A stretch of DNA of 64,000 nt from Candidatus Bathyarchaeota archaeon (GTDB lineage: Archaea; Thermoproteota; Bathyarchaeia; Bathyarchaeales; SOJC01). A program made the translations under genes and the position numbers. Of this stretch, positions 1 to 64,000 are shown piece by piece; positions within the stretch are counted from its first letter, which is position 1; the number at the start of each line of letters is the position of its first letter. A model generated the notes under the pieces. It was not told where the DNA came from, ran no database searches, and saw only the letters and a program-made list of their open reading frames with translations. The stretch is taken from the NCBI GenBank assembly GCA_020352645.1, contig CP070683.1, positions 1,342,956 through 1,406,955 of the forward strand. The letters are read 5' to 3'.

Positions 1-203
1 GGAACCTTTTGCTTCAGGAATCTTTCAACTCCCCACTTTACTGTCATTGTTGACATGGGGCAACCAGCGCAGGATCCTTTGAGCTTGACCTTTACGGTCC
101 CGCCTTCAATTCCTACAAGTTCTATGTCTCCACCGTCAGCCTGCAAGTTGGGCTTTATCTCATCTATCGCTCTTTCAACTTTCTCTCGGATGTCTTCTTT
201 CAT
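1..203 (-). CDS. NifU-like Fe-S scaffold (Nfu domain), partial
   Basis: Reading the minus strand from the ATG at 201-203 gives 67 codons that run off the left edge of the window, so the 3' end is missing. The product has the Nfu/NifU C-terminal domain pattern: a helix with DEIKP, then LQADGGDIEL, a beta strand, and the cluster-binding CAGCP (C-x2-C). Nfu proteins carry or transfer 4Fe-4S clusters in the cytoplasm. Archaeal stand-alone versions are about 70-80 residues, so only a few residues are missing. An AT-rich TATA-like stretch near 219-229 lies about 25 nt upstream of the ATG, which fits a leaderless transcript. Confidence 0.85.
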   Translation of the reverse strand, partial: MKEDIREKVERAIDEIKPNLQADGGDIELVGIEGGTVKVKLKGSCAGCPMSTMTVKWGVERFLKQKV

Positions 204-375
204 TTGTGATCGATTAATGAATAAAAGTAGGAATTCATAAAGCTTCCCTATAGGGCGTTGACAGATACTCTTGTTGATTTTTTCCATCTTACCCAAGAGT
301 TTCGCAGACCATCCGAGGATGCAAAGCTTCTTCTAATGCTTCATATATAGACAAGGCGATTCAAGGAGGATTGCC

Positions 376-807
376 GTGTCAATTCATAGTAAGCTTATCT
401 TAGGTCTTTCAGAGAAGCTTAAGTCTGCATCAAAATCATCAAATGCTGAGGCTGCCGTCGCTGTTCTATTGCGGTCAGTAGGGAAGAATAGCAAGATCCT
501 CCTTGTCAGAAGAACTGAGAACCCTCTAGATTTGTGGTCAGGGCAAATCGCGTTTCCTGGAGGAAAGCGCGATCCAGAAGATCGGAATCTGAAAGAAACC
601 GTCATGCGAGAAACTTTCGAAGAAACAAGGATAAATCTTAGTGACGCACGCTTTCTAGGTTCATTGGATGATATGAGATCAACATTGAAACCGACATTAG
701 GTGTATCTCCATTTGTGTTCCTGCTAGAGCGAGAGCCTGAGATAGGGCTCAACAGCGAATTGGAAGCTTTCATGTGGGTCTTGCTATATGAATTGAGGAA
801 AAGCTAG
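376..807 (+). CDS. Nudix hydrolase (CoA-diphosphatase-like), truncated by in-frame TAG
   Basis: Starts at GTG 376 after the Shine-Dalgarno sequence AAGGAGGA (363-370). The family hallmark WSGQIAFPGGKRDPED is followed by a Nudix box ending RETFEET (about residues 54-80), as in CoA/ADP-ribose-type hydrolases that cleave nucleoside diphosphates linked to another moiety. The frame stops at TAG 805-807 after 143 residues, whereas homologues are about 180-200 long. The missing C-terminal strand and helix are present in the same frame directly after the stop (see 808-927). The Nudix box itself is intact, but the shortened protein lacks its last structural elements. It may be a recent nonsense mutation, a sequencing error, or stop-codon readthrough. 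Confidence 0.8.
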   Translation: MSIHSKLILGLSEKLKSASKSSNAEAAVAVLLRSVGKNSKILLVRRTENPLDLWSGQIAFPGGKRDPEDRNLKETVMRETFEETRINLSDARFLGSLDDMRSTLKPTLGVSPFVFLLEREPEIGLNSELEAFMWVLLYELRKS

Positions 808-927
808 GGAACAAGAATGTCCCCCGCCGGGATGGTTGCTTCCTACTTCTCTGAAGGAAATCTCATTTGGGGGCTAACTTATAGGATCCTGCGAAACTTC
901 TTTGAAACGTTAAATGCAGTGTCGTGA
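808..927 (+). pseudogene. C-terminal remnant of the Nudix hydrolase, in frame after TAG
   Basis: Translating on past the TAG at 805-807 in the same frame gives 39 more codons up to TGA 925-927. They include SPAG and then EGNLIWGLTYRIL. The IWGLTxRIL helix is the conserved end of CoA-type Nudix hydrolases. The full product would be 183 residues, the normal family length. A single AAG-to-TAG change could explain the break. Confidence 0.75.
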
Positions 928-971
928 AGGTTGCACTTCAGCGGAAGTTTGCTACTTCATCTGCGCAGGCG

Positions 972-1667
972 CTATTTAGTTTCTTCCAGAATCTGAATTA
1001 ACTCTGACAATCTGCTAATTTCATACTTCGGAGTCATATTTGGACTTGATGGTTCTTCAGTTTTGAACTTGCCTTTTCTAATTCTCGCGGAAACTATTGA
1101 CAATTGATTAGCGCTCGATATGTCTGTGTCAAGTTTGTTCCCAACGAACAATGTTTCTTTAGGAGTGACCTTCAGCTGGCTCAGGATTTTCTTGAAGAGT
1201 TTGATTGTAACTCGGTCTTCACCTATCTCCTCTGAAGTGATCAAGTGGTGAAAAAGATGTTGTATCCCCAGCTGTGTGAGTTTCTGCCATTGTTTTACGG
1301 CCAGTCCTTCTGATATGGCGCCTAGGGTGTAGCCAGATTCTCTTAGTTTCAACAGAACTGGCACAGTGTCTGGATATGGCTTTAGATACGCTGCACTTGT
1401 TTCTCGATATGCGATTACTCCAGCGGCTATCACTCTTGGGTTCCACTTTAAGCCTAGGCGTTCTAATAGTCTGTCAAAATGTCTGTTATAGTTCGGACCA
1501 TACTCTTTGACTATCTCTTCTAAAGAATCATACGTGTTTTGAAGATCTGCTGGAAGGCCTGCTTCAATCATTGCTTTGATAGAATTTAGTCTTGCCATGT
1601 TGATCTGCATCGTGGCGTCATAAAGTGTATCTTCAATGTTGAAGAGTACACATTTGATTCTCATCAC
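972..1667 (-). CDS. HAD-superfamily protein with altered catalytic motifs
   Basis: A 231-residue haloacid dehalogenase fold resembling the archaeal TIGR02253/CTE7-type group, which normally starts VLFDIDDTLYD. Here motif I reads VLFNIEDTLYD, so the nucleophile Asp is Asn and the acid/base Asp is Glu. Motif II is intact (GAISEG). The motif III Lys region reads GEDRV instead of the usual VEKP, and motif IV reads FVGNKLDTD instead of VGDxxxxD. The fold looks complete but phosphatase activity is doubtful. The start (GTG 1667 or ATG 1664) overlaps the stop of the upstream SIS gene, so the two are translationally coupled. It is probably the last gene of the minus-strand aminotransferase-SIS-HAD operon. 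Confidence 0.8.
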   Translation of the reverse strand: MMRIKCVLFNIEDTLYDATMQINMARLNSIKAMIEAGLPADLQNTYDSLEEIVKEYGPNYNRHFDRLLERLGLKWNPRVIAAGVIAYRETSAAYLKPYPDTVPVLLKLRESGYTLGAISEGLAVKQWQKLTQLGIQHLFHHLITSEEIGEDRVTIKLFKKILSQLKVTPKETLFVGNKLDTDISSANQLSIVSARIRKGKFKTEEPSSPNMTPKYEISRLSELIQILEETK

Positions 1668-2749
1668 TTTACCACCTTCCCTAGTTTCTCTGGTTTATCC
1701 GGATTTAAGTTGCGTGCTATTGAGCTATAATAAGCAAACAATTGGAGTGGGATTACATATAATATCGGGGAGAGAATTCTCGGAAATCCTGTTGGGATCT
1801 CAACGACATTCGTTGAAAACTTGACTAGATCTTCTTTTCTATCAGAGATGGAAATCAAAGGCGCCCCAAAGCCAGCCATTTTCTTCATTAAGGTCTTGTG
1901 CCTTTCCACCTCATCTTCTGTAGCTATGAAGATTATCGGGGTCCCTCCATCGATAAGTTGAATTGGCCCATGCAAGAACTCTCGACTGGCAAATCCCTCT
2001 GAAAACAAGTTACAAGCTTCCTTGAATTTCAAAGCCCCCTCTAAGGCAGTTGCATAATTTGGACCACTGCCCAGAAGGAAGAAATAATTGACATGCTTGA
2101 AGCTGTGGGCAAGATCATACATCTTCCTGTCAGTAAGAGCTACCGTCTCACGTACAAAACGGGGAGAATTTTCCAGCGTATTCCTCAATGCTTTCATTTT
2201 CTCAGACTTTGGCCATCGAAGAGTGGAGATTTCATGGGCAAGCATGAACAGAGCTGTCAGCTGAGCGGTGTAGCTTTTTGTAGCTGTCACCGCTCTCTCT
2301 TCGCCAGCGTACGTCAGAAGTAGAAAGTCAGCTTTTGTTGCAAGCGGACTTTCAGGCGTATTCGTGAGAGCGGCAGTGTCGATTCGTCTTTCTGCAGCGG
2401 CTTCAGCGGCTTCAAGGATGTCTGAACTCTCACCCGATTGTGATATTGCCAGGAGCAAGGATTTCTTTGGAATAGATGATGGAAGCCAATTTCTAAACTC
2501 AGAAGCTGGAACTATGCTGGTAAGAAGGCCCGCCAAGCCTGAAAGCGCGTAAGTGCCTGCCAAACCAGCGTGATAGCTCGTTCCACTGCCGACAACATAT
2601 ATCATTTCATAGTTACCGCTAACAACCGCTTCTGCAGTACGCCTTACCTGTATACATGCTTTGTTGAGTGTTTCTTGAATTGCTGAGGGTTGCTCATGTA
2701 TTTCACGAATCATATTGTGCGGGAATCGCTCTTGAATCACTATCTCCAT
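1664..2749 (-). CDS. Double SIS-domain aminosugar-phosphate isomerase/deaminase (GlmS C-terminal/GlmD-like)
   Basis: 361 residues beginning with MIREIHEQPSAI, as in the isomerase half of GlmS, but with no N-terminal glutaminase domain. The first SIS domain has VGSGTSYHAG (53-62) and SQSGESSD (103-110). The second has LGSGPNYATALEGALK (226-241) and EFLHGP with His260. The C-terminus NPDKPEKLGKVV matches the GlmS/AgaS tail that carries the catalytic Lys. Known relatives deaminate or isomerise glucosamine-6-phosphate or related sugars. It lies 6 nt downstream of a PLP aminotransferase and overlaps the HAD gene, so it belongs to an amino-sugar-like operon. The exact substrate is not shown by the sequence. 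Confidence 0.85.
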   Translation of the reverse strand: MEIVIQERFPHNMIREIHEQPSAIQETLNKACIQVRRTAEAVVSGNYEMIYVVGSGTSYHAGLAGTYALSGLAGLLTSIVPASEFRNWLPSSIPKKSLLLAISQSGESSDILEAAEAAAERRIDTAALTNTPESPLATKADFLLLTYAGEERAVTATKSYTAQLTALFMLAHEISTLRWPKSEKMKALRNTLENSPRFVRETVALTDRKMYDLAHSFKHVNYFFLLGSGPNYATALEGALKFKEACNLFSEGFASREFLHGPIQLIDGGTPIIFIATEDEVERHKTLMKKMAGFGAPLISISDRKEDLVKFSTNVVEIPTGFPRILSPILYVIPLQLFAYYSSIARNLNPDKPEKLGKVVK

Positions 2750-2755
2750 CTCTCT

Positions 2756-4054
2756 TTAGGGCGGTGAGTGCAACACTTCAGTTCGATCTTTCAGCTCATC
2801 AATGTTCTCGACTATTTTCTTCACGCCTGTAACAACATCAGTCAAATCGTCTTCAGTTAGTGTATGGTAAACAGGAAGAAGAAGATCCTGAGATGAAAGC
2901 TTTTCCGCCTTAGGGCAGAGCCCTTTCTCATAGATAAGCTTCCCGCCATAGAGTGGATTATCAAAAGGGAATGTCGTGTCACCGTAACCAGCTTTTAGCT
3001 TGAATACATCTTGCAGATGAACAGGTATAGGGCAATAGCCTTCAGCTTTTACGCCTTCAGCCAAGAGCGCCCTGGCAAAATCATCCCTAGAAACCCCCAT
3101 CTCTCTCTGAAGCACCAAGGCACCATATGCCCAATAGACATGTTTTCCATGTGGCGATTCGAATGGCGGCCTAATTCCACTAATGTTCTCCAAGCTTTTA
3201 GTTAAGTATTTAGCGTTTCTTCGCCTTCGCTCTATGAAGCCGTCCAATCTTCTCAGCTGGCTTATTCCCATTGAAGCTTGTACTGCAGTCATTCGGTAAT
3301 TGTAGCCTATCCCCCAATACACGTTGTGAGCGGGAACCTGGGGGTAAGGCGAGGTTGTGGCGCGACAGTGATTGGCTATCGATCTGACCTTCTGGGCCAA
3401 CTCTCCATTATCAGTGACAACCATACCACCTTCTCCGCCAGTTGTCATGTGTTTGTTCAAATAGAAACTGAAGCATCCTAAATCACCGAAGGTTCCTACT
3501 TTGTTCCCCCTATATTCAGCGCCAATAGCCTGAGCACAATCTTCTACCACTACCACGTTATGCTTCTCTGCGATTCTCACAATTGAATCCATTTCAGCCG
3601 GTTGCCCGAGCATGTGAACAGCCACCACAGCTTTTGTCTTGGGTGTGATCTTCTTCTCAAACTCCCTAGGGTCCAAGTTGTATGTGCTTGGATCAATATC
3701 TGCGAAATTCGGCACAGCCGACTGGTGCAATATAGCATTCGCTGTTGCCACAAAAGTATACGGCGGAAGGATAACATCATTGGCAGGTCCTGTGCTGGCT
3801 GCTGCAAGAGCAACATGCAATGCTGCGGTTCCTGAATTGACTGCTATTGCGTGTTTAGTCTCAATATACTCCGCAAAAGACTCCTCGAAGTCATTCACTT
3901 TCTTACTCACAAGCTGAGAAAGGCGTTTTGAACTCAGAACTTCTGAAATCGCCTCTATATCTTCCTTTTCCACGTCCGCTTCAACTGGGACAAATGACAG
4001 AACCTCTTCTCTTATCGGTTCCCCACCGTTGATGGCAAGAACTCCTTTGGTCAT
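2756..4054 (-). CDS. DegT/DnrJ/EryC1/StrS family PLP aminotransferase
   Basis: 432 residues with the fold-type I sugar aminotransferase pattern: the N-terminal LAINGGEP seen in scyllo-inosose-type aminotransferases, SGTAALH, VVVEDCAQAIGA with Asp172 for the pyridine nitrogen, and FSFYLNKHMTTGGEGG with the Schiff-base Lys at about 201. These enzymes transfer an amino group, usually from Glu or Gln, to a keto-sugar or keto-cyclitol. It is the first gene of a minus-strand operon with the SIS and HAD genes, divergent from the GlcD-like oxidase. A TATA-like CTTAATATT on the minus strand (4094-4102) lies about 40 nt upstream, and GGTGAG precedes the ATG. A keto-sugar made by the neighbouring dehydrogenases could be its substrate (inference). 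Confidence 0.9.
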   Translation of the reverse strand: MTKGVLAINGGEPIREEVLSFVPVEADVEKEDIEAISEVLSSKRLSQLVSKKVNDFEESFAEYIETKHAIAVNSGTAALHVALAAASTGPANDVILPPYTFVATANAILHQSAVPNFADIDPSTYNLDPREFEKKITPKTKAVVAVHMLGQPAEMDSIVRIAEKHNVVVVEDCAQAIGAEYRGNKVGTFGDLGCFSFYLNKHMTTGGEGGMVVTDNGELAQKVRSIANHCRATTSPYPQVPAHNVYWGIGYNYRMTAVQASMGISQLRRLDGFIERRRRNAKYLTKSLENISGIRPPFESPHGKHVYWAYGALVLQREMGVSRDDFARALLAEGVKAEGYCPIPVHLQDVFKLKAGYGDTTFPFDNPLYGGKLIYEKGLCPKAEKLSSQDLLLPVYHTLTEDDLTDVVTGVKKIVENIDELKDRTEVLHSPP

Positions 4055-4215
4055 TGAAGGTCCCTCACCAGTTTACGCTTACCAATAATAGCGAATATTA
4101 AGATTTTCGTCAACGCTGACCAATGAACACTCTGACCCTTATGGTATAGTGTGTGGCTGAGTCACGTTGCTCTCCTAGGAGCGGTGATCTCCGACCTTCT
4201 TCGGAAAGATCAAGC

Positions 4216-4240
4216 TTTAAATATATGACGCAAGTCATAT
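4216..4240 (+). promoter_or_regulatory. TATA box and overlapping palindrome upstream of the GlcD-like oxidase
   Basis: TTTAAATATA (4216-4225) is a good archaeal TATA box, which would place transcription start about 15 nt before the ATG at 4262. Overlapping its downstream edge is a perfect inverted repeat, ATATGAC (4223-4229), GCAA, GTCATAT (4234-4240). An operator between TATA box and start site is the usual position for an archaeal repressor. The regulator is unknown. Confidence 0.55.
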
Positions 4241-4261
4241 GAAACCTAGGCGATCACCTTC

Positions 4262-5692
4262 ATGAAACCAACTGAGCTAACCTCGAAACTACAAGGGATC
4301 GTGGGTCAAAAATTCGTTTCGGATGACTTCGCCGTGCGTTGGAGTTACTCAATGGATTCAAACATATTTGATAGCATAAATCCTACGCCACCTGCGATAG
4401 TGGTTAGACCTGCCAATATAGAGGAATTGCAGAAAATTTTGTTTTTAGCTTCTAAAACGACGACACCTGTTTATGTCCGTGGAGGAGGCACTGACGCTGG
4501 AGGTAGCAGGGGTGAGAGGATACTAGAATCAATACTAATCGACACTACGCGTATGAACAAAATCATAGAAGTCGATGAGGCCTCTCAGACGGTGACTGTC
4601 GAGGCAGGAATAACTTGGGGCAAGCTCAATAAGGAAGTTGAAGAGCGTGGTTGGAGACTAGGATTCAAAGGCCCCTACTCAGGCTATTCCTCGACAGTAG
4701 GAGGAAGCATCTCTGTTCAAAGCAACGGGTATGGCAGCGCTAGATATGGGGTCTGCGCAGAGGATCTGATGAATCTGAAGGTTCTGTTGCCAGATGGTCA
4801 GATACTGCAAACGGGATCTGCCGTAAATCCAGCAGCTAGAAGATTCTACCGATACTGCATAGGTCCTGATTTGGCGGGCATCTTTGTTGGTTCAGGTGGA
4901 TGCTTTGGTGTAATAGCAGAAGTGACCTTGCGAATGTATCCAAAATCTGTTAAAGCCGCTTTTGGTGCTTATGGTTTCAAAGACTATGAGTCCTGCCAAG
5001 CATGCTACTACCGCTGGTTGAAAACGAGGGAGGCAGACCACATTGCATGGTTTGCTGAAGATGGCTTGGAAGTGAACGCGCCAGAGCTTTCAGAGGACGG
5101 CTATATCTCATTATTGACCTTCGCTGTAGAAGATCAGACTCCAGAACTTGTAGACGCTCGGAGGAGATTACTTGAGGATATCGCAAAGGAAGAAGGAGGG
5201 GAGGCGCTTGATAGTGAGAAATATGCTAAAGGGGATTGGGTTTACAGATTCGAGCTGCTGCCTCGATGGGCCGCCAAAATCGGCCAGTGGCAATGGAATT
5301 GTCACATGATCCCTGCTGGTGATGCACTGGACGATTTGAAGGACATCTTGAGCCTCCTCAAGGCGTTCAAGAGCGAAATCGCGAAGTATGGGGTGAAGCA
5401 TTCAACGGTGAGCATAGCTCATAAGAATGCGGGTCATGTTTCAACTTCCCTATATTATGATCAAAGCAACCCCGAAGTAGTCAGCTTTGTGAAAGAATTA
5501 AGTGACAAATATGCCGAGAGGGCAATAACTAAGAATGGAGGATGCAATTACTGGATAGGTAAGATGTGGTATCCCTACACTATCATGAGAAACCCTGTTT
5601 ATCGAGAAACGTTGACAAGAATTAAGAAAGCTATTGATCCAAGCAACATCATGAATCCAGGCGGTTTGGCTCTGCCAACAGATCTGGGATAG
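4262..5692 (+). CDS. FAD-linked oxidase (GlcD/lactate dehydrogenase-like)
   Basis: 476 residues of the PCMH/FAD_binding_4 family: PAIVVRPANIEELQ, the FAD-binding VRGGGTDAGGSRG (about 75-87), and a C-terminal cap ending AIDPSNIMNPGG, typical of FAD-linked oxidase C domains. Relatives oxidise 2-hydroxy acids (glycolate, D-lactate) or sugar-derived hydroxy acids and pass electrons to an Fe-S partner. The next gene, 5 nt downstream, is such a partner, so the two likely form a GlcD-GlcF-type complex. It is the first gene of a plus-strand operon with its own TATA box and palindrome. Substrate unknown; the setting suggests a sugar acid or carbohydrate intermediate. Confidence 0.87.
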   Translation: MKPTELTSKLQGIVGQKFVSDDFAVRWSYSMDSNIFDSINPTPPAIVVRPANIEELQKILFLASKTTTPVYVRGGGTDAGGSRGERILESILIDTTRMNKIIEVDEASQTVTVEAGITWGKLNKEVEERGWRLGFKGPYSGYSSTVGGSISVQSNGYGSARYGVCAEDLMNLKVLLPDGQILQTGSAVNPAARRFYRYCIGPDLAGIFVGSGGCFGVIAEVTLRMYPKSVKAAFGAYGFKDYESCQACYYRWLKTREADHIAWFAEDGLEVNAPELSEDGYISLLTFAVEDQTPELVDARRRLLEDIAKEEGGEALDSEKYAKGDWVYRFELLPRWAAKIGQWQWNCHMIPAGDALDDLKDILSLLKAFKSEIAKYGVKHSTVSIAHKNAGHVSTSLYYDQSNPEVVSFVKELSDKYAERAITKNGGCNYWIGKMWYPYTIMRNPVYRETLTRIKKAIDPSNIMNPGGLALPTDLG

Positions 5693-5697
5693 GAAGT

Positions 5698-7014
5698 GTG
5701 AGTGTGGCTTCAAAGCGAATCTTGAAAAGAAGGAAAGGAAGCAGAAGCCTAAGCGACTACAAGGATGATGTCTATCTCTGTGCAAGATGTGGATATTGTA
5801 GGGACATGATAAGAGCCAGAGACAAGACAGCTCAAGTCTGCCCTATCCGTGAGAACACCGGCGGTTTTGAATCATATACGGCAAGGGGAAGAAACATAAT
5901 CGCTAGGGGAATTCTAGAGGGAAAGGTCGTGCCTTCAAGTCTCTCAACGGAGTTCATAGATTCATTATATGCTTGCACTTTGTGTGGGAGCTGCCAGGAG
6001 CATTGTCTAGCACTTGACGAAAGAAGCTGGAGCAGATTTCCCGATAACAAGTTTTCAGATCACAAAATCGACATATTAGGGATAAACGAAGCAATGAGAA
6101 GTGCGATTGTGGAGAAGGGAGTTCCCCCTGGAACCATCCGTCAGGTTTTGCGAAACTTGAGCTTGCATGGAAACGCTGAAGGCCTGCCTCGTTCACAAAG
6201 AGACGCATATGCAGAACAGTTCGGCTTTCCTGTCAAGAGAGCAAAGGACGAGAGGTGCAAGACTCTGCTCTACCCAGGATCTGTTGCAAGTTACAGTGAG
6301 AGAAGCCAGCGTACCATAAGAGCCATTGCTGTGATTCTTCGAGGCGCTGAAACAGACTTTTGTATTCTTGGAAGTGAGGAAGAAGACAGCGGCGCGGATG
6401 CGCTCAGACTGGGCGAAACAGGGCTCTTTGAGGAGCTTGCTCAACGCAATATTCAGCTTCTAAAGAAATACGGGATCAAGCAAATCATCTGCCTCTCGCC
6501 ACACGACTTTGACACATTTCAGAATGATTACCCAGTTTTTCTCGGAGAACAGTGGACTGAACTGAAAATCAAGGTTCAACATTATGCTGAAACGCTACTG
6601 AATCTCCTTCGCAACAACAAGATCCATCCAGAGAGAAGATTCAGCAAAATGGTCACTTACCAAGATCCATGCTATTTGGGGAGAATAAACGGTCTCTATA
6701 ATGCGCCTCGTGAAATACTTAGAAGAGTGACTGATCTTGCAGAGATGAAGCTTACACGTCACAATTCATTCTGCTGCGGTGGCGGTGGGGGAGGACTGTG
6801 GCATGATCCTCTAGATAAACCAAGGTTGGAAACGGAAAGGGCGAAACAGGCTTGTGCAACTGGTGCTGAAATAGTGGCGGTAGCCTGTCCAACATGCGCA
6901 AAGATGCTCGAGACTGGGCTGAGTTCAATTCCGCAATGCAAAATGCAAGTAATGGACATTGCTGAAATATTGCTCGAAACGATGAGTTTTATAAACGAAC
7001 CCGCTAGCCTTTAA
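5698..7014 (+). CDS. Fe-S subunit with two ferredoxin clusters and CCG domains (GlcF/HdrD-like)
   Basis: 438 residues. The N-terminus has two 4Fe-4S-type cysteine sets: C28, C31, C34 and C48, then C93, C96, C99 and C103. The first set has an unusually long 13-residue gap before CP, where 3 residues is usual. The C-terminus has two CCG-type motifs, including DPCYLG, CCGGGGGG and ACPTCAKM, as in GlcF, HdrD and LutA. It should carry electrons from the flavoprotein encoded just upstream to an unknown acceptor such as quinone or heterodisulfide. There is no membrane segment. The start is GTG 5698, 5 nt after the upstream stop. Confidence 0.87.
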   Translation: MSVASKRILKRRKGSRSLSDYKDDVYLCARCGYCRDMIRARDKTAQVCPIRENTGGFESYTARGRNIIARGILEGKVVPSSLSTEFIDSLYACTLCGSCQEHCLALDERSWSRFPDNKFSDHKIDILGINEAMRSAIVEKGVPPGTIRQVLRNLSLHGNAEGLPRSQRDAYAEQFGFPVKRAKDERCKTLLYPGSVASYSERSQRTIRAIAVILRGAETDFCILGSEEEDSGADALRLGETGLFEELAQRNIQLLKKYGIKQIICLSPHDFDTFQNDYPVFLGEQWTELKIKVQHYAETLLNLLRNNKIHPERRFSKMVTYQDPCYLGRINGLYNAPREILRRVTDLAEMKLTRHNSFCCGGGGGGLWHDPLDKPRLETERAKQACATGAEIVAVACPTCAKMLETGLSSIPQCKMQVMDIAEILLETMSFINEPASL

Positions 7015-7030
7015 TCGGAGTTAAAGCTAG

Positions 7031-8293
7031 ATGAAAAGACTTGGAGTGGGATTTGCAGGAACAGGTTGGGTAGTCAACACATACCATATTAAAGCTTTCA
7101 ATGGTGTGAGAAACGCGGATATTACTGCCGTTTGTGACTTGCAGGAACAAAGGGCAAAGACAACCGCAGCTTTGTGCAAGGAAATCGGCGTGGGCAATCC
7201 CAAGGTATATACTGACGTTGCGGAAATGGCACGAGACTCTGAAGTTGACGCTATCTGGATAACAGTCCCGAATTTCGCTCGAACAACCGTGACGCAATCA
7301 ATAACCGAAGAGGTGATCCAGGGAAAGGCTGAACTAATGGGGATAGCTTGCGAAAAACCGTTGGCGCGAAATGTGGATGAAGCTAAACTTATGTTGAGGA
7401 TGGCAGAGAGCGCAGGTCTCAATCACGGTTACTTGGAGAATCAGGTCTTTATGCCCACTCTCGTTAGAGGCAGAGACATCATTTGGAGAAGAGGCGCAAG
7501 TATTGCAGGCCGCCCACATGTTGCAAGATGCTCCGAAGAGCACGGCGGCCCACACGAAGCTTGGTTCTGGGATGCTTCGCGTCAGGGCGGAGGTGCGGTC
7601 AATGATATGCTCTGTCACAGTATTGAAGCTTCGAGGTTTTTACTGACCGATCCAAATGAAGAGAAGTATGCTCTGACCCCACGTACAGTCTCAGCTGAGA
7701 TTGCCGTATTGAAATGGAGCAGGCCAAAATACGTGGAGAAACTGAAGGAGTTTACTAGAGGGCAAATCGACTACTCCAAGAGACCTGCTGAAGATATGGG
7801 TAGAGCATGCGTAGTTTATGAAGCTCAAGATGGAGAGCTGGCCATCAGTGAGCTGTCAACTTCTTGGAGTTTTGTACCTGGAGAGCGAATCTTCTTCGAA
7901 TTGCTAGGACCCGAATATTACATGCAGATTGATACACTCAATCCGGAGATGAAAGTTTTCTTTAGCCGCGAAATCAAAGGTTCAAGCGGAGAAGATCTCG
8001 TGGAGAAACAGGCAGCTGAACAAGGTTTCATGCCAGTCTTGCCCAACGAAATCTCAACTTATGGATATGTGAACGAGCATCGGCATATGGTCGACAGCTT
8101 CTTGAAAGGTACTGTGCCCCGAGAAACATGGCAGGATGGTTTTCTTGTAGTTAAGCTTCTGATGGCATGCTACATGTCTGCTGAAAAGGGGAAAAGACTA
8201 AGCTTTCCCCCAATGGGTCTAGAGGGTTTTATTCCCAAAGTTGCAGCAGGAACATGGGCAGCAAGAGACATTGTAAATGCCAGTTCTGAATGA
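7031..8293 (+). CDS. Gfo/Idh/MocA family oxidoreductase
   Basis: 420 residues. The N-terminal Rossmann domain has GFAGTGWVV, and ACEKPLARNVDEA contains the conserved EKP motif (Lys about 116). A GFO/IDH C-terminal domain follows, with GGGAVNDMLCHSIEA, where His is the likely catalytic residue. Members oxidise or reduce hydroxyls of sugars, cyclitols and glycosides with NAD(P). At 420 residues it is longer than typical members (about 340-390) and distant from the second Gfo/Idh protein at 12599-13642. SD-like CGGAG (7016-7020) precedes the ATG, and it follows the GlcF-like gene by 16 nt in one operon. Confidence 0.88.
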   Translation: MKRLGVGFAGTGWVVNTYHIKAFNGVRNADITAVCDLQEQRAKTTAALCKEIGVGNPKVYTDVAEMARDSEVDAIWITVPNFARTTVTQSITEEVIQGKAELMGIACEKPLARNVDEAKLMLRMAESAGLNHGYLENQVFMPTLVRGRDIIWRRGASIAGRPHVARCSEEHGGPHEAWFWDASRQGGGAVNDMLCHSIEASRFLLTDPNEEKYALTPRTVSAEIAVLKWSRPKYVEKLKEFTRGQIDYSKRPAEDMGRACVVYEAQDGELAISELSTSWSFVPGERIFFELLGPEYYMQIDTLNPEMKVFFSREIKGSSGEDLVEKQAAEQGFMPVLPNEISTYGYVNEHRHMVDSFLKGTVPRETWQDGFLVVKLLMACYMSAEKGKRLSFPPMGLEGFIPKVAAGTWAARDIVNASSE

Positions 8294-8305
8294 CTCTTGA
8301 AGAAA

Positions 8306-8325
8306 CGTGACGAACCAATGTCACG
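8306..8325. repeat. Inverted repeat CGTGAC-N8-GTCACG before the ROK kinase gene
   Basis: Perfect 6-bp arms (8306-8311 and 8320-8325) lie in the 51-nt gap between the Gfo/Idh and ROK genes, 20 nt before the ROK start. It could be an operator or an mRNA hairpin. The core TGAC/GTCA resembles the palindrome at 4223-4240, but the arms and spacing differ. Confidence 0.35.
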
Positions 8326-8344
8326 ATTCCAATGGTGAATTGCG

Positions 8345-9325
8345 ATGAAAAATAGAAAGCACGCAATAGGAATAGACTTGGGAGGAACTTGGATGAGAGC
8401 GGCAATCTTCAGCAGAGAAGGTGCTCTCATCAGCAAAAGAAAGGAAAAAGTGGAAACCAGAAACAAAGAGTCGATAACCCAGCAAATAGTAGCTTTGACG
8501 GTTACTCTCTGTCAGCAAAACAAGGTTGAAATTGAGAATCTGGTTGGAATAGGAATCGCGTCCACTGGACCCTTAGACATCGAAAAAGGAGAACTTGTCA
8601 AACCTGTAAACTTGCCCTTTGACAGCGTGCCTTTGAAAGAGCCAATCGAAGAGCAACTACACATACCAACTTTCTTGGTGAATGATTGTACGGGCGCCGT
8701 CCTAGGCGAAAAAAAGTTTGGGGCGGGGAAAGGTATCGATAATCTTGTTTATGTGACTATCGGGACTGGAATAGGCGGCGGAGCAATAGTTGATGCTAAT
8801 CTCCTCTTGGGAAAAGATGGAGACGCTGTTGAGATTGGCCACTTGACAATCGACTATGAAGGCAGACTTAAATGTGGGTGCGGAAAACGTGGCCACTGGG
8901 AAGCATACTGCTCGGGGAAAAACATCCCGAACTTCGTGAGAATGAGAAGCAAGGAAGTAGGGCAGAAGACACTCGGAAAAAGTATGCTACATTCAAAGCA
9001 GGGAAATGGCCTGCCAAATCTATCTTCAGAAGCATTGTTTGACGCTGCGAAAAGGGGCGACGAGTTTTCATTTCAGCTTGTCAATGAAATAGGCCTTCTG
9101 AACTCAATCGGCTTTGCCAACGTGATAAATGCATATGACCCATCGCTGATTACAGTAGGGGGAACCGTGACTTTGATGAACGAGAGATTCATCCTTTATC
9201 CAGTCAAGAAGCATGTCAAGGAATATACTGTTAATAGAATCCCGGAAATAGTCGTAACTCCACTTGGTCAAGATGTAGGGGTGTATGGTGCCGCTGCAGC
9301 GGCAATAGAATTCACGTCACCATGA
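8345..9325 (+). CDS. ROK-family sugar kinase
   Basis: 326 residues. The phosphate-binding motif is GIDLGGTWMRAA, the catalytic Asp is in VNDCTGAVLGE, and an ATP-binding YVTIGTGIGGG follows. The zinc-binding region has GH and then CGCGKRGHWEAYCSG, in which the third Cys of the bacterial motif is His. ROK kinases phosphorylate glucose, N-acetylglucosamine, N-acetylmannosamine or related sugars. This is the only sugar kinase in the locus, so it likely phosphorylates the imported sugar or an early intermediate. It is the last gene of the plus-strand operon, converging on the zinc dehydrogenase gene. Confidence 0.9.
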   Translation: MKNRKHAIGIDLGGTWMRAAIFSREGALISKRKEKVETRNKESITQQIVALTVTLCQQNKVEIENLVGIGIASTGPLDIEKGELVKPVNLPFDSVPLKEPIEEQLHIPTFLVNDCTGAVLGEKKFGAGKGIDNLVYVTIGTGIGGGAIVDANLLLGKDGDAVEIGHLTIDYEGRLKCGCGKRGHWEAYCSGKNIPNFVRMRSKEVGQKTLGKSMLHSKQGNGLPNLSSEALFDAAKRGDEFSFQLVNEIGLLNSIGFANVINAYDPSLITVGGTVTLMNERFILYPVKKHVKEYTVNRIPEIVVTPLGQDVGVYGAAAAAIEFTSP

Positions 9326-9343
9326 TCCTGAGAATGATCATGG
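9320..9343. terminator. Hairpin shared by the ends of two convergent genes
   Basis: CCATGATC (9320-9327) and GATCATGG (9336-9343) form a perfect 8-bp stem with an 8-nt loop. The arms contain the stop codons of both convergent genes (9323-9325 plus strand, 9338-9340 minus strand), so both genes end in CCA-TGA. There is no clear U-tract. It could end transcription in both directions or protect 3' ends. Confidence 0.55.
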
Positions 9344-10366
9344 ATTCAATATGACCTTTACCACGTCTTCCGCTCCTTTGTCTATTAGCTTCAAAGCCTG
9401 CTGAAGCTGCTCAAGAGGCATTACGTGGGTTATAAGTGTCTTCAAATCTATTTTTTCGCTAGAAGCCAGATCTATTGCCAAACGATAATCAAGCTCGCCG
9501 ACTGTTCTGAAACTTGCCTTAATCTCCAACTCCTTGCTGAAGACCTGCGCCATATCAATACAAGCCGGCTTCAAGTGAAAGCCAAACACTAGAAGTCGGC
9601 CACCCGGCTTGATGGTTTTAATGGCCTGAGCTGCCACAATTGGCGTTCCGACAGCATCAATGGCAACGTCGAATCCTTTCTGACCGCTCAAGTCACTCAC
9701 TCTCTCTGAGAGATTCTCCTTTGAAGCATTTACTGTATAATCGGCCCCTAGTTTCCTTGACATGACAAGCCTAGATTCCTGAATATCGCAAGCGACAAGC
9801 TGGTCTACACCGGCTAACTTTGAAAGCTGTGTTAATAGCAGCCCCGCTGGTCCTTGACCAATAATGACCACAGATTCGCCAACAGAGAATTCAGCTCTTT
9901 TCATTCCATGGATTGCACAAGCGAGCAGATCAATCAGCGCTGCTTCATCATATGGCACGTTTTCAGGCAATCTATAGCAATATCTGACGGGAATCGCAAG
10001 ATATTCTGAATAAGCTAAATCAATCTCCTTAGGATCTTCGCAAAGTTCTTGTTTGCCGGCTATGCAATACGGACATATTCCACATGGAAGAGCATAGAGG
10101 GGACCAGGTACAACTCTTTCTCCAACGTGTGTCTTGTCCACATTGTTTCCAACTTCTACAACTTCACCTGAGCACTCATGTCCAGGTTTCCCTGGTGGAA
10201 GAGGATATTCAATCTCTGGGATTTCCCCTTTTAGGAAGTGGAGATCAGTTGCGTTGCAGATTGCGGCAGATTCGATCCTTATTAGTACATCATTGTCTCG
10301 GATTTCTGGAATGGATGTGTTTCTAACAGATATCCTGTGGGGCGCTTCAAATACGATAGACTTCAT
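9338..10366 (-). CDS. Zinc-dependent medium-chain alcohol dehydrogenase (sorbitol/threonine dehydrogenase-like)
   Basis: 342 residues. The catalytic-zinc Cys lies in AAICNATDLHF (about residue 37), with GHECSGEVVEVG supplying His and Glu. The structural zinc is held by four cysteines in CGICPYCIAGKQELC. The Rossmann motif is VIIGQGPAGLL. The fourth catalytic ligand position reads IDLLACAIHG, with Asp where sorbitol dehydrogenases have Glu. Polyol or hydroxy-sugar oxidation with NAD(P) is expected. It is transcribed on the minus strand, 85 nt downstream of the ABC ATPase gene, and belongs to the same catabolic locus. Confidence 0.88.
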   Translation of the reverse strand: MKSIVFEAPHRISVRNTSIPEIRDNDVLIRIESAAICNATDLHFLKGEIPEIEYPLPPGKPGHECSGEVVEVGNNVDKTHVGERVVPGPLYALPCGICPYCIAGKQELCEDPKEIDLAYSEYLAIPVRYCYRLPENVPYDEAALIDLLACAIHGMKRAEFSVGESVVIIGQGPAGLLLTQLSKLAGVDQLVACDIQESRLVMSRKLGADYTVNASKENLSERVSDLSGQKGFDVAIDAVGTPIVAAQAIKTIKPGGRLLVFGFHLKPACIDMAQVFSKELEIKASFRTVGELDYRLAIDLASSEKIDLKTLITHVMPLEQLQQALKLIDKGAEDVVKVILNP

Positions 10367-10451
10367 ATCCGGAATTTCCCCGTAGACATTTTAAGCGTTC
10401 TGGAAGAATGCAATCGACATGACTAATCTTGGAGTTCGAAGAGGTTCAGTT

Positions 10452-11540
10452 TCATAAGATGATCATCCCTGTTTTCGAGTCAAAAAGATGAGCTTTCTCT
10501 TTGTTCGGCAAAAGCCATACCGTTTCTCCTGCGCTCAAATCCTGAGACGGAGTGGTTATCACGATTATTGATGCCTCTCCTGCTGACAGGTGAACCTGGA
10601 GTTCTCTTCCCACTGGCTCGATAACTTCAACCTTAGCTTTAATTGCTTCCTTCGTCGGTCTCTTCACAATGTCGATATCTTCAGGTCGTACACCGAGCGT
10701 CAGATCTGTAGTTTGGGCTTTCTCCAATGTTTCCTTAGTTTCATCCGAGAGTTCCAGTTGAAAACTTCCAAAATCTACTGTTAGTTTTCCATCTTTTCGC
10801 GTTTCGGTAGCCCCTTCAAACATGTTCATAGCTGGACTTCCAATAAAGCCACCTATGAATGCATTCTTCGGATTGTTGTAGATACTTGATGGAGTACCTT
10901 CTTGTTGAAGAAGTCCATTGTCCATGATTGCAATCCTATCCCCCATACTCATAGCTTCTAGTTGGTCGTGAGTTACATAGACTGTTGTTGCTTTGACTTT
11001 CTCGTGAAGTTTTTTCAGCTCCGCTCTCATGTGCACCCTGAGCTTAGCGTCTAGATTGCTTAGCGGCTCATCCATTAGGAAGATATCAGGATTCCTTATG
11101 ATGGCTCGACCCAAGGCCACTCTCTGACGTTGCCCTCCACTTAGTTCTTTAGGTTTTCTATTCAGCAAAGTCTGAATTTCCAGCAACGCTGCTACATTAT
11201 TCACTCTTTCAGCAATCTCCTCTTTAGGTGTTTTTCGAATCTTTAGGGGAAACGCAATATTATCAAAAACAGACATGTATGGATATATGGCGTAGCTTTG
11301 AAAGACCATCGCTACATTTCTGTCTTTGGGAGGGAGGTCATTTACTTGTCTGTCTCCAATGTAGATTGCTCCAGAATCTGGGCTTTCTAACCCTGCAATC
11401 ATCCTGAGCGTTGTGGTTTTACCACAACCTGAGGGCCCAAGCAACACCATGAATTCTTTGTCTTTTATTTCGAGGGTAAGATCTTCTACTGCAATGACTT
11501 CGCCGAACTTTTTCGTAACCTTTTCTAGAGTAACTTCCAT
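10452..11540 (-). CDS. ABC sugar importer ATPase (MalK/UgpC-like, CUT1)
   Basis: 362 residues. Walker A is GPSGCGKTT, the Q-loop is in VFQSYAIYP, the signature is LSGGQRQRVALGRA, Walker B is IFLMDEPLSNLD, the D-loop follows as AKLR and the switch is YVTHDQ. A C-terminal TOBE/OB domain of about 120 residues is typical of MalK-type ATPases that energise CUT1 sugar importers. The permeases (13867-15592) and binding protein (15695-17041) lie in the same locus but not in the same transcription unit. A small inverted repeat, TCTATC-N7-GATAGA (11552-11570), lies just upstream of the ATG. Confidence 0.93.
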   Translation of the reverse strand: MEVTLEKVTKKFGEVIAVEDLTLEIKDKEFMVLLGPSGCGKTTTLRMIAGLESPDSGAIYIGDRQVNDLPPKDRNVAMVFQSYAIYPYMSVFDNIAFPLKIRKTPKEEIAERVNNVAALLEIQTLLNRKPKELSGGQRQRVALGRAIIRNPDIFLMDEPLSNLDAKLRVHMRAELKKLHEKVKATTVYVTHDQLEAMSMGDRIAIMDNGLLQQEGTPSSIYNNPKNAFIGGFIGSPAMNMFEGATETRKDGKLTVDFGSFQLELSDETKETLEKAQTTDLTLGVRPEDIDIVKRPTKEAIKAKVEVIEPVGRELQVHLSAGEASIIVITTPSQDLSAGETVWLLPNKEKAHLFDSKTGMIIL

Positions 11541-11666
11541 TGCATCGTCTCTCTATCTACTCATGATAGATGATTTTGTTCTCGCTAAAAAGCTTAGCCT
11601 AAAGGTCAATTCCAATAGCCTTCTATAGCGCAGAGTGAGATTGAGCAGCTTGAGGCAGCTATTTGT

Positions 11667-12533
11667 TTAGCCGAGTTCCGCTAGTTTCCAAACTTTGTCT
11701 AGAGCTTTCTCCAATATCCGTGTAGCTTCGGGGGCCGTTTTGTTCTCCAGTTTCTTGCTGAAAGGTTCTGGAGTGACTGGGCCTTTGTAACCTAACTCCT
11801 TGAGCGTAGTAAGAAAACTTACCAGATCGATGATCCCTGTTTCGCCTGGCAAGCAGCGCACTGTATCGATTTGACGATCTAAAGGGGTGTTTATTGGGGC
11901 GTCGTTGACGTGAACATAAATGACTTCTTTAACACTCAGTTGCTTTAGGTCGTCTACTGTCCCTTCTGATGTATACCAATGCCAAGAGTCAAGGAGTAGT
12001 CCTACGTTCTTTGCCCCTAATGCGTCGCACAACTCCAGCATACCCTGCAGGGTATGTATGAAATCATATCTGTGATCAGCACGGAAGGTCTTGGTGCCGA
12101 CAAATTCTAACGCCAACTGGCAATTGTAGGTTTCTAAGATTCGAGCTATGGGCTGAAGTCGCTGAACGTGCCACGCGTAGTTCTCTTTGAAGGAACGAGT
12201 GTCAGAATACGGCAGGACCCAAGTATATGCCCTGGTACAGTTAAGCTCTTGGCTTAAAGCAGCGAGGCTCTGCAAATGCTTGAGATCTGTTTGATAGATG
12301 TTATCATCTTCTCCTTTCCAACTGGTCGGTAGATCCCAGCCACCAAGCTGCAAATCAAAGCTATGGATAATCGCTTTCATAGTCTCAAGAAGCCCATTTT
12401 TCGCGAAAGCTGAGATTTCACCTATGTCAATGTCGATCCCTTGGAAGTTTGAAGCTCTAGCAAGACTTGCCGTTTTGTATAAGTCACAATTTTCACCTAT
12501 GTTGGCTGCCTGTGCATTTAGATTCTTGAACAT
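11667..12533 (-). CDS. Xylose isomerase-like TIM-barrel protein (sugar phosphate isomerase/epimerase family)
   Basis: 288 residues of the AP-endonuclease-2/xylose isomerase-like barrel. Metal-ligand candidates are ALEFVG (Glu), LLDSWHWY (Asp, His), YVHVNDAP (His) and TPEPFS (Glu). Family members isomerise, epimerise or dehydrate keto-sugars and cyclitols (IolE, IolI, LigD-type), and some act on 3-keto-glycosides made by Gfo/Idh partners. The gene lies between the ABC ATPase and a Gfo/Idh gene in the same orientation, 65 nt downstream of the latter, so the two probably act in sequence. Substrate not determinable. Confidence 0.85.
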   Translation of the reverse strand: MFKNLNAQAANIGENCDLYKTASLARASNFQGIDIDIGEISAFAKNGLLETMKAIIHSFDLQLGGWDLPTSWKGEDDNIYQTDLKHLQSLAALSQELNCTRAYTWVLPYSDTRSFKENYAWHVQRLQPIARILETYNCQLALEFVGTKTFRADHRYDFIHTLQGMLELCDALGAKNVGLLLDSWHWYTSEGTVDDLKQLSVKEVIYVHVNDAPINTPLDRQIDTVRCLPGETGIIDLVSFLTTLKELGYKGPVTPEPFSKKLENKTAPEATRILEKALDKVWKLAELG

Positions 12534-12598
12534 GAACGATCAACCTCACTAGATCACTTCGGACCTTTGAATCTTCGCTTTCAGTCTAAGAAGAAACA

Positions 12599-13642
12599 TC
12601 ATCGCAGGGGCAGTTGGACTCTTTTTCCAGTTCTCATTGATTCGTAGGATGCTAAGACTATTTCTATTACAGCCCTTCCATCTTCTCCAGAGACGATTGG
12701 CTTTCTGTCTTGCAGGATTGATTCGATGAAATGTTCGATCTTCTTTCTTTGGAAAGACATGATTTCACCCGTTGATGAGGGGAAATCTAGATTTATTGGG
12801 CCAGCAAAACTTTGTGGAATTTTAGTCTCGCTATAGACTGTTACTGGTGAGGAAGATGGACTGATGAATATTCCTCCTTCGGTTCCAAGAATCTCTGCTC
12901 GGAGATCATACTTCTTTGCTTGCAGGCTGTAGGTCCAGCTTACATCAAGTTCCCCTAGGGCTCCAGCTTTGAAGGTTAGTAAGACAAGTGCGTTGTCTTC
13001 ACCATCTATTCCTCGTACGATGTTTCCTCCAATTGCGCACACACTTGAGACGTCACCTAGAAACCATCTTAGAAGATCTATGAAGTGGACACCTGCATCC
13101 ATTAGACAGCCTCCGCCGACCTTGCTTGTGTCGAAGAACCAATCTGAGACAGCTGGCCAGAATTCATAAGGGCCTGCATAAGCTGCGTGATATCTGATCT
13201 GGAAAACTTTCCCGAGCACTTCTTCATCAAGCAGCTTCTTCACTCTCTCATTGACAGGTTCAAACCTTGAGTTTACCCCAATCATCAGTTTAACTTTGGC
13301 CTTGGTGCACGCCGAAATAATCTTGTCACATTCTTTCAATGAAGGAGCCATGGGTTTTTCGAGAAGTATATGTTTGCCTGCAGCAGCAGCTGCAGTTGCA
13401 TGATCGTGGTGAAGGAAATTAGGTGTACAAATACTTACTGCTTTTATATCGTCTCTCTCCAAGAGTTCCTTATAATCGGTGAGCCAGTTCTCTACTCCGA
13501 ACTTGTGAGCCATGGTTTTTGCTCTTTCTGCATTTGTGTCACACACTGCAATCAGTTTGGCTTCAGCAAGATCTCTGTAAGCGGGCAGATGAACGATTTC
13601 GGCGATTGCTCCAGCCCCAATTACACCGACACCAATCTGCAA
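12599..13642 (-). CDS. Gfo/Idh/MocA family oxidoreductase (second copy)
   Basis: 347 residues. The Rossmann motif is GVIGAGAIAEIVHLP, EKPMAPSL is the conserved EKP region, and GGGCLMDAGVHFIDLLRW contains the family's catalytic Asp/His pair. It is a probable NAD(P)-dependent sugar or cyclitol dehydrogenase. The best start is TTG 13642, which puts the nucleotide-binding strand at residues 4-9. It heads the minus-strand group Gfo/Idh, TIM barrel, ABC ATPase, zinc dehydrogenase. A TATA-like AGATATATG on the minus strand lies near 13675-13682, about 35 nt upstream. Confidence 0.88.
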   Translation of the reverse strand: MQIGVGVIGAGAIAEIVHLPAYRDLAEAKLIAVCDTNAERAKTMAHKFGVENWLTDYKELLERDDIKAVSICTPNFLHHDHATAAAAAGKHILLEKPMAPSLKECDKIISACTKAKVKLMIGVNSRFEPVNERVKKLLDEEVLGKVFQIRYHAAYAGPYEFWPAVSDWFFDTSKVGGGCLMDAGVHFIDLLRWFLGDVSSVCAIGGNIVRGIDGEDNALVLLTFKAGALGELDVSWTYSLQAKKYDLRAEILGTEGGIFISPSSSPVTVYSETKIPQSFAGPINLDFPSSTGEIMSFQRKKIEHFIESILQDRKPIVSGEDGRAVIEIVLASYESMRTGKRVQLPLR

Positions 13643-13825
13643 TTTGACACCTAGAAACGAGAGTCTGTAATTCCCATATATCTCTTTGGCGGATAATGGT
13701 GTGCACTTTTGTGTAATTCATGGTGCTGCTGGGATCTTGGCTTCCTGAATTCGCCTTCTGTTTTCGTTAGCCAAGAAGGTTTCTGAGCCTTTCTGATATT
13801 ACTTGCGTTGCGGTCCGGGGTTACC

Positions 13826-13835
13826 CTTAAAAGTC
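13826..13835 (+). promoter_or_regulatory. Probable TATA box for the ABC permease genes
   Basis: CCCTTAAAAG (13826-13835) lies about 36 nt before the ATG at 13867 in the 224-nt divergent gap between the second Gfo/Idh gene and the permease pair. It fits an archaeal TATA element with a short leader. Confidence 0.4.
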
Positions 13836-13866
13836 TCTGAAAGCATTTTTTGTTGAGTGCCGTCTA

Positions 13867-14742
13867 ATGGTGGAGATCCAGACGATTACTAGCAAAGCGA
13901 TTGGGGTCATGCTGGTAATTCCCGCCATTGCGCTATTAACCCTTGTCTGCTTCTTCCCTCTTGCCCAGAATGTCGAACTAAGTTTTCACTCATGGCACCT
14001 TGCGATTGGAGCTCCAAAAACATTCGTTGGACTGGCAAACTTTGAGCGTCTCATTTTTTCCTCTGTTTTTCATACGGTGCTTCTGAATACGGTAACTTTC
14101 ACGGCGATCAGTGTTCCTTTAGAATTAGGTGCTGGGCTTGGTCTAGCTTTGCTTCTTAGCAGGAAGTTTAGAGGAAGGGATGCAGTTTTGGCGGTGATTT
14201 CACTGCCAATGCTAGTGGCTCCGGTTGCTGTAGGCCTCGTCTGGAAGTGGTTCTACGCGCTTGATTATGGCATGCTGAACCCGTTGTTAGGGGTGTTTGG
14301 CGTGCCTCCCGTGAATTGGTTGGCTGATCCTTCAATAGCTCTGCTTTCAGTGACGGTTGCCGACGCGTGGACCATGACACCCTTTATGATGCTCTTCTGC
14401 TATGCTGGGCTTCAGATGATCCCAAGAGATCGTTACGAAGTAGCTGCCATTGATGGGGCTTCAGGGTTGCAGAAGTTCAGATATGTTACCCTTCCATCAA
14501 TCAAAGGCATTCTTGTCATGGGCCTGATGATAAGAGCTATAGATGCTTTCACAAGACTATTCGATTTAGTGTATGTTCTAACGGGAGGTGGTCCAGCGTT
14601 TTCCACCGAGGTTTTGCCTATATACACATTCAGGACTGGTCTCAGGCACTTCAGGATAGGAATGGGATCAGCTCTGTCGATACTAACCTTGGCAATAACA
14701 GTTGTTTTCGTCTACGTTTTGTGGAAACTTACACGGAGATAA
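13867..14742 (+). CDS. ABC sugar transporter permease 1 (MalF/UgpA-like)
   Basis: 291 residues with six predicted membrane helices. The EAA loop, EVAAIDGASGLQKFRYVTLP (about 193-212), is where the permease contacts the ATPase. The length and single EAA loop are typical of CUT1 permeases. It forms a heterodimer with the next gene, whose start lies 4 nt after this stop. The substrate is presumably the sugar handled by the surrounding enzymes. Confidence 0.92.
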   Translation: MVEIQTITSKAIGVMLVIPAIALLTLVCFFPLAQNVELSFHSWHLAIGAPKTFVGLANFERLIFSSVFHTVLLNTVTFTAISVPLELGAGLGLALLLSRKFRGRDAVLAVISLPMLVAPVAVGLVWKWFYALDYGMLNPLLGVFGVPPVNWLADPSIALLSVTVADAWTMTPFMMLFCYAGLQMIPRDRYEVAAIDGASGLQKFRYVTLPSIKGILVMGLMIRAIDAFTRLFDLVYVLTGGGPAFSTEVLPIYTFRTGLRHFRIGMGSALSILTLAITVVFVYVLWKLTRR

Positions 14743-14746
14743 GACC

Positions 14747-15592
14747 ATGGATTTAGTATCAAAGCTGAGCATCAAGAAAAGTCTTCGGAGAATTCTACTG
14801 CTCATCCTAGTTGTCTTTGCCCTCATTGTTGTGCTTTTGCCACTTTATTGGACTTTCTCCACATCTTTTAAAGAGTCTAGAGCGATTCTTCACATTCCAC
14901 CAGAATTCTTCCCTAGAAGAATAATTTTCCATAATTACGTAGAGATTTTCAGCATAATACCGTTCGCATCGCTCCTGCTTAACAGTTTTGCCGTTACTGG
15001 AATAACGTCTGGTGTCTCATTGATACTGGGCAGCATTGCTGCCTATGGTCTTTCTCGCTATGAGTTTCCAGGAAGCCGAGGTATCTTCGGCTTGATAGTC
15101 GGAACCCGCATGATCCCTCCCATTGCATACATTATTCCACTTTTCCTCTTAGTTTCAAATCTGAGGTTGATCGACACCGTATTAGGACTAGTTCTAGCTC
15201 ATACTTCCATCACATTGCCCTTCACGATCTGGATTATGAAGGGTTTCTTTGATGAGCTACCCCGAGATTTCGAGGAAGCTGCTATGGTTGACGGTCTATC
15301 TAGATTGGGTGCAATGAGAGTTGCCTTACGTCTTGCTCTGCCAGGACTATTTGTCGCCCTGATCTTTGTGTTTGTTGAGTCTTGGAACGAATTCATGTTT
15401 GCGGTCACAATCACGAGAAATGCTGCTAAGACAGCGCCCGTCGGGCTGGTGGGGCTACTTCAATATCCCTACAGACAGCCTTGGGGTGAATTGACTGCTG
15501 GTCTGCTGATTTATACCTTACCTATCTTTGCGATTGCGTACTTCTTTGAAAAATATGTTGCAAAGATATACGTTTTAGGAGTTCTTAAATAG
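14747..15592 (+). CDS. ABC sugar transporter permease 2 (MalG/UgpE-like)
   Basis: 281 residues from ATG 14747, preceded by GGAGAT (14735-14740). Six predicted membrane helices are present. The EAA loop has FEEAAMVDGLSRLGAMRVAL, and the C-terminus ends KYVAKIYVLGVLK, like MalG-type permeases. It pairs with the upstream permease to form the membrane channel of the CUT1 importer. Confidence 0.92.
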   Translation: MDLVSKLSIKKSLRRILLLILVVFALIVVLLPLYWTFSTSFKESRAILHIPPEFFPRRIIFHNYVEIFSIIPFASLLLNSFAVTGITSGVSLILGSIAAYGLSRYEFPGSRGIFGLIVGTRMIPPIAYIIPLFLLVSNLRLIDTVLGLVLAHTSITLPFTIWIMKGFFDELPRDFEEAAMVDGLSRLGAMRVALRLALPGLFVALIFVFVESWNEFMFAVTITRNAAKTAPVGLVGLLQYPYRQPWGELTAGLLIYTLPIFAIAYFFEKYVAKIYVLGVLK

Positions 15593-15668
15593 CTTCTACT
15601 ATGTTGATGCTCGCTCCGTTGATGAAGCTGACTCAGAAGCTGATAACTGACACTGCAAAGTGGCGACG

Positions 15669-15676
15669 AAAAAAAA
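15669..15676 (-). terminator. U-tract terminator after the binding-protein gene
   Basis: Eight consecutive A on the plus strand give U8 in the minus-strand transcript, starting 19 nt after the stop of the binding-protein gene. Oligo-U tracts are the standard archaeal termination signal. Confidence 0.5.
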
Positions 15677-15694
15677 GAGAGAGAATGTTTGGAT

Positions 15695-17041
15695 CTACGC
15701 GCCGACTATATACGCTATGTCTTCATAAAGGGCGTCCATCGCAGCTTGAGGTGTTGACTCACCAGTTAGTGCTTGGTGAACCCGCTTCATCATTGCATCG
15801 TTGATCTCGATCGATCTGGGATCCCTGATAGGAGGAATGATTTGTTTTACACGTCCGAAACTGTCCCACACAACGTCAAGCCATGGTGCTTCTGAGATTC
15901 TAGGATCATCCAGCACTTGGCTTCTACTGGGGGCTTTAGGTGTTGCATAGCAAACCTCTGTTGCGATCTCCGGGCTCGCTACCCATTCAACGAATTGCCA
16001 AACAAGGTCTTTCTTTGGAGTGTCCAGTATTGAAATGCCCATTATGTCTGGTGGTTCGGAGAACGGTCTCATTGCAATTCCCATTTCTCCGACAACTTGT
16101 GAGGCTTCAGGGTCATCCAACATACCGATGATGTAGGTCCACTGATCAGCCATTATGCACTTCCCTTCAAGGATCGCAATTTCACCTTCAAACGTTCCGT
16201 CCACAAGCATTGTAGGCTGTGCGTGCTGACTCAGGTCCACTAGGTATTGTAAGGCCTCTACAGTTTCACTGCTGTTTGCTGGGATGTCTCCTGTGTCAGG
16301 ATCGTAGAATCCGCCGCCGAAATCAGCTACCATGGGTGGGAAGATTGTGTAAAGCGCCCCTCCCATCTCAATCTTGCCTTGCAGGTGAATTGGGTACATT
16401 CCACCTGGTCCTAGTCCGTCAACTGTGTCGTCTTCAACCTTATCCCAGAACTCAGCAACCTGCATCAGCTCTTCGGGAGTCTCAGGCACTTTTAACTCCT
16501 CACCGGGGTACATATTTTCATATTCCGTTTGGTAGTTTGTATCTTCGAAGTAGGGCTCGTAATAATAGAGAATGAGTGCTCCATTCCATAACCCAGGTAG
16601 ATAGTAGAGCTTCTCGTCGATTTCGATTACGTCCAGCTGGTCTGCGTAGAAACCGTCATCCAAAAGCCCCTGTCTGGTTCTGTACTCATATAGATCAATC
16701 AGTTTGCCTGTTGCAGCAAGAGTAGGCAGTTCTATGGAATACATTACTGTACCGTCAATCTTGGGTTCGTCAGATAACATCTCCAGCATAAGCCTGACTA
16801 TTATTTGATCTCTGGGAATTGTCTCTAGCACTACATCGATTCCTGTATCATCTTCAAAGTCGGATAGACGCGCTTCCATGACGTCAAACTCTGGGCCTTC
16901 AGTCCAAGCTATCGTGATCTTCTTCTCAACAGGTCCTGCAGGCTGGCCCATGTACCAGTAGACAGCGATTGCAGCAATTACTATGATGATTATTATGATG
17001 GCTGCCCAAACTGTCATTGCTACAGCTTTTACTTTCGACAT
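15695..17041 (-). CDS. Extracellular sugar-binding protein of the ABC importer
   Basis: 448 residues. The N-terminal hydrophobic helix (about residues 8-30, rich in Ile/Val/Ala) acts as signal sequence or membrane anchor. There is no lipobox Cys. The mature part starts KKITIAWTEGPEFDVMEARL, like family 1 solute-binding proteins, with many Asp/Glu and Tyr/Trp residues as in carbohydrate binders. It sits outside the membrane and delivers substrate to the two permeases. The gene converges on the permease pair, so its expression is set separately. GGTGAG lies just before the start and a TATA box lies upstream. Confidence 0.9.
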   Translation of the reverse strand: MSKVKAVAMTVWAAIIIIIIVIAAIAVYWYMGQPAGPVEKKITIAWTEGPEFDVMEARLSDFEDDTGIDVVLETIPRDQIIVRLMLEMLSDEPKIDGTVMYSIELPTLAATGKLIDLYEYRTRQGLLDDGFYADQLDVIEIDEKLYYLPGLWNGALILYYYEPYFEDTNYQTEYENMYPGEELKVPETPEELMQVAEFWDKVEDDTVDGLGPGGMYPIHLQGKIEMGGALYTIFPPMVADFGGGFYDPDTGDIPANSSETVEALQYLVDLSQHAQPTMLVDGTFEGEIAILEGKCIMADQWTYIIGMLDDPEASQVVGEMGIAMRPFSEPPDIMGISILDTPKKDLVWQFVEWVASPEIATEVCYATPKAPSRSQVLDDPRISEAPWLDVVWDSFGRVKQIIPPIRDPRSIEINDAMMKRVHQALTGESTPQAAMDALYEDIAYIVGA

Positions 17042-17357
17042 ACTCTCACCTATACGATTTGTTTCTTCACTCGTTCATTTAACTCGTTTTTAATTTAAGT
17101 CTTATGACACAATTGAGTCGATAAAGCCACCGCTCAAGCTGGATATGAGCTAAAGGTTGTAGAAGAATTAGACGTGAGGTGTGCCTTACATGATTCAGGA
17201 TTGATACTCGAGGTAGGGTGTTGTAGCAAGGCTGATCAGATTTTCATCACACAGCTCTTGTTCTGCAGATCATTGTTGACAGCTTGGAACCTCATCGGTA
17301 GTACTAACTACTAAGAGCATTTGTCGATTATGATTTCGACTTCATAGAGCTTTTCAC
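17042..17357. other. 316-nt divergent intergenic region
   Basis: It holds the minus-strand promoter of the binding-protein gene: TATA-like CTTAAATTA on the minus strand (17091-17099), with GGTGAG (17045-17050) before the start. The remainder shows no coding pattern, tRNA or strong hairpin. A short inverted repeat, GTAGT-ACTA-ACTAC, lies near 17297-17311. The plus-strand gene at 17358 has no clear TATA box or Shine-Dalgarno. Confidence 0.5.
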
Positions 17358-18524
17358 TTGAAGTATATGAATCTCTTTCAGATGTTCATGCGCGGGAAAT
17401 CTGTCTGCAGAGTAATCTTTGTTGCAATTACAGCACTGTTTCTTGCTTCAGCACTTTGCAGGCTGATCTACTCGCAGAACTACGAGCAAACATATTTCTT
17501 AGCTACGGAACAGTCTACTCATCAAATCAGTCTCTCAGTTACTCACCAATTATATGAGTATTATCTGCAGAAAGATCATCAGTTGACTTTGGACGATTTC
17601 GCTAGTTTCGTAACTCCTTATGCATTCGCACAAGTAGCGATTGAAGTCACCAGCCTTTTTGAAGAGGAGGAGGATTTTGTCAATGCTATCCTGATGATAT
17701 GTCATCAAATCGAATATCAGGTGACTGATGAACCGAAATATCCCGTTGAAACAATCATCGATAATAGAGGAGACTGTGATCTGCTTTCTTATGTTGCAGC
17801 GTCCATTATACTTGCCCACGATGTTGACGTCATTCTGCTCTACTACGAGCATGAAAGCCATATGAACATAGGCGTAAACCTACCAGACCCGCCTCAAGAT
17901 GTGCGTTCAACTGCTTCGTACATCGAATACAACGGGTCTAGATACTATGTGGCTGAGTGTACTGGTGACGACTGGCAAAATGGATGGAGGGTTGGTGAAT
18001 GCCCCCCGGAGCTGGAGCAAGCTAGTGTCGCAGTTATAGCGCTTGAAGACTGTGAGCTTATCGCCCCGGGTCAAGTTTCTGCCAGTCTAGGGGCGCTAAC
18101 GCCTTCAACCTTGACGGTTGAGGTCTCACCTAGATTCATTGTTGAGGGAAATACCGTGGAAATCAGTGGACAAGTCCGCCCCTCAGTTAGTGACGGGGAA
18201 GTAGCTATTTACGCTTTAACGAATGGAAACTGGGAGATTGTAGGCACGGCAACACTGGATTTGGAAGGGCGCTTCAGCTTTTCATGGAGACCAGCATTTT
18301 GGGGACAACACTATTTGAAAGCATCATGGTCCGGAGATTCTGAATATGCTGGAGCAGACAGCACGGTAGTCTCTATCTATGTGCTGCCAGAAACGACTCT
18401 CCTTATCGGAGGCATTATCGTTATCGTAGCAGTTTCAATTCTCATACTCCTATTGTATAAAGCAACCCATTCAGAGAAAGCGCTTACATTAGAAGAGAAC
18501 CCTGTTGTCACCGGCCCGAATTGA
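17358..18524 (+). CDS. Membrane-anchored transglutaminase-like protein with Ig-like domain
   Basis: 388 residues. Layout: an N-terminal signal/transmembrane helix (about 17-36), a transglutaminase/cysteine-protease-like core with NRGDCDLLSY (Cys140) and HESHMNIGV (His168), an Ig-like beta domain (about 240-345; FIVEGNTVEISGQV, WSGDSEYAGAD), and a C-terminal membrane helix (about 350-372) with a short charged tail. The core is placed outside the cell. Transglutaminase-like enzymes cut or cross-link peptides; a third catalytic residue is not certain (an acidic residue near YYVAEC is possible). Start is TTG 17358 or ATG 17367. It does not obviously belong to the sugar locus. Confidence 0.7.
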   Translation: MKYMNLFQMFMRGKSVCRVIFVAITALFLASALCRLIYSQNYEQTYFLATEQSTHQISLSVTHQLYEYYLQKDHQLTLDDFASFVTPYAFAQVAIEVTSLFEEEEDFVNAILMICHQIEYQVTDEPKYPVETIIDNRGDCDLLSYVAASIILAHDVDVILLYYEHESHMNIGVNLPDPPQDVRSTASYIEYNGSRYYVAECTGDDWQNGWRVGECPPELEQASVAVIALEDCELIAPGQVSASLGALTPSTLTVEVSPRFIVEGNTVEISGQVRPSVSDGEVAIYALTNGNWEIVGTATLDLEGRFSFSWRPAFWGQHYLKASWSGDSEYAGADSTVVSIYVLPETTLLIGGIIVIVAVSILILLLYKATHSEKALTLEENPVVTGPN

Positions 18525-18635
18525 GGTTCTAGAGTTTCGGAAGAAAGCGCATGTACAAGATGAGCGTAGCGGAAGCCCGCACACATCAAACCTGACTTCA
18601 AACTCGAAGCATAGGACCATTGCATAGCAAGAACC

Positions 18636-18643
18636 TATTTATA
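18636..18643 (+). promoter_or_regulatory. TATA box for the DUF6125 gene
   Basis: TATTTATA lies 28 nt (centre to A of ATG) before ATG 18668. That distance predicts a leaderless transcript and argues against the upstream in-frame TTG 18620, which would precede the TATA box. Confidence 0.55.
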
Positions 18644-18667
18644 GGTCCAGCTAACTTCGAACGAAAG

Positions 18668-19213
18668 ATGGTGTTCGTGTTGAGCTGGCCTACCGATGAA
18701 GATCTGGGGATGCTTCGCAGAATGCCAAAAGGCAAGCTACTCAAGCTTTTCTTCTTACATATCAAGAATTTGTGGAGAGTTGATGGTCTTTATTTTCTAG
18801 GGATAGAAGCCAAATTTGGCACAGAAGCGGCAACAGAGATAGACGCGGATTGTTGGAGGATCATGGGAAAGATTGAAGCAAGGGGGATTAGAGAAGCTTT
18901 GGGCATTAAGAAAAATGATGTAGAGGCACTGATCCAGGCTCTAAGTGGCACCAGCTGGGCGTTATATCAGATCGAAAAGGAGTATGAAGTGTCTCCTCAA
19001 CAGGGAATCTATCGTGTAGTCAAGTGTAGGACTCAAGAAACCAGGCTAAGAAAAGGTCTAAGAGAGTTTCCCTGTAAACAAGTACGCCTTGGTTATCTTC
19101 AAAGCTTCGCTAGAGAGTTCAACCCCGATATTGAAGTCGTATGCAGAGTATGTCCTCCAGATATACGTCCAGAAGGTAAGTGGTGTGAATGGGTGTTTAC
19201 TATCCGCAAGTAG
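18668..19213 (+). CDS. DUF6125 family protein, ATC-hydrolase-like
   Basis: 181 residues from ATG 18668. Family features: HIKNLWRVDGLYF, EAKFGTEAATEID, CRTQETRLRKGLREFPCKQV and CRVCPPD. The pattern is that of DUF6125, related by description to L-2-amino-thiazoline-4-carboxylate hydrolase-like proteins. The conserved cysteines (in CRTQE, FPCK and CRVCPP) could bind a metal or cofactor. No confirmed function is known to me. It stands alone between the transglutaminase-like and CBS genes. Confidence 0.7.
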   Translation: MVFVLSWPTDEDLGMLRRMPKGKLLKLFFLHIKNLWRVDGLYFLGIEAKFGTEAATEIDADCWRIMGKIEARGIREALGIKKNDVEALIQALSGTSWALYQIEKEYEVSPQQGIYRVVKCRTQETRLRKGLREFPCKQVRLGYLQSFAREFNPDIEVVCRVCPPDIRPEGKWCEWVFTIRK

Positions 19214-19240
19214 AAGACTATTCCACATTTCCTTGTCTCG

Positions 19241-19276
19241 GAATGGTTTAATCTCTGCTTTCTGACAATACCATTC
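19241..19276. terminator. Inverted repeat between convergent genes
   Basis: GAATGGT (19241-19247) and ACCATTC (19270-19276) are perfect 7-bp arms around a 22-nt loop, spanning the end of the minus-strand CBS gene and the gap to the DUF6125 gene. It may act as a bidirectional end structure. Confidence 0.35.
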
Positions 19277-19730
19277 AGACTACGTAGTAGTCGACAACTT
19301 TCTGCATACGCTTGGGAGCCATTTTCTCGCTTAATTTCTTGAGAATGCGAATCATCTGCGGCTGAAAACGCGCTAGATCAGTGAGAGTAACCAACCCTTT
19401 CAGCTGTCCGTTCCCTACAACTGGTAGTTTCTTTATCTTTAGTTTAAACATCAATTTTGCGGCTTCTTCAAGGTCCATATCCGGTTCAACTACGATCAAA
19501 GGCTTTGACATTACACTCTTAACTCTTGTTTTTCTTGGGCTCTTTGCCTGGCTAACCACTCTCTTTAGCAGATCTCTTTCCGTCAATATACCCATTGCCT
19601 TGCCATCTTTTGTAACAATTAGGCAACCAATCTCAAATCTATTCATGACGTCCGCTGCTTCCTTGACTGTCCATTGTTCATCAACAGTTATCACTTCCTT
19701 TACCATCACGTCCTCAACTCTCAGAGACAT
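19275..19730 (-). CDS. Tandem CBS-domain protein
   Basis: 151 residues made of two CBS domains: VEDVMVKEVITVDEQWTVKEAADVM with IGCLIVTKDGKAMGILTERDLLKRVV, then VKSVMSKPLIVVEPDMDLEEAAKLM with LPVVGNGQLKGLVTLTDLARF. CBS pairs bind adenine nucleotides and act as sensors. No catalytic domain is fused, so it probably works through a partner. It is a single gene divergent from the flavodiiron gene. Confidence 0.9.
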   Translation of the reverse strand: MSLRVEDVMVKEVITVDEQWTVKEAADVMNRFEIGCLIVTKDGKAMGILTERDLLKRVVSQAKSPRKTRVKSVMSKPLIVVEPDMDLEEAAKLMFKLKIKKLPVVGNGQLKGLVTLTDLARFQPQMIRILKKLSEKMAPKRMQKVVDYYVV

Positions 19731-19930
19731 TTGTACACAATCCTCGACGATCTGCCAAAACGTTACATGGCTACCGCAATTCTATTGTTGCTTCCCTTTT
19801 AGACTTTGTCTCTGCAAAAAAGAACAGACGTAATCTCGCATATCTTGCTTTCACACGGTTAGGGAACCCACGCGGGTGAGTAGTTATTTGGCTCTTTCAG
19901 GATGGTAGTATGTAACTTATTTAGAGGGAC

Positions 19931-21145
19931 TTGCTAGTAGAGTTGGTGCAGCAAATGCCCTCTGGAAGTCTTGAGATTAGCTCTGGTGTTTTTTGGGTAG
20001 GTGTTGAAGACTGGGATCGCAGAGTATTTGACGCTTTCATTCCACTGCCGTATGGCACTTCATACAATTCCTATTTGATTGTGGGCAGCAACAAAAGCGC
20101 TCTCATTGATACAGTAAATCCGGGGTTCGAAGGGTCCCTCCTCCGGGAAATCAGCCAGATATTGGCTCCTGAAAAGCTTGACTACGTGATAATGAACCAT
20201 GCTGAGCCGGACCATGCAGGCAGCATTCCTGCGGTTCTTAAGATAGCTAAGCACGCCAAGCTCGTTGCGTCCAAGCTGGGTGTTAATATGGCTGAAATGT
20301 ACTTCAAAGTGCCTCATGAAAGGCAGATCCGGGTTAAGGAGAATGATGTAATAGAACTTGGAGGAAAGACATTGAGATTCATCGAGGCTCCTTGGCTACA
20401 TTGGCCGGAGACCATGTTCACCTACGACATGGCTGAAAAGGTGCTTTTTTCCTGTGATTTTTTCGGTTCTCACATGACATCTGGTAAGCTCTATGCAGAT
20501 GAGGTTGGTAAGCTATTGCAGCCTGAGGCTAAACGGTACTACGCAGAAATCATGATGCCTTTTTCCGCTTCAGTGCAACAAGCTCTGGATAAGGTTAAGC
20601 TTCTACAGCCTGAGAAAATCGCGCCTAGCCATGGCCCAGTATACAGAGACCCTCAAGCAATTATTGAGTTATATGAAAAGTGGGCACGTGGGCCTCTTGA
20701 AAAGAAGGTGGTTGTGATTTACGTCTCTATGTGGGGCAACACAGAAGCCTTGCAGAGAGTAATAACTGAGACGATTTCATCTAAAGGCATAGAGGTTATA
20801 CCCTACAACCTCACTGTTTCTGACGTTTCTCACGTTCTCAGAGATTTGGTGGATGCAAGCGCCGTGGTCATCGGATCGCCGACAGTCCTCGGCGGAGCAC
20901 ATCCACTAGCAATGTATGCAACTGAACTGGTAGCTTCCTTCGGAGTCAGAGGAAAGATTGCAGCCGTTTTTGGCTCTTTCGGATGGGGTGGAGGTGCGGT
21001 GAGACGCTTGACTGCGCGCTTGGAAAAAGGGGGATTTGAAATAGTTGATGCCTTGGAGGTGCGCGGGCCACCAGAAGAGGAGCATTTCAGAAGAGCTGTC
21101 ACTTTAAGCGAAGCAATCGCGGACAAAGTTGCAGGAGAAACTTGA
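19931..21145 (+). CDS. Flavodiiron protein (F420H2 oxidase FprA-like)
   Basis: 404 residues. The N-terminal metallo-beta-lactamase domain carries the diiron ligands H90-x-E92-x-D94-H95 (NHAEPDHAGS), H157, D176 and H234. The C-terminal flavodoxin domain (from about 256) binds FMN, with VIYVSMWGNTEAL and IGSPTVLGGAHP. Such proteins reduce O2 to water, or NO, in the cytoplasm of anaerobes; in methanogens the donor is F420H2. All iron ligands are present. The start is uncertain: TTG 19931, or ATG 19955 if the TATA-like AACTTATTTA upstream gives a leaderless mRNA. Confidence 0.93.
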   Translation: MLVELVQQMPSGSLEISSGVFWVGVEDWDRRVFDAFIPLPYGTSYNSYLIVGSNKSALIDTVNPGFEGSLLREISQILAPEKLDYVIMNHAEPDHAGSIPAVLKIAKHAKLVASKLGVNMAEMYFKVPHERQIRVKENDVIELGGKTLRFIEAPWLHWPETMFTYDMAEKVLFSCDFFGSHMTSGKLYADEVGKLLQPEAKRYYAEIMMPFSASVQQALDKVKLLQPEKIAPSHGPVYRDPQAIIELYEKWARGPLEKKVVVIYVSMWGNTEALQRVITETISSKGIEVIPYNLTVSDVSHVLRDLVDASAVVIGSPTVLGGAHPLAMYATELVASFGVRGKIAAVFGSFGWGGGAVRRLTARLEKGGFEIVDALEVRGPPEEEHFRRAVTLSEAIADKVAGET

Positions 21146-21276
21146 CGCCTGAATGGCTTATTTCCAGCATAGATCTGCTCTGCAATTCTACGCAGTCTAT
21201 CAGCTTCACTATTGAAGCAGCTTCGAATCGTGGGAACACTTATCAAAATCTGAGCAATCTCGTCTTCGTCTTCCAT
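21134..21276 (-). pseudogene. Possible remnant or antisense-overlapping small gene
   Basis: From the ATG at 21276 the minus strand encodes about 47 residues with a protein-like mix (MEDEDEIAQIL, then EADRLRRIAEQIYAGNKPF). It starts 24 nt after the PAC4-like gene. The frame continues to 20830, but beyond about 21134 it is antisense to the flavodiiron gene and becomes Ser/Thr/Pro-rich, like a shadow frame. It may be a truncated gene or chance. Confidence 0.22.
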
Positions 21277-21299
21277 CTGCTAAAGGAAGGTATGCAAGC

Positions 21300-21692
21300 T
21301 CATATGCTGAGATCTCCTTTCGCGCTAGCTGTCTGTGGTGCGTCGTCTGTCGTTGTGAGCTTGTTGAAAAGCTTGATGAGGATAGGGTTTGCTTCGGTTT
21401 CATTCATAGTGCTTAGATGCACTGAAACCAAGCCGATTTTTCCTGTCTTGGCCGCAAGCCTTTCGGCCAGTATGCGCGCAGTTGCGGTATTTCTGTCTCC
21501 TAGGAGAATTGATGAGACAAGTGGCTTCATCTGCATCTGGGTGGCTTGAGGTACAGACGCAGCAAGCGTTCCTAGCTGATCTTCGGATTCGCTGAGGAAG
21601 GCTAAGACAGCGTTTTTAGTTTCTATATAAATGCCCAAGAAGTGTACAGCTCTCTCTGAAAGCTCTTTCTTCACGATTATTGCTCGTGTCAT
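21300..21692 (-). CDS. Proteasome assembly chaperone 4 (PAC4/PSMG4)-like protein
   Basis: 130 residues from ATG 21692 (GTG 21701 is possible). The sequence follows the eukaryotic PAC4 pattern in order: VHFLGIYIETKNAVLAF, an acidic turn, LGTLAASVP, then VSSILLGDRNTATARILAERLAAKTGK and VSVHL. Human PSMG4 as I recall it has VHF, NLAVAM, VSTSLLGD, LAQRLARKTNK and VSYNL at the matching places. PAC3-PAC4 help build the 20S alpha ring. A minus-strand TATA box, GATATATAAC (about 21729-21738), lies about 40 nt upstream. The family call rests on a remembered alignment and needs a profile search. Confidence 0.6.
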   Translation of the reverse strand: MTRAIIVKKELSERAVHFLGIYIETKNAVLAFLSESEDQLGTLAASVPQATQMQMKPLVSSILLGDRNTATARILAERLAAKTGKIGLVSVHLSTMNETEANPILIKLFNKLTTTDDAPQTASAKGDLSI

Positions 21693-21769
21693 CTGATCCA
21701 CCGGTTGAAGTTGGCTCTAATTATGTTATATATCATTGCTATTAGAATTGGCAAGATTGGAAATCCAGC

Positions 21770-22045
21770 TCACTCCAGTCGTTTTACTATGTGATATCCA
21801 TACTTGGTCTTTATGACAGGTGAGATTTCACCTTTCTTAAGGGAGAAGGCAGCTCTCTCGAATTCCTTTACCATCATCCCTCTTCCAAATGCTCCTAGAT
21901 CTCCACCACGTTTTTTCGATGGACAAAGCGATTCTTGCTTGGCAATGTTTGCGAACTTCTCTCCTCCATTCAAGCGGCTCAGAACGTTGTCTGCTTCCTC
22001 CTTCGTTTTAACAAGGATGTGGGCACAGTGAATCTTGGTTGGCAT
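21770..22045 (-). CDS. Parvulin-type peptidyl-prolyl isomerase
   Basis: 91 residues from ATG 22045: IHCAHILVKTKEEADNVL, GEKFANIAKQESLCPSKKRGGDLGAFGRGMMVKEFERAAFSL, then VIKTKYGYHIV. The His pair (HILV and GYHIV), the GDLG and F-x-x-A-x-F-x-L elements and the length match stand-alone archaeal/PpiC parvulins of about 90-95 residues. It catalyses prolyl cis-trans isomerisation. There is no signal peptide, so it is cytoplasmic. Confidence 0.92.
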   Translation of the reverse strand: MPTKIHCAHILVKTKEEADNVLSRLNGGEKFANIAKQESLCPSKKRGGDLGAFGRGMMVKEFERAAFSLKKGEISPVIKTKYGYHIVKRLE

Positions 22046-22212
22046 GTGAAACGATAACGCCACTTACAATTATAAGAATTGCTGCCTTTGGCAGGTTTTT
22101 CCGTACGGAATGACTTAATGGAAAGCTGGAAGTTTGCCTTTGGTAAAAAATGACTCTTTCGCCTTCATCTTAGAGCGCATCTAGAACTTCGGTCTCGCTA
22201 AGCAGGCTTTTG

Positions 22213-22863
22213 TCACCGTTTAATTCCCTGATCATTTGGTGTTCTTCTGGAGAGAACTGTTCCCTGTCTCTGGCCGATTCTTATCGCAGACCTGGCGTTG
22301 CTCTTGGCTCTTCTTTGTGGTTTCTCCCCACGGCTCCTGCTAGTCATGTCCTCTCTAACTCTCTCGATGATTACATTTTCAGGGAGGAAAGGAAGCAGGT
22401 TATGCAAAAGTTCCTCTGCGTATAGGGGTACTCCGTCTCCAATCTTCAGTGTTATGTTGTCTGCTGGAATGCTGCGGATGGCATGAGTTATTGCGTCGAC
22501 GGCTAGCTGGAGGTTCGTACAATCGTCAGTTTTGATTACTGCTCCGTCGCCGATAATCGCCACACCTATGTTCTGCCCTGGATCTACTCCCACCACAAGT
22601 CTGCCATATGCTTTCTTTCCAGCAACCATTCTAACCGCCTGGTCTACGATTTCGGAAGGATCTGTACCTTCATCATATTCCAAAACATTTCCATGCATTA
22701 CTTGGCTGCGTTCGCTGGCAGTTGTTAGCACTACTTTTATGTCGACCGGGATTTTTTCCTTTGGCGTCAAGCTTAGGAAATGCGCGTTTTTTCTTTTTAG
22801 CTCATTCACTAGCAAATAGTAAGCTTTTCCAGAAACCGTTACCACAGCGATTTTCGCTTTCAT
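22213..22863 (-). CDS. RNase H-fold (RuvC/YqgF-like) archaeal protein
   Basis: 216 residues from ATG 22863. The middle contains LVVGVDPGQNIGVAIIGDGAVI (Asp94), the first strand pair of an RNase H-like fold with its metal-binding Asp. A possible second acid is in KIGDGVP (strand 4). The C-terminus is basic and probably contacts nucleic acid (EKPQRRAKSNARSAIR). The roughly 85 N-terminal residues form a separate domain of unknown type. It is divergent from radB across an 80-nt shared promoter, hinting at a role in recombination or repair (inference). I do not recognise a named family. Confidence 0.6.
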   Translation of the reverse strand: MKAKIAVVTVSGKAYYLLVNELKRKNAHFLSLTPKEKIPVDIKVVLTTASERSQVMHGNVLEYDEGTDPSEIVDQAVRMVAGKKAYGRLVVGVDPGQNIGVAIIGDGAVIKTDDCTNLQLAVDAITHAIRSIPADNITLKIGDGVPLYAEELLHNLLPFLPENVIIERVREDMTSRSRGEKPQRRAKSNARSAIRIGQRQGTVLSRRTPNDQGIKR

Positions 22864-22900
22864 TGTGCGCCCTTTCGCGACGACTCTAGTCAACGGAAAC

Positions 22901-22915
22901 AAAGTTATTAACTTT
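22901..22915. promoter_or_regulatory. Symmetric divergent promoter between the RNase H-like gene and radB
   Basis: AAAGTTA-T-TAACTTT is a perfect 15-bp palindrome centred at 22908, about 36 nt from the radB start and 45 nt from the RNase H-like start. Being symmetric and AT-rich, it could serve as TATA element for both directions or as an operator for both genes. Confidence 0.45.
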
Positions 22916-22943
22916 TAGCAGCTATTAATCGTTCTTCGCGTGG

Positions 22944-23645
22944 TTGTCTTTGCACAGAGTGATTCCGACTGGATGCAGCTCACTTGACGAGCAATTGGGC
23001 GGGGGTTTGATAGGAAGGGAAATCTCACTTTTGTATGGGGAGCCTGGAACTGGGAAAACCTCATTATCAATTCAGTGTGCTGTAAACTGTGCAAGGATGG
23101 GTTACAAGGCTTTCTTTATAGATTGTGACAATGGCTTTCTCTCCAGACGAATGGAGCAGGTTGCTCCTGAAGACTGCGAAGATATCGCCTCTAGAATAAT
23201 CCTGATGAGGCCTGAAGATTTCGAACAGCAAGCAACTGTTATTGACAAGCTCAATGATTATATTAGCGATGAGACTGGCTTAGTTATTATCGACACAGTC
23301 ACAAGTTTGTATCGCGAGAGATTGGGTGCTGGTATCAAGGAAACTTTTGCGCTGAACCGTGAACTTAACCGCCAAATGGGCCGCTTGGCTCAGACAATAA
23401 AGACTAGAGAAACTGCGGGTCTTGTTGTGAGTCAAGTGCGGAGTGTGATTCTTGGTGAGCAAGGGGCTGTACAGCCTGTCGCTACAAGAGTCTTACATTT
23501 CTGGTCAGATACTATTGTGTTTCTGGAGCCAACATCTCAGGGGAAGCTGGTTAAAGCTATAGTCAAGAAACGCAGAGAGAGAAAACGAATCAGGCCAATA
23601 CTGTTGGAGATTGAGGAAAGAGGACTATGTGATCATGAAGGCTGA
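22944..23645 (+). CDS. radB: DNA repair and recombination protein RadB
   Basis: 233 residues. It begins with PTGCSSLDEQLGGGL, Walker A is GEPGTGKTS (about 32-40) and Walker B is GLVIIDT. Like RadB and unlike RadA, it lacks the N-terminal helix-hairpin-helix domain. RadB is a RecA/Rad51 paralogue that assists RadA in homologous recombination. The start is TTG 22944. The carS gene follows within 30 nt, a probable co-transcript. Confidence 0.93.
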   Translation: MSLHRVIPTGCSSLDEQLGGGLIGREISLLYGEPGTGKTSLSIQCAVNCARMGYKAFFIDCDNGFLSRRMEQVAPEDCEDIASRIILMRPEDFEQQATVIDKLNDYISDETGLVIIDTVTSLYRERLGAGIKETFALNRELNRQMGRLAQTIKTRETAGLVVSQVRSVILGEQGAVQPVATRVLHFWSDTIVFLEPTSQGKLVKAIVKKRRERKRIRPILLEIEERGLCDHEG

Positions 23646-23672
23646 GTGTTCCAGAAGGATGGTGGTGATTGT

Positions 23673-24164
23673 ATGTTGGACATGATCTTTGAATCGCTCA
23701 TATTCATATTTCCGGCCTACTGTGCTAACTCTATCCCAGTGGTCCTCGGTGGAGGTAGGTCTTTAGATTTTGGCCGCAAGTTCATAGATGGTCGACCGCT
23801 ATTTGGCTCACATAAGACTTTTAGAGGATTCTTCGCAGGTCTTTGTGTCGGGACAATTGTCGGTATTGGAGAAAGCATTGTATTTGACTGGTACACTCCT
23901 TTGCTAGGCTTTCTACTGTCCTTGGGTGCAGTACTTGGAGATCTTGGAGGGGCATTCGCCAAGCGGCGGCTAGGACTGGCCCCGGGCGCCTTTTTTCCTG
24001 TAGTTGACCAGATCGATTTTGTGTTGCTAGCATTGGTCTTTTCTATTCCAGTCGCTGCACCCACGCTTATCTTGACTCTTCATATTATTGCCATCACGAT
24101 ACCGATTCACATTTTGACAAATCTTCTTGCATACTTGGTGAAGTTGAAGAAGAAGCCTTGGTGA
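23673..24164 (+). CDS. carS: CDP-archaeol synthase (CarS)
   Basis: 163 residues from ATG 23673, preceded by GGTGGTGAT. Four to five membrane helices are predicted. Motifs: YCANSIPVVLGGGRSLDFG, DGRPLFGSHKTFRGF, GDLGGAFAKRRLGLAPGAFFPVVDQIDF. CarS transfers CMP from CTP to digeranylgeranylglyceryl phosphate, activating archaeal ether lipids for head-group attachment at the membrane. The conserved KTxRG and KRR..PG..FP..DQxD motifs are intact. It is convergent with the OST3/DC2-like gene, 4 nt apart. Confidence 0.93.
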   Translation: MLDMIFESLIFIFPAYCANSIPVVLGGGRSLDFGRKFIDGRPLFGSHKTFRGFFAGLCVGTIVGIGESIVFDWYTPLLGFLLSLGAVLGDLGGAFAKRRLGLAPGAFFPVVDQIDFVLLALVFSIPVAAPTLILTLHIIAITIPIHILTNLLAYLVKLKKKPW

Positions 24165-24168
24165 ACTT

Positions 24169-24603
24169 CTAGCGTAAGGGCGCTATCGTACTTGGGAAGA
24201 GGTAAAACTCTATAACGACCCAGCCGATGAGGAAAAGAAGCAGGCCAAGAAGCAGCATTGTGAATGCCTCACGAGGGTTGTAAGCGTATTTTGTGCTTTG
24301 ATAGACCAGTACCAATCCCATAGTGACGAAGGAATACAAGATCATAGAGGCAACGCTCTCAGCCACCAGCTGCTCGTTGAGAGCCTGTGGGTAGTAAGGT
24401 ATGATCCTGCCACCAGCACCGACAAATGCCACAGCTGGTTGTTCAATAATATCGTAGATTCCTCCTCCTAGCAGAAAAATCGACGTCGCTATTGCCAGCG
24501 TCGCCAAAAGAAACGTTGAAGGCTTAATCGCCATTATCCTTCTGTAAGCCTTTTGAAGATTGTATGAAAGCGAGGTGGCACTCCTTCTGGCTCTACGAGA
24601 CAT
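24169..24603 (-). CDS. OST3/DC2(OSTC)-like membrane protein
   Basis: 144 residues from ATG 24603, chosen because GGTGAAGG precedes it and a TATA-like region lies at about 24656-24667; ATG 24645 is possible. Three hydrophobic segments are present. The pattern LLGGGIYDIIEQPAV, then RIIPYYPQALNEQLVAESVASMILY, then GLVLVYQSTKYAYNPREAFTMLLLG parallels the eukaryotic oligosaccharyltransferase subunits DC2/OSTC (GGIIYDVI.EPP, QYI.EG.ASS, GLGFI..D, ..P....LLL.G). It may assist AglB-type N-glycosylation or docking to the translocon (inference). The call rests on a remembered motif comparison. Confidence 0.6.
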   Translation of the reverse strand: MSRRARRSATSLSYNLQKAYRRIMAIKPSTFLLATLAIATSIFLLGGGIYDIIEQPAVAFVGAGGRIIPYYPQALNEQLVAESVASMILYSFVTMGLVLVYQSTKYAYNPREAFTMLLLGLLLFLIGWVVIEFYLFPSTIAPLR

Positions 24604-24655
24604 TTCCTTCACCTGAACGAAGTATTCTGCCTTTCCTATATGCATTGGAAAGTCT

Positions 24656-24667
24656 ACTTAAATATTC
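24656..24667. promoter_or_regulatory. AT-rich divergent promoter (OST3/DC2-like and NucS-like genes)
   Basis: ACTTAAATATTC is TATA-like on both strands. Its centre is about 24 nt before ATG 24685 (plus strand, leaderless) and about 58 nt before ATG 24603 (minus strand, leader with Shine-Dalgarno). Confidence 0.45.
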
Positions 24668-24684
24668 CTTCATTCTAAAGGTGA

Positions 24685-25491
24685 ATGTCGCTCGACGTAA
24701 CCCTTAATATTTCACTCTTATCTTTTCCAACACAGTTGAGAATTATGTACGAGTTCATTTTGTATTCAGAGTCAGCCTCCGCATACACGAATAGCCTGGA
24801 GAAGATAACTGGTGCTTTGGATGACATTAAGAACAAATGGGGGATCAACTACAAAACTGTAGATGTAGGAGCCTTGTCCCCCTCGCAGATTGAGCGAGCA
24901 AAGGATGATATTCGAAGAATTGCCCCTCAAATTAGAGGCAAGATTGTAACTTCCAGAAACACCTTTCTGCCTTTATCAAGAAGCAAGAATCTAAACACGA
25001 AGAACACACCAATTCTAGTTCTTTATCAGAATCGGAATCCAGTCAACGTTTATCCCCATATGCTTGGCACTGCATACTTTGACATTGTGTCTGAACTCGC
25101 AAACATACTCAGGATCGGTCTCGAAGCACATATTGTGTCGAAAGGCATTCTCGAAGAGCCTATGCAGAAAATTCTTGCTGATAACCCTTCAATTTTAGGC
25201 GTGGGCGTGAGCTTCAAAGGCGTCAATGAAGATGTTGGTTTCGGTGTTGCCGACGTGCTCCTCCAAGACGAGAAAGGAAGAACAGTTGTTGTTGAAATAG
25301 AAACAAATGCGACTGAAATGGCTGTAGCACAAGTCCAAAGACTTGCTGCTGGCTTCGCCTCTCAGAATAATCTTCCTGTTGAAAACTTGAGAATGGTAAT
25401 CCTGTGCCAGAATTTTGACGCAAGAACAGCGAAGGCATGTCAGGGAACGAATGTCGAGCTTTATAAGCTAGTCGCTGAAAGGGTGTGCTGA
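24685..25491 (+). CDS. NucS/EndoMS-like PD-(D/E)xK nuclease-domain protein
   Basis: 268 residues. The C-terminal half resembles the NucS/EndoMS nuclease domain: GVADVLLQDEKGRTVVVEIETN, with Asp190 and Glu204 spaced by 13 residues as in NucS (D-x13-E-x-K). The Lys of E-x-K is Glu206 here, and Gln216 or Gln218 follows where NucS has Gln. The N-terminal half (about 21-140, YEFILYSES to a long helix region) is unlike the NucS dimerisation domain. NucS cuts mismatched or branched DNA; this protein may have altered or lost cleavage. Start is ATG 24685 (leaderless) or ATG 24745. Confidence 0.65.
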   Translation: MSLDVTLNISLLSFPTQLRIMYEFILYSESASAYTNSLEKITGALDDIKNKWGINYKTVDVGALSPSQIERAKDDIRRIAPQIRGKIVTSRNTFLPLSRSKNLNTKNTPILVLYQNRNPVNVYPHMLGTAYFDIVSELANILRIGLEAHIVSKGILEEPMQKILADNPSILGVGVSFKGVNEDVGFGVADVLLQDEKGRTVVVEIETNATEMAVAQVQRLAAGFASQNNLPVENLRMVILCQNFDARTAKACQGTNVELYKLVAERVC

Positions 25492-25530
25492 AATCATTGG
25501 AAGTAATGAATGTCGGAAGGAGAGATCACA

Positions 25531-25734
25531 ATGAAGATCAACTTGGAAAAGCAAAAGGCAGAATTAGAAGATATATCTGTCGTCATTCATCATCATGGAA
25601 ACTCCATCGACAAACATTCGCTTCAAGACTTAGTGGAAAGGGAGACAAACAGTGATACTCATGCGGATTGTCCATCCTATGCCGACGTACGGATGCTCAG
25701 AGCTCGGGCTATGATAAGCTGGAAGGATGAGTAG
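25531..25734 (+). CDS. Small conserved-looking protein, function unknown
   Basis: 67 residues from ATG 25531, with a good Shine-Dalgarno AAGGAGAG 8 nt upstream; an ATG at 25510 is the weaker alternative. The product is charged, with VVIHHHGNSIDKHSL and CPSYADVRMLRARAMISW. A His triplet plus a Cys could bind metal. The stop codon TAG directly abuts the ATG of the NIF3 gene, so the two are translationally coupled. I do not recognise a family. Confidence 0.6.
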   Translation: MKINLEKQKAELEDISVVIHHHGNSIDKHSLQDLVERETNSDTHADCPSYADVRMLRARAMISWKDE

Positions 25735-26559
25735 ATGCTTGACACAAACGAGATAATGAAAATCGCACTAGAACTTGTTGGATTTGAATCGCCACCTGCC
25801 GACAGCACCATAAACGTGAAAGGTACCAACATAAGGAAGATACTGTTTGGAATAGATGCTGATGTTCCAGAACTTATGTATGCGAAACAAAGTGGTTACG
25901 ACGCAGTAATCTCCCATCATCCGAAAGGTGGCTCAGCAATACTTGACTTCCATAAAGTCTTTAGACGACATATCCAGCAGATGGTGGACGCTGGAATTCC
26001 TCAAGATGAAGCCGAACAAGCCATAGACATGAAACTTTCAGCGCTAAAAGTTGAGTCCCATCTTCGGAATTATAATCATTCAGTAGATGTAGCCAGATTG
26101 CTAAGGATGCCCTATATGAACATACACACACCGCTAGACGAGCTAGGGAGAAGAATAATGGATCAGACGATTGAGCAGAACATCAAGGAAGATGCACATG
26201 TAGCAAACGTTGTTCAAACACTCAAGCAACTACCAGAGTTTGCCAACGCACAAACTGATGTGGAGATACGTCTGGGAGACGAAACCCATCTTGCAGGAAA
26301 GACTGTTGTATCTCACGGTGCTGGTACAAACGGCGGCTTCGAAGTGGCAAAGACATACTTCAAGTACGGGGTAAACACGCTAATCTACATTCACATAGGT
26401 CCCGAAGATCTTCGAAAACTAAAGACTTATGGGAAAGGGAACTTGGTGGTGACAGGTCATATTGCAAGCGACTCTGTAGGCATTAATCCTTTCATAAAAG
26501 AACTGGAAGACCGAGGCGTCTCTGTAACTCGAATCGGAATAGTTCATTCTGGAAGGTGA
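25735..26559 (+). CDS. NIF3/YbgI-like dinuclear metal-binding protein
   Basis: 274 residues. Motifs VISHHPKGG (metal His pair) and MNIHTPLDELG are typical of NIF3. A late His/Glu site is not obvious in the usual GE/H form; the C-terminus has GHIASDSVGINPF. NIF3 proteins form toroidal hexamers with a two-metal centre and remain biochemically unclear (GTP cyclohydrolase-like annotations exist). It follows the small His-rich protein with no gap. Confidence 0.8.
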   Translation: MLDTNEIMKIALELVGFESPPADSTINVKGTNIRKILFGIDADVPELMYAKQSGYDAVISHHPKGGSAILDFHKVFRRHIQQMVDAGIPQDEAEQAIDMKLSALKVESHLRNYNHSVDVARLLRMPYMNIHTPLDELGRRIMDQTIEQNIKEDAHVANVVQTLKQLPEFANAQTDVEIRLGDETHLAGKTVVSHGAGTNGGFEVAKTYFKYGVNTLIYIHIGPEDLRKLKTYGKGNLVVTGHIASDSVGINPFIKELEDRGVSVTRIGIVHSGR

Positions 26560-26560
26560 A

Positions 26561-27466
26561 ATTGAGACGAAGCTCGTCCACTTCTCTAACGCGAGAACGC
26601 AATCTTATGGAATTCTTGTGAAAGATGAGATAGTGTGCTTGCCTACTTTAGCAGAGGAGATGGGAAAAAAGCTTCCCTCAACCCTTGAAGCCCTAATATC
26701 CAATGGAATAGAGTTAGCTGAGATAGAAAAGCTAGTTGAGGACGCGGGAACAGACATACTTGAGATAGCATCTTTTCCTCTGAGGCGAGCCCGATTGAAG
26801 GCGCCAATATTAAAGCCCTCAAAGATTGTATGTTTAGGTCTAAACTATGAAGATCACGCTAAAGAGCGGGGGAAGGCAACACCGGATGAGCCGATATTCT
26901 TCATGAAACCCAGGACTACGATAATTGGGCAACATGATCAGATTGTCAAACCAAGTTTTGTGAGTCAACTGGACTATGAGGCTGAACTAGCCGTGGTTAT
27001 AGGCAAAAGAGCAAAGAATGTCTCAGCTAGCGGAGCAAGATCTTTCATCTTTGGCTACACGATTCTGAACGACGTTTCTGCGCGCGATATACAGTTCAAA
27101 GACAAACAATGGACAAGAGCGAAGAGTTTTGACACATTTGCCCCCATTGGTCCAAGCATTACAACGAAGAATCAAGTAAGAAATGTAAGTGACCTGAAGA
27201 TCCACACTTGGGTAAACAATGAATTGAGGCAGGACTCCACAACAGCGTTCATGGCATTCAACGTTTTCGAGGTTGTGCACCATATAAGCCACGTCATGAC
27301 CTTGGAGCCTTGTGACATCATCTCTACTGGTACACCTGCAGGCGTTGGTTTTGCTCTCAAGCCAAAACCTCAGTTCTTACAAGAAGGCGACGTTGTGGTT
27401 ATCGAAATTGAAGACTTGGGCACCTTGAGAAATACTGTGATCAATGAAGATCAGCTTGACAGCTGA
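26561..27466 (+). CDS. Fumarylacetoacetate hydrolase family protein, probable AUU start
   Basis: The core of the FAH fold is present: KIVCLGLNYEDHAKERGK, EPIFFMKPRTTIIG, the metal ligands in DYEAELAVVIG (two Glu), NDVSARDIQ with Asp, and DIISTGTPAGVG. Members hydrolyse or isomerise 2-hydroxy-diene acids, or decarboxylate oxaloacetate. The first standard start in this frame is GTG 26618, but the family's N-terminal strand (KLVHFSNARTQSYGIL) is encoded upstream in frame. No ATG, GTG or TTG exists there; ATT 26561, after GGAAGGTG (26551-26558), is the plausible start. A start at 26618 would lose the first beta strands. Confidence 0.85.
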   Translation: METKLVHFSNARTQSYGILVKDEIVCLPTLAEEMGKKLPSTLEALISNGIELAEIEKLVEDAGTDILEIASFPLRRARLKAPILKPSKIVCLGLNYEDHAKERGKATPDEPIFFMKPRTTIIGQHDQIVKPSFVSQLDYEAELAVVIGKRAKNVSASGARSFIFGYTILNDVSARDIQFKDKQWTRAKSFDTFAPIGPSITTKNQVRNVSDLKIHTWVNNELRQDSTTAFMAFNVFEVVHHISHVMTLEPCDIISTGTPAGVGFALKPKPQFLQEGDVVVIEIEDLGTLRNTVINEDQLDS

Positions 27467-27511
27467 GCCTATGGATAAGCTTAAGGCTTTAGCTGATATT
27501 ACTCAACATAA

Positions 27512-28156
27512 ATGCATGGTGGCACGTCCTTGGCGTTTCAGGTGACAGATAATGAGGGCCGATTTCTGGTCAGGTTAGCCAGAGCCGCGGTAGATAGATA
27601 CTTAAGAGTTCAGAAGACTATTCAGATTCCAGAAGACACCCCTGCTAAACTTCTAAAACGCTTTGGAGTCTTCGTCACCATAAGCAAGCTTAGAAACACG
27701 GAGAAAGAGTTGAAGGGATGCATCGGTTATCCCTATCCAACAACCGAATTGACGCAAGGCGTAATCGAATGTGCGATAAGTGCTGCTACACAAGATCCCA
27801 GATTCCCTCCTCTATCCATGGATGAACTGGGCGAAACGGTTTTCGAAGTCAGTGTCCTCACGCCTCCTGAACAAATGAAAGCAAGGAATTCAAGAGATCT
27901 TCCATCACAGATTAGAGTCGGTGTGGATGGTCTGATTGTAGAAAGCGGTATGTACAAAGGTCTTCTCTTACCTCAAGTTCCTGTCGAATATGGCTGGGAC
28001 GAGGAAGAGTTTCTATCTCAATGTTGCCTGAAAGCAGGCTTAGCTCCTGACAACTGGCTGCTGAAGGCAACGAAGGTTTCCAGATTCCAAGCGATTGTGT
28101 TCTGCGAGAAGACTCCAGGAGGTGAGGTCGGAAGAAGAAGACTAAGCGGGAGCTAG
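27512..28156 (+). CDS. AMMECR1-domain protein
   Basis: 214 residues with the full AMMECR1 pattern: LVRLARAAVDRYL, GVFVTISK, the hallmark LKGCIGYPYPTTEL, SAATQDPRFPPLSMDEL, FEVSVLTPPEQ and LLLPQVPVEYGWDEEEFL, with Cys in LSQCCLKAGL. It is a cytoplasmic protein conserved in archaea and eukaryotes with no settled biochemical role; in many archaea it neighbours a MEMO1 homologue and radical SAM genes, none of which is seen here. Confidence 0.95.
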   Translation: MHGGTSLAFQVTDNEGRFLVRLARAAVDRYLRVQKTIQIPEDTPAKLLKRFGVFVTISKLRNTEKELKGCIGYPYPTTELTQGVIECAISAATQDPRFPPLSMDELGETVFEVSVLTPPEQMKARNSRDLPSQIRVGVDGLIVESGMYKGLLLPQVPVEYGWDEEEFLSQCCLKAGLAPDNWLLKATKVSRFQAIVFCEKTPGGEVGRRRLSGS

Positions 28157-28160
28157 TTTC

Positions 28161-29345
28161 TTGAGGATTCAATTTTCACCGAGTGGCGTCGGTCTGGGTC
28201 ATGCAGGGCGATGCATTCCAGTGGCAAAGCGTCTTCGCGAACAAGATTCAAAGAATGAGGTTCTATTCTCCACTTATCTGGATGCTGTTGCTTACATACG
28301 TCATAACCATTTTCCAGTAGTCGAGGTGCCGCCATTGGACTTTAAAGCCAAGCCGGATGGAAGCGTGGACTTCAGGCGAACCGCAATGGATCCTGGCCCT
28401 TTTGTTGCGCCTATTAGTTTTCTGAGACAAGTGTGTAAGGAGATCGAGACAATGGAGGCCTTTGAACCCGACATTGTTGTGTCAGATTCAAGAGCCTCGC
28501 CTTTGGTAGCAGCTCGATTGTTGAATATACCGACGATTTGTGTGCTTAATCAATTTCAGGTGATCATTCCTAGGAAGACCCACTACTTGCGGCTCGCGAA
28601 ACTCGCCGATGCAATTACCCTTGCCATTATTGGAAAGATCTGGACGACAGGAGCAAAGGTGATAATTCCTGATTTTCCGCAGCCCTACACGATTTCAATG
28701 GGAAATCTGCGGATTCCACGATCATTCGCAGAAAAGATTGAACTTGTGGGGCCAATTCTCCCTGTTCGCTCAGAAGCATTGCCAACTAGAAGAGAGCTGC
28801 GCAGAAAGCTTGGCCTGCGAGAAGAAGGAGTTGTGGTTTTCGCTCCAATCAGCGGACCCCTGAAAGAGAGAAGTTACTTATTGCAGATTCTTCAGAGAAT
28901 CCTCTCAAAGTTTCCAGAGAAATTCCAAATTGTAATGTCTCTTGGAGATCCAATGGCTTGCGAGTCGGAAGCTCATCATGGAACCTTTTCCATCTTCAAA
29001 TGGATTCAGAATCGCTTTGAATATCTCAAAGCATGTGACGCCATAGTGTCTCGAGCTGGTCATGGAACATTGTTGCAGGCAATATGTTATGGCAAGCCTT
29101 CGATCTTAATTCCCACTCCAAATCATACTGAGCAGTTTAATAATGCCAAGAAAGCTGTAAAACTTGGCGTTGCTTTGAAGATCGAGCAAGACAGACTCTG
29201 CAGAGAAACCCTTTTGCATGGAATGAGCCGAGTGATCAATGAAACTTCTTTTCTGGAGAGAACTCAGGAAGTGATGAGTGATGTTTCTTCATATGATGGG
29301 TTGGAGACAGTGACCAAGACAATAGTTGAAGTAGCAGGGGGATAG
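28161..29345 (+). CDS. MurG/GT28-like glycosyltransferase
   Basis: 394 residues with a GT-B fold: an N-terminal acceptor domain starting with GVGLGHAGRCIPVAKRL, and a C-terminal nucleotide-sugar domain with FAPISGP and VSRAGHGTLLQAICYGKPSILIPTPNHTEQFNNA. The Gly-rich GLGHAGR loop and the AGHGT/HTEQ motifs are typical of UDP-sugar transferases such as MurG and its archaeal relatives. Donor and acceptor are unknown; archaeal lipid or surface-glycan synthesis is likely. The start is TTG 28161, 4 nt after the AMMECR1 stop. Confidence 0.85.
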   Translation: MRIQFSPSGVGLGHAGRCIPVAKRLREQDSKNEVLFSTYLDAVAYIRHNHFPVVEVPPLDFKAKPDGSVDFRRTAMDPGPFVAPISFLRQVCKEIETMEAFEPDIVVSDSRASPLVAARLLNIPTICVLNQFQVIIPRKTHYLRLAKLADAITLAIIGKIWTTGAKVIIPDFPQPYTISMGNLRIPRSFAEKIELVGPILPVRSEALPTRRELRRKLGLREEGVVVFAPISGPLKERSYLLQILQRILSKFPEKFQIVMSLGDPMACESEAHHGTFSIFKWIQNRFEYLKACDAIVSRAGHGTLLQAICYGKPSILIPTPNHTEQFNNAKKAVKLGVALKIEQDRLCRETLLHGMSRVINETSFLERTQEVMSDVSSYDGLETVTKTIVEVAGG

Positions 29346-29346
29346 T

Positions 29347-30219
29347 ATGTATCTACCCAGAAAGATCCTAGAAGAGAAGCTTCAAGAGCTACTTGGAGAG
29401 GATATTGGACACGGAGATATAACAAGCAGTCTGACGATTTCTGAGAACCTAGTTGTAGAAGCAGAGATTGTTGCAAAGGAGAGATGCATAGTTGCTGGGC
29501 TTGAAGAAGCCACGATTCTGTGTGAAGATCTCAATCTAACGGTAACCGCTCATACGGACGATGGCTCCCAAGCTAACGCAGAAGCACGCTTATTACGAAT
29601 TGTTGGAGACCCAAGAACGATTCTTTCTGCAGAACGGACGCTGCTTAACTTGCTTTCCAGAATGAGCGGCATAGCCACAATCACAAATCACTTGGTGAGC
29701 AAAATAAGATCTGCTGGATATGAGACTAGAGTTGCTGCGACGAGAAAAGTGGCACCAGGATTGAGCTACTTTGACAAGAAGGCTGTCCTCTTAGGTGGTG
29801 GAGACACGCACAGGATTTGTCTTGACGATCTAATTCTGATCAAAGACAATCATGTGAAAATCACTGGAAGTATACATGAGGCAGTTAGGAGAGTTCGCGA
29901 GAATGCTTCTTTCTCGAAAAAGATTGAAATCGAGGTTAGATCTTTGGATGAGGCTCTGAAAGCAGCCGAGGCTAACGTTGACATAATAATGTTGGACAAT
30001 TTCTCACCAGGCAAGGTAAAAGAAGCCGTTGCAATCCTGAAGAATGAGAGAGTCGCAGAGAGGGTGCTGCTGGAAGCAAGCGGTGGAATAACTGAGAATA
30101 ACGTTGTTGAATATGCTGCATCTGGCGTGGACATCATAAGCCTAGGCAGAATTACTCAAAGCCCGAAAGCAATAGACATGAGTCTAGAAGTGGTGAAGGT
30201 CAACAAGACCAGGACATGA
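29347..30219 (+). CDS. nadC: Nicotinate-nucleotide pyrophosphorylase (carboxylating)
   Basis: 290 residues, the family's usual length. GHGDITSSL lies near the N-terminus, followed by RTLLNLLSRMSGIATIT, AATRKVAPGLSYFDKKAVLLGGGDTHR, LILIKDNHVKI, EIEVRSLDEAL, IMLDNFSPG and EASGGI. It makes nicotinate mononucleotide from quinolinate and PRPP, the committing step of de novo NAD synthesis. The start is ATG 29347, abutting the glycosyltransferase stop. nadA and nadB are not in the window; prs, which supplies PRPP, is at 46408-47295. Confidence 0.95.
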   Translation: MYLPRKILEEKLQELLGEDIGHGDITSSLTISENLVVEAEIVAKERCIVAGLEEATILCEDLNLTVTAHTDDGSQANAEARLLRIVGDPRTILSAERTLLNLLSRMSGIATITNHLVSKIRSAGYETRVAATRKVAPGLSYFDKKAVLLGGGDTHRICLDDLILIKDNHVKITGSIHEAVRRVRENASFSKKIEIEVRSLDEALKAAEANVDIIMLDNFSPGKVKEAVAILKNERVAERVLLEASGGITENNVVEYAASGVDIISLGRITQSPKAIDMSLEVVKVNKTRT

Positions 30220-30258
30220 GCCTATTGCTGCTCCAGATTTCAGAAGCATCCACAGTTT

Positions 30259-30972
30259 CTAAGGAAGGAGTAAGGTAATTGCCAAAACTATGATGTTCAG
30301 TGTTCCATGGGCAACAGCCGACACAATGTAGGAATGCCAACGATTGTATACGTAGCCAAACAGAAGACCTAACATGAAAGCAGATAGGCTATACACAAAC
30401 TGAGGATCGAAATGTAGGAGCCCGAATGTCAGAGAAGAGGTGAGCAGAGCTACCGCAGAAGGATATTTTGCGTTAATCGCTGTCTGTAAGAAACCTCTAA
30501 ATGTGAACTCCTCGCAGATTCCAGCCAGAAGCAAAGCAGAAACCACAATCAACAAACCCTGCTGAGAACTGCTCAGGCCCTCTATGATGGCACCTGCTTC
30601 TTCGATGGCTTCACTTGTGCCGAAGATCCCGACCAAAACACTTGTAATTGCCACATCAAAAATGAACAGAAGGCCTCCAATGAACATGCCATGGAAGAAG
30701 AGTTTTGGAGTCACTTCCAGTCCAATGTACTTCTTTATGTCGACTCTTTTATGAAGCATGTAGCCCAATGGAACAACCACCAGCAAAAGCTCACCAGAGA
30801 CTAAAGCAAAGGGGTAGCCAAGAAAGAGAAGCAGCCCAGCACCAACAACAAGGAAAAGTGCGAAGGTTGCAATGACGGCTAGAATGGCAGCGCTTGGAGA
30901 GATAACAGAGCTGTCATCTTCAAGATGAACAGTCTTCTTGATCGAGTTGTTGCTGTCGTTCAATCCTCTCAC
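30259..30972 (-). CDS. CPBP-family intramembrane glutamic protease (CAAX/Rce1-like)
   Basis: 237 residues from GTG 30972, whose GTGA overlaps the stop of the DUF4152 gene; TTG 31011 is a longer alternative. About seven hydrophobic segments are present. Active-site motifs are EEFTFRGFL (EExxxR), FGLLHFD and HGTLN. Family members cleave prenylated or other membrane-linked substrates. It is the last gene of the minus-strand TFE-beta, RlmE, DUF4152, CPBP series. Confidence 0.88.
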   Translation of the reverse strand: MRGLNDSNNSIKKTVHLEDDSSVISPSAAILAVIATFALFLVVGAGLLLFLGYPFALVSGELLLVVVPLGYMLHKRVDIKKYIGLEVTPKLFFHGMFIGGLLFIFDVAITSVLVGIFGTSEAIEEAGAIIEGLSSSQQGLLIVVSALLLAGICEEFTFRGFLQTAINAKYPSAVALLTSSLTFGLLHFDPQFVYSLSAFMLGLLFGYVYNRWHSYIVSAVAHGTLNIIVLAITLLLP

Positions 30973-31643
30973 TTTGGGATTATCCTCAAGGCCCAGAAGC
31001 CTCTTGCACAAGGATTCAACATTTCCTTTATTGAAACCATGCTTAGAAGCCCCTTATCGTCGTTAGCATAACCAGTGAGATCCTGCTCCGCAGCGATTAG
31101 AGAATGTAGCATAACCTTATTGTCGACAGTTTCTGCACGGCATTTAGAGGGTAAACCCAGAATTTGGGCTCTACCATCTTCAAGGCATCTTTCACAAGAA
31201 TATAATACTGCGTGAGCTCCAGTTGTCAGCTCCGCAATTCTTACAGGAACACTATTCTTCCCAAGAGCAACAACGTCTATTCCATATACTCGCTTGATGT
31301 TGGTTGACAGCTTTCTTATCTTCGGGAGGATCTTAAGTACACTGCTCCGTGCTTTCCCCCTTAAATGAACTGGCGAGATTTCTTCTACTAGAACTCCACC
31401 TAATGACATATCTAAGTGAATTACATCAGCTCTCACATCTTTCAGCAATTCGTTACACAATTCAAGCTCGCGAATTATCAAGAGATTCCCATTCTCAACT
31501 GAGGCGAAGGCTGGCTTGGCTCTGAAGGAGCTAGCTTCTCTATAGGGTGGCTCTACCACAACCGCAGCCGTAGCCACAATCTGCACAGGCTTGAAATGAG
31601 GATCCAGAAGTGCTGCACCTGAGTCTGCTGCCGCAACTTTCAA
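30969..31643 (-). CDS. DUF4152 archaeal protein (RNase H-like, possible 3'-5' exonuclease)
   Basis: 224 residues beginning MKVAAADSGAALLDPHFKPVQ, with VIHLDMSLGG, VVALGKNSVPVRIAEL and a C-terminal NPCARGF. The pattern matches archaeal DUF4152 (Pyrococcus PF2046-type), for which an RNase H-like fold and single-strand exonuclease activity have been proposed as I recall. Asp7 and Asp in IHLD are candidate metal ligands. The start is TTG 31643 with GAGGAG upstream. It lies 87 nt downstream of rlmE, with AAGCTT-TT-AAGCTT (31693-31706) in the gap. Confidence 0.72.
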   Translation of the reverse strand: MKVAAADSGAALLDPHFKPVQIVATAAVVVEPPYREASSFRAKPAFASVENGNLLIIRELELCNELLKDVRADVIHLDMSLGGVLVEEISPVHLRGKARSSVLKILPKIRKLSTNIKRVYGIDVVALGKNSVPVRIAELTTGAHAVLYSCERCLEDGRAQILGLPSKCRAETVDNKVMLHSLIAAEQDLTGYANDDKGLLSMVSIKEMLNPCARGFWALRIIPK

Positions 31644-31730
31644 GAGGCTTCAACTCCTCTTCAGATAGATGGTATAAGATTAATCTTTGGTGAAGCTTTT
31701 AAGCTTAGATGAGGTCCGCTAATTCTACTT

Positions 31731-32339
31731 TCAAACTTTCAAACCCATCCCGAGAACAAAGACCTCTGAACTCTTTGATCGACTTGCTCTAGGCTTTATG
31801 ATTTCAACTCTATCGAAATATCGCTTAACTTCTTCAACAAAACCTTGGAACATATCGCCTTGGAAAACCTTCACGAAGAAGTTCCCGTTCGTTCTAAGGA
31901 CCTTCAAAGCAATCTTTAGTGAATTTCTGGCCAAGTCTATCTGTCGTGCGTGATCAACTTCCCAAACACCTGAAACATTTGGTGAAACATCAGATACGAC
32001 AGCATCAGCCGACCCCGGTAGGATTTCTTCGATTGAATTGTGCGTTTCGTTCTCTCTGATATCGCCGACGACACTTACAATGTTCGTAAACGGAAGTGGC
32101 ACTATTTCTTTCAGATCAACTCCTACGACTAGACCTTCCTTTCCCACAAGTTTCCGAGACGCCTGCAGCCAACCACCTGGAGCTGCTCCTAAATCAACGA
32201 CAATCTGGCCCTTGTTCAGAAAGCGATATTTTGCGTTACATTGCAAAAGCTTGTAGGCAGCTCGAGAACGATATTTTTCTTCTTTGGCCTTTCTATAATA
32301 GAAATCGTGCTTTCTCTCGTTTAACCATGCTCTTGACAA
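31731..32339 (-). CDS. rlmE: 23S rRNA 2'-O-ribose U methyltransferase RlmE/FtsJ
   Basis: 202 residues: KEEKYRSRAAYKLLQ (first catalytic Lys nearby), the SAM-binding VVDLGAAPGGWLQ, DVSPNVSG with the catalytic Asp, FVKVFQG with Lys, and a terminal E in SEVFV, giving the K-D-K-E set of RrmJ enzymes. It methylates a conserved A-loop uridine of large-subunit rRNA. It follows the TFE-beta-like gene by 2 nt. Confidence 0.95.
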   Translation of the reverse strand: MSRAWLNERKHDFYYRKAKEEKYRSRAAYKLLQCNAKYRFLNKGQIVVDLGAAPGGWLQASRKLVGKEGLVVGVDLKEIVPLPFTNIVSVVGDIRENETHNSIEEILPGSADAVVSDVSPNVSGVWEVDHARQIDLARNSLKIALKVLRTNGNFFVKVFQGDMFQGFVEEVKRYFDRVEIIKPRASRSKSSEVFVLGMGLKV

Positions 32340-32341
32340 GT

Positions 32342-32719
32342 CTAACTGTCACCTTGAACACCAGCGCCAGCTTGCGCCAGACCAGCAAGCCATTCGGTTA
32401 GTTTCTCGCAGACATTCGGGGAAATAGCTCCATACGCGCCACATCTGATGCTTTCTGGACAACTGAGACATGGGCAGTCTATTATAGAATTGATTGAGGC
32501 TGGTCTTCTCATCGGGAACAGCCTGTAGGTCCATCGCCCCTCGAAAAGCTCACGCTCTCTTCGTATCAGCCCTTTGTTTTCCAGTTTTAATGCGATTCTC
32601 GACCCTTCTCTGCTGCTTGCATCCAATGAGCGCCATAGATCAGACTGAAGTACACCCTCCTCGCTGTGGTTAGCGATAAAGCTTAAAGCTCTGTGCTCCA
32701 AGTCGCTGCGTTTCGGCAT
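32342..32719 (-). CDS. RPC34/TFE-beta-like winged-helix Fe-S transcription factor
   Basis: 125 residues from ATG 32719. A winged-helix domain (about 6-70; EGVLQSDLWRSL, ALKLENKGLIRRE) is followed by a cysteine cluster, C84-x2-C87-x5-C93-x10-C104 (CLSCPESIRCG, PNVCEKLTEWL). The order and spacing match the 4Fe-4S module of RPC39/TFE-beta, the partner of TFE-alpha in opening archaeal promoters. A minus-strand TATA box, CTATTTAATA (32741-32750), lies 27 nt upstream, so the mRNA looks leaderless. It is divergent from the Kae1 gene. Confidence 0.75.
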   Translation of the reverse strand: MPKRSDLEHRALSFIANHSEEGVLQSDLWRSLDASSREGSRIALKLENKGLIRRERELFEGRWTYRLFPMRRPASINSIIDCPCLSCPESIRCGAYGAISPNVCEKLTEWLAGLAQAGAGVQGDS

Positions 32720-32839
32720 CTCAGGCTTTCCTCTGACACTATTAAATAGATGTTTCTGAAAATAAAAGGATGTATGTAAACAACGACTCCTCAATGTTAA
32801 GCAAATCTGCAAGTGTTTTTAATCTGGAGGAGGTCATAG

Positions 32840-33883
32840 TTGGTGATTGGGTGGCGCCCGTTGCATGAGCAAGATTCAAAGCAGCAAATCTCGCTAGGAA
32901 TCGAGACGACAGCAGACGATTTCGGCGTTGGCCTAGTAGGATTTGACGGCGAGATACTGTCGAACGTCTTTGATGTCTTTGTACCTGAGAAGGGCGGCAT
33001 ACACCCACGTGAAGCCGCAAGACACCACGCAAAGGTAGCCCAAAAAGTCATCTCCAGAGCATTTGATGAAGCAGGAAAAACGCTGAAGGATGTTTCGATT
33101 ATTTCTTTCTCGCAAGGTCCAGGTCTAGGGCCATGTCTTCGCACCGGAGCAACCGCAGCTCGTGCCCTTGCTGCATATCTTAAGATCCCTTTGGTCGGAG
33201 TGAATCATTGTGTTGCACACATTGAGATAGGCAAGCTTGCCACTGATGCTCAGGATCCCGTCACGCTCTACGTTTCTGGAGGAAACACAATAGTTTCCGC
33301 CTTTGACGCTGGAAGATACCGCGTATTTGGGGAAACGCTAGATATAGCCATTGGAAACTGCTTAGATGTCTTTGCGAGGAGAGCGGGGTTGCGTCGAGAA
33401 CCCAGTCTGCCACTTGGTGCTTTAGTTGAGAAACTCGCAAAGCAGGGCAAGGAACTAATCGAGTTGCCATATAGCGTGAAGGGAATGGACTTGTCGTTCA
33501 GTGGGCTCCTGACTGCTACGGAGAGAATTCTTGAAACTGGGAAATTCAGTGTTGAGGATTTATGCTTTAGCTTGCAAGAAGTCGCGTTTTCAATGCTGGC
33601 TGAAATCACCGAACGTGCCTTGGCCCACACCGAAAAGCGAGAAATCCTATTGACCGGCGGAGTGGCAGCAAACGAGCGACTCCAGGAAATGCTCGCCGTC
33701 ATAGCCCAGGATCATGACAGTCGTTTCTGTGTTGTTCCAAAGCAATATGCCCTAGACAATGGAGCCATGATAGCGTGGACAGGTATTCTGGCTTACTTGC
33801 AAGGCTTAATCACGCCAATCGAGAAGAGCATGGTTCGACTGAAATGGAGACTCGATGATGTTGAAGCATCCTGGGTGAGATAG
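32840..33883 (+). CDS. kae1: KEOPS subunit Kae1, tRNA N6-threonylcarbamoyladenosine synthase
   Basis: 347 residues of the ASKHA fold: LGIETTADDFGVGLV, SQGPGLGPCLRTGATAARALA, the metal-binding NHCVAHIEIG (His, His), YVSGGNT, SFSGLLTA, LTGGVAANERLQ and ALDNGAMIAW with the last metal Asp. With Bud32, Pcc1 and Cgi121 it transfers threonylcarbamoyl to A37 of ANN-decoding tRNAs. The start is TTG 32840 after a strong GGAGGAGGT. Bud32 is a separate gene 4 nt downstream rather than fused. Confidence 0.96.
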   Translation: MVIGWRPLHEQDSKQQISLGIETTADDFGVGLVGFDGEILSNVFDVFVPEKGGIHPREAARHHAKVAQKVISRAFDEAGKTLKDVSIISFSQGPGLGPCLRTGATAARALAAYLKIPLVGVNHCVAHIEIGKLATDAQDPVTLYVSGGNTIVSAFDAGRYRVFGETLDIAIGNCLDVFARRAGLRREPSLPLGALVEKLAKQGKELIELPYSVKGMDLSFSGLLTATERILETGKFSVEDLCFSLQEVAFSMLAEITERALAHTEKREILLTGGVAANERLQEMLAVIAQDHDSRFCVVPKQYALDNGAMIAWTGILAYLQGLITPIEKSMVRLKWRLDDVEASWVR

Positions 33884-33887
33884 TAGC

Positions 33888-34520
33888 ATGCTGGTGAAAA
33901 AAGGAGCAGAAGCAAGCCTTTTTCTAGAAGACTGGCAAGAGCGACAAGTGATCATGAAGCGGCGACTCCCAAAGAAGTATAGACTCTTGAAAGTGGACGA
34001 GAGAATCCGCACTTATCGAACAATCCACGAATCACAGCTGCTTCACTCCGCAAAGGAAGCAGGCGTGCCAACCCCGACAATCTTCTTGATAAATCTAACA
34101 GATTCAAACATAATAATGGAATATGTGCAAGGCACAGAAGTGAAACGAGTTCTACACAATCTCCCCACTGAAAGCCGTTACGCTTTGAATGTACACATCG
34201 GGAAACTTATAGGCCAACTTCACAAAAATCGCATCGTTCACGGTGATCTAACAACCTCTAACATGATCCTGACCACGAGTGGAGAAGTGGTCTTGATTGA
34301 TTTTGGCCTTGGGGAAAAGACGTCACAGGTTGAGTTGAGGGCTGTAGATCTACATCTGATGAAGCGTGCTTTTCAGAGCACGCATTTTCTCTATGCAAAG
34401 GAAAGCTTCGACGCTGTTATGAAAGGATATTTCATGGTTGTGGGAGAAGAAACGGGAAAGAAAGTCTTGGATAAGGTGATAGAAATCGAAAAGCGAGGTC
34501 GATATATATCTGAAAGGTGA
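33888..34520 (+). CDS. bud32: KEOPS-associated kinase/ATPase Bud32
   Basis: 210 residues: KKGAEASLFLEDW (nucleotide-loop region), VIMKRRLPKKYRLLKVDERIR with the ATP-site Lys, MEYVQGTEV, the catalytic loop IVHGDLTTSNMI, and LIDFGLG (DFG). It is a small piD261-type kinase that supports Kae1 within KEOPS. It directly follows kae1 in the same operon, the arrangement found fused in some archaea. Confidence 0.95.
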   Translation: MLVKKGAEASLFLEDWQERQVIMKRRLPKKYRLLKVDERIRTYRTIHESQLLHSAKEAGVPTPTIFLINLTDSNIIMEYVQGTEVKRVLHNLPTESRYALNVHIGKLIGQLHKNRIVHGDLTTSNMILTTSGEVVLIDFGLGEKTSQVELRAVDLHLMKRAFQSTHFLYAKESFDAVMKGYFMVVGEETGKKVLDKVIEIEKRGRYISER

Positions 34521-34593
34521 GGCGATGGGATGAAAGAAGGCTCGGTACAACTGCAGTTCTCGCAAACATCCTCAGCTATTTCGGGTGTGCATA

Positions 34594-35175
34594 ATGCCTG
34601 CTAATGTAAAGGTTGCAATCATGGCAACGGGAAATTTCGGCAAATTCAATGAAGCTCGACTTGTCACAGGGAAATTTAACGTAGCGCTAGCGATGCTCAG
34701 CAAGATAAGATCAGTGGAAATCCAGCATGATGACCTTGAAGTCGTTGCGACAGCCCGCGTTCTCAACGTTGTTGAAAGATGTGGCTTGCCACTTGTCGTC
34801 GAGGATGCAGGGTTGTTTACTAACGCTCTGAATGGTTTTCCTGGCCCTTATTCCTCGTATGCTTACAAGACGATAGGCAACGATGGGCTGCTGACGCTGA
34901 TCGAGGGGGAAACGAATAGGAAGGCATTGTTCAAATCTGTGGTTGCCTACACCAATCCAGAAAGCAACGAACCTCTGTGTTTCACAGGAACAGTTGAAGG
35001 TGAGATCACCCTAGGAAAACGTGGTGTGGAAGGATTTGGGTTCGACCCTGTTTTCAAACCCTCCGGAAGCCCGAAGACCTTCGGGGAGATGAGTGTGGAA
35101 GAGAAGAACCAATATTCGCACCGAGCTAGAGCGTTTCGGAAATTTGCTGAATGGTTTTCGGGATGTTCGTCTTAG
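34594..35175 (+). CDS. XTP/dITP diphosphatase (RdgB/HAM1)
   Basis: 193 residues from ATG 34594. Motifs: MATGNFGKFNEARL, QHDDLEVV, LVVEDAGLFTNALNGFPGPYSSYAYKTIG, GEITLGKRGVEGFGFDPVF and EKNQYSHRARAF. It hydrolyses deaminated purine nucleoside triphosphates and keeps them out of DNA and RNA. It sits between bud32 and uS15 in the archaeal KEOPS/ribosomal neighbourhood. Confidence 0.94.
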   Translation: MPANVKVAIMATGNFGKFNEARLVTGKFNVALAMLSKIRSVEIQHDDLEVVATARVLNVVERCGLPLVVEDAGLFTNALNGFPGPYSSYAYKTIGNDGLLTLIEGETNRKALFKSVVAYTNPESNEPLCFTGTVEGEITLGKRGVEGFGFDPVFKPSGSPKTFGEMSVEEKNQYSHRARAFRKFAEWFSGCSS

Positions 35176-35233
35176 CTAAGAAGTCTTAAATACTTCTAAT
35201 CCTTCGTTAAATGAGCTTTTGGAGGCAAGTGCT

Positions 35234-35674
35234 TTGCCAAAGCAGGAAAAAGGAAGTTCACATTCACTCAGGCCAGTAAGTAGACGGCCTCCTTCTTGGT
35301 GCAAATATGAATCTGAAGAAGTTGAGGCTCTCGTAATTAAGTTGGCTAGAGAGGGAAACTCTGCTAGCAAGATAGGTACGATATTGCGAGATCAACATGG
35401 GATTCCGCTAGAAAAGCCCATTACGGGGAAGAGTATTACTAAGATCTTGGCAGAGGCTGATATGGCACCATCTATTCCGGAAGATCTCGAAATGTTGTTG
35501 AAAAAAGCTTCGGGACTTTCAACACACCTTGAGAAGAATAAGATGGATTTGACGAATAAGAGGTCGCTGCAAATAATCGAGGCAAAGATCCATAAGCTTT
35601 CAAAGTACTACAGGCGAAAAGGTGTTTTACCACCAGACTGGAAGTACCGGGCGAAGGCTGCTTCCGTGGCCTAA
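35234..35674 (+). CDS. rps15: 30S ribosomal protein uS15
   Basis: 146 residues from TTG 35234, 8 nt after GGAGG. Archaeal/eukaryotic type: a basic N-terminal extension with RRPPSW, then LAREGNSASKIGTILRDQHGIP and a C-terminal KSLQ/RSLQIIEAKIHKLSKYYRRKGVLPPDWKY. It binds 16S rRNA helices 20-22 early in small-subunit assembly. It is followed by the DHH exonuclease and Pcc1 genes, a linkage common in archaea. Confidence 0.95.
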   Translation: MPKQEKGSSHSLRPVSRRPPSWCKYESEEVEALVIKLAREGNSASKIGTILRDQHGIPLEKPITGKSITKILAEADMAPSIPEDLEMLLKKASGLSTHLEKNKMDLTNKRSLQIIEAKIHKLSKYYRRKGVLPPDWKYRAKAASVA

Positions 35675-35688
35675 GCTTTGGGTTGTGT

Positions 35689-37140
35689 ATGGCGAGAGAG
35701 GAAGATGCCGTAGAAGCCTTCTCAACTGATGCTGCTGAAGCAGCGAAAATGATAGTTGATAGTACCGAGAAGGAAGGCTTCATCCATGTGGTATCACATT
35801 TAGATGCTGACGGGCTAGCAGCTGCTGGAATAATAGGAAGGATGCTTTGGAAACTTGACGCGAATTTCCGATTGAGGATTCAGCAGTGGATTGATGAAAG
35901 AATTGTCTCAGATATTAAATCAGACAAGCCTACGCTTGCCATATTTACGGATCTAGGTAGCGGCTACCTAAGCGTTCTTAGCGAAAACGTGTCGAAGTGT
36001 CGAATCGTAATATTAGACCATCATCAACCTGTGGGCGAAGCTGCCAGCAACGTTTTTCAAGTTAATCCTCACATTCACGCAATCGATGGCTCAAAAGACA
36101 TAAGTGGCGCAGGCGTTGCCTACTTTGTAGCTAAGGCAGTCGACAGGTCACACAAAATTCTTGCTGACATAGCTGTTGTAGGTGCACTGGGCGATTTGCA
36201 GGATAAGTACAAACCGAGAGCCCTTGGGGGGCTAAATGAGAAAATCGTGGAAGATGGTGTGGAAGCTGGCTGTTTGACTGTTGAGAAAGATCTCATGCTC
36301 TTCGGAAGGGAGACTCGCCAGATACACAAGGCTCTAGCCTACACAACCAGCCCTTTTATTCCCGGCATCAGTGGAGAAGAAGATAAGAGCCTTGCATTTC
36401 TAGCAGACCTGGGGATAGAGCCAAAGCATGGGGACAGATGGAGAGCTCTGCGCGATCTTTCCAAATCAGAGAAGCAGCGCTTGTGTTCAGGCCTGTCAGA
36501 TCATTTGGTGGCACAAGGATTCTCTAATGGAGCGTTAAGCTTGGTCGGTACAATTTATACACTCTCCCATGAGGCACCTTGGACACCATTACGGGACGCA
36601 AGAGAGTTCTCGGTCTTACTGAACAGTACAGGCCGAATGGAAAAAGCTGGACTCGGCACTGCAATCTGCATGGGGGACAGAGGTGCAGCGCTGGAAGAAG
36701 CTGAGGAAGTTTTAGGAGAATATAGGAAAACCATCACAGTCTACCTGAACTGGCTGACGGAAGAAACTGGTCGAATTGACGAGCTTGAGAGCATATATGT
36801 GATTCACGGCGGAGATTTCATAAATGAGAAGATGATCGGAACAATTTCCTCGATTCTGTCAACCAATCTGCCAAAGCCTGACAAGCCAATTATCGCTTAT
36901 GCTACTACCGGTGAAGAAGATGAAGTCAAGATTTCAGCTAGAACCTTGGAAATGCTCACCACAAAAGGGCTAGATCTGGCTGAGATCATGCGAATAGCCT
37001 CTGAGAAATTCGAGGGCAGAGGGGGTGGTCACAACATTGCAGCAGGAGCTCAGGTTCCTTCAAGGAATGTAAAAGCCTTTGTAGCCCTGGTGAATGATTT
37101 GGTTAAGGAGAAGATGAAGACAATTGAGAAGCGAAGCTAG
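35689..37140 (+). CDS. RecJ-like DHH/DHHA1 phosphoesterase
   Basis: 483 residues from ATG 35689. DHH domain: VVSHLDADGLAAAGI, FTDLGSG, ILDHHQPVGE. The linker and DHHA1 domain end with EGRGGGHNIAAGAQVP. The set corresponds to archaeal RecJ homologues (GAN/Cdc45-like group), which act as ssDNA or RNA 5'-3' or 3'-5' exonucleases and in some archaea join the GINS/MCM complex. All metal ligands of the DHH motifs are present. It overlaps pcc1 by 17 nt. Confidence 0.9.
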   Translation: MAREEDAVEAFSTDAAEAAKMIVDSTEKEGFIHVVSHLDADGLAAAGIIGRMLWKLDANFRLRIQQWIDERIVSDIKSDKPTLAIFTDLGSGYLSVLSENVSKCRIVILDHHQPVGEAASNVFQVNPHIHAIDGSKDISGAGVAYFVAKAVDRSHKILADIAVVGALGDLQDKYKPRALGGLNEKIVEDGVEAGCLTVEKDLMLFGRETRQIHKALAYTTSPFIPGISGEEDKSLAFLADLGIEPKHGDRWRALRDLSKSEKQRLCSGLSDHLVAQGFSNGALSLVGTIYTLSHEAPWTPLRDAREFSVLLNSTGRMEKAGLGTAICMGDRGAALEEAEEVLGEYRKTITVYLNWLTEETGRIDELESIYVIHGGDFINEKMIGTISSILSTNLPKPDKPIIAYATTGEEDEVKISARTLEMLTTKGLDLAEIMRIASEKFEGRGGGHNIAAGAQVPSRNVKAFVALVNDLVKEKMKTIEKRS

Positions 37141-37381
37141 GGTCAGTCTTGTCTATGAGCGAGAGCGGGATGCTGAAGCTGTTTTCAGAGCAGTCTCCCC
37201 GGATAATAGAGTAGTGCCAATCGGCCTATCGATCCAGACAAGAAGGCGGAATTCCAAAGTGTACACTTCAATACATTGCGAAAAGTCATTAGAGACATTG
37301 CTTTCGACTCTGGATGATTTGCTGGCTTGTGTCTCAGTCGCAGAGAGAGCTTTTGAGCTTGCCAAGACAGCGGTGAGATAG
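37124..37381 (+). CDS. pcc1: KEOPS subunit Pcc1
   Basis: 85 residues of the CTAG/Pcc1 family: RDAEAVFRAVSPDNRVVPIGLSI, a short strand, then LETLLSTLDDLLACVSVAERA. Pcc1 is the dimerising subunit that holds two Kae1 units in KEOPS. It starts inside the end of the RecJ-like gene, so translation is coupled. It lies 3.2 kb from kae1-bud32. Cgi121 is not seen in the window. Confidence 0.88.
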   Translation: MRSEARVSLVYERERDAEAVFRAVSPDNRVVPIGLSIQTRRRNSKVYTSIHCEKSLETLLSTLDDLLACVSVAERAFELAKTAVR

Positions 37382-37483
37382 CCTCTCGTAGAACAAAGTA
37401 TGCTCACTACCGCTTCAGATTTTAATAACACTACTGCGAAAATGTACCTAGAGTGGTTAGGCACTTCAGGATGTTGGACTACG

Positions 37484-38767
37484 TTGTTGGACATCAAACT
37501 GATTCGTGAGCATCCAGATGTTGTGAGAGAAAACCTCAGAAAGAGAGGCAATGGTGAGAAGGTCCAGATTCTGGATGAGTTGATAGCACATGACAATGAG
37601 TGGCGGCGACTCTTAACTGAAGCAAACAAGCTTCGTCATGAAAGGCGGGGAATCACAAATTCGATTGCTTCTTTGAAGAAGGAGGGGAAGAGCATTCAGG
37701 CTCAAATCTCTAAGGGTAGGATGCTGGACAAGGAGATTGTTGCTATCGAAAAGCGGCGTGATGAGTATAAAGAAAAAGTTGACCATATTCTTATGAGACT
37801 GCCAAATCTTTTGCATGAGTCTGTCCCTGTAGGTGAGGGCGAGAGTGGCAATGTGGAAGTGAGGGTTTGGGGGAAGCCCCCGGATTTTAGTTTCACGCCA
37901 GTGAACCACCTGGAGATTGCGAAAAACTTAGAGTTGATTGATGATAAGAGAGGTGCCAAAGTTGCAGGTCACGGTTTTCTGTATCTGAGAGATGACTTGG
38001 TGCTGCTTGACTTGGCTCTCCAACGCTTTGCAATAGACTTCATGATTAAGAAAGGATTTAATCTTGTTGAGCCGCCCTTCATGATGAAAAGGAGACCCTA
38101 TGAAGGAGTGACTGATCTGTCGGATTTCGAGAATGTGATGTACAAGGTTGAAGGGGAAGATCTGTACATGATTGCTACAGCTGAACATCCATTAGCTGCA
38201 ATGTACATGGACGAGGTTTTCCTTGAAGAAGATCTGCCGTTGAAACTTGTAGGCGTCAGTCCCTGCTTCAGAAAGGAAGTCGGAGCCCATGGAAAATATA
38301 CTAAGGGCCTCTTCAGAATGCATCAATTCAACAAGGTTGAGCAATTCGCCTTTTGTCTTCCTGAAAACTCTTGGGATGTTCATGAAGACCTACAGGGAAA
38401 CGCCGAAGAGCTATATCAAGAATTACAGTTGCACCACAAAGTTGTGAATGTATGTACAGGAGACATTGGCGCAGTCGCTGCAAAGAGATATGATATCAAC
38501 ATTTGGATGGCTGATGATGTTTACCGAGAAATCGGGTCGAATTCAAACTGTACCGATTATCAAGCTAGACGTTTGAACATTCGCTATAGAGAGAAAGAGG
38601 GGCAGTCGCCGAAAGGTTTTGTGCACACGGTGAATAACACTGGTATAGCGACGAGCAGAACCATGATGGCAATATTGGAGCAACACCAGAAGAGCGACGG
38701 CACAGTTTCAATTCCAGACGTTCTAGTGAAATATATGAGTGGGATAAGAAACCTGAAACTCCACTAA
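37484..38767 (+). CDS. serS: Seryl-tRNA synthetase (standard, non-methanogen type)
   Basis: 427 residues from TTG 37484 (LLDIKLIREHPDVVRENLRKRG is the family start; ATG 37442 would add 14 residues). An N-terminal coiled-coil tRNA-binding arm (about 30-105) is followed by the class II core: TAEHPLAAMY, motif 2 FRKEVGAHGKYTKGLFRMHQF, and motif 3 GIATSRTMMAILEQHQ. It charges tRNA-Ser (and tRNA-Sec) with serine. It is the common form and not the rare methanogen SerRS. Confidence 0.95.
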   Translation: MLDIKLIREHPDVVRENLRKRGNGEKVQILDELIAHDNEWRRLLTEANKLRHERRGITNSIASLKKEGKSIQAQISKGRMLDKEIVAIEKRRDEYKEKVDHILMRLPNLLHESVPVGEGESGNVEVRVWGKPPDFSFTPVNHLEIAKNLELIDDKRGAKVAGHGFLYLRDDLVLLDLALQRFAIDFMIKKGFNLVEPPFMMKRRPYEGVTDLSDFENVMYKVEGEDLYMIATAEHPLAAMYMDEVFLEEDLPLKLVGVSPCFRKEVGAHGKYTKGLFRMHQFNKVEQFAFCLPENSWDVHEDLQGNAEELYQELQLHHKVVNVCTGDIGAVAAKRYDINIWMADDVYREIGSNSNCTDYQARRLNIRYREKEGQSPKGFVHTVNNTGIATSRTMMAILEQHQKSDGTVSIPDVLVKYMSGIRNLKLH

Positions 38768-38815
38768 ATCCTTTAATACTGGGATGTTGTGTTTCTCTCG
38801 CAACGAGGGCTAAAC

Positions 38816-39424
38816 GTGTCCAAGCGTGGAAGGAGAGTCCGCGACAAGTGGCGGAGCAAAGATTGGTATACAATCATGGCGCCTAAGTACTTTGGTAATG
38901 TTGAACTGGGAGCTGTTCCGTCAGACGAAGCAGGGAAGCTTGTTGGCAGAGTTGTCGATGCAACTCTCTATGACATCACTAACGACTTTGCACATCAATA
39001 TCTTAAGATGCTCTTTCAAGTTATGAGTGTAGAAGAAAGGACTGCCAAGACCATTTTCAAAGGGCACCAGTACAGTAGAGACTACCTGCGAAGCTTAGTT
39101 CGCCGTAGAACAACCAGAGTCGACAAAGTTCTTGACATTTCAACGAAAGACGGATTTGCGGTTAGAGTTGCAGCCTGTGCATTCACTCTCAACCGGGTGA
39201 AGACTTCACAAGAAGCTGCAATACGAAGAATCATGAAGAGCATTGTTGATGAAAAAGCTGCAATTCTTACGTTCGATCAATTTGCACAAGAAGTGGTTCT
39301 TGGTAAGATAGCCTCGGATATCTATAACGAAGCTAAGAAAGTCGCGCCATTAAGGCACGTAGGAATCAGAAAATCCAAACTTATCTCACAGCCTCCATCC
39401 CAAATGGTTGCTCCAGCTGCTTAA
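38816..39424 (+). CDS. rps3ae: 30S ribosomal protein eS1 (S3ae)
   Basis: 202 residues from GTG 38816: a basic N-terminus (KRGRRVRDKWRSKDWYTIMAP), then FGNVELGAVPSDEAGKLVGRVV, FKGHQYSRDYLRSLVRRRTTRVD and RHVGIRKSKLI. eS1 is an archaeal/eukaryotic small-subunit protein near the mRNA exit. Its place after pcc1-serS is consistent with other archaeal genomes. Confidence 0.94.
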   Translation: MSKRGRRVRDKWRSKDWYTIMAPKYFGNVELGAVPSDEAGKLVGRVVDATLYDITNDFAHQYLKMLFQVMSVEERTAKTIFKGHQYSRDYLRSLVRRRTTRVDKVLDISTKDGFAVRVAACAFTLNRVKTSQEAAIRRIMKSIVDEKAAILTFDQFAQEVVLGKIASDIYNEAKKVAPLRHVGIRKSKLISQPPSQMVAPAA

Positions 39425-39452
39425 TGCTAATTTGCTGCAAGATGGGGAGCAA

Positions 39453-40091
39453 GTGAAAAGTTACCTTAGAGCGGAGCAGAGGAAGCTGGTTGCGAAAGAA
39501 GCAGCGGAAATGCTCTATACCGGACAGGAAAAGGAGTATCGACAGGCAAAGCTACATGCAGCTAAGACATTAGGACTGAATTTGATTCCTAGCAACATCG
39601 AAGTGGCTACAGAACTCAATGCAATCGCTGAACAAAGAGAAGGTGAAACTAGATGCGAGAAGCTAGTGATGAAAAGACTCGAAGCCCTTGAAGTAATGAA
39701 GACTTTGGAGAGATTCGGGCCTATTCTAGTTGGAAGCGTTTGGCGAGGGACTGCGCATCACAACAGCGACATCGACATAGTTGCTTACTCCGAAAATCCT
39801 CAGCGAGTATTGAAAACTCTTCAGGACAAAAGCTATGTGATAATGAAAAGCGAGATCCAGAAGGTGACGAAGAGAGGAAAGGCGAAATCATCACTTCACA
39901 TATATGTAGATCTGCCTTCCGAAAGCCAAGTCGAAGTGGTTGTTCGTGATCCCGAAGAAGCTTCTTCAAGACCTACTTGTGAGATATATGGAGACGCTAT
40001 AGTGGGTCTAGATATGTTGCAGCTCAAGAAACTTTTAAAAGAGGATTCTGGACGAAGCTTTGTCCCTGATGAGCTTGCAGGCGCGGAGTAG
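39453..40091 (+). CDS. Pol beta-type nucleotidyltransferase domain protein
   Basis: 212 residues from GTG 39453 (TTG 39432 or an in-frame start inside eS1 also possible). A basic helical N-terminus (LRAEQRKLVAKEAAEMLYTGQEKEYRQAKLHAA) precedes a nucleotidyltransferase core, LVGSVWRGTAHHNSDIDIVAY (GS..xG..SD-x-D), with a third acid in LHIYVDLP or VEVVV. An archaea-conserved uncharacterised family; substrate unknown. Its position beside eS1 and the CCA enzyme suggests a role in RNA metabolism. Confidence 0.75.
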   Translation: MKSYLRAEQRKLVAKEAAEMLYTGQEKEYRQAKLHAAKTLGLNLIPSNIEVATELNAIAEQREGETRCEKLVMKRLEALEVMKTLERFGPILVGSVWRGTAHHNSDIDIVAYSENPQRVLKTLQDKSYVIMKSEIQKVTKRGKAKSSLHIYVDLPSESQVEVVVRDPEEASSRPTCEIYGDAIVGLDMLQLKKLLKEDSGRSFVPDELAGAE

Positions 40092-40267
40092 AAAGATGTG
40101 CTCTCGATGAGCAGATGAGCTGCAAGATCCGACTTCATTATGATCTCGTGTTTGCTGATGCGTTTTTTCGCGTATATAGTGATGATGAACTGCTACTTGT
40201 CGGATTTGTGAAATCAAGTTAGAGATGCTTTAGTTAAAGTAACTGTAAGAGGAATCACTGTTTTCTC

Positions 40268-41689
40268 TCATGGAAACCATGGCGGCTGTCCCTTAAGGTA
40301 TCTCGTGAGAAAGCTGGAAAACTTCTTATCCCTTGCGTATATCGGCAGGATTTCAGCGTTGACCAAGATCTGGAGGCTGTGTGCAGCTGCCTCCACGATG
40401 GTTTCTGCGATGCCAAGATTCTTCCCTCCATCTTTCAATTTGTCTTCTAATAGATCAATGATGTTTGTGTAATTGCGCTTGATGTCTACTATCCACCGTG
40501 ATCCCTCGATTCTTGGTCCTGAAAGAGTCTTTTCGGAGCTGATATACTTGCTCAGAAATCGTCTGCATTCTTCCTTTTTCCTCAAGGGCGGTCCGAGATG
40601 CTTTTTCAACTTTGGTAAATGTTGATTTTGAACTTCAAGTACAAAGACAATTCGATTCTTCAGATCAGTCCAAGCTGCGCTGCGAAATATCTCAAAATCA
40701 TTTTGACTGACAAGATTTCTGATTGACCTCTCTGATTTGTAGAGTTGTCCCCACAATATGTCAGGGACGGTTTCTTGAACAGTTGAGATTATGAAGGCTA
40801 AGGTGGTGCCACGTTCTCTTAGGATGTTGATAAGCTTATCGGGCTTCAATGGAGGCGTTTGCGGGGGTTGGAAGAACTCTCTTCTTGGCTTGTCTAGAAA
40901 GGCTCTTGAAGCAGCAATGAACAGACTTAGCTTATCCTTTCTTACTGCTGAGGCTGCGTTTCTCTTTTCGTCCACCGGATCAAATACCACTATAGGAGCT
41001 TGGAAAGCACGTTTCAATTCATCCGTGTTTCCGCCATAATGGTTTTCGAGATCGATAATTGTCGGTGTCTGCCAATTGCTAGCTGCTCTCAGGGTTGAGA
41101 GAAAGGAGCGATAGAAAAGGATGAGTAGTTCGCACAAATATCCGCTGAAACCACCGATTTCGATTTCAGCTCCGTATCCACTGATTCCTTTCATGAATGC
41201 TTTGAGGAGTCTGACCTGACCTGCAAGTTTTGAATTCATTCTTGGTTTTACATATCTTGTGTGAAAGGGTGTGCGATCAGTGGCACTTTTCCATTCGTTT
41301 TTCCTCACTTTATAGCATGGTACAATGTTGATCCGAGTTCCATTTAGAATCGCTTCTAAGTATGGATGCTCTGCAAAGCGCTCGATTTGCCGAGCGCCCT
41401 TTGTTGCTTGTCTTGCCACTTCAAGATATTTAGTGCGAAATAGTTTCCGAGGTACTGTTGGTGGAACTCGAACGAAAACGTCAATATCTGGCTCTTGCCT
41501 TAGCCATGTGTCTTTGGCGATTGAGCCTTCCACGCACACTTGCGCATCTAATCCGGATTTCCGAGCGTGTTGCTCTACTTGATGCGTTATTTGCTCTGCT
41601 AATGCTAAGACACGATTTCTTTCCTCTTTATTAGGCGTGATTCTCTTCAAAACCTGAGATAGGATTTTATCATATTTTGAGCTTTTCAT
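40268..41689 (-). CDS. cca: CCA tRNA nucleotidyltransferase, archaeal class I
   Basis: 473 residues. Nucleotidyltransferase core: CVEGSIAKDTWLRQEPDIDVFV (GS and D-x-D), INIVPCYKV with a third acid or equivalent, RTPFHTRYV, and RLLKAFMKGISGYGAEIEIGGFSGYLCELL, the archaeal CCA signature. It adds or repairs the 3' CCA end of tRNAs without a template. It overlaps thpR by 20 nt on the minus strand, so the two RNA enzymes are co-translated. Confidence 0.95.
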   Translation of the reverse strand: MKSSKYDKILSQVLKRITPNKEERNRVLALAEQITHQVEQHARKSGLDAQVCVEGSIAKDTWLRQEPDIDVFVRVPPTVPRKLFRTKYLEVARQATKGARQIERFAEHPYLEAILNGTRINIVPCYKVRKNEWKSATDRTPFHTRYVKPRMNSKLAGQVRLLKAFMKGISGYGAEIEIGGFSGYLCELLILFYRSFLSTLRAASNWQTPTIIDLENHYGGNTDELKRAFQAPIVVFDPVDEKRNAASAVRKDKLSLFIAASRAFLDKPRREFFQPPQTPPLKPDKLINILRERGTTLAFIISTVQETVPDILWGQLYKSERSIRNLVSQNDFEIFRSAAWTDLKNRIVFVLEVQNQHLPKLKKHLGPPLRKKEECRRFLSKYISSEKTLSGPRIEGSRWIVDIKRNYTNIIDLLEDKLKDGGKNLGIAETIVEAAAHSLQILVNAEILPIYARDKKFSSFLTRYLKGQPPWFP

Positions 41690-42287
41690 TGAAACGATTT
41701 ATCTCCCCAGGGCAAACCTCTCTGAGCGTTGAATATATGGGGCCTTCAGGCGTTAGGCGGCTTTTCTTCAGCTTCAAACACCTTACTTCGAACTCTCCGA
41801 ATCTATAATCACTAAGCGTTCTCAAACAGGATATTAGCGCTGGCTCGTTTCGCTTTGTTCGTACTCTAGCAATCGTAAGGTGAGGGCTGAAACCTTTTGA
41901 ATCGGGATTGAATCTCAGCTTTCTAATGTGGGGCTCAAGTTGATTGAAGACGTCCCTCATCTTCTCGGATCCCCTCTCAAGACCTGCCCAAACGACACGG
42001 GGGCGCTTCAAAGCGGGGAAAGCGCCTACCCTGCGGATCTCGGCATGGAAGGGGCCAAAAGATACCTTCTTCATCTCAGCATGGATATTGTCAACCATGC
42101 TTTCCGGGATGTTACCTAAAAAACGTATAGTGACGTGAATATTCTGCGGCGAAACTAGCTTCAAATCAGCGCCTGTCTCTCTCAGCATTTGCTGGACCTT
42201 ACGCAGCTTGTCCAAGAGTTCTTGTTTGCAGATGTCAAAAGATATGAAGCCACGTATATTTCCGGACATATTGAAGTCCTTCAGCAT
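41670..42287 (-). CDS. thpR: RNA 2',3'-cyclic phosphodiesterase (ThpR, LigT-like)
   Basis: 205 residues from ATG 42287, supported by GAGGAG just upstream (ATG 42269 is a shorter alternative closer to the TATA-like TTATAA). Starts IRGFISFDICKQELL. The two catalytic H-x-T motifs are HVTIRFLG and HLTIARV. Family members open 2',3'-cyclic phosphates on RNA and were first described as 2'-5' RNA ligases of tRNA halves. It overlaps cca and is divergent from the UPF0200 gene. Confidence 0.93.
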   Translation of the reverse strand: MLKDFNMSGNIRGFISFDICKQELLDKLRKVQQMLRETGADLKLVSPQNIHVTIRFLGNIPESMVDNIHAEMKKVSFGPFHAEIRRVGAFPALKRPRVVWAGLERGSEKMRDVFNQLEPHIRKLRFNPDSKGFSPHLTIARVRTKRNEPALISCLRTLSDYRFGEFEVRCLKLKKSRLTPEGPIYSTLREVCPGEINRFNEKLKI

Positions 42288-42354
42288 AATCTCCTCAAAC
42301 CATTTATAATAACTTTCAATCACAATGAGTAGGGCAAACCAGCGGTTGTATTTT

Positions 42355-42927
42355 ATGACTAGAAAGACCATCGTCGGAGTTGCCGGAATGCCAGGAGCTG
42401 GGAAAGCAGTTGTTGTCGAAGTCGCCAAGAAATTAGGTCATGAAGTAATTGTCATGGGTGATGAGGTGAGAATTGAGACAAAGCGTCGAGGCTTAGAACC
42501 TACGTCCCAGAGTATGGGAGAGGTTATGCTGAAGATGCGGAGCGAAGAAGGTTCTACGGTAGTTGCTGAACGCTGCATCCCGAAGATTGAGAAGCTAAAG
42601 AGCAAAATCATCATTGTTGATGGAATTCGAAGCGTATTCGAAGCAGATGCTTTCAGGAAGAGGTTCCCAGATTTCATGTTGTTGGGCATCCACGCTTCTC
42701 CTAAGACACGGTATAATCGACTGTTCAAGCGAAAGCGAAACGATGACCCAACAACTTGGCAAGCTTTCCTTGAGCGCGATCGACGAGAGCTTCAAGTTGG
42801 ACTGGGCAGTGTTATCGCATCTGCTGATTTGATGGTCATCAACGAAGGAAGAAAAGTTGAGCTGAAGAAGAATATTGAAAGCTTGCTGGAGAAAGTGAGA
42901 ATAGGTGAAAATAGGTGGCAGACATAG
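42355..42927 (+). CDS. UPF0200 P-loop kinase-like protein (Walker A Ser/Thr replaced by Ala)
   Basis: 190 residues from ATG 42355: TIVGVAGMPGAGKAVVVEVAKKLG, VIVMGDEVRIE, IIIVDGIRSVFEADAFR, and HASPKTRYNRLFKRKRNDDP. The order matches archaeal UPF0200 proteins, related to dephospho-CoA and nucleotide kinases. The P-loop Ser/Thr that coordinates Mg is Ala here (GAGKA), which may weaken phosphoryl transfer. Its 3' end overlaps the UPF0201 gene by 13 nt, a pairing known in archaea. Confidence 0.85.
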   Translation: MTRKTIVGVAGMPGAGKAVVVEVAKKLGHEVIVMGDEVRIETKRRGLEPTSQSMGEVMLKMRSEEGSTVVAERCIPKIEKLKSKIIIVDGIRSVFEADAFRKRFPDFMLLGIHASPKTRYNRLFKRKRNDDPTTWQAFLERDRRELQVGLGSVIASADLMVINEGRKVELKKNIESLLEKVRIGENRWQT

Positions 42928-43325
42928 AGCTGAGAATAGAAGCAAGTATCAATCCAACTGAAGACGTGGAAAGGGTCAAGAAAGCCATGGAAAATGTTTT
43001 CGGAGAACTCAAGTTTCAAGAGAAACGAGAGAATGGAGGAACTCTAATAACAGCTCTTGAGAAGGGAGCACCTGCAGCTGAAATGTTGTCAAGATTCGGC
43101 AAGGTTCTACGTAGAGAACATATCAGAGACGCTGCACGGGTTGTTCTTCTTCGGGGGATCGTTGACGGCGTCATAACTTTCCATCTGAACAAACAAGTTG
43201 CGTTTGCAGGGCACATCTCCTTCTGCGGACCAGTTGCAGAAAGTCCTCTCGGTCCGATATCAGTCCGAATATCAAGTGATGAACCAACGGCTCTCATCAA
43301 TTCTCTAGCTCCTAGAACTGTATGA
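42915..43325 (+). CDS. UPF0201 RNA-binding-domain protein
   Basis: 136 residues from GTG 42915: IELRIEASINPTEDVERVKKAMENVF, RREHIRDAARVVLLRG, ITFHLNKQVAFAGHISFCGPVAESPLGPISVRI. This is the archaeal UPF0201 pattern, with structural similarity to RNA-binding proteins and an SSPLGPI-like loop. Function is unknown; overlap with the UPF0200 gene suggests joint action. Confidence 0.9.
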   Translation: MADIELRIEASINPTEDVERVKKAMENVFGELKFQEKRENGGTLITALEKGAPAAEMLSRFGKVLRREHIRDAARVVLLRGIVDGVITFHLNKQVAFAGHISFCGPVAESPLGPISVRISSDEPTALINSLAPRTV

Positions 43326-43677
43326 CTGTAAGGCCTTTAATTCCAGGTTGCCTCTTGACACTCCTCCGAACCCACAGTAGAAGACCTTGGTTGAATCATC
43401 AGTGAGGTCGTGTGAGAAGAGAGTTACAGAGTACGCCTGCAATCTAATTCAAGGATTCAATGAAGAATGTCGCGGAGTGCATCTGCATATATTCTAGGTG
43501 TATAATATTCATAATCGATCAAGCGTTGGAACAAGGCGAAATAGCAAAGAATAGAGCATTGCCTTCAGAAGCAGCCAGTAGATCACACCCTTTCTCAAGC
43601 AAGCTGACTGGAAAAAGCTCGAACATTCTTCTGGTCGGGCCACTGACGTCATTTGGAATAGAGGAATGGGCTTGGTG
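43326..43677. other. About 350-nt intergenic region
   Basis: No convincing gene, tRNA or hairpin. A 72-codon plus-strand frame (43460-43678) has an ordinary start but no family pattern. AT-rich TATA-like sequence lies around 43486-43513. GAGGA at 43661-43665 precedes the TIM-barrel gene. Confidence 0.4.
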
Positions 43678-44457
43678 ATGACTGTCAAGATAGGCTTGTC
43701 GATGCTACACTGCTTGGGTAAGCCGTTCTCCTTCCTCTGCGACACATTGAGAAAAACGGAAGTTTCTCTTGTCGAACTCATTGATGATGGATGGCACACG
43801 CTCAACTCCAGACGGGTAAACAAGCTACTTGAAATAGGCGAGAAACATGACATCTCTTACACTTTGCATGCTCCTTTTGCAGCGGTGAATATTGCTGCGC
43901 CGACGCGAAGTACTCGGAGGTTCATGATTAAGAGACTGGATAAGTCATTGAGGTTTGCGTTGGATCTCAATTGTGAGCTTATGGTATTTCACTCTGGTTT
44001 GCATACGGGTATAAGCAGGTTCTACCCAGGCGAGGACTGGAAGGTCAATATTGAATCCGTACGTGAGATTCTCACTTTATCAAGGAAGTATGGTGTGCAA
44101 GTTGTGATTGAGAATTGCCCCGAGCCCTATGGTTTCATATTAAAGAGTTGGGAGCAATTCTCTGAGTTCTTCGATGAAGTGGATGAGGAGATTGGGCTAG
44201 CTCTTGATGTGGGGCACTCCAATATAAGTGGTCAAACAATTGCCTTCATAGAGGCTTTCAGAAAGAGGATTGTCCATATTCATTGCCATGATAACGATGG
44301 AAAGCATGATCTACATCTAGGGGTCGGTGAAGGGACTGTTAACTGGGAGGCATTCTCTGATGGAATCAAGGAAGTCGGTTTTCAAGGGTCTGTGATTGTT
44401 GAATCTTATTCCGGTCTGGATGATGGTTTGAATGTTCTGAGAAAGCTCCTCACTTAG
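43678..44457 (+). CDS. Xylose isomerase-like TIM-barrel (sugar phosphate isomerase/epimerase or AP-endonuclease-like)
   Basis: 259 residues from ATG 43678 (ATG 43666 possible). Metal-ligand candidates along the barrel: LHAPF, VFHSGLH, VVIENCPEP, LALDVGHSN, VHIHCHDND and VIVESYSG, the H-H-E-D-H-H-E series of the endonuclease IV/xylose isomerase-like superfamily with a trinuclear-type metal site. It may be a sugar isomerase or, given the RNA/DNA enzymes around it, an AP-endonuclease-like enzyme. Its end overlaps convergent rnz by 8 nt. Confidence 0.8.
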   Translation: MTVKIGLSMLHCLGKPFSFLCDTLRKTEVSLVELIDDGWHTLNSRRVNKLLEIGEKHDISYTLHAPFAAVNIAAPTRSTRRFMIKRLDKSLRFALDLNCELMVFHSGLHTGISRFYPGEDWKVNIESVREILTLSRKYGVQVVIENCPEPYGFILKSWEQFSEFFDEVDEEIGLALDVGHSNISGQTIAFIEAFRKRIVHIHCHDNDGKHDLHLGVGEGTVNWEAFSDGIKEVGFQGSVIVESYSGLDDGLNVLRKLLT

Positions 44458-45370
44458 GTAGTGGAAGGTTGATTTTCGTAAGATCCTTTGCGACGATCGT
44501 GTTGGGAAAGAGCTTTGTGGCTTGTTTCAACAATAGACTAGGTGTTTTGTATCTTGCGCTGATGTGCGTTAGAATCAACCGTTTGGCTTTTGCTTCCATC
44601 GCAGTTCTGGCCGCTTGGCTTGGTGTTGAATGGCCATCTTCTAGGGCCCTTTCTGTAAGCTTGTCATCAAAAGTGCAGTCGTGGATAAGCAAGTCAGCAT
44701 ATCTAGCAAGCTCTATCAAGGGCTGCGAAGATATGCTGTCACCTGTGTATACGATTTTTCTTCCAGCTCTTGGATGATCCATAACTTGGTCAGGTCTGAT
44801 GAGTTGATTATCACCAAGAGTTATGGCTGATCCATTTTGGAGTTTTGACCATAATTCTCCCTTCGGGATGCCTAGTGATTTGGCTCTTTCTGGATGGAAT
44901 TTTCCAGGTCTAGGTTTTTCTTCGAGACTATATGCGAATGCTATTGTGGAATGACTAGCCTCGGCGCAACATATTTTATATTCTCTCTCTTCACAAACGA
45001 CACCTTCATTCTTGATTTCCGATACCTCCAGAGGAAAGCTTAGAGCGAACTGAACTGTTTTGTCGATAGCTTCGACGAAGTCTCCTAGACCTTCTGGACC
45101 GTAGATTTCCAACGTCTTCTTGCGGCCAAGTAGAGACATAGTCTGAAGTATACCTGGTAAGCCAAGCACATGATCACCATGCATGTGCGTGATTAGCACT
45201 TTCATTCTCTTGTCGAATCCTATGGCTGTTCTCATCATTTGACGTTGAACTCCCTCCCCACAATCAAACAGAATTAGCTCCCCCTTTCGGCGTACCATAA
45301 TAGCTGGAAGTGATCTGGTTTTGGTAGGTATACTCCCAGCAGATCCTAGAATGATCACTTCAAGACTCAT
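44450..45370 (-). CDS. rnz: Ribonuclease Z (tRNase Z)
   Basis: 306 residues, the short tRNase Z form: VIILGSAGSIPTKTRSLPA, the zinc motif THMHGDHVLGLPG, the exosite-like helix region, ASHSTIAFAYS, KIVYTGDS, DLLIHDCTF, DGHSTPSQAA and LILTHISARY. It removes 3' trailers from tRNA precursors before CCA addition. It abuts the Trm-G10 gene upstream with no gap. Confidence 0.96.
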   Translation of the reverse strand: MSLEVIILGSAGSIPTKTRSLPAIMVRRKGELILFDCGEGVQRQMMRTAIGFDKRMKVLITHMHGDHVLGLPGILQTMSLLGRKKTLEIYGPEGLGDFVEAIDKTVQFALSFPLEVSEIKNEGVVCEEREYKICCAEASHSTIAFAYSLEEKPRPGKFHPERAKSLGIPKGELWSKLQNGSAITLGDNQLIRPDQVMDHPRAGRKIVYTGDSISSQPLIELARYADLLIHDCTFDDKLTERALEDGHSTPSQAARTAMEAKAKRLILTHISARYKTPSLLLKQATKLFPNTIVAKDLTKINLPLPK

Positions 45371-46408
45371 CTACGATTTCTCCAGAACCGTGATTTCCCG
45401 TGTAAGGCTTCTATGAACATAGAGCAGATGGGATTGGACATGGGTCAGCCCAACCTTTTGGGCGATAAGTTTGATGTTGCTGGTTATTGGAGCAGCCAGG
45501 CAGATAGATTGCCCTTTATCTAAGCTCTGAATAGCTGTTTTGAGAAAATCGTGTATGATCTCTTTTGTTTCATACCCCATGGTTGATGCTGAGCGCCCGT
45601 ATGGCGGATCAGTCACAATGCAGTTTGCTTTTGATATTGGGAGGTTCTTGACATCGGCCACGGCAAGTCCGTCACACTCTACGTTAAAGAACTTAAGGTT
45701 TCTCATGCTACCCTTTACCATGCGTTTATCGGCATCAAAACCAACAACTCGGCAACCTATAAGGCCACCTTCGATGAGGAGACTTCCAGTGCCGCAGAAG
45801 GGATCTAAAAGCAAATCACCTGCAATTGGCTTTACAAGGTTAACCATGCATCTTGCTAATTTTGCTCGCATAGCAGATGGATGGAAGAACGGCTTCTTTC
45901 GTGGGCGTCTCTCTCTAAAAGGAGTGGGCGAAACCTCCGCAAGCTTCAAACCAAACACGAAATAACCCGATGTTATAGTTCCGAAGAAAACCTTCTCGGG
46001 GGAGCTTAGATTGACCTTCGTTCTCTTGACCTTGTCAAGTATTGCTCCTCCAACTACCTTCTCCAGGCCAACGCTTGTGAAACCGCCTGTTCTCTTGCCG
46101 ATCCTTCGAACGCGTACCGCGAAGCTGTCGCCAGAACTCAGAAATTGCTCCAAGGGAGCAGATCGAATGGAATTCGTTATTTCTCCAGTTGATGCTTTGC
46201 AGCAAAAGAGCTCTTGACAGAGAACTCTAGTAAATGCGGATCTGGTTTTCAAAGCTTCTATTGCGGTTGCAGTTGTGTTTAGCCGCAAGACTTGTCTTGT
46301 CTTCTGTCTTTTTCGATAAGGAATCTTTTCAGCCTCTAGAATCGCTTCAACTTCTGCAAAAGGTAATGACGGGTGCTCGCCTGAGAGAAGAAGGAAGTAC
46401 TGGGGCAC
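45371..46408 (-). CDS. tRNA (guanine10-N2)-dimethyltransferase (Trm-G10, THUMP)
   Basis: 345 residues. The N-terminal ferredoxin-like/THUMP region (about 1-160) is followed by a SAM-binding domain: LLDPFCGTGSLLIEGGLIGCRVVGFDAD and the amino-methylase motif VTDPPYGRSAST. It methylates G10 of archaeal tRNA. The start is GTG 46408, overlapping the prs stop by 1 nt (TAGTG). Confidence 0.92.
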   Translation of the reverse strand: MPQYFLLLSGEHPSLPFAEVEAILEAEKIPYRKRQKTRQVLRLNTTATAIEALKTRSAFTRVLCQELFCCKASTGEITNSIRSAPLEQFLSSGDSFAVRVRRIGKRTGGFTSVGLEKVVGGAILDKVKRTKVNLSSPEKVFFGTITSGYFVFGLKLAEVSPTPFRERRPRKKPFFHPSAMRAKLARCMVNLVKPIAGDLLLDPFCGTGSLLIEGGLIGCRVVGFDADKRMVKGSMRNLKFFNVECDGLAVADVKNLPISKANCIVTDPPYGRSASTMGYETKEIIHDFLKTAIQSLDKGQSICLAAPITSNIKLIAQKVGLTHVQSHLLYVHRSLTREITVLEKS

Positions 46409-47295
46409 TAAGGTTTTGGCTCCTTCTGTGAAAGTGCTCGAGCAACTGCGGGTGCTACTGAAACGACACTAATCGGGCTTTGAACGCTGTCCGTACCTAT
46501 GACTCCATCAGCTCCGCATCCGATTATCTTCTTTCTAGTGTCTTCGGTCATGAGTGGATGAACGCACGCAGCATATACTCGTGACGCTCCTTGATTTTTC
46601 GTGTGAAAGACCGCTTTCATCATTGTTCCACCACTGCTAATAATGTCATCGAAGAGGATTGCGGTTCTCCCTTCAACATTGAGAGGTTTTTCTTCGATAG
46701 TCACCGCTCCGGTGTGAACGTCTCTTCTGGTTGGAATGTAGTCAGATGGACCTTCAAGTATCTTAGCAGCTTCTTTCGCTGTTGAGAGTCCCTTCTTGCC
46801 CATGGATAGGGAAACGGCGCTTTCAAAACCCTTGCTCTTGAAGTGCTTCGCAAGGAGTGGGATGGCTGAAATATCTTTCACAGGAACTGAACAAGACCTT
46901 ATCGCTTCAGGGTTATGAGCGTTTACGGTGATTATGTCGGAAACCCCGCATGCTTCAAGGATTTGAATGAAAACCTTTGCGCTGCACGCTTCACCTTGAA
47001 GGAAGGCTCTATCTTGGCGACTGTAAGCGAAATAAGGGATGACTGCTGTGATTTTTCTTGCATTATGATTTTTGGCAGCTGAAATCATCAGGAGCAGCTG
47101 TATCATCCTCTCTTCCTGAGGCCGACTCGTTGTCTGAACTGCGACAACGTGTTTGCCTCGAACATCTCCTTGGATGCGAATATAGCTTTCTCCATCTGGA
47201 AACTTCTTGAAAACAATGGGAATTAGCTTCGCGTTCAACTGAGAAGCAATACGATTCCCCAACTCTTGGCTTGCCGGCCCTGGGAGAACTATCAC
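46408..47295 (-). CDS. prs: Ribose-phosphate pyrophosphokinase
   Basis: 295 residues, typical of archaeal PRPP synthase. KKFPDGESYIRI, FAYSRQDRAFLQGEACSAKVF, the flexible loop with RRDVHTGAV, and the PRPP-binding AILFDDIISSGGTM are present. It makes PRPP from ribose-5-phosphate and ATP for purine, pyrimidine, NAD and archaeal lipid-unrelated routes. Its GTG start overlaps the HMG-CoA reductase stop by 4 nt (GTGA). Confidence 0.95.
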   Translation of the reverse strand: MIVLPGPASQELGNRIASQLNAKLIPIVFKKFPDGESYIRIQGDVRGKHVVAVQTTSRPQEERMIQLLLMISAAKNHNARKITAVIPYFAYSRQDRAFLQGEACSAKVFIQILEACGVSDIITVNAHNPEAIRSCSVPVKDISAIPLLAKHFKSKGFESAVSLSMGKKGLSTAKEAAKILEGPSDYIPTRRDVHTGAVTIEEKPLNVEGRTAILFDDIISSGGTMMKAVFHTKNQGASRVYAACVHPLMTEDTRKKIIGCGADGVIGTDSVQSPISVVSVAPAVARALSQKEPKP

Positions 47296-48566
47296 GTTTT
47301 TTCACTCCCGATTGTATCAAGGATTTCCTTGGCTCTGTCCATGCGGATTTTGCGCTCTTCAACCATTTTGTTGCTGACCACGTCGATGAACTTGCCCGTT
47401 GCGCCAGCAGCAATAGCTATATTTCGTGCGTGAAGACGCATGTGACCCCTTTGAATGCCTTCGTTTGCCAAAGCTCTAAGAGCGCCTAGGTTTTGAGCTA
47501 AACCTACCGCGGCAACAACTTCAGCAAGCTCACGGGCAGATTTCACGTCTAGGATTTTGAGTGCGATCTTTGCCACAGGATGTGTGCGGATGGCACCTCC
47601 TATTGTGCCGACTGCCAAGGGCATTTCAAGAGAACCCACTAGGTCACCTTTGGAGTTCTTCTCCCAAGTTGAAAGAGATGTGTAGTGGCCTGCATGTGAA
47701 GCGTAAGCGTGCGCACCCGCTTCAACAGCTCGATGGTCGTTGCATGTGGCGATGACAACAGCGATCATGCCGTTTAGGATTCCCTTATTGTGAGTTGCAG
47801 CACGATAAGGGTCAGAGGCAGCAAAGTGATAGGCTCGAACTACGCCATCTACAACTTCTTCACCGCCTATTGCTTCTTTTGGCACTGTAACGTACGCTCG
47901 AGTCAAACGTTTGGTGGCCAAATTGCTGATAATGCGCAAGTAAACTCGACCCCCAGTAATCCGCTCTATTAGAGGGGCCACCGCCTCCGCCATTGTGTTC
48001 ACAGCATTAGCGCCCATAGCATCACCACAATCAACGTGAAGCTCAGTGATCAACATGGCACCCGATTGCGTTTGAATGACCTTTGCTTCTAAGTCTTTGG
48101 CGCCGCCTCCGACGGATAGAAGAACAGGATCTTGTTCGTTAGCCTTTTTGAGTATGTCTTGCTTATTATGATAAACAGCCATGCACGCTCGATTGGGATC
48201 TTCAATATCTACCACTTGGATCTGTCCTATCATAATCGGGTCCGTACTTGTAGTGTGAAAGCCTCCGCCTTCACGAGCCAGCTTTGCAGCATAGCTTGCA
48301 GCTGCCACCACAGAAGGCTCTTCGATTGCCATAGGAATTAAATAGTCACGGTTGTTGATCAGAAAATTCACAGCAATTCCCAACGGAATCGGGAAAACAC
48401 TGACCACATTTTCTATCATACGATCTGCTAACTCTAGAGGAAGTGCTCCTCCCTTCCTTAGTGTTTCTACCTCTTGATCACTTAGATGAGCGAATTTCTT
48501 AACGAATTGAAGTCTTTCTTCGATTTGGAGCTTGTAGAACCCTGTGAAGACGGAGGATTTGCTCAT
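47292..48566 (-). CDS. hmgA: Hydroxymethylglutaryl-CoA reductase, class II
   Basis: 424 residues. It starts GFYKLQIEERLQFVKKFAHLSD and contains EEPSVVAAASYAAKLA (catalytic Glu), VDCGDAMGANAVNTMAEAVAPL, a nucleotide-binding AMGAN region, DPYRAATHNKGILNG (catalytic Lys), VEAGAHAYASHAGHY and GIQRGHMRLHARNIA with the general-acid His. This is the class II (Pseudomonas mevalonii-like) form, not the class I form of most archaea. It makes mevalonate from HMG-CoA for isoprenoid lipids. It heads the operon hmgA, prs, Trm-G10, rnz. Confidence 0.95.
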   Translation of the reverse strand: MSKSSVFTGFYKLQIEERLQFVKKFAHLSDQEVETLRKGGALPLELADRMIENVVSVFPIPLGIAVNFLINNRDYLIPMAIEEPSVVAAASYAAKLAREGGGFHTTSTDPIMIGQIQVVDIEDPNRACMAVYHNKQDILKKANEQDPVLLSVGGGAKDLEAKVIQTQSGAMLITELHVDCGDAMGANAVNTMAEAVAPLIERITGGRVYLRIISNLATKRLTRAYVTVPKEAIGGEEVVDGVVRAYHFAASDPYRAATHNKGILNGMIAVVIATCNDHRAVEAGAHAYASHAGHYTSLSTWEKNSKGDLVGSLEMPLAVGTIGGAIRTHPVAKIALKILDVKSARELAEVVAAVGLAQNLGALRALANEGIQRGHMRLHARNIAIAAGATGKFIDVVSNKMVEERKIRMDRAKEILDTIGSEKT

Positions 48567-48685
48567 GACTTGTAACTCCCGAATTACCTAATTCTTAAGG
48601 GCATAAGAATCTTATCTAGGTAGGAGTGCCGCGCATCCATTCCTGCAAGAACTTGGCGGCCTGGGTCACAGTGTTTTCTGCGTAG

Positions 48686-49894
48686 TTACTTGCTAAGTTC
48701 TCTGATTGTTTTCGCTACAGTTTTTGCTGAAGCGTCTGTCTTAATGCCATGATGGGAGTAATACGTTGAGTTTGCTATGTACCCGCCTTTCTCTAGCTCC
48801 GCAATGATATCCCCCTTTGATGGTATGGGCAACCCGATCTTGTCGCAGATCTTGTCAACAACATAATAGGCGAAAGGTGCTTTTGCCTCTTGCTTTGTCA
48901 AAGAAAGCTGTCTACGAATATTTCTCATATGCCTAAGATCTCTCATCCGTGCCTCCTTCTCCAAGAGCGCAACGAAATCTTCATCTACAATTTTGTCTAT
49001 CCAAAGGGGGCCGGCAAAATCCATCGCACCTTTACACTCTGGGCAGTTTTCAACTGTTACTTTGAAAATGCCAGGACTAGCTTCTCTATGAAAGCAGGAG
49101 AAACAATGTTTGATGTAGCCCATGTTCATTAAGCTTGAATTGGCCTTTCTAGCCCCATGATGAATGGTGGCGTAAAGCCTAATGTAATGTTGCGAGCCAT
49201 AACTGAATAACATCATTATGCTATTGTCATATCTGGCCGCTGATCTGGCCAACGCTCCTGCCAGCAACCGCACAGCCAACTCGTGACAATATTCAGTTCT
49301 CAATGGTTTCCCGCCATACTTCCGAATGCAGGCTTTGGGATGAACACCACACAACGGAGCTAAGTCCGTAGCTGTTAGTGCAATTAATCCTCCACTTCGC
49401 AAAGCTCTCAATGCTGAATCCACGTAAGGCATTGGCGAGCCAAATGGGTCAATATCGATATAATCGAATCTTTTCCTTGGAGCACCGAAACGACTCAGCA
49501 GCAGGTTGGCGTCCTCATTCTCTGCGCAAACAATGCGTTTCAGAAGGTTCTTCTCTACGTTGAATTGGGCCAACTGAAAAGCTTCATTATTAATATCGTT
49601 AATAACCACTTGCTGGACGTCTCTGACCTCCTTTGCCAGCCTTATGCCTCTAATTCCACATCCTGTCAAGGGCTCGCAGGCTCTTAACCTCCGTCCCACA
49701 GAATTCTGGAAAACCTGTAATGCTAACACTGCGAAGTCCCGGTTCTTCTCCATTACTGGATTATAGAAGACAGGCGCTTTAGATGGTGCATAATCCGAAG
49801 GTGTTTCGACAAATGCTTCGAGCCTTGGTACAAGAACTTGAGCCGATCCTTCACATGCAATTTCTACGGGGAACGCAAAAGACAATTTTACCAC
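48686..49894 (-). CDS. trm1: tRNA (guanine26-N2)-dimethyltransferase Trm1
   Basis: 402 residues from GTG 49894. APVFYNPVMEKNRDFAVLAL lies near the start; ACEPLTGCGIRGIRLA is the SAM site; FDYIDIDPFGSP is the catalytic motif; a zinc-type cysteine cluster (HCFSCF, ENCPEC) and a C-terminal RNA-binding part follow. It methylates G26 of tRNA to m2,2G. It is divergent from the THEP1 gene with a 45-nt gap holding the symmetric AT element GCTTAAAAGC (49922-49931). Confidence 0.93.
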   Translation of the reverse strand: MVKLSFAFPVEIACEGSAQVLVPRLEAFVETPSDYAPSKAPVFYNPVMEKNRDFAVLALQVFQNSVGRRLRACEPLTGCGIRGIRLAKEVRDVQQVVINDINNEAFQLAQFNVEKNLLKRIVCAENEDANLLLSRFGAPRKRFDYIDIDPFGSPMPYVDSALRALRSGGLIALTATDLAPLCGVHPKACIRKYGGKPLRTEYCHELAVRLLAGALARSAARYDNSIMMLFSYGSQHYIRLYATIHHGARKANSSLMNMGYIKHCFSCFHREASPGIFKVTVENCPECKGAMDFAGPLWIDKIVDEDFVALLEKEARMRDLRHMRNIRRQLSLTKQEAKAPFAYYVVDKICDKIGLPIPSKGDIIAELEKGGYIANSTYYSHHGIKTDASAKTVAKTIRELSK

Positions 49895-49938
49895 GCGACC
49901 GCAAGACACGTTAGTTAGTGTCGCTTAAAAGCAAATGT

Positions 49939-50499
49939 ATGGAGCGCAAAAAGGACACAGCTAAGCGGGTTATTCTCGTCACTGGACGTCCAAGAACAGG
50001 AAAGACTACAATTTTGCTCAGGGCTGCGAATGAGTTGATAATGAAGGGGTACAAGCTTGGTGGTATGGTAAGCCGTGAAATCATACAAGGTGGCGTTCGA
50101 GTAGGATTTCAGCTTGTGGATTTTGGATCTGGCGAGAGAGGATGGCTTGCTCGCGTCGGTGGGAGTTCAGGTCCGAAGATAGGCAAGTACAAGGTTAACC
50201 TGACAGATCTTGAGCTAATAGGTGCAAAGGCGATAATGCATGCAAAAGAAGGGGCAGACATTGTGCTTGTCGATGAGATAGGTCCGATGGAGCTATTGTC
50301 CGAAGCTTTCAGACTTGCTGTAAAGGATGTCATTGATGGTGAGAAACCGGTGCTTGGCACAATACACCATAGGGCTCAGCACACTTTGATCCAAACGATC
50401 AAGCTCAGGGGAGATACTGAGATTATTGAGGTGACTCCAATTAACAGAACTGAGATTCCACGAGTGATTGTGGATAAGATTAATAGGTTCTTCGCTTGA
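49939..50499 (+). CDS. THEP1-type nucleoside-triphosphatase
   Basis: 186 residues from ATG 49939: VILVTGRPRTGKTTILLRAANEL (Walker A), GGMVSREIIQGGVRVGFQLVD, LARVG, KYKVNLTDLE, IVLVDEIGPMELLSEAF (Walker B) and LGTIHHRA. It is an archaeal THEP1/cancer-related NTPase family member that hydrolyses several NTPs; its cell role is unsettled. It is followed by rnhB 20 nt downstream. Confidence 0.9.
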   Translation: MERKKDTAKRVILVTGRPRTGKTTILLRAANELIMKGYKLGGMVSREIIQGGVRVGFQLVDFGSGERGWLARVGGSSGPKIGKYKVNLTDLELIGAKAIMHAKEGADIVLVDEIGPMELLSEAFRLAVKDVIDGEKPVLGTIHHRAQHTLIQTIKLRGDTEIIEVTPINRTEIPRVIVDKINRFFA

Positions 50500-50519
50500 G
50501 CTTTTGCAGGGCTAAATAC

Positions 50520-51182
50520 ATGCGAATTTTGGGTGTGGATGAAGCTGGCCGAGGCTGCGTGATTGGCCCTCTTGTCATTGCGGGGGTGATGATTGACCAA
50601 GAGAACCTGTATACGCTCAAGAGTCTCGAAGTAAAGGACAGCAAGCTGCTTTCTCGAGACCGACGAGAGCATCTAGCCGAGAAAATAAGAAGTGTCGCTG
50701 TCGATACATATGTTATCAAGCTTTCTCCTGCTCAAATCGACAAGGCTGTGAGAAGCCAAAGAAAACATCATAAGCTAAACCGTTTAGAAGCCCAAACCAT
50801 GGCTGAACTGATTGAGAGACTTGAGCCAGATGTTGCTATAGTTGACGCCGCTGACGTGCTATCTGCTAGATTTAGATGTCACATTATTGAGCTTCTTTCT
50901 CACCCGGTGCAGGTCATATCAGAGCATAGAGCTGATAGGAACTATCCAGTGGTGTCTGCAGCTTCTATTGTCGCGAAAGTTGAACGAGATCATCACATCG
51001 ATTTCCTGAGAAATAGATTTGGGGACTTCGGAAGCGGCTACATGAGTGACCCGAAAACGAAGGCTTTCCTTGAAGAACTCGCAGAGCGTTGCACAACGTA
51101 TCCAGACTTTGTGAGGGCGTCTTGGAAGCCAGCGAGGATTGCTCGAGCAAATGCAAGAATGAAACAAGTCAAGCTAGCATGA
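50520..51182 (+). CDS. rnhB: Ribonuclease HII
   Basis: 220 residues from ATG 50520: ILGVDEAGRGCVIGPLVIAGV (first acids), VKDSKLLSRDRRE, VAIVDAADV, SEHRADRNYPVVSAASIVAKVERD and FGDFGSGYMSDPKT. The DEAGRG plus Y-GSGY pattern and all carboxylates of archaeal RNase HII are present. It cuts RNA-DNA hybrids and excises single ribonucleotides. The Cys after GR (GRGCVIGP) is uncommon but not at a catalytic position. Confidence 0.95.
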   Translation: MRILGVDEAGRGCVIGPLVIAGVMIDQENLYTLKSLEVKDSKLLSRDRREHLAEKIRSVAVDTYVIKLSPAQIDKAVRSQRKHHKLNRLEAQTMAELIERLEPDVAIVDAADVLSARFRCHIIELLSHPVQVISEHRADRNYPVVSAASIVAKVERDHHIDFLRNRFGDFGSGYMSDPKTKAFLEELAERCTTYPDFVRASWKPARIARANARMKQVKLA

Positions 51183-51190
51183 AAGGCAAA

Positions 51191-52129
51191 TCAGAGCTTT
51201 GCCATCAAGTCATCTGTGCACTTGATTTTCTCGAAATCATTGAAGTGGAGTAGACCATTACGATCTGGACCCTCTCTGCAATCCGTGATAAGGATTGGCT
51301 GTGCATCAACAATCTTACTGATGCTCAAAATCTCTTCGGTTCTAGCATGAAAGTCTCGTTCCTTCTCATGGATGACAGCGCCCAAGAGACTTATCTTGCC
51401 TTCCGCTGTTCTTGCTATGAAATCGAAGGGTGTTCTTCTCGTCTGGAATACCGAAAAGTTGAGCTGTTGCAGCTTCTTGACCGCAAATTGAAGAAATCGG
51501 CTTTCGCCTATTATACGTCTTGCCACAGCAAGAAGCCCATCAAACTTCTGAGGGTGCTGAAAAATGTCAATAGGCTTTACGATGGGCAGACCTAATATCC
51601 ATTCAAGCTTGTAAGCAGTTGAAACAGAAGCTTTTGCCATGCCTCTTTCATATCCATAAAGGGTTCTGCGTGAGACCCCTGTTATTTCAGCCATCTTGCC
51701 AATCGATAGTCCCTTTTGGAGTCTTTTCTTCCTCAGGACTTTTCCATCCAATTTGACGTAGTATCCCCCAGGACCTGCCTCTATGAGTGGCCCCATTCCT
51801 TTGAGGAGTGAATCCTCAAGCGTGTTGGGTGTGACAGCGCCTATATTGTATCTTGAATATATCGTGTCATCTTCCAAGGGCTTGTTGCTGTTCTTCTCAC
51901 AGACAAAAACTGGTGACGCATGGAATAATCGTGCTACTGTTTTAAGTCCTTCTGCCGATTCTTCATATATGTTTCCTATATTTGGATGAGCCTTTATGAA
52001 TGCAACCTTTTCCTTCTTTCTAACGGCAAAGTCAAAACAGCTTGTTCTCGCACAACACTTTTTCGAGACGTGAAAGCCCGCTGTGTTGAAAAGGGATTCG
52101 GCGGTGTCCAGAAGCGTGAGTCTGTCCAT
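51191..52129 (-). CDS. HTH-type transcriptional regulator (MJ0164/COG1395 family)
   Basis: 312 residues. An N-terminal domain (about 1-120; GFHVSKKCCARTSCFDFAVRKKEKVAFIKAHPNIGN) resembles a restriction-endonuclease fold without catalysis. A Cro/CI-type helix-turn-helix follows (about 134-182; LRKKRLQKGLSIGKMAEITGVSRRTLYGYERG), then a second alpha/beta domain. Archaea-wide family with unknown targets. Its own promoter has a TATA box bracketed by a 7-bp inverted repeat (52156-52188), which suggests autoregulation. It is convergent with rnhB. Confidence 0.88.
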   Translation of the reverse strand: MDRLTLLDTAESLFNTAGFHVSKKCCARTSCFDFAVRKKEKVAFIKAHPNIGNIYEESAEGLKTVARLFHASPVFVCEKNSNKPLEDDTIYSRYNIGAVTPNTLEDSLLKGMGPLIEAGPGGYYVKLDGKVLRKKRLQKGLSIGKMAEITGVSRRTLYGYERGMAKASVSTAYKLEWILGLPIVKPIDIFQHPQKFDGLLAVARRIIGESRFLQFAVKKLQQLNFSVFQTRRTPFDFIARTAEGKISLLGAVIHEKERDFHARTEEILSISKIVDAQPILITDCREGPDRNGLLHFNDFEKIKCTDDLMAKL

Positions 52130-52155
52130 CTCCTCCCCCTCGGATATGACTCTAT

Positions 52156-52188
52156 ATGCACAGGTTAAATATAAACATGCTTGTGCAT
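52156..52188 (-). promoter_or_regulatory. TATA box flanked by inverted repeat, promoter of the HTH regulator
   Basis: ATGCACA (52156-52162) and TGTGCAT (52182-52188) are perfect 7-bp inverted arms. The AT-rich TTAAATATAAA (52165-52175) between them reads TTTATATTTAA on the minus strand and is a strong TATA box about 40 nt before the regulator's ATG. A dimeric regulator on these arms would block TBP/TFB binding. Confidence 0.6.
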
Positions 52189-52225
52189 CTAAACGTTGGA
52201 ATAAGATACGAATACAGTGTGATGT

Positions 52226-52918
52226 CTAAATTTTTGATACAATCATGGCATGAGCCTTGTCATATGGTTCGAGCTGCAACACTTCCCTTATTCTAAAGCC
52301 GCGACTCTTGAGCACTCCAATCTCCTGTCTATAGATGTCTGTTGGCTTTCTTGTTACATCTATGCTTTGTGACTTCACTGCTAACATGCTCCAGCCCTGC
52401 TTCTTGAGAAAGAGGTCCGCGTTGTCTGAGAGTATTCTTGCTTGTTCAGGCTGGGCAATGTCACAGTAAATGTCGTCAACTTCATTGACGAATATGGCAT
52501 ATCTTTTCGGTTGTCTAGCGTCTTCAAGTATTGGTGTTATATTTTCCCGGATAGATGAAACGTTAGTTACCAAGTCCCGCATAGCATGGGCCGCAAACTC
52601 GACACAGTATACGTGTCCTCTTTCGCCGACTATATCTGAAACGTGGCTAGCTGTCGTTCCTGAGGCCGCGCCTAAGTATAGTACTCTGTGACCAGGTTGT
52701 ACCGGAACTTTGGTTAGGCCTTTGAGAATAGCAGCTGCAAGCTTGCTGCGGTACGGATCCCAGGCTCTGAATTCGTAATTGCCTGAGCTGATCAATTGTT
52801 CGCCATAAACTTTCCTTCGAGGCGTAAGATTCTTGGTACACAGTTTCCTTGATCCGTTCGGCGATGTTGCCCAGTATACCCCGGGGAACTTTGCGTGTGG
52901 CTCAACGCCTACGGACAC
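52226..52918 (-). CDS. flpA: Fibrillarin-like rRNA/tRNA 2'-O-methyltransferase
   Basis: 230 residues: GVYWATSPNGSRKLCTKNLTPRRKVYGE, FRAWDPYRSKLAAAIL, the SAM site VLYLGAASGTTASHVSDIVG, VYCVEFA and DDIYCDIAQPEQ with the catalytic Asp, then AVKSQSIDVT. It is the methyltransferase of box C/D RNPs, guided by sRNAs to rRNA and tRNA. It overlaps nop5 by 17 nt. Confidence 0.96.
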   Translation of the reverse strand: MSVGVEPHAKFPGVYWATSPNGSRKLCTKNLTPRRKVYGEQLISSGNYEFRAWDPYRSKLAAAILKGLTKVPVQPGHRVLYLGAASGTTASHVSDIVGERGHVYCVEFAAHAMRDLVTNVSSIRENITPILEDARQPKRYAIFVNEVDDIYCDIAQPEQARILSDNADLFLKKQGWSMLAVKSQSIDVTRKPTDIYRQEIGVLKSRGFRIREVLQLEPYDKAHAMIVSKI

Positions 52919-54131
52919 GCTTTGCTCTCCTTCTTCGTCGTGTCGGCTTCAAGCTCTTCTGTTTCTTCTTGAAGGAGGGCGGCTTTTGATATTTCGCCTT
53001 GATCTCCTCAACTCGCTTCTGCAAGTTTGCCTTCAAAGAGTCGCCGATATATCTGCCGCTGAAGGCGTCTGTTCTGGCAGCAATGGCTAGTTTTCCTGCT
53101 AAGGCTCTTGACATTTTCCCCCTTTGCCACCTTTTTGCCTCGTGAATTAGAGAATCTTGGAATATTATGCCATGCTTAGGCGGGCGTGTTCCTGTTTTTA
53201 GCGCTCTGAAAAGAGCTTTTTCAGCACCTAAAACTTGGATTGTACTGGCTGGCATTTTCGCTAGGTTAACGAGTCCTCCGGCTAGTGCTATAAGGCGAGC
53301 AGCTAATAGAGAACCTACGAGGGCTTGTGTATTCGGGGCTACCTCCTCAACTTTTAAGCTTGCGTACTCCTGCAATTTCTGTCTTGAATCATAAAGGTAG
53401 AGAACTTGTTTGCAAAGGCTCGCTATCTGCTTAATGTCACTCCTTTCAAGTTCTGCGCCCATGCTTTCCTCCGCAGTTACTGCAATTTCCTTAGCATTGC
53501 TTGGAGTCATACCCTGCTCTCTTAAGCTTTCCACCGTGAAATTTGACCTCTCACCTAAAGCAAGAAGTAACCTTGCATAGGTCTCATGGTTCTCAACCAT
53601 TCGGTTGAGCTCGGGAAAGTGTAAGCTGTACCATTCTCTTATGCGCCCCATGAATAGGTTGGCAGTTCTATCTAAGTCATCAATGCTCAGTATTGCTTGA
53701 GCAACCATCAAGTCTCTTTTCTCTCCAGCTTTCTTGACTCTCAATCTGGTTAGCTCAGTCGAAATCTCGCGGATCAGATTGCGGAGTTCGCGCGATGTTT
53801 CAACGTATTGAGATTCCAATGCAAGTCTTTCTAGATTCTCTCTTGAGATGATATCTTGTTGGGGATGTTGGCCAAAATCGGCTTTAACGCCTAACATCCT
53901 TTGTGCTGCTTCAGCAATTGCTTGATTTGGAAGAGTGAAAGTAGAGTACCCTTCTTTTCTGAGTTTCTGTATCAGCTGAAGTGTCTCTTCTGCTGGTTTC
54001 CCGGAATCAACGCTGTCAAGCCTTTTCGCTATTATCTTTGGACTTTTTTCGAACAGAATCTGTCCGATTCTCTTACCTTTGTTGTCAAAAGCCAAGGACC
54101 CTATTAAGGACACAACTACGTATGCGTGCAT
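52902..54131 (-). CDS. nop5: Nop5/Nop56-58-like C/D RNP scaffold protein
   Basis: 409 residues: an N-terminal fibrillarin-binding domain, a coiled coil (about 120-220), then the NOP domain with GSLLAARLIALAGGLVNLAKMPASTIQVLGAEKALFRAL in pieces and a GIIFQDSLI segment. The C-terminus is very basic (RRRRRAKRVRRR) for RNA contact. Nop5 bridges L7Ae-bound C/D sRNA and fibrillarin. It precedes and overlaps flpA. Its leader contains two strong hairpins (54155-54206) and GAGGTGA before the ATG. Confidence 0.95.
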   Translation of the reverse strand: MHAYVVVSLIGSLAFDNKGKRIGQILFEKSPKIIAKRLDSVDSGKPAEETLQLIQKLRKEGYSTFTLPNQAIAEAAQRMLGVKADFGQHPQQDIISRENLERLALESQYVETSRELRNLIREISTELTRLRVKKAGEKRDLMVAQAILSIDDLDRTANLFMGRIREWYSLHFPELNRMVENHETYARLLLALGERSNFTVESLREQGMTPSNAKEIAVTAEESMGAELERSDIKQIASLCKQVLYLYDSRQKLQEYASLKVEEVAPNTQALVGSLLAARLIALAGGLVNLAKMPASTIQVLGAEKALFRALKTGTRPPKHGIIFQDSLIHEAKRWQRGKMSRALAGKLAIAARTDAFSGRYIGDSLKANLQKRVEEIKAKYQKPPSFKKKQKSLKPTRRRRRAKRVRRR

Positions 54132-54154
54132 TGAAGCTCACCTCAATCATTGAT

Positions 54155-54206
54155 TCGAGAGGCTGTTTGAGCAACTCTCGACACCAAATCTGCTTCTATG
54201 CAGATT
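54155..54206 (-). promoter_or_regulatory. Two hairpins in the nop5-flpA leader
   Basis: TCGAGAG (54155-54161) with CTCTCGA (54175-54181) forms a perfect 7-bp stem over a 13-nt loop that itself has a GCU/AGC pairing. AATCTGC (54187-54193) with GCAGATT (54200-54206) forms another perfect 7-bp stem with a 6-nt loop. Both lie between the predicted start site (about 54218) and the nop5 ATG. Known archaeal nop5-fibrillarin mRNAs are L7Ae-controlled; a clear k-turn is not visible here. Confidence 0.5.
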
Positions 54207-54511
54207 CTTGAGTGCTCGCTCCTTCTACCTTAGACCTCGCGAATATATGAAGGTGTAGTTTTCTTTTCCGAAACCCACGGCTTTTCAGCTGGACAGCAAT
54301 AGCTGTGGTGTTTCCAAAGGTTGTTCATGGTTGGAAGGGGGTCTCCATGAAGAGAAAGGAGAAGACAAAGCGTTTGTCACATCCCCCCCAGCCAATCATA
54401 TAGAACATTTTTCTATAATTATCTTCTATATTAGATTTGCCCAGATGCTATGTAAAGACGGCACGAAAGGATATTGAGGCCAGATCCGCGTGCATGTTAG
54501 CTTTTCGGTAG

Positions 54512-54529
54512 ACTAAAAAAGATTTTAGT
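54512..54529. repeat. Inverted repeat ACTAAAA-N4-TTTTAGT upstream of pyrD
   Basis: Perfect 7-bp arms (54512-54518 and 54523-54529), centred about 85 nt before the pyrD start. AT-rich, so it may be an operator overlapping promoter elements. Confidence 0.4.
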
Positions 54530-54567
54530 TCAACTTCCGCTGTAAGTCTGAGCATGATCCTTGTTCA

Positions 54568-54583
54568 GCGCTGAGACCAGCGC
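54568..54583 (+). promoter_or_regulatory. GC-rich hairpin in the pyrD leader
   Basis: GCGCTG-AGAC-CAGCGC is a perfect 6-bp stem with a 4-nt loop, 21 nt before the pyrD ATG and 9 nt before the Shine-Dalgarno GAGGGG (54593-54597). It could influence translation or mark a regulatory leader. Confidence 0.4.
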
Positions 54584-54604
54584 AGATAACCGAGGGGCAT
54601 GATC

Positions 54605-55540
54605 ATGAGTGAAAAGATGGCTCACACGAACAGCAGTTTACATGTAGAGATTTCATCCTTGAAACTAGAGAATCCTACGATGCTGGCAGCTGGGGTGCTT
54701 GGCGTATCTGGCTTAGCAATGAATCGTGTTGCCAATGCTGGAGCTGGGGCGATAATCACCAAATCGATGGGACTCGAACCTCGTAGGGGATTCCCAAATC
54801 CTGTTGTTGCTCAAGTGCAAGGTGGAATTCTGAATGCTATGGGGTTGCCAAATCCCGGAATCAGACAACTTGCCGAGGAGATTCAGAAAATCGAAAGAAA
54901 GACAGTGCCAATTATCGTGAGTATATACGCATCTACGCCAGAAGATTTCGCAGCTGTAGCTTGTGAAGCTGTGAAATCGGGCGCAGCTGGTGTTGAGCTC
55001 AATGTCTCATGTCCTCATGCTGAGACGGGAGGAGCGGAAATCGGGCAGAATCCTGATCTGGTGGAACAAGTAGTCAAAGCGACTGTGAGAAACGTCAACA
55101 AACCTGTGTTTGTTAAGCTAACCCCTGAGGTTACGAACATCTCAGAAGTAGCAAAAGCGGCAGAGAATGCAGGGGCTGAAGCGATAACAGCAATAAACAC
55201 AGTGAAAGCCATGGTCATAGATGTGGAAACTGCACAGCCAATTCTCGGAAACAAGATAGGCGGTCTGTCTGGTCCAGCTATAAAACCGATAGCTGTAAGA
55301 TGCGTTTATGAAATTTACGAAGCGGTAAGAATCCCGATCATTGGGTGTGGGGGAATAGTCACTTGGAAAGACGCAGTCGAGATGATGGAAGCAGGTGCCT
55401 CAGCAATTCAAGTAGGGACTGCCATAGCCATAGAGGGGCTGGGCGTGTTTAAGCGGATCGCACAAGGAATTCAAGCTTTTATGGAGAAGAAAGGATTCGA
55501 TGGAGTCAAGGAAATTGTCGGCTTATCCCATAAAGAATAA
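54605..55540 (+). CDS. pyrD: Dihydroorotate dehydrogenase B, catalytic subunit
   Basis: 311 residues from ATG 54605 (GAGGGG 7 nt upstream; ATG 54599 is too close). Motifs: NPTMLAAGVLGVSG, ITKSMGLEPRRGFPNPV, ELNVSCPHAETGG with the catalytic Cys of class 1B, VFVKLTPEV, NTVKAMVID, GGLSGPAIKP and IGCGGIVTWKDAVEMM. It oxidises dihydroorotate to orotate using FMN, passing electrons to PyrK. It overlaps pyrK by 41 nt. Confidence 0.96.
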   Translation: MSEKMAHTNSSLHVEISSLKLENPTMLAAGVLGVSGLAMNRVANAGAGAIITKSMGLEPRRGFPNPVVAQVQGGILNAMGLPNPGIRQLAEEIQKIERKTVPIIVSIYASTPEDFAAVACEAVKSGAAGVELNVSCPHAETGGAEIGQNPDLVEQVVKATVRNVNKPVFVKLTPEVTNISEVAKAAENAGAEAITAINTVKAMVIDVETAQPILGNKIGGLSGPAIKPIAVRCVYEIYEAVRIPIIGCGGIVTWKDAVEMMEAGASAIQVGTAIAIEGLGVFKRIAQGIQAFMEKKGFDGVKEIVGLSHKE

Positions 55541-56348
55541 CCTCTTGAGAACTGTAAGGATCAGGCAGATCATCAAAGAAAACCGCACCGTTAAGACATT
55601 CTACTTCCGAGACCATCTTTGCTCGAAGGCCAGACCTGGCCAGTTTGCCATGGTTTGGCTTCCTCGCTTTGACGAGGTTCCTATGAGCATTTCCTCAACG
55701 GATAATAGCGGTTTGGCTTCAATGACCGTGGCAAAGGTTGGCGATGCGACAAAAAGGTTACATGAAAAGAAGAAAGGAGACATCATAGGCATTCGCGGAC
55801 CCTTCGGCAGGAGCTTTGAACTTGTCAAAGGAAACGTTCTACTTGTTGGAGGCGGAACTGGAATTTCACCGTTAATATTCCTCGGTGAGGAGTTAGCTAA
55901 GCATACAAGTAGTATGACAATTCTTATTGGAGCGAAAACAGAGGAGGACTTGCTCTTCCTATCCAGAGTGGAACGTCTTCGACTGGACGTCATTCCTAGT
56001 CTCGAAGCAGCCGTGTCTACGGAAGATGGAAGCTATGGGTATGCCGGACTCGTCACTGAATTAGTGAAGATGAAATTGGAGGGAGAGAAGTTTGATATGA
56101 TATATGCATGTGGAAAGGAAAATATGCTCCTCAATATATCGCTAATAGCGAGAAAACATCGAACTAAGCTACAGGCCTGCTTAGAAAGATTCATGAGGTG
56201 TGCAATAGGACTATGCGGAAGCTGCACCATCGGAAAATACCGCGTGTGCACTGATGGCCCAGTCTTCACGGAGAAGCAGCTGGAAGAAATCGGAGATGAA
56301 TTTGGTCTTCTGAAGAGAGATCTTGATGGAAGTCAAGTGAAGTTGTAA
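55500..56348 (+). CDS. pyrK: Dihydroorotate dehydrogenase B, electron-transfer subunit
   Basis: 282 residues from ATG 55500 (AAAGGA just upstream; TTG 55545 is an alternative). FAD domain: RPGQFAMVWLPRFDEVPMSIS; NAD domain: VLLVGGGTGISPLIFLGEEL; 2Fe-2S cysteines in RCAIGLCGSCTIG and YRVCTDGP. It moves electrons from PyrD to NAD. Confidence 0.94.
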   Translation: MESRKLSAYPIKNNLLRTVRIRQIIKENRTVKTFYFRDHLCSKARPGQFAMVWLPRFDEVPMSISSTDNSGLASMTVAKVGDATKRLHEKKKGDIIGIRGPFGRSFELVKGNVLLVGGGTGISPLIFLGEELAKHTSSMTILIGAKTEEDLLFLSRVERLRLDVIPSLEAAVSTEDGSYGYAGLVTELVKMKLEGEKFDMIYACGKENMLLNISLIARKHRTKLQACLERFMRCAIGLCGSCTIGKYRVCTDGPVFTEKQLEEIGDEFGLLKRDLDGSQVKL

Positions 56349-56650
56349 GGGCTATCCAATAAAGCAACCAGCATCACTCACCTTGTTCAGTGATTAGCAA
56401 AATACTATGGTCTAGAGAACATTCACTAGCGGATTCTTTTCGCGATAGTGTTTCCGTGTACGCAGGAAACATGCACACTAAGAAAACCGTGGAAACTAAT
56501 GCTTAGAGCTAAAGGACTTCCAGATGTAATATGAGAGGAGCCCGGCTATAATCACCATGCTCCGAAAAGCATCTTTTCTGAAGCAGTGTTTCAAAAGAGT
56601 TATATGAGAGTGGAATGTTTTGTGAGGTTGGCGGGATGTGTTTATGAAAG
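56349..56650. other. About 300-nt gap between pyrK and ileS
   Basis: No gene or tRNA found. An inverted repeat, TGTTTCC (56449-56455) with GGAAACA (56465-56471), forms a 7-bp stem with a 9-nt loop. TATA-like AGTTATATG lies near 56597-56605, about 50 nt before ileS. Confidence 0.45.
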
Positions 56651-59600
56651 GTGACCGTCAAATTCGAAGCAGATTCTAAACGCTGGCTTACTGAAGAATA
56701 CCGCCCGCTTGAGCTTGAACAGAAAGTTCGCGATTTCTGGAAAAGAAATCACGTGGCTACGACGCTTGAACAAATGAGACTGAAGAACAACAAGGGCTCT
56801 TTAGGATACGTTGAAGGTCCCCCAACACTGAACGGTTTCCCTCACGTTGGCCACCTCCGCGGGCGAGTTATCAAAGACCTGCGTTATCGTTGGAAGTCAA
56901 TGGCTGGATTCTACATTCCTTTCTGGACAGGATGGGATTGCCAAGGGCTACCTGTTGAATTAGAGGTTGAACGTGAACTTGGAGTGAAGAATAAGAAGGA
57001 TTTGCTGGAGCGGGTAGGAGAAGAGAGATTTGTCGCTGAATGTAAGAAGGCCATAGTAAAGTATTATGAATCATGGCATCGTGCTGACGTTAAAGCAGGC
57101 ATCTTCATCAACGACTCAAAAGCATATTGGACTTACATGGACAATTACATAGAACGTGAATGGAGATATCTCAAGCGTGCTTGGGACCAAGGACTTCTAG
57201 GAGAGGGCTACTATGTTGTAGCATATTGCCCTCATTGCCAGACTTCACTGAGCAACGCTGAGGTAGGAATGGGATATGAAGAAGTGGAAGACCCTTCGCT
57301 CTACTTCAAGTTCAGAATAGCGGGAACAAAAGACGAGTATTTCCTGGTGTGGACCACCATGCCTTTCACTCTAATCACTGATTTGATGCTGGCTGTCCAT
57401 CCAGAAGCGGAATACGCAAAAGTGGAAGTAGGTGGCGAATCTTGGATAATGGTGAAGCAACGAGTTAAGCCAACGATGGATGAGCTTGAGATCAAGAATT
57501 ACTCAGTTGTAGCCACCATTCAGGGAGCACAGTTGGAAGGAATTAAGTATGAATACCCTTTCCTAGACCTTATCTCCAAGCAGAAGGAGCTTGACGGACA
57601 TCCTATCGTTCACACGGTTGTGTGTGAAGACTTTGTTGACGTGACTGCAGCCACAGGCGTTGTCCATCTTGCACCCGGAAATGGCGAAGAAGACTTCATT
57701 GCCGCTCAAAGACGTGCTGTTCCTGTATTTGCACCATTCGATGATGAAGTAAACTTCACTGAGGATGCAGGCGCGTTTTCGGGATCTTTCGCAAGGGATA
57801 CAGACGAATTAGTTGTAGAAGAACTGCGTAAGAGAGGCCAACTAGTCTCAGTCAGACAGATACGTCATGAGTATCCGACATGTTGGCGTTCTCATCATAA
57901 ACTCATATGGTTTGCCAGAAGAGAATACTATCTTTGGACAGACAAAATCAACAATCGAATAGTGAAAGCAGCAGAAAACGTTGAATACTATTATGAACCG
58001 CCAAAGAACCGGTTTCTAGCGTTCTTGCGTGAAGGCAAGCCATGGTGCTTCTCAAGAGAGAGGGTCTGGGGCACACCTCTCCCCATCTGGAAGTGCGAAG
58101 ACTGTGAGAGTAAGGTCTTGGTTTCAAGCAAAGATGAGCTTCTACAGAAGGCACTACACCCCGTTGAAGGACACTTCGAGCTCCACAAGCCATGGATAGA
58201 TCGAATCGTCTTCAAATGCGAAAGATGCAAAGGTTTGATGAATCGTGAACCCTTTGTGCTAGATACGTGGCACAACAGTGGGGCTTCGCCCTATGCAAGA
58301 TTCACTGATGACGAGTTCAAACGCTATGTCCCTGTCGATTTTCTTGTTGAAGCCATAGATCAAACGCGTGGCTGGGCAAATACTCTTCTGCTTGAGCATG
58401 TGATATTCAGTGGAAGGGCAGAATCGTCATACAAAGCCTTCTTGTTTTACGGGCATGCTCTAGACGAGAAGGGGCGTAAGATGAGCAAAAGCCTTGGCAA
58501 CGTCATAGACGCTAATGCTGTGCTTGACAAATACTCGGCAGACCTCTTTCGGTTCTACACGCTTCGGAAATGTTCTCCGATAGACTCGATGAACTTCGAT
58601 GCGAGGGAACTAGGCAAGCGCCCATACCAAGTCATTAGTACAATCTACCACCTGACCCGCTTTTTCATGCAAAATGCTGAATACGACAATTTCAATCCAC
58701 AGAAGCACACATTAGAGTGGGCTGAAGCCGACGAGACAATCAAGCCCCCCGATCGCTGGCTGCTTTCAAAACTACAGAATACAGTGGCTAGTGTCTCGAA
58801 GAAGTTTGAGACATGCGAGTTCAACTTTGCACTAGCAGATCTTGAAGGATTTGTAGTCAACATCTTAAGTCGGCAGTATGTTCCTATGGTGAGACATGAA
58901 CTTTGGAGTGACGAACCTCAGACCCAAAGTCGGAGGTTGACCATCTACGCTGTTCTTTGGCAGACTCTTAAGACGTTGGTTTTACTGTTCAATCCAGTTG
59001 CACCATTTCTCTCTGAAGCAGTATATCAACGTGTCCATAGGACATTGGACAAGAACTTGCCCGCCTCAGTCAACTTCGAGGATTGGCCAGATCCGAATGA
59101 GGAGTTTGTTGATCTAGAACTGGAACATGACTTTGACGCGCTACTTACATACATATCTCTAACGCATTCTGCGCGTCAATCAGCAAAACTCAAACGCCGA
59201 TGGCCATTGAGAAAAGCTATACTGATCGGGCCGAGGAAGGCACAAGGAGCCGTAAAAAATCTCCAAGATCTCTTTCTAGAGCTTGCAAATGTGAAGGCAG
59301 TTGGTTACGCGGAGACTATAAGCAATGTGGACTCAGAAATGCGCCAGCATGGAAGCTTGGTCTCTGAGAACAATGTGTCAGTATTAATAGATACACGCAG
59401 GAACGAATTGCTGCAGGGAGAAGGTTTGATGCGCGATTTAGCCCGGCGTGTTCAGGCGCTGAGAAGGGAGCTTGGGTTTTCACCCACAGATTTTCTCGAG
59501 CTTGTTTGTCTAGCAGATATGGATGCTGAAAGTATCGATTTGGTGAGACCTCATCTGGGAGAAATGGAAGGACTAGTTCGCGCCAAGAAAGTGCAATTGC

Positions 59601-59680
59601 TTGAAGTAAAAGACCTCATCAAAACAGAATGGTATGAATACAAGTTCAATAACAAAAGAGTGAGCATAGCAATCCCGTGA
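56651..59680 (+). CDS. ileS: Isoleucyl-tRNA synthetase
   Basis: 1009 residues. The class I signatures are PPTLNGFPHVGHLRGR (HIGH variant HVGH) and GRKMSKSLGNVID (KMSKS). CP1 editing domain: TGVVHLAPGNGEEDF. Zinc-type Cys pairs are CEDCESK and CERCKGL. An anticodon-binding helical region and an archaeal/eukaryotic-type C-terminus follow. It charges tRNA-Ile and edits valine. The start is GTG 56651; the nearby ATG 56644 is in another frame. Confidence 0.96.
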   Translation: MTVKFEADSKRWLTEEYRPLELEQKVRDFWKRNHVATTLEQMRLKNNKGSLGYVEGPPTLNGFPHVGHLRGRVIKDLRYRWKSMAGFYIPFWTGWDCQGLPVELEVERELGVKNKKDLLERVGEERFVAECKKAIVKYYESWHRADVKAGIFINDSKAYWTYMDNYIEREWRYLKRAWDQGLLGEGYYVVAYCPHCQTSLSNAEVGMGYEEVEDPSLYFKFRIAGTKDEYFLVWTTMPFTLITDLMLAVHPEAEYAKVEVGGESWIMVKQRVKPTMDELEIKNYSVVATIQGAQLEGIKYEYPFLDLISKQKELDGHPIVHTVVCEDFVDVTAATGVVHLAPGNGEEDFIAAQRRAVPVFAPFDDEVNFTEDAGAFSGSFARDTDELVVEELRKRGQLVSVRQIRHEYPTCWRSHHKLIWFARREYYLWTDKINNRIVKAAENVEYYYEPPKNRFLAFLREGKPWCFSRERVWGTPLPIWKCEDCESKVLVSSKDELLQKALHPVEGHFELHKPWIDRIVFKCERCKGLMNREPFVLDTWHNSGASPYARFTDDEFKRYVPVDFLVEAIDQTRGWANTLLLEHVIFSGRAESSYKAFLFYGHALDEKGRKMSKSLGNVIDANAVLDKYSADLFRFYTLRKCSPIDSMNFDARELGKRPYQVISTIYHLTRFFMQNAEYDNFNPQKHTLEWAEADETIKPPDRWLLSKLQNTVASVSKKFETCEFNFALADLEGFVVNILSRQYVPMVRHELWSDEPQTQSRRLTIYAVLWQTLKTLVLLFNPVAPFLSEAVYQRVHRTLDKNLPASVNFEDWPDPNEEFVDLELEHDFDALLTYISLTHSARQSAKLKRRWPLRKAILIGPRKAQGAVKNLQDLFLELANVKAVGYAETISNVDSEMRQHGSLVSENNVSVLIDTRRNELLQGEGLMRDLARRVQALRRELGFSPTDFLELVCLADMDAESIDLVRPHLGEMEGLVRAKKVQLLEVKDLIKTEWYEYKFNNKRVSIAIP

Positions 59681-59750
59681 AATCTGCCTTTCCAATTATT
59701 GCGCTGCACTCTGTTGAATGATAGCTTGCACGTCAAAGAATCTTGTTTCG

Positions 59751-59768
59751 AGCATGTGGACACATGCT
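59751..59768. terminator. Perfect palindrome between convergent ileS and DUF4443 gene
   Basis: AGCATGTG-GA-CACATGCT gives 8-bp arms with a 2-nt centre in the 116-nt gap between two convergent genes. The position fits a bidirectional end hairpin; a DNA-binding site is the alternative. Confidence 0.4.
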
Positions 59769-59796
59769 TGTGAAGGGTCAATTACGAAGAAGCAGG

Positions 59797-60453
59797 TCAC
59801 TCCGCATTTTCATGCTTGGAAGCCTTCTTCTTTGCGGATCTCAGGAGTTCCAGTGCCGCTGTTCTTGCTCCAAGTTCTGCATTCATTTTTGTTTCTGCGC
59901 TTCCGATGATTATCACATCATTCTCTTTCGGGTGCAGTTCTGAAATCAGCTTCGCATGAATTGATGGTAAGTTTCTTAGAATATCTTGGTTACTAGAAGG
60001 CATGGTGAGCCTGTTCTTTGAGAAAACAAGTGTTGTCGCTCCATTAGCTCCTGCCTTTATTGCGTAGTCTCTTTCCTCCAGACCTATGTTAACCTTGTGA
60101 GCGACCCCTCTTACAAGGACAGCGATGTTGTAGGGAGCGACTGTTATCGGGCTAAATGGGATCTCGATTCCTATGCTAAGATTTAACTTCAATCCGGAGA
60201 CGATTTTCTTTCCGTGATCAGAAAGAACGATTCCACGCCTTGAAACTTGGATAATTCCTTCCTTTTTCAGGTGTTTTATGAGCGTTCTAGTTGTGCCCTC
60301 ACCTAGTTGAAGCTCTCTAGAGAGCTTTGTTCGTCCAATGACTTGTCCTTCAATTAGTTCGAGAGCCTTGACCACGTTGGATTCTGTGAAGGATGGGCTG
60401 CGTCCAGGTGCGATTTTTGCGGTGACACGTTCTATGATTGATAGCGGCTCCAT
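59797..60453 (-). CDS. DUF4443 protein with N-terminal winged helix
   Basis: 218 residues. Winged-helix part (about 18-85): FTESNVVKALELIEGQVIGRTKLSRELQLGEGTTRTLIKHLKKEGIIQVSRRG, a DNA-binding pattern. The C-terminal DUF4443 domain has NIAVLVRGVAHKVNIGLEERDYAIKAGANGATTLVF, which looks like a small-molecule sensor. Probably a regulator; the ligand is unknown. A TATA-like CTTTAATAG (60479-60487, minus) lies 30 nt upstream, so leaderless. It is divergent from the ECF S-component gene, a possible target. Confidence 0.78.
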   Translation of the reverse strand: MEPLSIIERVTAKIAPGRSPSFTESNVVKALELIEGQVIGRTKLSRELQLGEGTTRTLIKHLKKEGIIQVSRRGIVLSDHGKKIVSGLKLNLSIGIEIPFSPITVAPYNIAVLVRGVAHKVNIGLEERDYAIKAGANGATTLVFSKNRLTMPSSNQDILRNLPSIHAKLISELHPKENDVIIIGSAETKMNAELGARTAALELLRSAKKKASKHENAE

Positions 60454-60534
60454 TTCGAATTCCTAGATTGGCTGAATGCTATTAAAGCTTGAGGGAAACT
60501 GTTAAGTACCTGGATAGATAATCCAACCATAGCC

Positions 60535-61095
60535 ATGAACATTCGAAAGGTTTCGCTAGTCACAATGATGGTAGCTTTGTCCGTAGCTACGAACTATGCT
60601 ATGGCAGGCTTGGCCAACGTCACGATCATGGACTTCATAGTTTTTGTCGGAGGGCTTCTCTTTGGGCCACTTGTCGGTGCTTTGACAGGAATGTTCTCAT
60701 GGCTGATTTATGGAGCAATCAACCCTTACGGCTTCGTACCACAGATATGGATCGCCACAATGTGTTCTGAAACCGTTTACGGATTGATGGGCGGATTTGT
60801 CGGGAGAAAGCTTGTGTCAGCACTACATGAAGGGCAACTATTTCAGCTGAGCCTATTCCTTGGCGTGATCGGATTCATATCGACGCTGATTTACGATTTG
60901 GCGACAAATGCTGTCTTCGCATTAGTTTATGGGATTCCAATACTCGCTGCGGTTGTATCAGGCACACCATTCGCCCTTCTGCACGAACTAAGCAACGTGG
61001 CTATTTTCGTGTTGGGATGTGTTCCAGTGATGATTTCCGTGAAGAACTTTCTAGGAGTTGAAAGAATTGAGCAGATCAGTGCTTTTGCGAAATAA
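60535..61095 (+). CDS. ECF transporter S component (substrate-binding membrane protein)
   Basis: 186 residues with about six membrane helices: an N-terminal RKVSLVTMMVALSVATNYAMAGL, ANVTIMDFIVFVGGLLFGPLVGALTGMFSWLIYG, and GFIST-type helices later. The pattern is that of vitamin or metabolite-specific S components of energy-coupling factor importers. No EcfA ATPase or EcfT gene is in the window, so it would use a shared module elsewhere. It overlaps a DUF4430 protein gene, suggesting a cobamide-like ligand (inference). Confidence 0.85.
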   Translation: MNIRKVSLVTMMVALSVATNYAMAGLANVTIMDFIVFVGGLLFGPLVGALTGMFSWLIYGAINPYGFVPQIWIATMCSETVYGLMGGFVGRKLVSALHEGQLFQLSLFLGVIGFISTLIYDLATNAVFALVYGIPILAAVVSGTPFALLHELSNVAIFVLGCVPVMISVKNFLGVERIEQISAFAK

Positions 61096-61516
61096 GTGGT
61101 TTTTGATGACGCTCTTAGTGTTTTGCTGGGCAACTGCTGCCACCTTCTCGACTGCATACTATTCCTTTAAGTTCACTGACCTGTTGAGACGCCTCGAAGC
61201 TGTGCCAGTTCATGTGAGCGTATCCAAGGACTATGGTAATCAGACAACAATTACCTTCGAGGAAGTGTATCTTTTCAGTAGCGCTACAGCTCTTGATTCT
61301 TTGCGAGCAGTGGCAAATGTAACCACAGAATATCATGAGGTTATGGGATTGCTTGTGACCGGCGTTGATGGACTCTCCAACGACTGGGCAGGAGCGGGCA
61401 AAGGGTGGCAATATTGGTTGAATGGTCAATATGCGTTGGAAGCAGCTGACATGCTGATTTTAGTCAGTGGAGACATTGTAGATTGGAGATACACAACTTA
61501 TCAAGGCCCTGGCTAA
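61058..61516 (+). CDS. DUF4430 (transcobalamin-like beta domain) membrane-anchored protein
   Basis: 152 residues (TTG 61058; TTG 61067 or 61079 also possible). One N-terminal membrane helix (about 14-34), then an extracellular domain with FEEVYLFSSATALDSLRAVANVTTEYHEV, GKGWQYWLNGQYALEAADMLILVSGDIVDWRYT. The W-Y-W-x-x-NG pattern and length match DUF4430, a fold related to the C-terminal domain of transcobalamin/intrinsic factor. It is co-translated with the ECF S component and may present a corrinoid or similar ligand to it. Confidence 0.7.
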   Translation: MKELSRSVLLRNKWFLMTLLVFCWATAATFSTAYYSFKFTDLLRRLEAVPVHVSVSKDYGNQTTITFEEVYLFSSATALDSLRAVANVTTEYHEVMGLLVTGVDGLSNDWAGAGKGWQYWLNGQYALEAADMLILVSGDIVDWRYTTYQGPG

Positions 61517-61542
61517 CTTAAGCTGGATGGGGCACACTCTCT

Positions 61543-62625
61543 TTAGAAGATGAATAGACAGAGGGCAAATACAACTAGAAGCAAGATTGCGGTCAATTTC
61601 CTTGAAAGAGAGAGAGATGAGACGTCGTCAAGAGGCCCCGGATGTCTATACATCGAAAGAAAGAGAACGAACGCCAACATTATCCATTGCTCGAGGAATA
61701 GGAGGATCAGAATCGATACTAGAGTGAAAACCGTTCGCGTGCGGTCGCTTTTGATGAGGCTTCTAAGAGTGTGGCCTCCATCAAGCATTCCTGTTGGCAG
61801 CAGGTTTAGAAGTGTGACAAAGATTCCTATCCAGCCTGCGAAGGCTACTGGATGCAGATAAACAACATAGCCTGGTCCCGGTGCACTTATTGTAAGATTC
61901 ATGAGAAGCAGGAATATTGGCGATATTGGGAGGCTTCCGGATAAGGGTTCTGTTGGAAGCTCTACTCTTGAAATCATCAGTCCAATGGCTGACACAATAA
62001 TCGTCACGATGAATCCAGCAAGTGGTCCGCTAGCACCTACATCAAACAAAGCGTCTCTATTAGGTGCAGTTTCCTTCTGAACTATGACTGCCCCAAACGT
62101 TCCTATACCTAAGAATCCGAGAACTGGAGGGGGGCCTGGTATGAAATAGGGCAGTGTAGCCTCCATATTGTGCCGATTCGCGGCCACCTTGTGCGCCATT
62201 TCATGAGCACCTAAAATTCCCAGTAGCGCTAATGTGAAGGTTGCGGCACCGATGATCGGATCTGGAAGATCAGTGGAGAGCATATATCCTGTTATGAAAA
62301 CGGTCACAATTGTTACTAAAAGAAGCACTACATTGATCATCGGTCGACTTGGTTTGGTTCTAGGTTTTGGTGTAACTTTGAGAACTACTTTTCCATCTAC
62401 ATTCTTCAACAATGGTGTAAAGCCTATTGCTGCTAGACGGCTAGCTAACTTAACAAAGGCTTGCTTCGAATCATTTTTCAATCGCAAGTGGAAGGTTGGC
62501 AGGTTATACTCTATTAAACCTTCTTCAACATCAAACTCCGAGGCAACTAATGCTTGAATCTCATCGAAATGAGAGCTGATGTCGAGGCTGGCTGGCTGTT
62601 CTGGCGAGCTGGTAGCGTCACTCAT
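61543..62625 (-). CDS. Site-2 protease family metallopeptidase (M50)
   Basis: 360 residues. A soluble N-terminal region (about 1-95) is followed by six to seven membrane helices. Zinc motifs: HEMAHKVAANRHN (HExxH) and LLPTGMLDGGHTL (NxxPxxxLDG variant with LLPTGMLDGG). EGY1/S2P-type archaeal group with FIPGPPPVLGFLGIGTFGAVI. It cleaves membrane proteins within the bilayer; the substrate is unknown. Confidence 0.9.
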   Translation of the reverse strand: MSDATSSPEQPASLDISSHFDEIQALVASEFDVEEGLIEYNLPTFHLRLKNDSKQAFVKLASRLAAIGFTPLLKNVDGKVVLKVTPKPRTKPSRPMINVVLLLVTIVTVFITGYMLSTDLPDPIIGAATFTLALLGILGAHEMAHKVAANRHNMEATLPYFIPGPPPVLGFLGIGTFGAVIVQKETAPNRDALFDVGASGPLAGFIVTIIVSAIGLMISRVELPTEPLSGSLPISPIFLLLMNLTISAPGPGYVVYLHPVAFAGWIGIFVTLLNLLPTGMLDGGHTLRSLIKSDRTRTVFTLVSILILLFLEQWIMLAFVLFLSMYRHPGPLDDVSSLSLSRKLTAILLLVVFALCLFIF

Positions 62626-62756
62626 CGGGGTCGAGTACTCAATGACGCTGACCGTATAATAAGGCTGCTGGTTACAGGAGTAAATGGGAAGCTTATGAAG
62701 GCGTTAAGGTAGAGCTAAATCTCAGTTCAATTACTTCCTAACTACTGGATCCGAGA

Positions 62757-63416
62757 ATGAAACTGAAGATGTTAACTGTGGGATCACTGTTCACAAACTG
62801 CTACGTGGTCTGGTGTAGCCATTCTAGGCAGGCGATAGTGATTGATCCTGGGTTTGACCGTGAGAAGGATGCTAGAAAAGTCCTCCGTTTTATAAAGAGC
62901 GATGGGCTAAAGGTGGTTTCTATTGTGAATACTCATGGTCATTCTGATCATGCCTGCGGAAATATGATTGTGAAAGCTGAAACTAACGCGCTGATTCTAA
63001 TTCACGAATTCGATGCAAATATGCTAGATGGTATGGAGAAGAGATTACCTTTTACCTTGGGCACTGAACATCAGGCATCTTCAGCTGACGTACTCTTGAG
63101 AGATGGTGATCTTGTGAGATTCGGGAAGGCAATCTTGCGCGTGTTACACACACCTGGGCACACCCACGGGAGCATCTCTCTGGTGGGAAGCAATTGTGTT
63201 TTCACAGGTGACACCTTGTTTGCTGGTTCAATTGGGCGTGTCGATTTGCCTGGCGGTTCAGCTGAGGAAATGTTTCACTCTCTGCGTGAGAAGATCGTTG
63301 TTCTACCAGATGCTTTTACTGCGTACCCTGGACATGGAACAGTGTCTACTATTGGTCAAGAGAAGCGTAGCAACCCCTTCTTGCAAGAAAACTCCGGCGG
63401 ATGGTTCCTAAGATGA
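62757..63416 (+). CDS. MBL-fold hydrolase (glyoxalase II-like)
   Basis: 219 residues. Metal ligands: NTHGHSDHACG (HxHxDH), LHTPGHTHGSI, FTGDTLF and YPGHG. Spacing matches hydroxyacylglutathione-hydrolase-like MBL enzymes without the C-terminal glutathione domain, so a thioester or other ester of unknown type is the likely substrate. Cytoplasmic, single gene. Confidence 0.9.
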   Translation: MKLKMLTVGSLFTNCYVVWCSHSRQAIVIDPGFDREKDARKVLRFIKSDGLKVVSIVNTHGHSDHACGNMIVKAETNALILIHEFDANMLDGMEKRLPFTLGTEHQASSADVLLRDGDLVRFGKAILRVLHTPGHTHGSISLVGSNCVFTGDTLFAGSIGRVDLPGGSAEEMFHSLREKIVVLPDAFTAYPGHGTVSTIGQEKRSNPFLQENSGGWFLR

Positions 63417-63441
63417 AAGGTCGAAAAATCGGGAGATAACT

Positions 63442-64000
63442 CTACGCCCTTTTCTTAGCGCTCACGACTGTTATTACGTCTCTGTTCTTTAGGAGATAGT
63501 TCTCACCCACACGTTTCCTTTCTCTAGCTTCTACAGCATAGATGAAATTATCACCAAGTTCTGTGTGAACAAGATAAGCTAGCTGTCGGGCTGTTGTGCC
63601 GTAGGGAACGAGGTAGGCATCTGGTAACACTTCACCCATGTGGTTGGCAAGTTTCTCTATATCTTCGACAGGGTAGACAACTATGCAGTCTAGAAGTCTG
63701 AAATAAGCTGCGTTTATGGCTTCTTGAACACCTGTTGTACCAAAAGGGGTTAATATTCTTTCTTTGATTGTTTCAAGTGCGGTGAGCTGCGTCTTGCTTA
63801 TCGCATTTTCGTCGATGACTTTGTAGTTGCAGTCGCCTGGTTTGTATTGTATCAATCCGTTTTCAGCTGCTCTGCGAAGAGCTAGCTCTGCCTCTGCACT
63901 GCAAGAAACTGTTAAGTTATCTTGTTCTCTCAATTTTTGCACGTTTGCTTCAGCGGTCGGCAGATCGATCTTGTTTGCGGCTATAAGCATGGGTTTAGCC
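63442..64000 (-). CDS. YchF/Obg-type GTPase with TGS domain, 5' end beyond window
   Basis: The minus-strand frame is open to the right edge of the window, so the N-terminal P-loop is outside it. The visible part begins with the G4 motif NKIDLP, then a helical/linker part (SAEAELALRRAAENG) and a C-terminal TGS domain (VYPVED, VLPDAYLVPYGTTARQLAYLVHTELGDNFIYAVEARERKRVGENYLLKNRDVI in essence). This is the archaeal YchF-like group of translation-associated ATP/GTPases. The stop is at 63442. Confidence 0.88.
   Translation of the reverse strand, partial: AKPMLIAANKIDLPTAEANVQKLREQDNLTVSCSAEAELALRRAAENGLIQYKPGDCNYKVIDENAISKTQLTALETIKERILTPFGTTGVQEAINAAYFRLLDCIVVYPVEDIEKLANHMGEVLPDAYLVPYGTTARQLAYLVHTELGDNFIYAVEARERKRVGENYLLKNRDVITVVSAKKRA

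Follow-up and report, generated by a model that had tools for sequence, protein, structure and literature searches.

The locus at 972–17041 of the window (the whole stretch of DNA analysed, 64,000 nucleotides from Candidatus Bathyarchaeota archaeon) may be a rare island for the catabolism of an amino sugar, whose amino group is most likely at C3 and which would be taken up free or as a small glycoside; we hold this reading tentatively. The locus brings known kinds of enzymes together in a new combination, and no characterised counterpart of the whole gene set was found. The reading builds on the gene content, the conserved clustering, the fold classes and the catalytic residues.

Profile searches assign strong family matches to all 14 ORFs of the locus, each of which is full-length, confirming that the genes named in the original prediction are present. 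The genes lie in five strand blocks instead of the four transcription units proposed, because the solute-binding protein gene (SBP; 15695–17041, minus strand) is convergent to the permease pair. The CUT1 importer is complete. It comprises SBP, which carries an N-terminal hydrophobic segment, the MalF-type (13867–14742, plus strand) and MalG-type (14702–15592, plus strand) permeases, both of the BPD_transp_1 family, and a MalK-type ABC ATPase (10452–11540, minus strand) that scores above the cut-off of NF008653. Comparison of SBP with solved structures gives weak matches to sugar-binding proteins and no ligand assignment, and no relative of SBP is found at E ≤ 1e-12 in 12 other searched genomes of its family.

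A second copy of the locus is present in Bathyarchaeota Kmv02, which belongs to the same order as the window genome and to another family. A 12,978-bp contig of Kmv02 consists wholly of 11 of the 14 locus genes, reordered and 51–77% identical. The contig keeps the importer (SBP, 49–52%; MalF-type permease, 51%; MalG-type permease, 57%; ATPase, 59%), the flavoprotein, Fe-S and dehydrogenase genes GlcD-GlcF-GfoA, and the group of ADH, DegT, SIS, and HAD. The recurrence of these 11 genes together, in rearranged form, indicates that the core is a real module and not a chance neighbourhood. The three remaining genes, which encode a ROK sugar kinase (8345–9325, plus strand; the sole ROK gene found in the window genome), an AP_endonuc_2 xylose-isomerase-like barrel (TIM; 11667–12533, minus strand), and a second Gfo/Idh dehydrogenase (GfoB; 12599–13642, minus strand), are not found in the Kmv02 genome, which is 81% complete. 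Their absence from the sole other copy argues against a single unit of 14 genes, and all three are probably window-specific accessory genes. Support remains for a co-conserved module of 11 genes that has its own, dedicated importer.

The core is present in 2 of 151 relatives, namely the window genome and Kmv02, and wider searches with GlcD give no additional copy. Such patchiness fits the expectation for a substrate-specific island. In family f9, homologues of SIS-HAD, GfoA, TIM, and ROK are scattered, and those of TIM and ROK lie in conserved surroundings unrelated to the window locus. TIM adjoins a Gfo in two f9 genomes. The neighbourhoods of GfoA homologues, on 32 contigs from many phyla, have no recurrent partner except in Kmv02. 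Scattering of the genes in related genomes, or a high-identity match to a characterised pathway, had been named as evidence against the original proposal, and the outcome is divided. The f9 homologues listed above are scattered. In Kmv02, however, the core genes lie together, and none of the locus enzymes reaches the curated equivalog threshold for any characterised pathway.

The first three genes, all on the minus strand, encode HAD (972–1667), SIS (1664–2749), and DegT (2756–4054); the HAD and SIS ORFs overlap by 4 bp. DegT, a DegT/DnrJ/EryC1/StrS PLP aminotransferase (378.7 bits; 71% identical to its Kmv02 counterpart), keeps the catalytic PLP lysine (Lys201 in SFYLNK). SIS is a stand-alone double-SIS protein of 361 residues (57% identical to that of Kmv02) that resembles the isomerase domain of GlmS. 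Equivalents of E. coli GlmS K485, E488, H504, and K603 are present, and the segments ALKFKE, EFLHGP, and KLGKVV are conserved in homologues. The double SIS fold and the sugar-phosphate isomerase residues are common to GlmS, GlmD, and NagB-II, but SIS lacks a glutaminase domain and stays below all curated cut-offs (GlmS models, 283 of 381 and 276 of 418 bits; GlmD, 115 of 580 bits; NagB-II, 159 of 430 bits). Stand-alone relatives within the same class are 46–57% identical. A full-length GlmS is encoded elsewhere in the window genome, indicating that SIS is not required for GlcN6P synthesis. The retained DegT lysine and isomerase residues support the proposal that the locus handles an amino sugar.

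HAD matches TIGR02253 (193.5 bits, above the cut-off of 169.75) and is 67% identical to its Kmv02 counterpart. Its motif I reads FNIEDT in the window, with asparagine (codon AAC) replacing the nucleophilic aspartate, whereas the Kmv02 protein has DxD. We therefore reject HAD as a phosphatase step in the window, where a sequencing error is possible, and the HAD step of the kanosamine-type chemistry suggested earlier becomes doubtful there.

DegT homologues of 37–45% identity mostly lie in different surroundings, the exceptions that look similar being G074 and a truncated contig of G080. In G074, DegT (42%) lies together with a NagB-fold GlcN6P-deaminase-like protein, a Zn-ADH (35%), and a Gfo (34%), which suggests that an unrelated amino-sugar-phosphate deaminase can stand in for SIS.

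GfoA is a Gfo/Idh/MocA dehydrogenase (7031–8293, plus strand; 76% identical to its Kmv02 counterpart). Its predicted model (pLDDT 89.6) is closest in fold to GenD2, DgpA/DgpA1, and KanD2, a group that takes ranks 1–8 in the structure comparison, with about 20–23% identity to GenD2 and KanD2. Lys109 of the EKP motif, Asp192, and His196 are invariant in 29 homologues. GenD2, DgpA, and KanD2 all oxidise C3, and the model thus supports a probable sugar-C3 keto chemistry for GfoA, in agreement with the keto-sugar intermediates originally proposed. No characterised member was found in the GfoA family, which spans archaea, Planctomycetota, Acidobacteria, and Chloroflexota. The gentamicin and kanamycin 3''-dehydrogenase/aminotransferase pairs, GenD2/GenS2 and KanD2/KanS2, likewise combine a C3 Gfo/Idh fold with a DegT protein. 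The Gen pair also runs in the deaminating direction: in vitro, GenS2 acting with GenD2 replaces the 3''-amino group of aminoglycosides by a 3''-hydroxy group (PMC4340712). In contrast to these pairs, the locus adds an importer, SIS, and a flavin/Fe-S oxidase, and it is archaeal with no antibiotic cluster.

GlcD (4262–5692, plus strand; 77% identical to its Kmv02 counterpart) is a FAD_binding_4/FAD-oxidase_C flavoprotein of the LDHD/AGPS fold, and GlcF (5698–7014, plus strand; 62%) is its Fe-S subunit. As in GlcD-GlcF, LDHD, and LctD systems with a CCG Fe-S subunit, the FAD fold is accompanied by an Fe-S partner gene. Unlike these systems, the locus GlcD and its group lack the metal and catalytic motifs of 2-hydroxy-acid dehydrogenases: the alignment has AHKNAGHVST and GGCNYWIGK in place of HxGDGNxH and EHG, and the score against the GlcD equivalog is 131 of 568 bits. 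The protein is GlcD-like only in fold and an unlikely 2-hydroxy-acid oxidase, which weakens that assignment. Two 4Fe-4S motifs and a single complete CCG domain are retained in GlcF, in support of the flavoprotein-Fe-S electron capture of the original prediction. In G178 and G223, GlcD (61% identical to the window protein) and GlcF (55%) adjoin a CUT2 monosaccharide importer, a levoglucosan-dehydrogenase-like Gfo, and ETF, with a TIM barrel further off. The recurrence of GlcD-GlcF near a sugar importer and a Gfo ties the flavoprotein to sugars.

No DegT or SIS match is found in the G178 and G223 stretches, which favours a division of the locus into two neighbouring functions: the importer, GlcD-GlcF, and GfoA (with TIM and GfoB) would take up a neutral glycoside or anhydrosugar and oxidise it by way of 3-keto intermediates, and DegT-SIS-HAD would be a separate amino-sugar unit. 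SIS-HAD stands alone in housekeeping surroundings in f9 and so need not accompany the importer, and GfoA homologues in many phyla adjoin neither DegT nor SIS. However, DegT-SIS-HAD and the importer and oxidase genes remain in one cluster in both genomes although their order differs, and we consider the division somewhat unlikely. Among the closest known systems are DgpA-type elimination of 3-keto-glycosides and the levoglucosan pathway LgdA-LgdB1-LgdB2-LgdC, in which a Gfo/Idh protein and xylose-isomerase-like barrels, LgdB1 and LgdB2, are encoded beside a sugar ABC importer (PMC7676230). The locus differs from the Lgd pathway in that GfoA and GfoB score 35 and 132 bits against an LGDH cut-off of 650, it has one AP_endonuc_2 barrel (TIM) and not two, and it carries DegT, SIS, ADH, and GlcD-GlcF in addition.

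The combination of Gfo, DegT, and HAD also recalls NtdA-NtdB-NtdC kanosamine synthesis; in such a biosynthetic route, Gfo would oxidise C3, DegT would aminate it, and SIS and HAD would supply or release a hexose phosphate. The nearest solved relatives of DegT are biosynthetic (perosamine synthetase and others), and the top curated score of SIS, though below cut-off, is to GlmS in the synthesis direction. However, DegT scores only 131 bits against NtdA, the window HAD lacks its nucleophile, the 14 genes include no glycosyltransferase or nucleotidyltransferase, and an importer and a flavin/Fe-S oxidase are co-conserved; amino-sugar biosynthesis is quite improbable. Catabolism of an aminocyclitol or inositol, in which DegT converts an inosamine to an inosose for Gfo, ADH (a zinc-binding polyol/threonine-type dehydrogenase; 9338–10366, minus strand; 59% identical to its Kmv02 counterpart), and TIM to process as in Thermotoga IolG-IolM-IolO, is likewise quite improbable: scyllo-inositol transaminase is among the best solved relatives of DegT, TIM is related to 3u0h and IolI, and IolG, IolM, and IolO are among the best curated matches of GfoB, ADH, and TIM, but the scores are far below cut-offs (193 of 355, 173 of 450, and 44 of 300 bits), TIM and GfoB are outside the conserved core, and inositol dehydrogenases rank after glucose-ring enzymes among the folds closest to GfoA. 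The locus may also bear some resemblance to rhizopine (Moc) catabolism, with mocA, mocB, mocC, and the demethylase genes mocDEF.

For the amino-sugar catabolic island, the substrate, direction, step order, and electron acceptor would be as follows. The CUT1 transporter would import the amino sugar, and DegT would pass the amino group of the sugar to an acceptor, leaving a 3-keto sugar. GfoA (or ADH) would reduce or oxidise the ring carbon with NAD(H), so that DegT and GfoA would act as a GenS2/GenD2 pair in the deaminating direction. SIS would be an aldose-ketose isomerase, an amino-sugar-phosphate deaminase, or both, taking a hexose phosphate as its substrate and linking the product to fructose 6-phosphate. 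ROK would supply the phosphate in the window; in the 81% complete Kmv02 genome no ROK kinase is detected, and any phosphorylated route there would be conjectural. GlcD-GlcF would oxidise a sugar intermediate other than a hydroxy acid and pass electrons through the Fe-S clusters, possibly to ETF, which lies nearby in G178 and G223. TIM and GfoB, the latter with DgpA/DgpA1 as nearest solved relatives, may be an add-on in the window like the dehydrogenase/eliminase pairs of 3-keto-glycosides. The importer gives no hint of its ligand, the core is in only two genomes, and GlcD-GlcF has no clear step in the GenD2/GenS2 mechanism, all of which speak against this reading and keep it tentative. The missing HAD nucleophile in the window, the lone SIS-HAD pairs of f9, the top score of SIS to GlmS, and the lack of a detected ROK in Kmv02 count against it as well.

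A more specific version is unlikely: a hitherto undescribed archaeal pathway living on a 3-amino sugar of kanosamine or aminoglycoside type, which would be transaminated to the 3-keto sugar; the product would then be oxidised by a flavin/Fe-S sugar dehydrogenase of a new class, one whose 2-hydroxy-acid site has been lost. In the open-access literature searched on kanosamine catabolism, growth on aminoglycosides, and aminocyclitol catabolism, no corresponding archaeal pathway was found.

Bathyarchaeia are highly abundant in anoxic sediments. Bathyarchaeum tardum, which has been cultivated, makes no use of carbohydrates, and its authors suggest that a lack of sugar transporters may be the cause (PMC10477458). 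Sugar-oxidising flavoproteins would gain a new type in the GlcD-GlcF group, which lacks the hydroxy-acid site. For some Bathyarchaeia, a dedicated sugar importer coupled to an oxidative and probably deaminating pathway would open up a concrete, testable supply of carbon and nitrogen.

Positions 972-17041 of the window (1,342,956-1,406,955 of the archaeal genome, a single contig of 1.68 Mb) are occupied by 14 intact ORFs, each with a strong family match. GC content does not change along the window. The genes named in the original prediction are all present, and the four units it proposed are replaced by five strand blocks: DegT-SIS-HAD (-), GlcD-GlcF-GfoA-ROK (+), GfoB-TIM-MalK-ADH (-), MalF-MalG (+), and the solute-binding protein SBP (-). 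Adjoining the locus, positions 17358-18524 encode a possibly surface-exposed protein of 388 aa that has hydrophobic segments at its termini and an Ig-like Big_3_5 domain; nothing we find links it to the module.

When GlcD is searched against 151 relatives, 257 genomes from the same class, and 398 across the phylum, one genome besides the window's carries it at 77%, that of Candidatus Bathyarchaeota Kmv02 (G093). The module fills the Kmv02 contig JACUTO010000030.1 (C104; 12,978 bp) from end to end, and both contig ends fall within the cluster. GlcD-GlcF-GfoA and SBP-MalF-MalG-MalK are on one strand, and ADH-DegT-SIS-HAD on the opposite strand. The core proteins of the two genomes are 51-77% identical; the DegT-SIS-HAD and GlcD-GlcF-GfoA blocks are intact in both, but the overall gene order differs. 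Strong relatives of SBP are confined to the window and Kmv02, with one partial match besides, and none is found in 12 other genomes of the window's own family. As a module, the core is thus rare and patchy. In Kmv02, we find no close matches to ROK, TIM, and GfoB, nor any ROK gene. The three are likely truly missing, short of proof since the genome is 81% complete.

The best solved relatives of GlcD are the D-lactate dehydrogenase LDHD, LctD, and AGPS. The HxGDGNxH and EHG motifs are absent from GlcD of the window, Kmv02, and two further relatives, G178 and G223; confidence in the predicted GlcD structure is moderate (pLDDT 75.6). GlcF has a complete CCG domain and two 4Fe-4S motifs, and ETF genes are present in the window's genome. 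In G178 (L146:4652-19747) and G223 (L145:2430-13659), GlcD-GlcF (55-61%) clusters with a second CCG protein, a CUT2-type sugar importer, ETF, and a levoglucosan-dehydrogenase-like Gfo (401 bits against a cut-off of 650). In G178, a TIM barrel also lies about 8.5 kb away. This context links the flavoprotein to sugars, not lactate or glycolate. Both are sugar-oxidation clusters related to, yet different from, the locus. A divergent PEPCK-like protein of 625 aa is encoded beside the G178/G223 cluster.

The structures closest to the AlphaFold model of GfoA (pLDDT 89.6) are GenD2, DgpA1, and KanD2; the nearest solved relatives of GfoB are DgpA and DgpA1. About 60 columns, including Lys109, Asp192, and His196, are invariant among 29 GfoA proteins from archaea, Planctomycetota, Acidobacteria, and Chloroflexota. 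This family (L022-L051, matches near 10001-11200) shows strong conservation in phyla of both archaea and bacteria, its gene neighbours vary, and we find no characterised member. DegT keeps the SFYLNK motif. Its matches span several kinds of sugar aminotransferase, which leaves the target position on the sugar unset by sequence. SIS aligns to the GlmS isomerase domain and keeps equivalents of Lys485, Glu488, His504, and Lys603, residues with known roles in GlmS. Unlike GlmS, SIS lacks a glutaminase domain; the genome encodes a full-length GlmS at another site. In HAD (972-1667), motif I reads FNIED, with Asn (codon AAC) for the nucleophile Asp; it reads FDIDD in Kmv02 and FDIED or FDIKD in f9, one family of relatives. 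In the f9 homologues, motif IV is degraded too and the pairing with SIS is retained. With the Asp missing, a phosphatase role is improbable for HAD in the window; the protein may be a non-catalytic partner of SIS, or the window may contain a sequencing error.

The best-fitting precedent is GenS2 and GenD2, which convert 3''-amino aminoglycosides to 3''-hydroxy derivatives in vitro (PMC4340712). The locus has the same two enzyme kinds, here beside an importer, and we therefore favour a catabolic direction. The sugar would be imported and deaminated by DegT to a 3-keto sugar, which GfoA, ADH, and GlcD-GlcF would reduce or further oxidise; SIS would provide entry to hexose-phosphate metabolism, with ROK as the kinase in the window. 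We infer these steps, their order, and the substrate. The main rival is an ordinary 3-keto-glycoside or anhydrosugar route, comparable to LgdA-LgdB1-LgdB2-LgdC (PMC7676230), with an amino-sugar unit adjoining. Biosynthesis is less likely, as is aminocyclitol use. A cluster in the relative G074 (L166:2010-11862) encodes DegT (42%), an amidohydrolase, a protein of 622 aa that matches nothing in Pfam, a NagB-fold deaminase-like protein, Ldh_2, Zn-ADH, a PreA-like protein, and Gfo. This single example has a logic similar to that of the locus, with another deaminase fold.

Every enzyme kind in the locus is already known. Curated NCBIfam cut-offs are passed by MalK and HAD only, both for broad subfamily models; we find no archaeal pathway of this kind in the open literature. 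New to us are the gene combination, the archaeal host, and a GlcD group without the hydroxy-acid site.

SIS-HAD pairs in f9 (46-57% identity to the window) neighbour putative TATA-binding, signal peptidase-like, and methyltransferase-like proteins, as read from the sequences themselves. At L079:9028-11409, and in L080, L082, and L083, the pair immediately follows the gene for this putative TATA-binding protein, which is duplicated and 186-190 aa long; this housekeeping neighbourhood is stable. Homologues of GfoA (53%), TIM (about 50%), and ROK (about 52%) lie at other sites in f9 genomes. Co-conservation holds for the core, clustered in Kmv02, and not for ROK, TIM, and GfoB, which have no close match there. 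Given the scatter of homologues in f9, the module looks to have been put together from parts present in the class.

Follow-up and report, generated by a model that had tools for sequence, protein, structure and literature searches.

An archaeal member of the PAC4 family in Bathyarchaeia, with gene coupling to UbiD-family decarboxylases among its relatives

Could an archaeon carry a relative of PAC4, a proteasome-assembly chaperone of eukaryotes, and what would such a protein do there? The question is raised by a stretch of 64,000 nucleotides (hereafter the window) from a Bathyarchaeia MAG, a single contig of 1.68 Mb that is 91% complete and whose ends do not overlap. A first-pass annotation, made from the letters of the window, had described one small protein as a PAC4/PSMG4-like proteasome chaperone in an archaeon; the archaeal host is borne out by related genome records, which are those of Bathyarchaeota.

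The gene and its place in the PAC4 family

The gene lies on the reverse strand at positions 21300-21692 and encodes 130 amino acids from an ATG at 21692, with an in-frame GTG upstream at 21701 as an alternative start (133 amino acids); the methionine start is kept across the family alignments A1, A3 and A5. All of the motifs from which homology to PAC4 had been proposed (VHF, LAASVP, SSILLGD, LAERLAAKTGK and VSVHL) are present in the reading frame, and the proposal proved correct. A forward-strand reading frame over the same bases (21142-21549) was matched at only two other loci and was taken as a shadow ORF.

The Pfam PAC4 model (PF16093) matches the window protein at 32.9 bits (E 6e-8), over its gathering cut-off of 31 bits, and at 33.5 bits in the genome search. 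Against Pfam as a whole the protein gave PAC4 and one chance match only, with no match to the PAC2 family (PF09754); sub-threshold or weak matches to Phage_head_chap, Chlam_vir and Ribosomal_S6 were set aside. When the protein alone was searched against the PDB with phmmer, two PAC4 entries ranked top (E 0.014 and 0.017), and 19 of 48 core residues are identical in human PAC4. The archaeal-only profile A1, all 23 members of which match PF16093 at E ≤ 10, reaches the PDB entries for PAC4 at E 4e-6. Similarly, profile A3, built from Bathyarchaeia only, finds it at E 2e-5, and the archaeal profile A5 retrieves human PAC4 as its sole match (E 4e-7), with no other chain up to E 10 in either search. 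A profile of Nitrosopumilaceae sequences only (A4) retrieved chance matches and no PAC4 from the PDB; PF16093 nevertheless gives its members scores as high as 40 bits, and hhalign relates the Bathyarchaeal and Nitrosopumilaceae groups to one another (96%, E 1e-9).

Structure prediction leads to the same family. AlphaFold models the window protein with a moderate pLDDT of 68, and the five best PDB matches of this model (prob 0.99-1.00) are PAC3/PAC4 entries or a human alpha-ring assembly intermediate containing PAC3/PAC4. For a more central relative (L040) the model reached pLDDT 82 and pTM 0.77; its best Foldseek match is human PAC4 (8qyj_M; E 3.8e-9, TM 0.73/0.78, 30% identity), and PAC4, PAC3, Pba3/Pba4 and LpdD make up the whole of its first 18 matches, the next following at E 0.16. 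A search of a viral structure library gave no match. Both a PAC4 profile match over the cut-off and the PAC3/PAC4 fold were found, where the first-pass annotation would have given up its claim had the profiles been silent and the fold different; the PAC3 model that it had also named, PF10178, gave no match in the window genome at E ≤ 10.

Chance resemblance or a false reading frame might be suspected from the weak single-sequence match in the PDB and from the overlapping antisense ORF, but homologues occur in 98 of 300 genomes and independent profile and fold tests concur; this explanation is refuted, and we give it almost no weight. The reading frame is confirmed as real, above chance, and its product belongs solidly with PAC4, both by sequence family and by fold. 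Our search of open-licence papers found no report of an archaeal PAC3, PAC4 or PSMG4; the name PAC4 may already stand on archaeal proteins elsewhere through automatic annotation, because these proteins pass the cut-off of the Pfam model.

The family itself sits, by sequence and fold, within a wider PAC3/PAC4-LpdD superfamily. LpdD is a homodimeric chaperone that was shown biochemically to bind reduced prenyl-FMN and to activate UbiD, and its Pba3/4 fold was noted by its authors (PMC10865409). The Pfam family that covers it is PAC_bac (PF21758): a profile of archaeal PAC_bac proteins matches LpdD at E 9e-16 and PAC4 no better than at 0.03. Comparison of profile A5 with the PAC_bac/LpdD profile A6 by hhalign shows the two to be homologous (96%, E 8e-9), and weak PAC_bac matches occur in 11 of the 23 A1 members; the window protein has none to PF21758. 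When a tree was built from the short domain, a branch supported at 99/95 separated human PAC4 and the archaeal PAC4-like proteins from PAC_bac and LpdD. The exact placement of human PAC4 has weak support (82/63), and the tree drew on partial sequences for both human PAC4 and LpdD. Two PAC_bac proteins, L080 (G228:C38:10341-10682) and L081 (G210:C1:128626-128973), weakly match the PAC4 model and link the two Pfam families.

Distribution and gene neighbourhoods

We surveyed 300 genomes of the phylum Thermoproteota and 14 control genomes for the gene. The PF16093 model matched 76 of the 300 and none of the controls, and the more sensitive A5 profile matched 98 of the 300, with one copy in each. 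By A5 the gene is present, again in single copy, in 42 of 50 sampled Bathyarchaeia, the class of the window, as well as across family f15 and a few other families, and was not found in most other sampled Thermoproteota. We infer that f15 comprises Nitrosopumilaceae-type ammonia oxidisers, and name it accordingly below, because all tested members carry archaeal amoA. In a scan of the sequence collection, the family profile found 18 loci, each of them from Bathyarchaeota or Bathyarchaeum. An apparent second copy in MAG bin1445 (L048:7878-8168) is a fragment beside a run of N and probably an assembly duplicate.

In the window, a parvulin-type PpiC peptidyl-prolyl isomerase (21770-22063, reverse strand; Pfam Rotamase, E 5.5e-24) lies directly upstream of the PAC4-like gene on the same strand, across a gap of 77 bp, and the pair recurs in a related locus (L031). 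It has beyond it a DUF460-related protein of 229 amino acids (22213-22902, reverse strand), whose match to the Pfam model is below the cut-off of 28 bits (19.9 bits, E 6e-4) and whose cluster occurs in 22 of 38 neighbourhoods, that of the window included, in both Bathyarchaeia and Nitrosopumilaceae. On the forward strand lie a RecA/KaiC-type ATPase (22944-23645; Pfam Rad51/KaiC) and the CDP-archaeol synthase CarS (23646-24164; Pfam CarS-like, E 1e-40), each found in 17 loci and each a conserved Bathyarchaeia neighbour. Beside CarS, at 24169-24645, is a membrane protein with a match to OST3/OST6 (E 5e-7) that is likewise conserved in Bathyarchaeia.

In 16 of 37 neighbourhoods a UbiD-family decarboxylase gene, confirmed with Pfam, lies directly downstream of the PAC4-like gene on the same strand, and the junction ranges from an overlap of 35 bp to a gap of 23 bp. 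These loci include all six of Nitrosopumilaceae and ten of Bathyarchaeia, and they are all of the neighbourhoods in which UbiD was found; in the other 21, including that of the window, UbiD does not adjoin the gene. In most UbiD-linked Bathyarchaeal loci an AcnX gene (identified with Pfam) follows UbiD, an arrangement that presumably fits the phosphomevalonate dehydratase of the archaeal mevalonate route. In three loci of other Bathyarchaeal families (L066, L067 and L069) a CLP1/Grc3-type kinase gene takes the adjoining position rather than UbiD, with a gene for an eIF5A-like protein nearby in some such loci. In G126, G150 and similar Nitrosopumilaceae genomes there are two UbiD-family genes: the one that is linked with the PAC4-like gene encodes 445 amino acids, and the other, of 480-500 amino acids, lies elsewhere in the genome.

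The window genome itself, at 91% completeness, gave no match to UbiD or AcnX, and the UbiX model found only a weak, sub-threshold match in a 421-aa ORF. Archaea need isoprenoids. An assembly gap may explain the missing UbiD and AcnX, since the ends of the contig do not overlap. Among the 50 Bathyarchaeia, 38 have both UbiD and the PAC4-like gene, four the PAC4-like gene only (the window genome and three others) and eight UbiD only, a co-occurrence that is uninformative because both genes are near universal in the class. One of the four, G027, retains UbiX, which suggests missing sequence at least in that genome. The canonical UbiX search is also uninformative, since several UbiD-bearing Bathyarchaeal genomes (G106, G118, G001 and G184) have no match over the cut-off; one may ask what supplies these genomes with prenyl-FMN. 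Most other Thermoproteota have UbiD without the PAC4-like gene.

Candidate clients of the protein

The PAC4-like protein is most likely a small, probably dimeric, maturation chaperone. In a mechanism modelled on PAC3/4 and LpdD, its beta-sheet/two-helix monomer would pair with itself. The conserved surface at the SS.LLG[DE]R loop would keep hold of a client or a cofactor up to the maturation of the client, after which the chaperone would leave. The loop of the window protein, SSILLGDR (residues 60-67; 21492-21515, reverse strand), aligns with STSLLGDT of human PAC4 and sits where LpdD has its H-K-D metal/prFMN loop. From the gene coupling in relatives, the most probable client is a UbiD-family decarboxylase, a reading that we hold at somewhat less than even confidence; the decarboxylase would probably be that of the archaeal mevalonate pathway, and the chaperone would help with its prenyl-FMN loading or folding. 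A different client, or both UbiD and the proteasome alpha ring, is a possibility of lower standing.

The proteasome reading, as the first-pass annotation had it, is a serious contender that we hold only slightly below the UbiD reading. The PAC3-PAC4 pair is known from eukaryotic proteasomes, whose alpha subunits are of seven different kinds. By analogy, an archaeal homodimer bound to free alpha subunits or rings on their beta-facing side would block off-pathway double rings and be expelled on the arrival of beta subunits. PAC4 is the nearest relative by both sequence and fold (the sole PDB profile match, the top Foldseek match and the same side of the 99/95 branch), and the window genome holds three proteasome subunits, one alpha and two beta, together with four PAC2-family proteins encoded elsewhere than at the PAC4-like locus; the alpha gene lies beside an SBDS-like gene, the alpha/beta and SBDS-like assignments being our own reading of the sequences. 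The gene is also kept in the four Bathyarchaeia without a detected UbiD, and the metal ligands of LpdD are lost: H35, H61 and D63 align with Q39, D66 and N68 of the window protein, the family as a whole does not conserve them, and human PAC4 likewise does without them, one histidine excepted. Against this stand the 37 neighbourhoods, none of which contains a gene for a proteasome alpha or beta subunit, the two kinds for which they were checked, and the lack of a PAC3 match in the genome, so that the protein would possibly act as a homodimer or with a PAC3-like partner that escaped detection. Moreover, simple archaeal proteasomes can assemble spontaneously (review, PMC13022661), and the PAC4-like gene is missing from many proteasome-bearing archaea, including the Sulfolobus and Methanocaldococcus controls. 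The predicted alpha contacts of human PAC4 are matched only in part: D70 aligns with D66, and R48, which contacts alpha5, with G41, an invariant glycine in the archaeal family; the human and yeast proteins themselves show poor conservation at these contacts (PMC6539346).

A UbiD client is placed slightly above the alpha ring because an overlapping gene order across two classes is direct evidence, whereas what argues for the proteasome is homology. The two readings are nevertheless kept close, since the window genome has no UbiD match and the LpdD ligands are lost. Further points against a UbiD client are that the closest relative by sequence is PAC4 and not LpdD, and that most other Thermoproteota carry UbiD in genomes that lack a PAC4-like gene. 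The UbiD link could also be a local arrangement, with the protein acting as a small dimeric chaperone of broader role or as an RNA- or translation-associated factor in a housekeeping operon, as its Grc3/CLP1-like kinase, DUF460-like, parvulin, NAC and eIF5A neighbours might suggest; the kinase-linked loci and the position of the window gene behind a parvulin favour this, but the conservation of the overlapping UbiD junction in two archaeal classes and the fact that the nearest characterised relatives are all chaperones make it unlikely. The PAC4 homology of the first-pass annotation holds, and its further step to a proteasome chaperone finds no support other than homology; many relatives have UbiD operons, and a known UbiD chaperone, LpdD, has the same fold.

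PAC4, LpdD and other known systems

A single-copy PAC4 homologue in Bathyarchaeia and Nitrosopumilaceae provides a testable archaeal relative of a eukaryotic factor, and some cultured ammonia oxidisers belong to the groups that carry it. Through the coupling to UbiD, two branches of one fold, the proteasome chaperones and the prenyl-FMN chaperones, are brought together, and which of the two roles arose first becomes a matter for experiment. As a speculative suggestion, the ancestor of eukaryotic PAC3/PAC4 might be an archaeal PAC4-like protein that originally helped UbiD-type flavoenzymes to mature, or served UbiD and the proteasome alike; if so, a cofactor-loading chaperone would have been recruited to build a hetero-oligomeric alpha ring.

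Among known systems, the proposed archaeal proteasome helpers PbaA/PbaB belong to the PAC2 family (PF09754), which differs from that of the window protein. PAC3, Pba3 and Pba4 share their fold with the L040 model (Foldseek E 1e-6 to 2.5e-3), although for PAC3 this likeness of fold is not accompanied by a profile match in the window genome. Human PAC4 (PSMG4, PF16093; 5wtq, 8qyj chain M) has in common with the window protein the pattern of VHF and S.LLGD....LA.RLA.KT.K..(V)S; it works with PAC3 as partner and contacts alpha5 through Arg48, whereas for the archaeal protein no PAC3 was found, the arginine is not conserved, and the gene is coupled to UbiD in relatives. LpdD shares the fold of the PAC4-like model (TM about 0.5-0.7) at about 10% identity in the fold alignment, and it works with UbiD, the enzyme whose gene the archaeal PAC4-like relatives adjoin in 16 loci.
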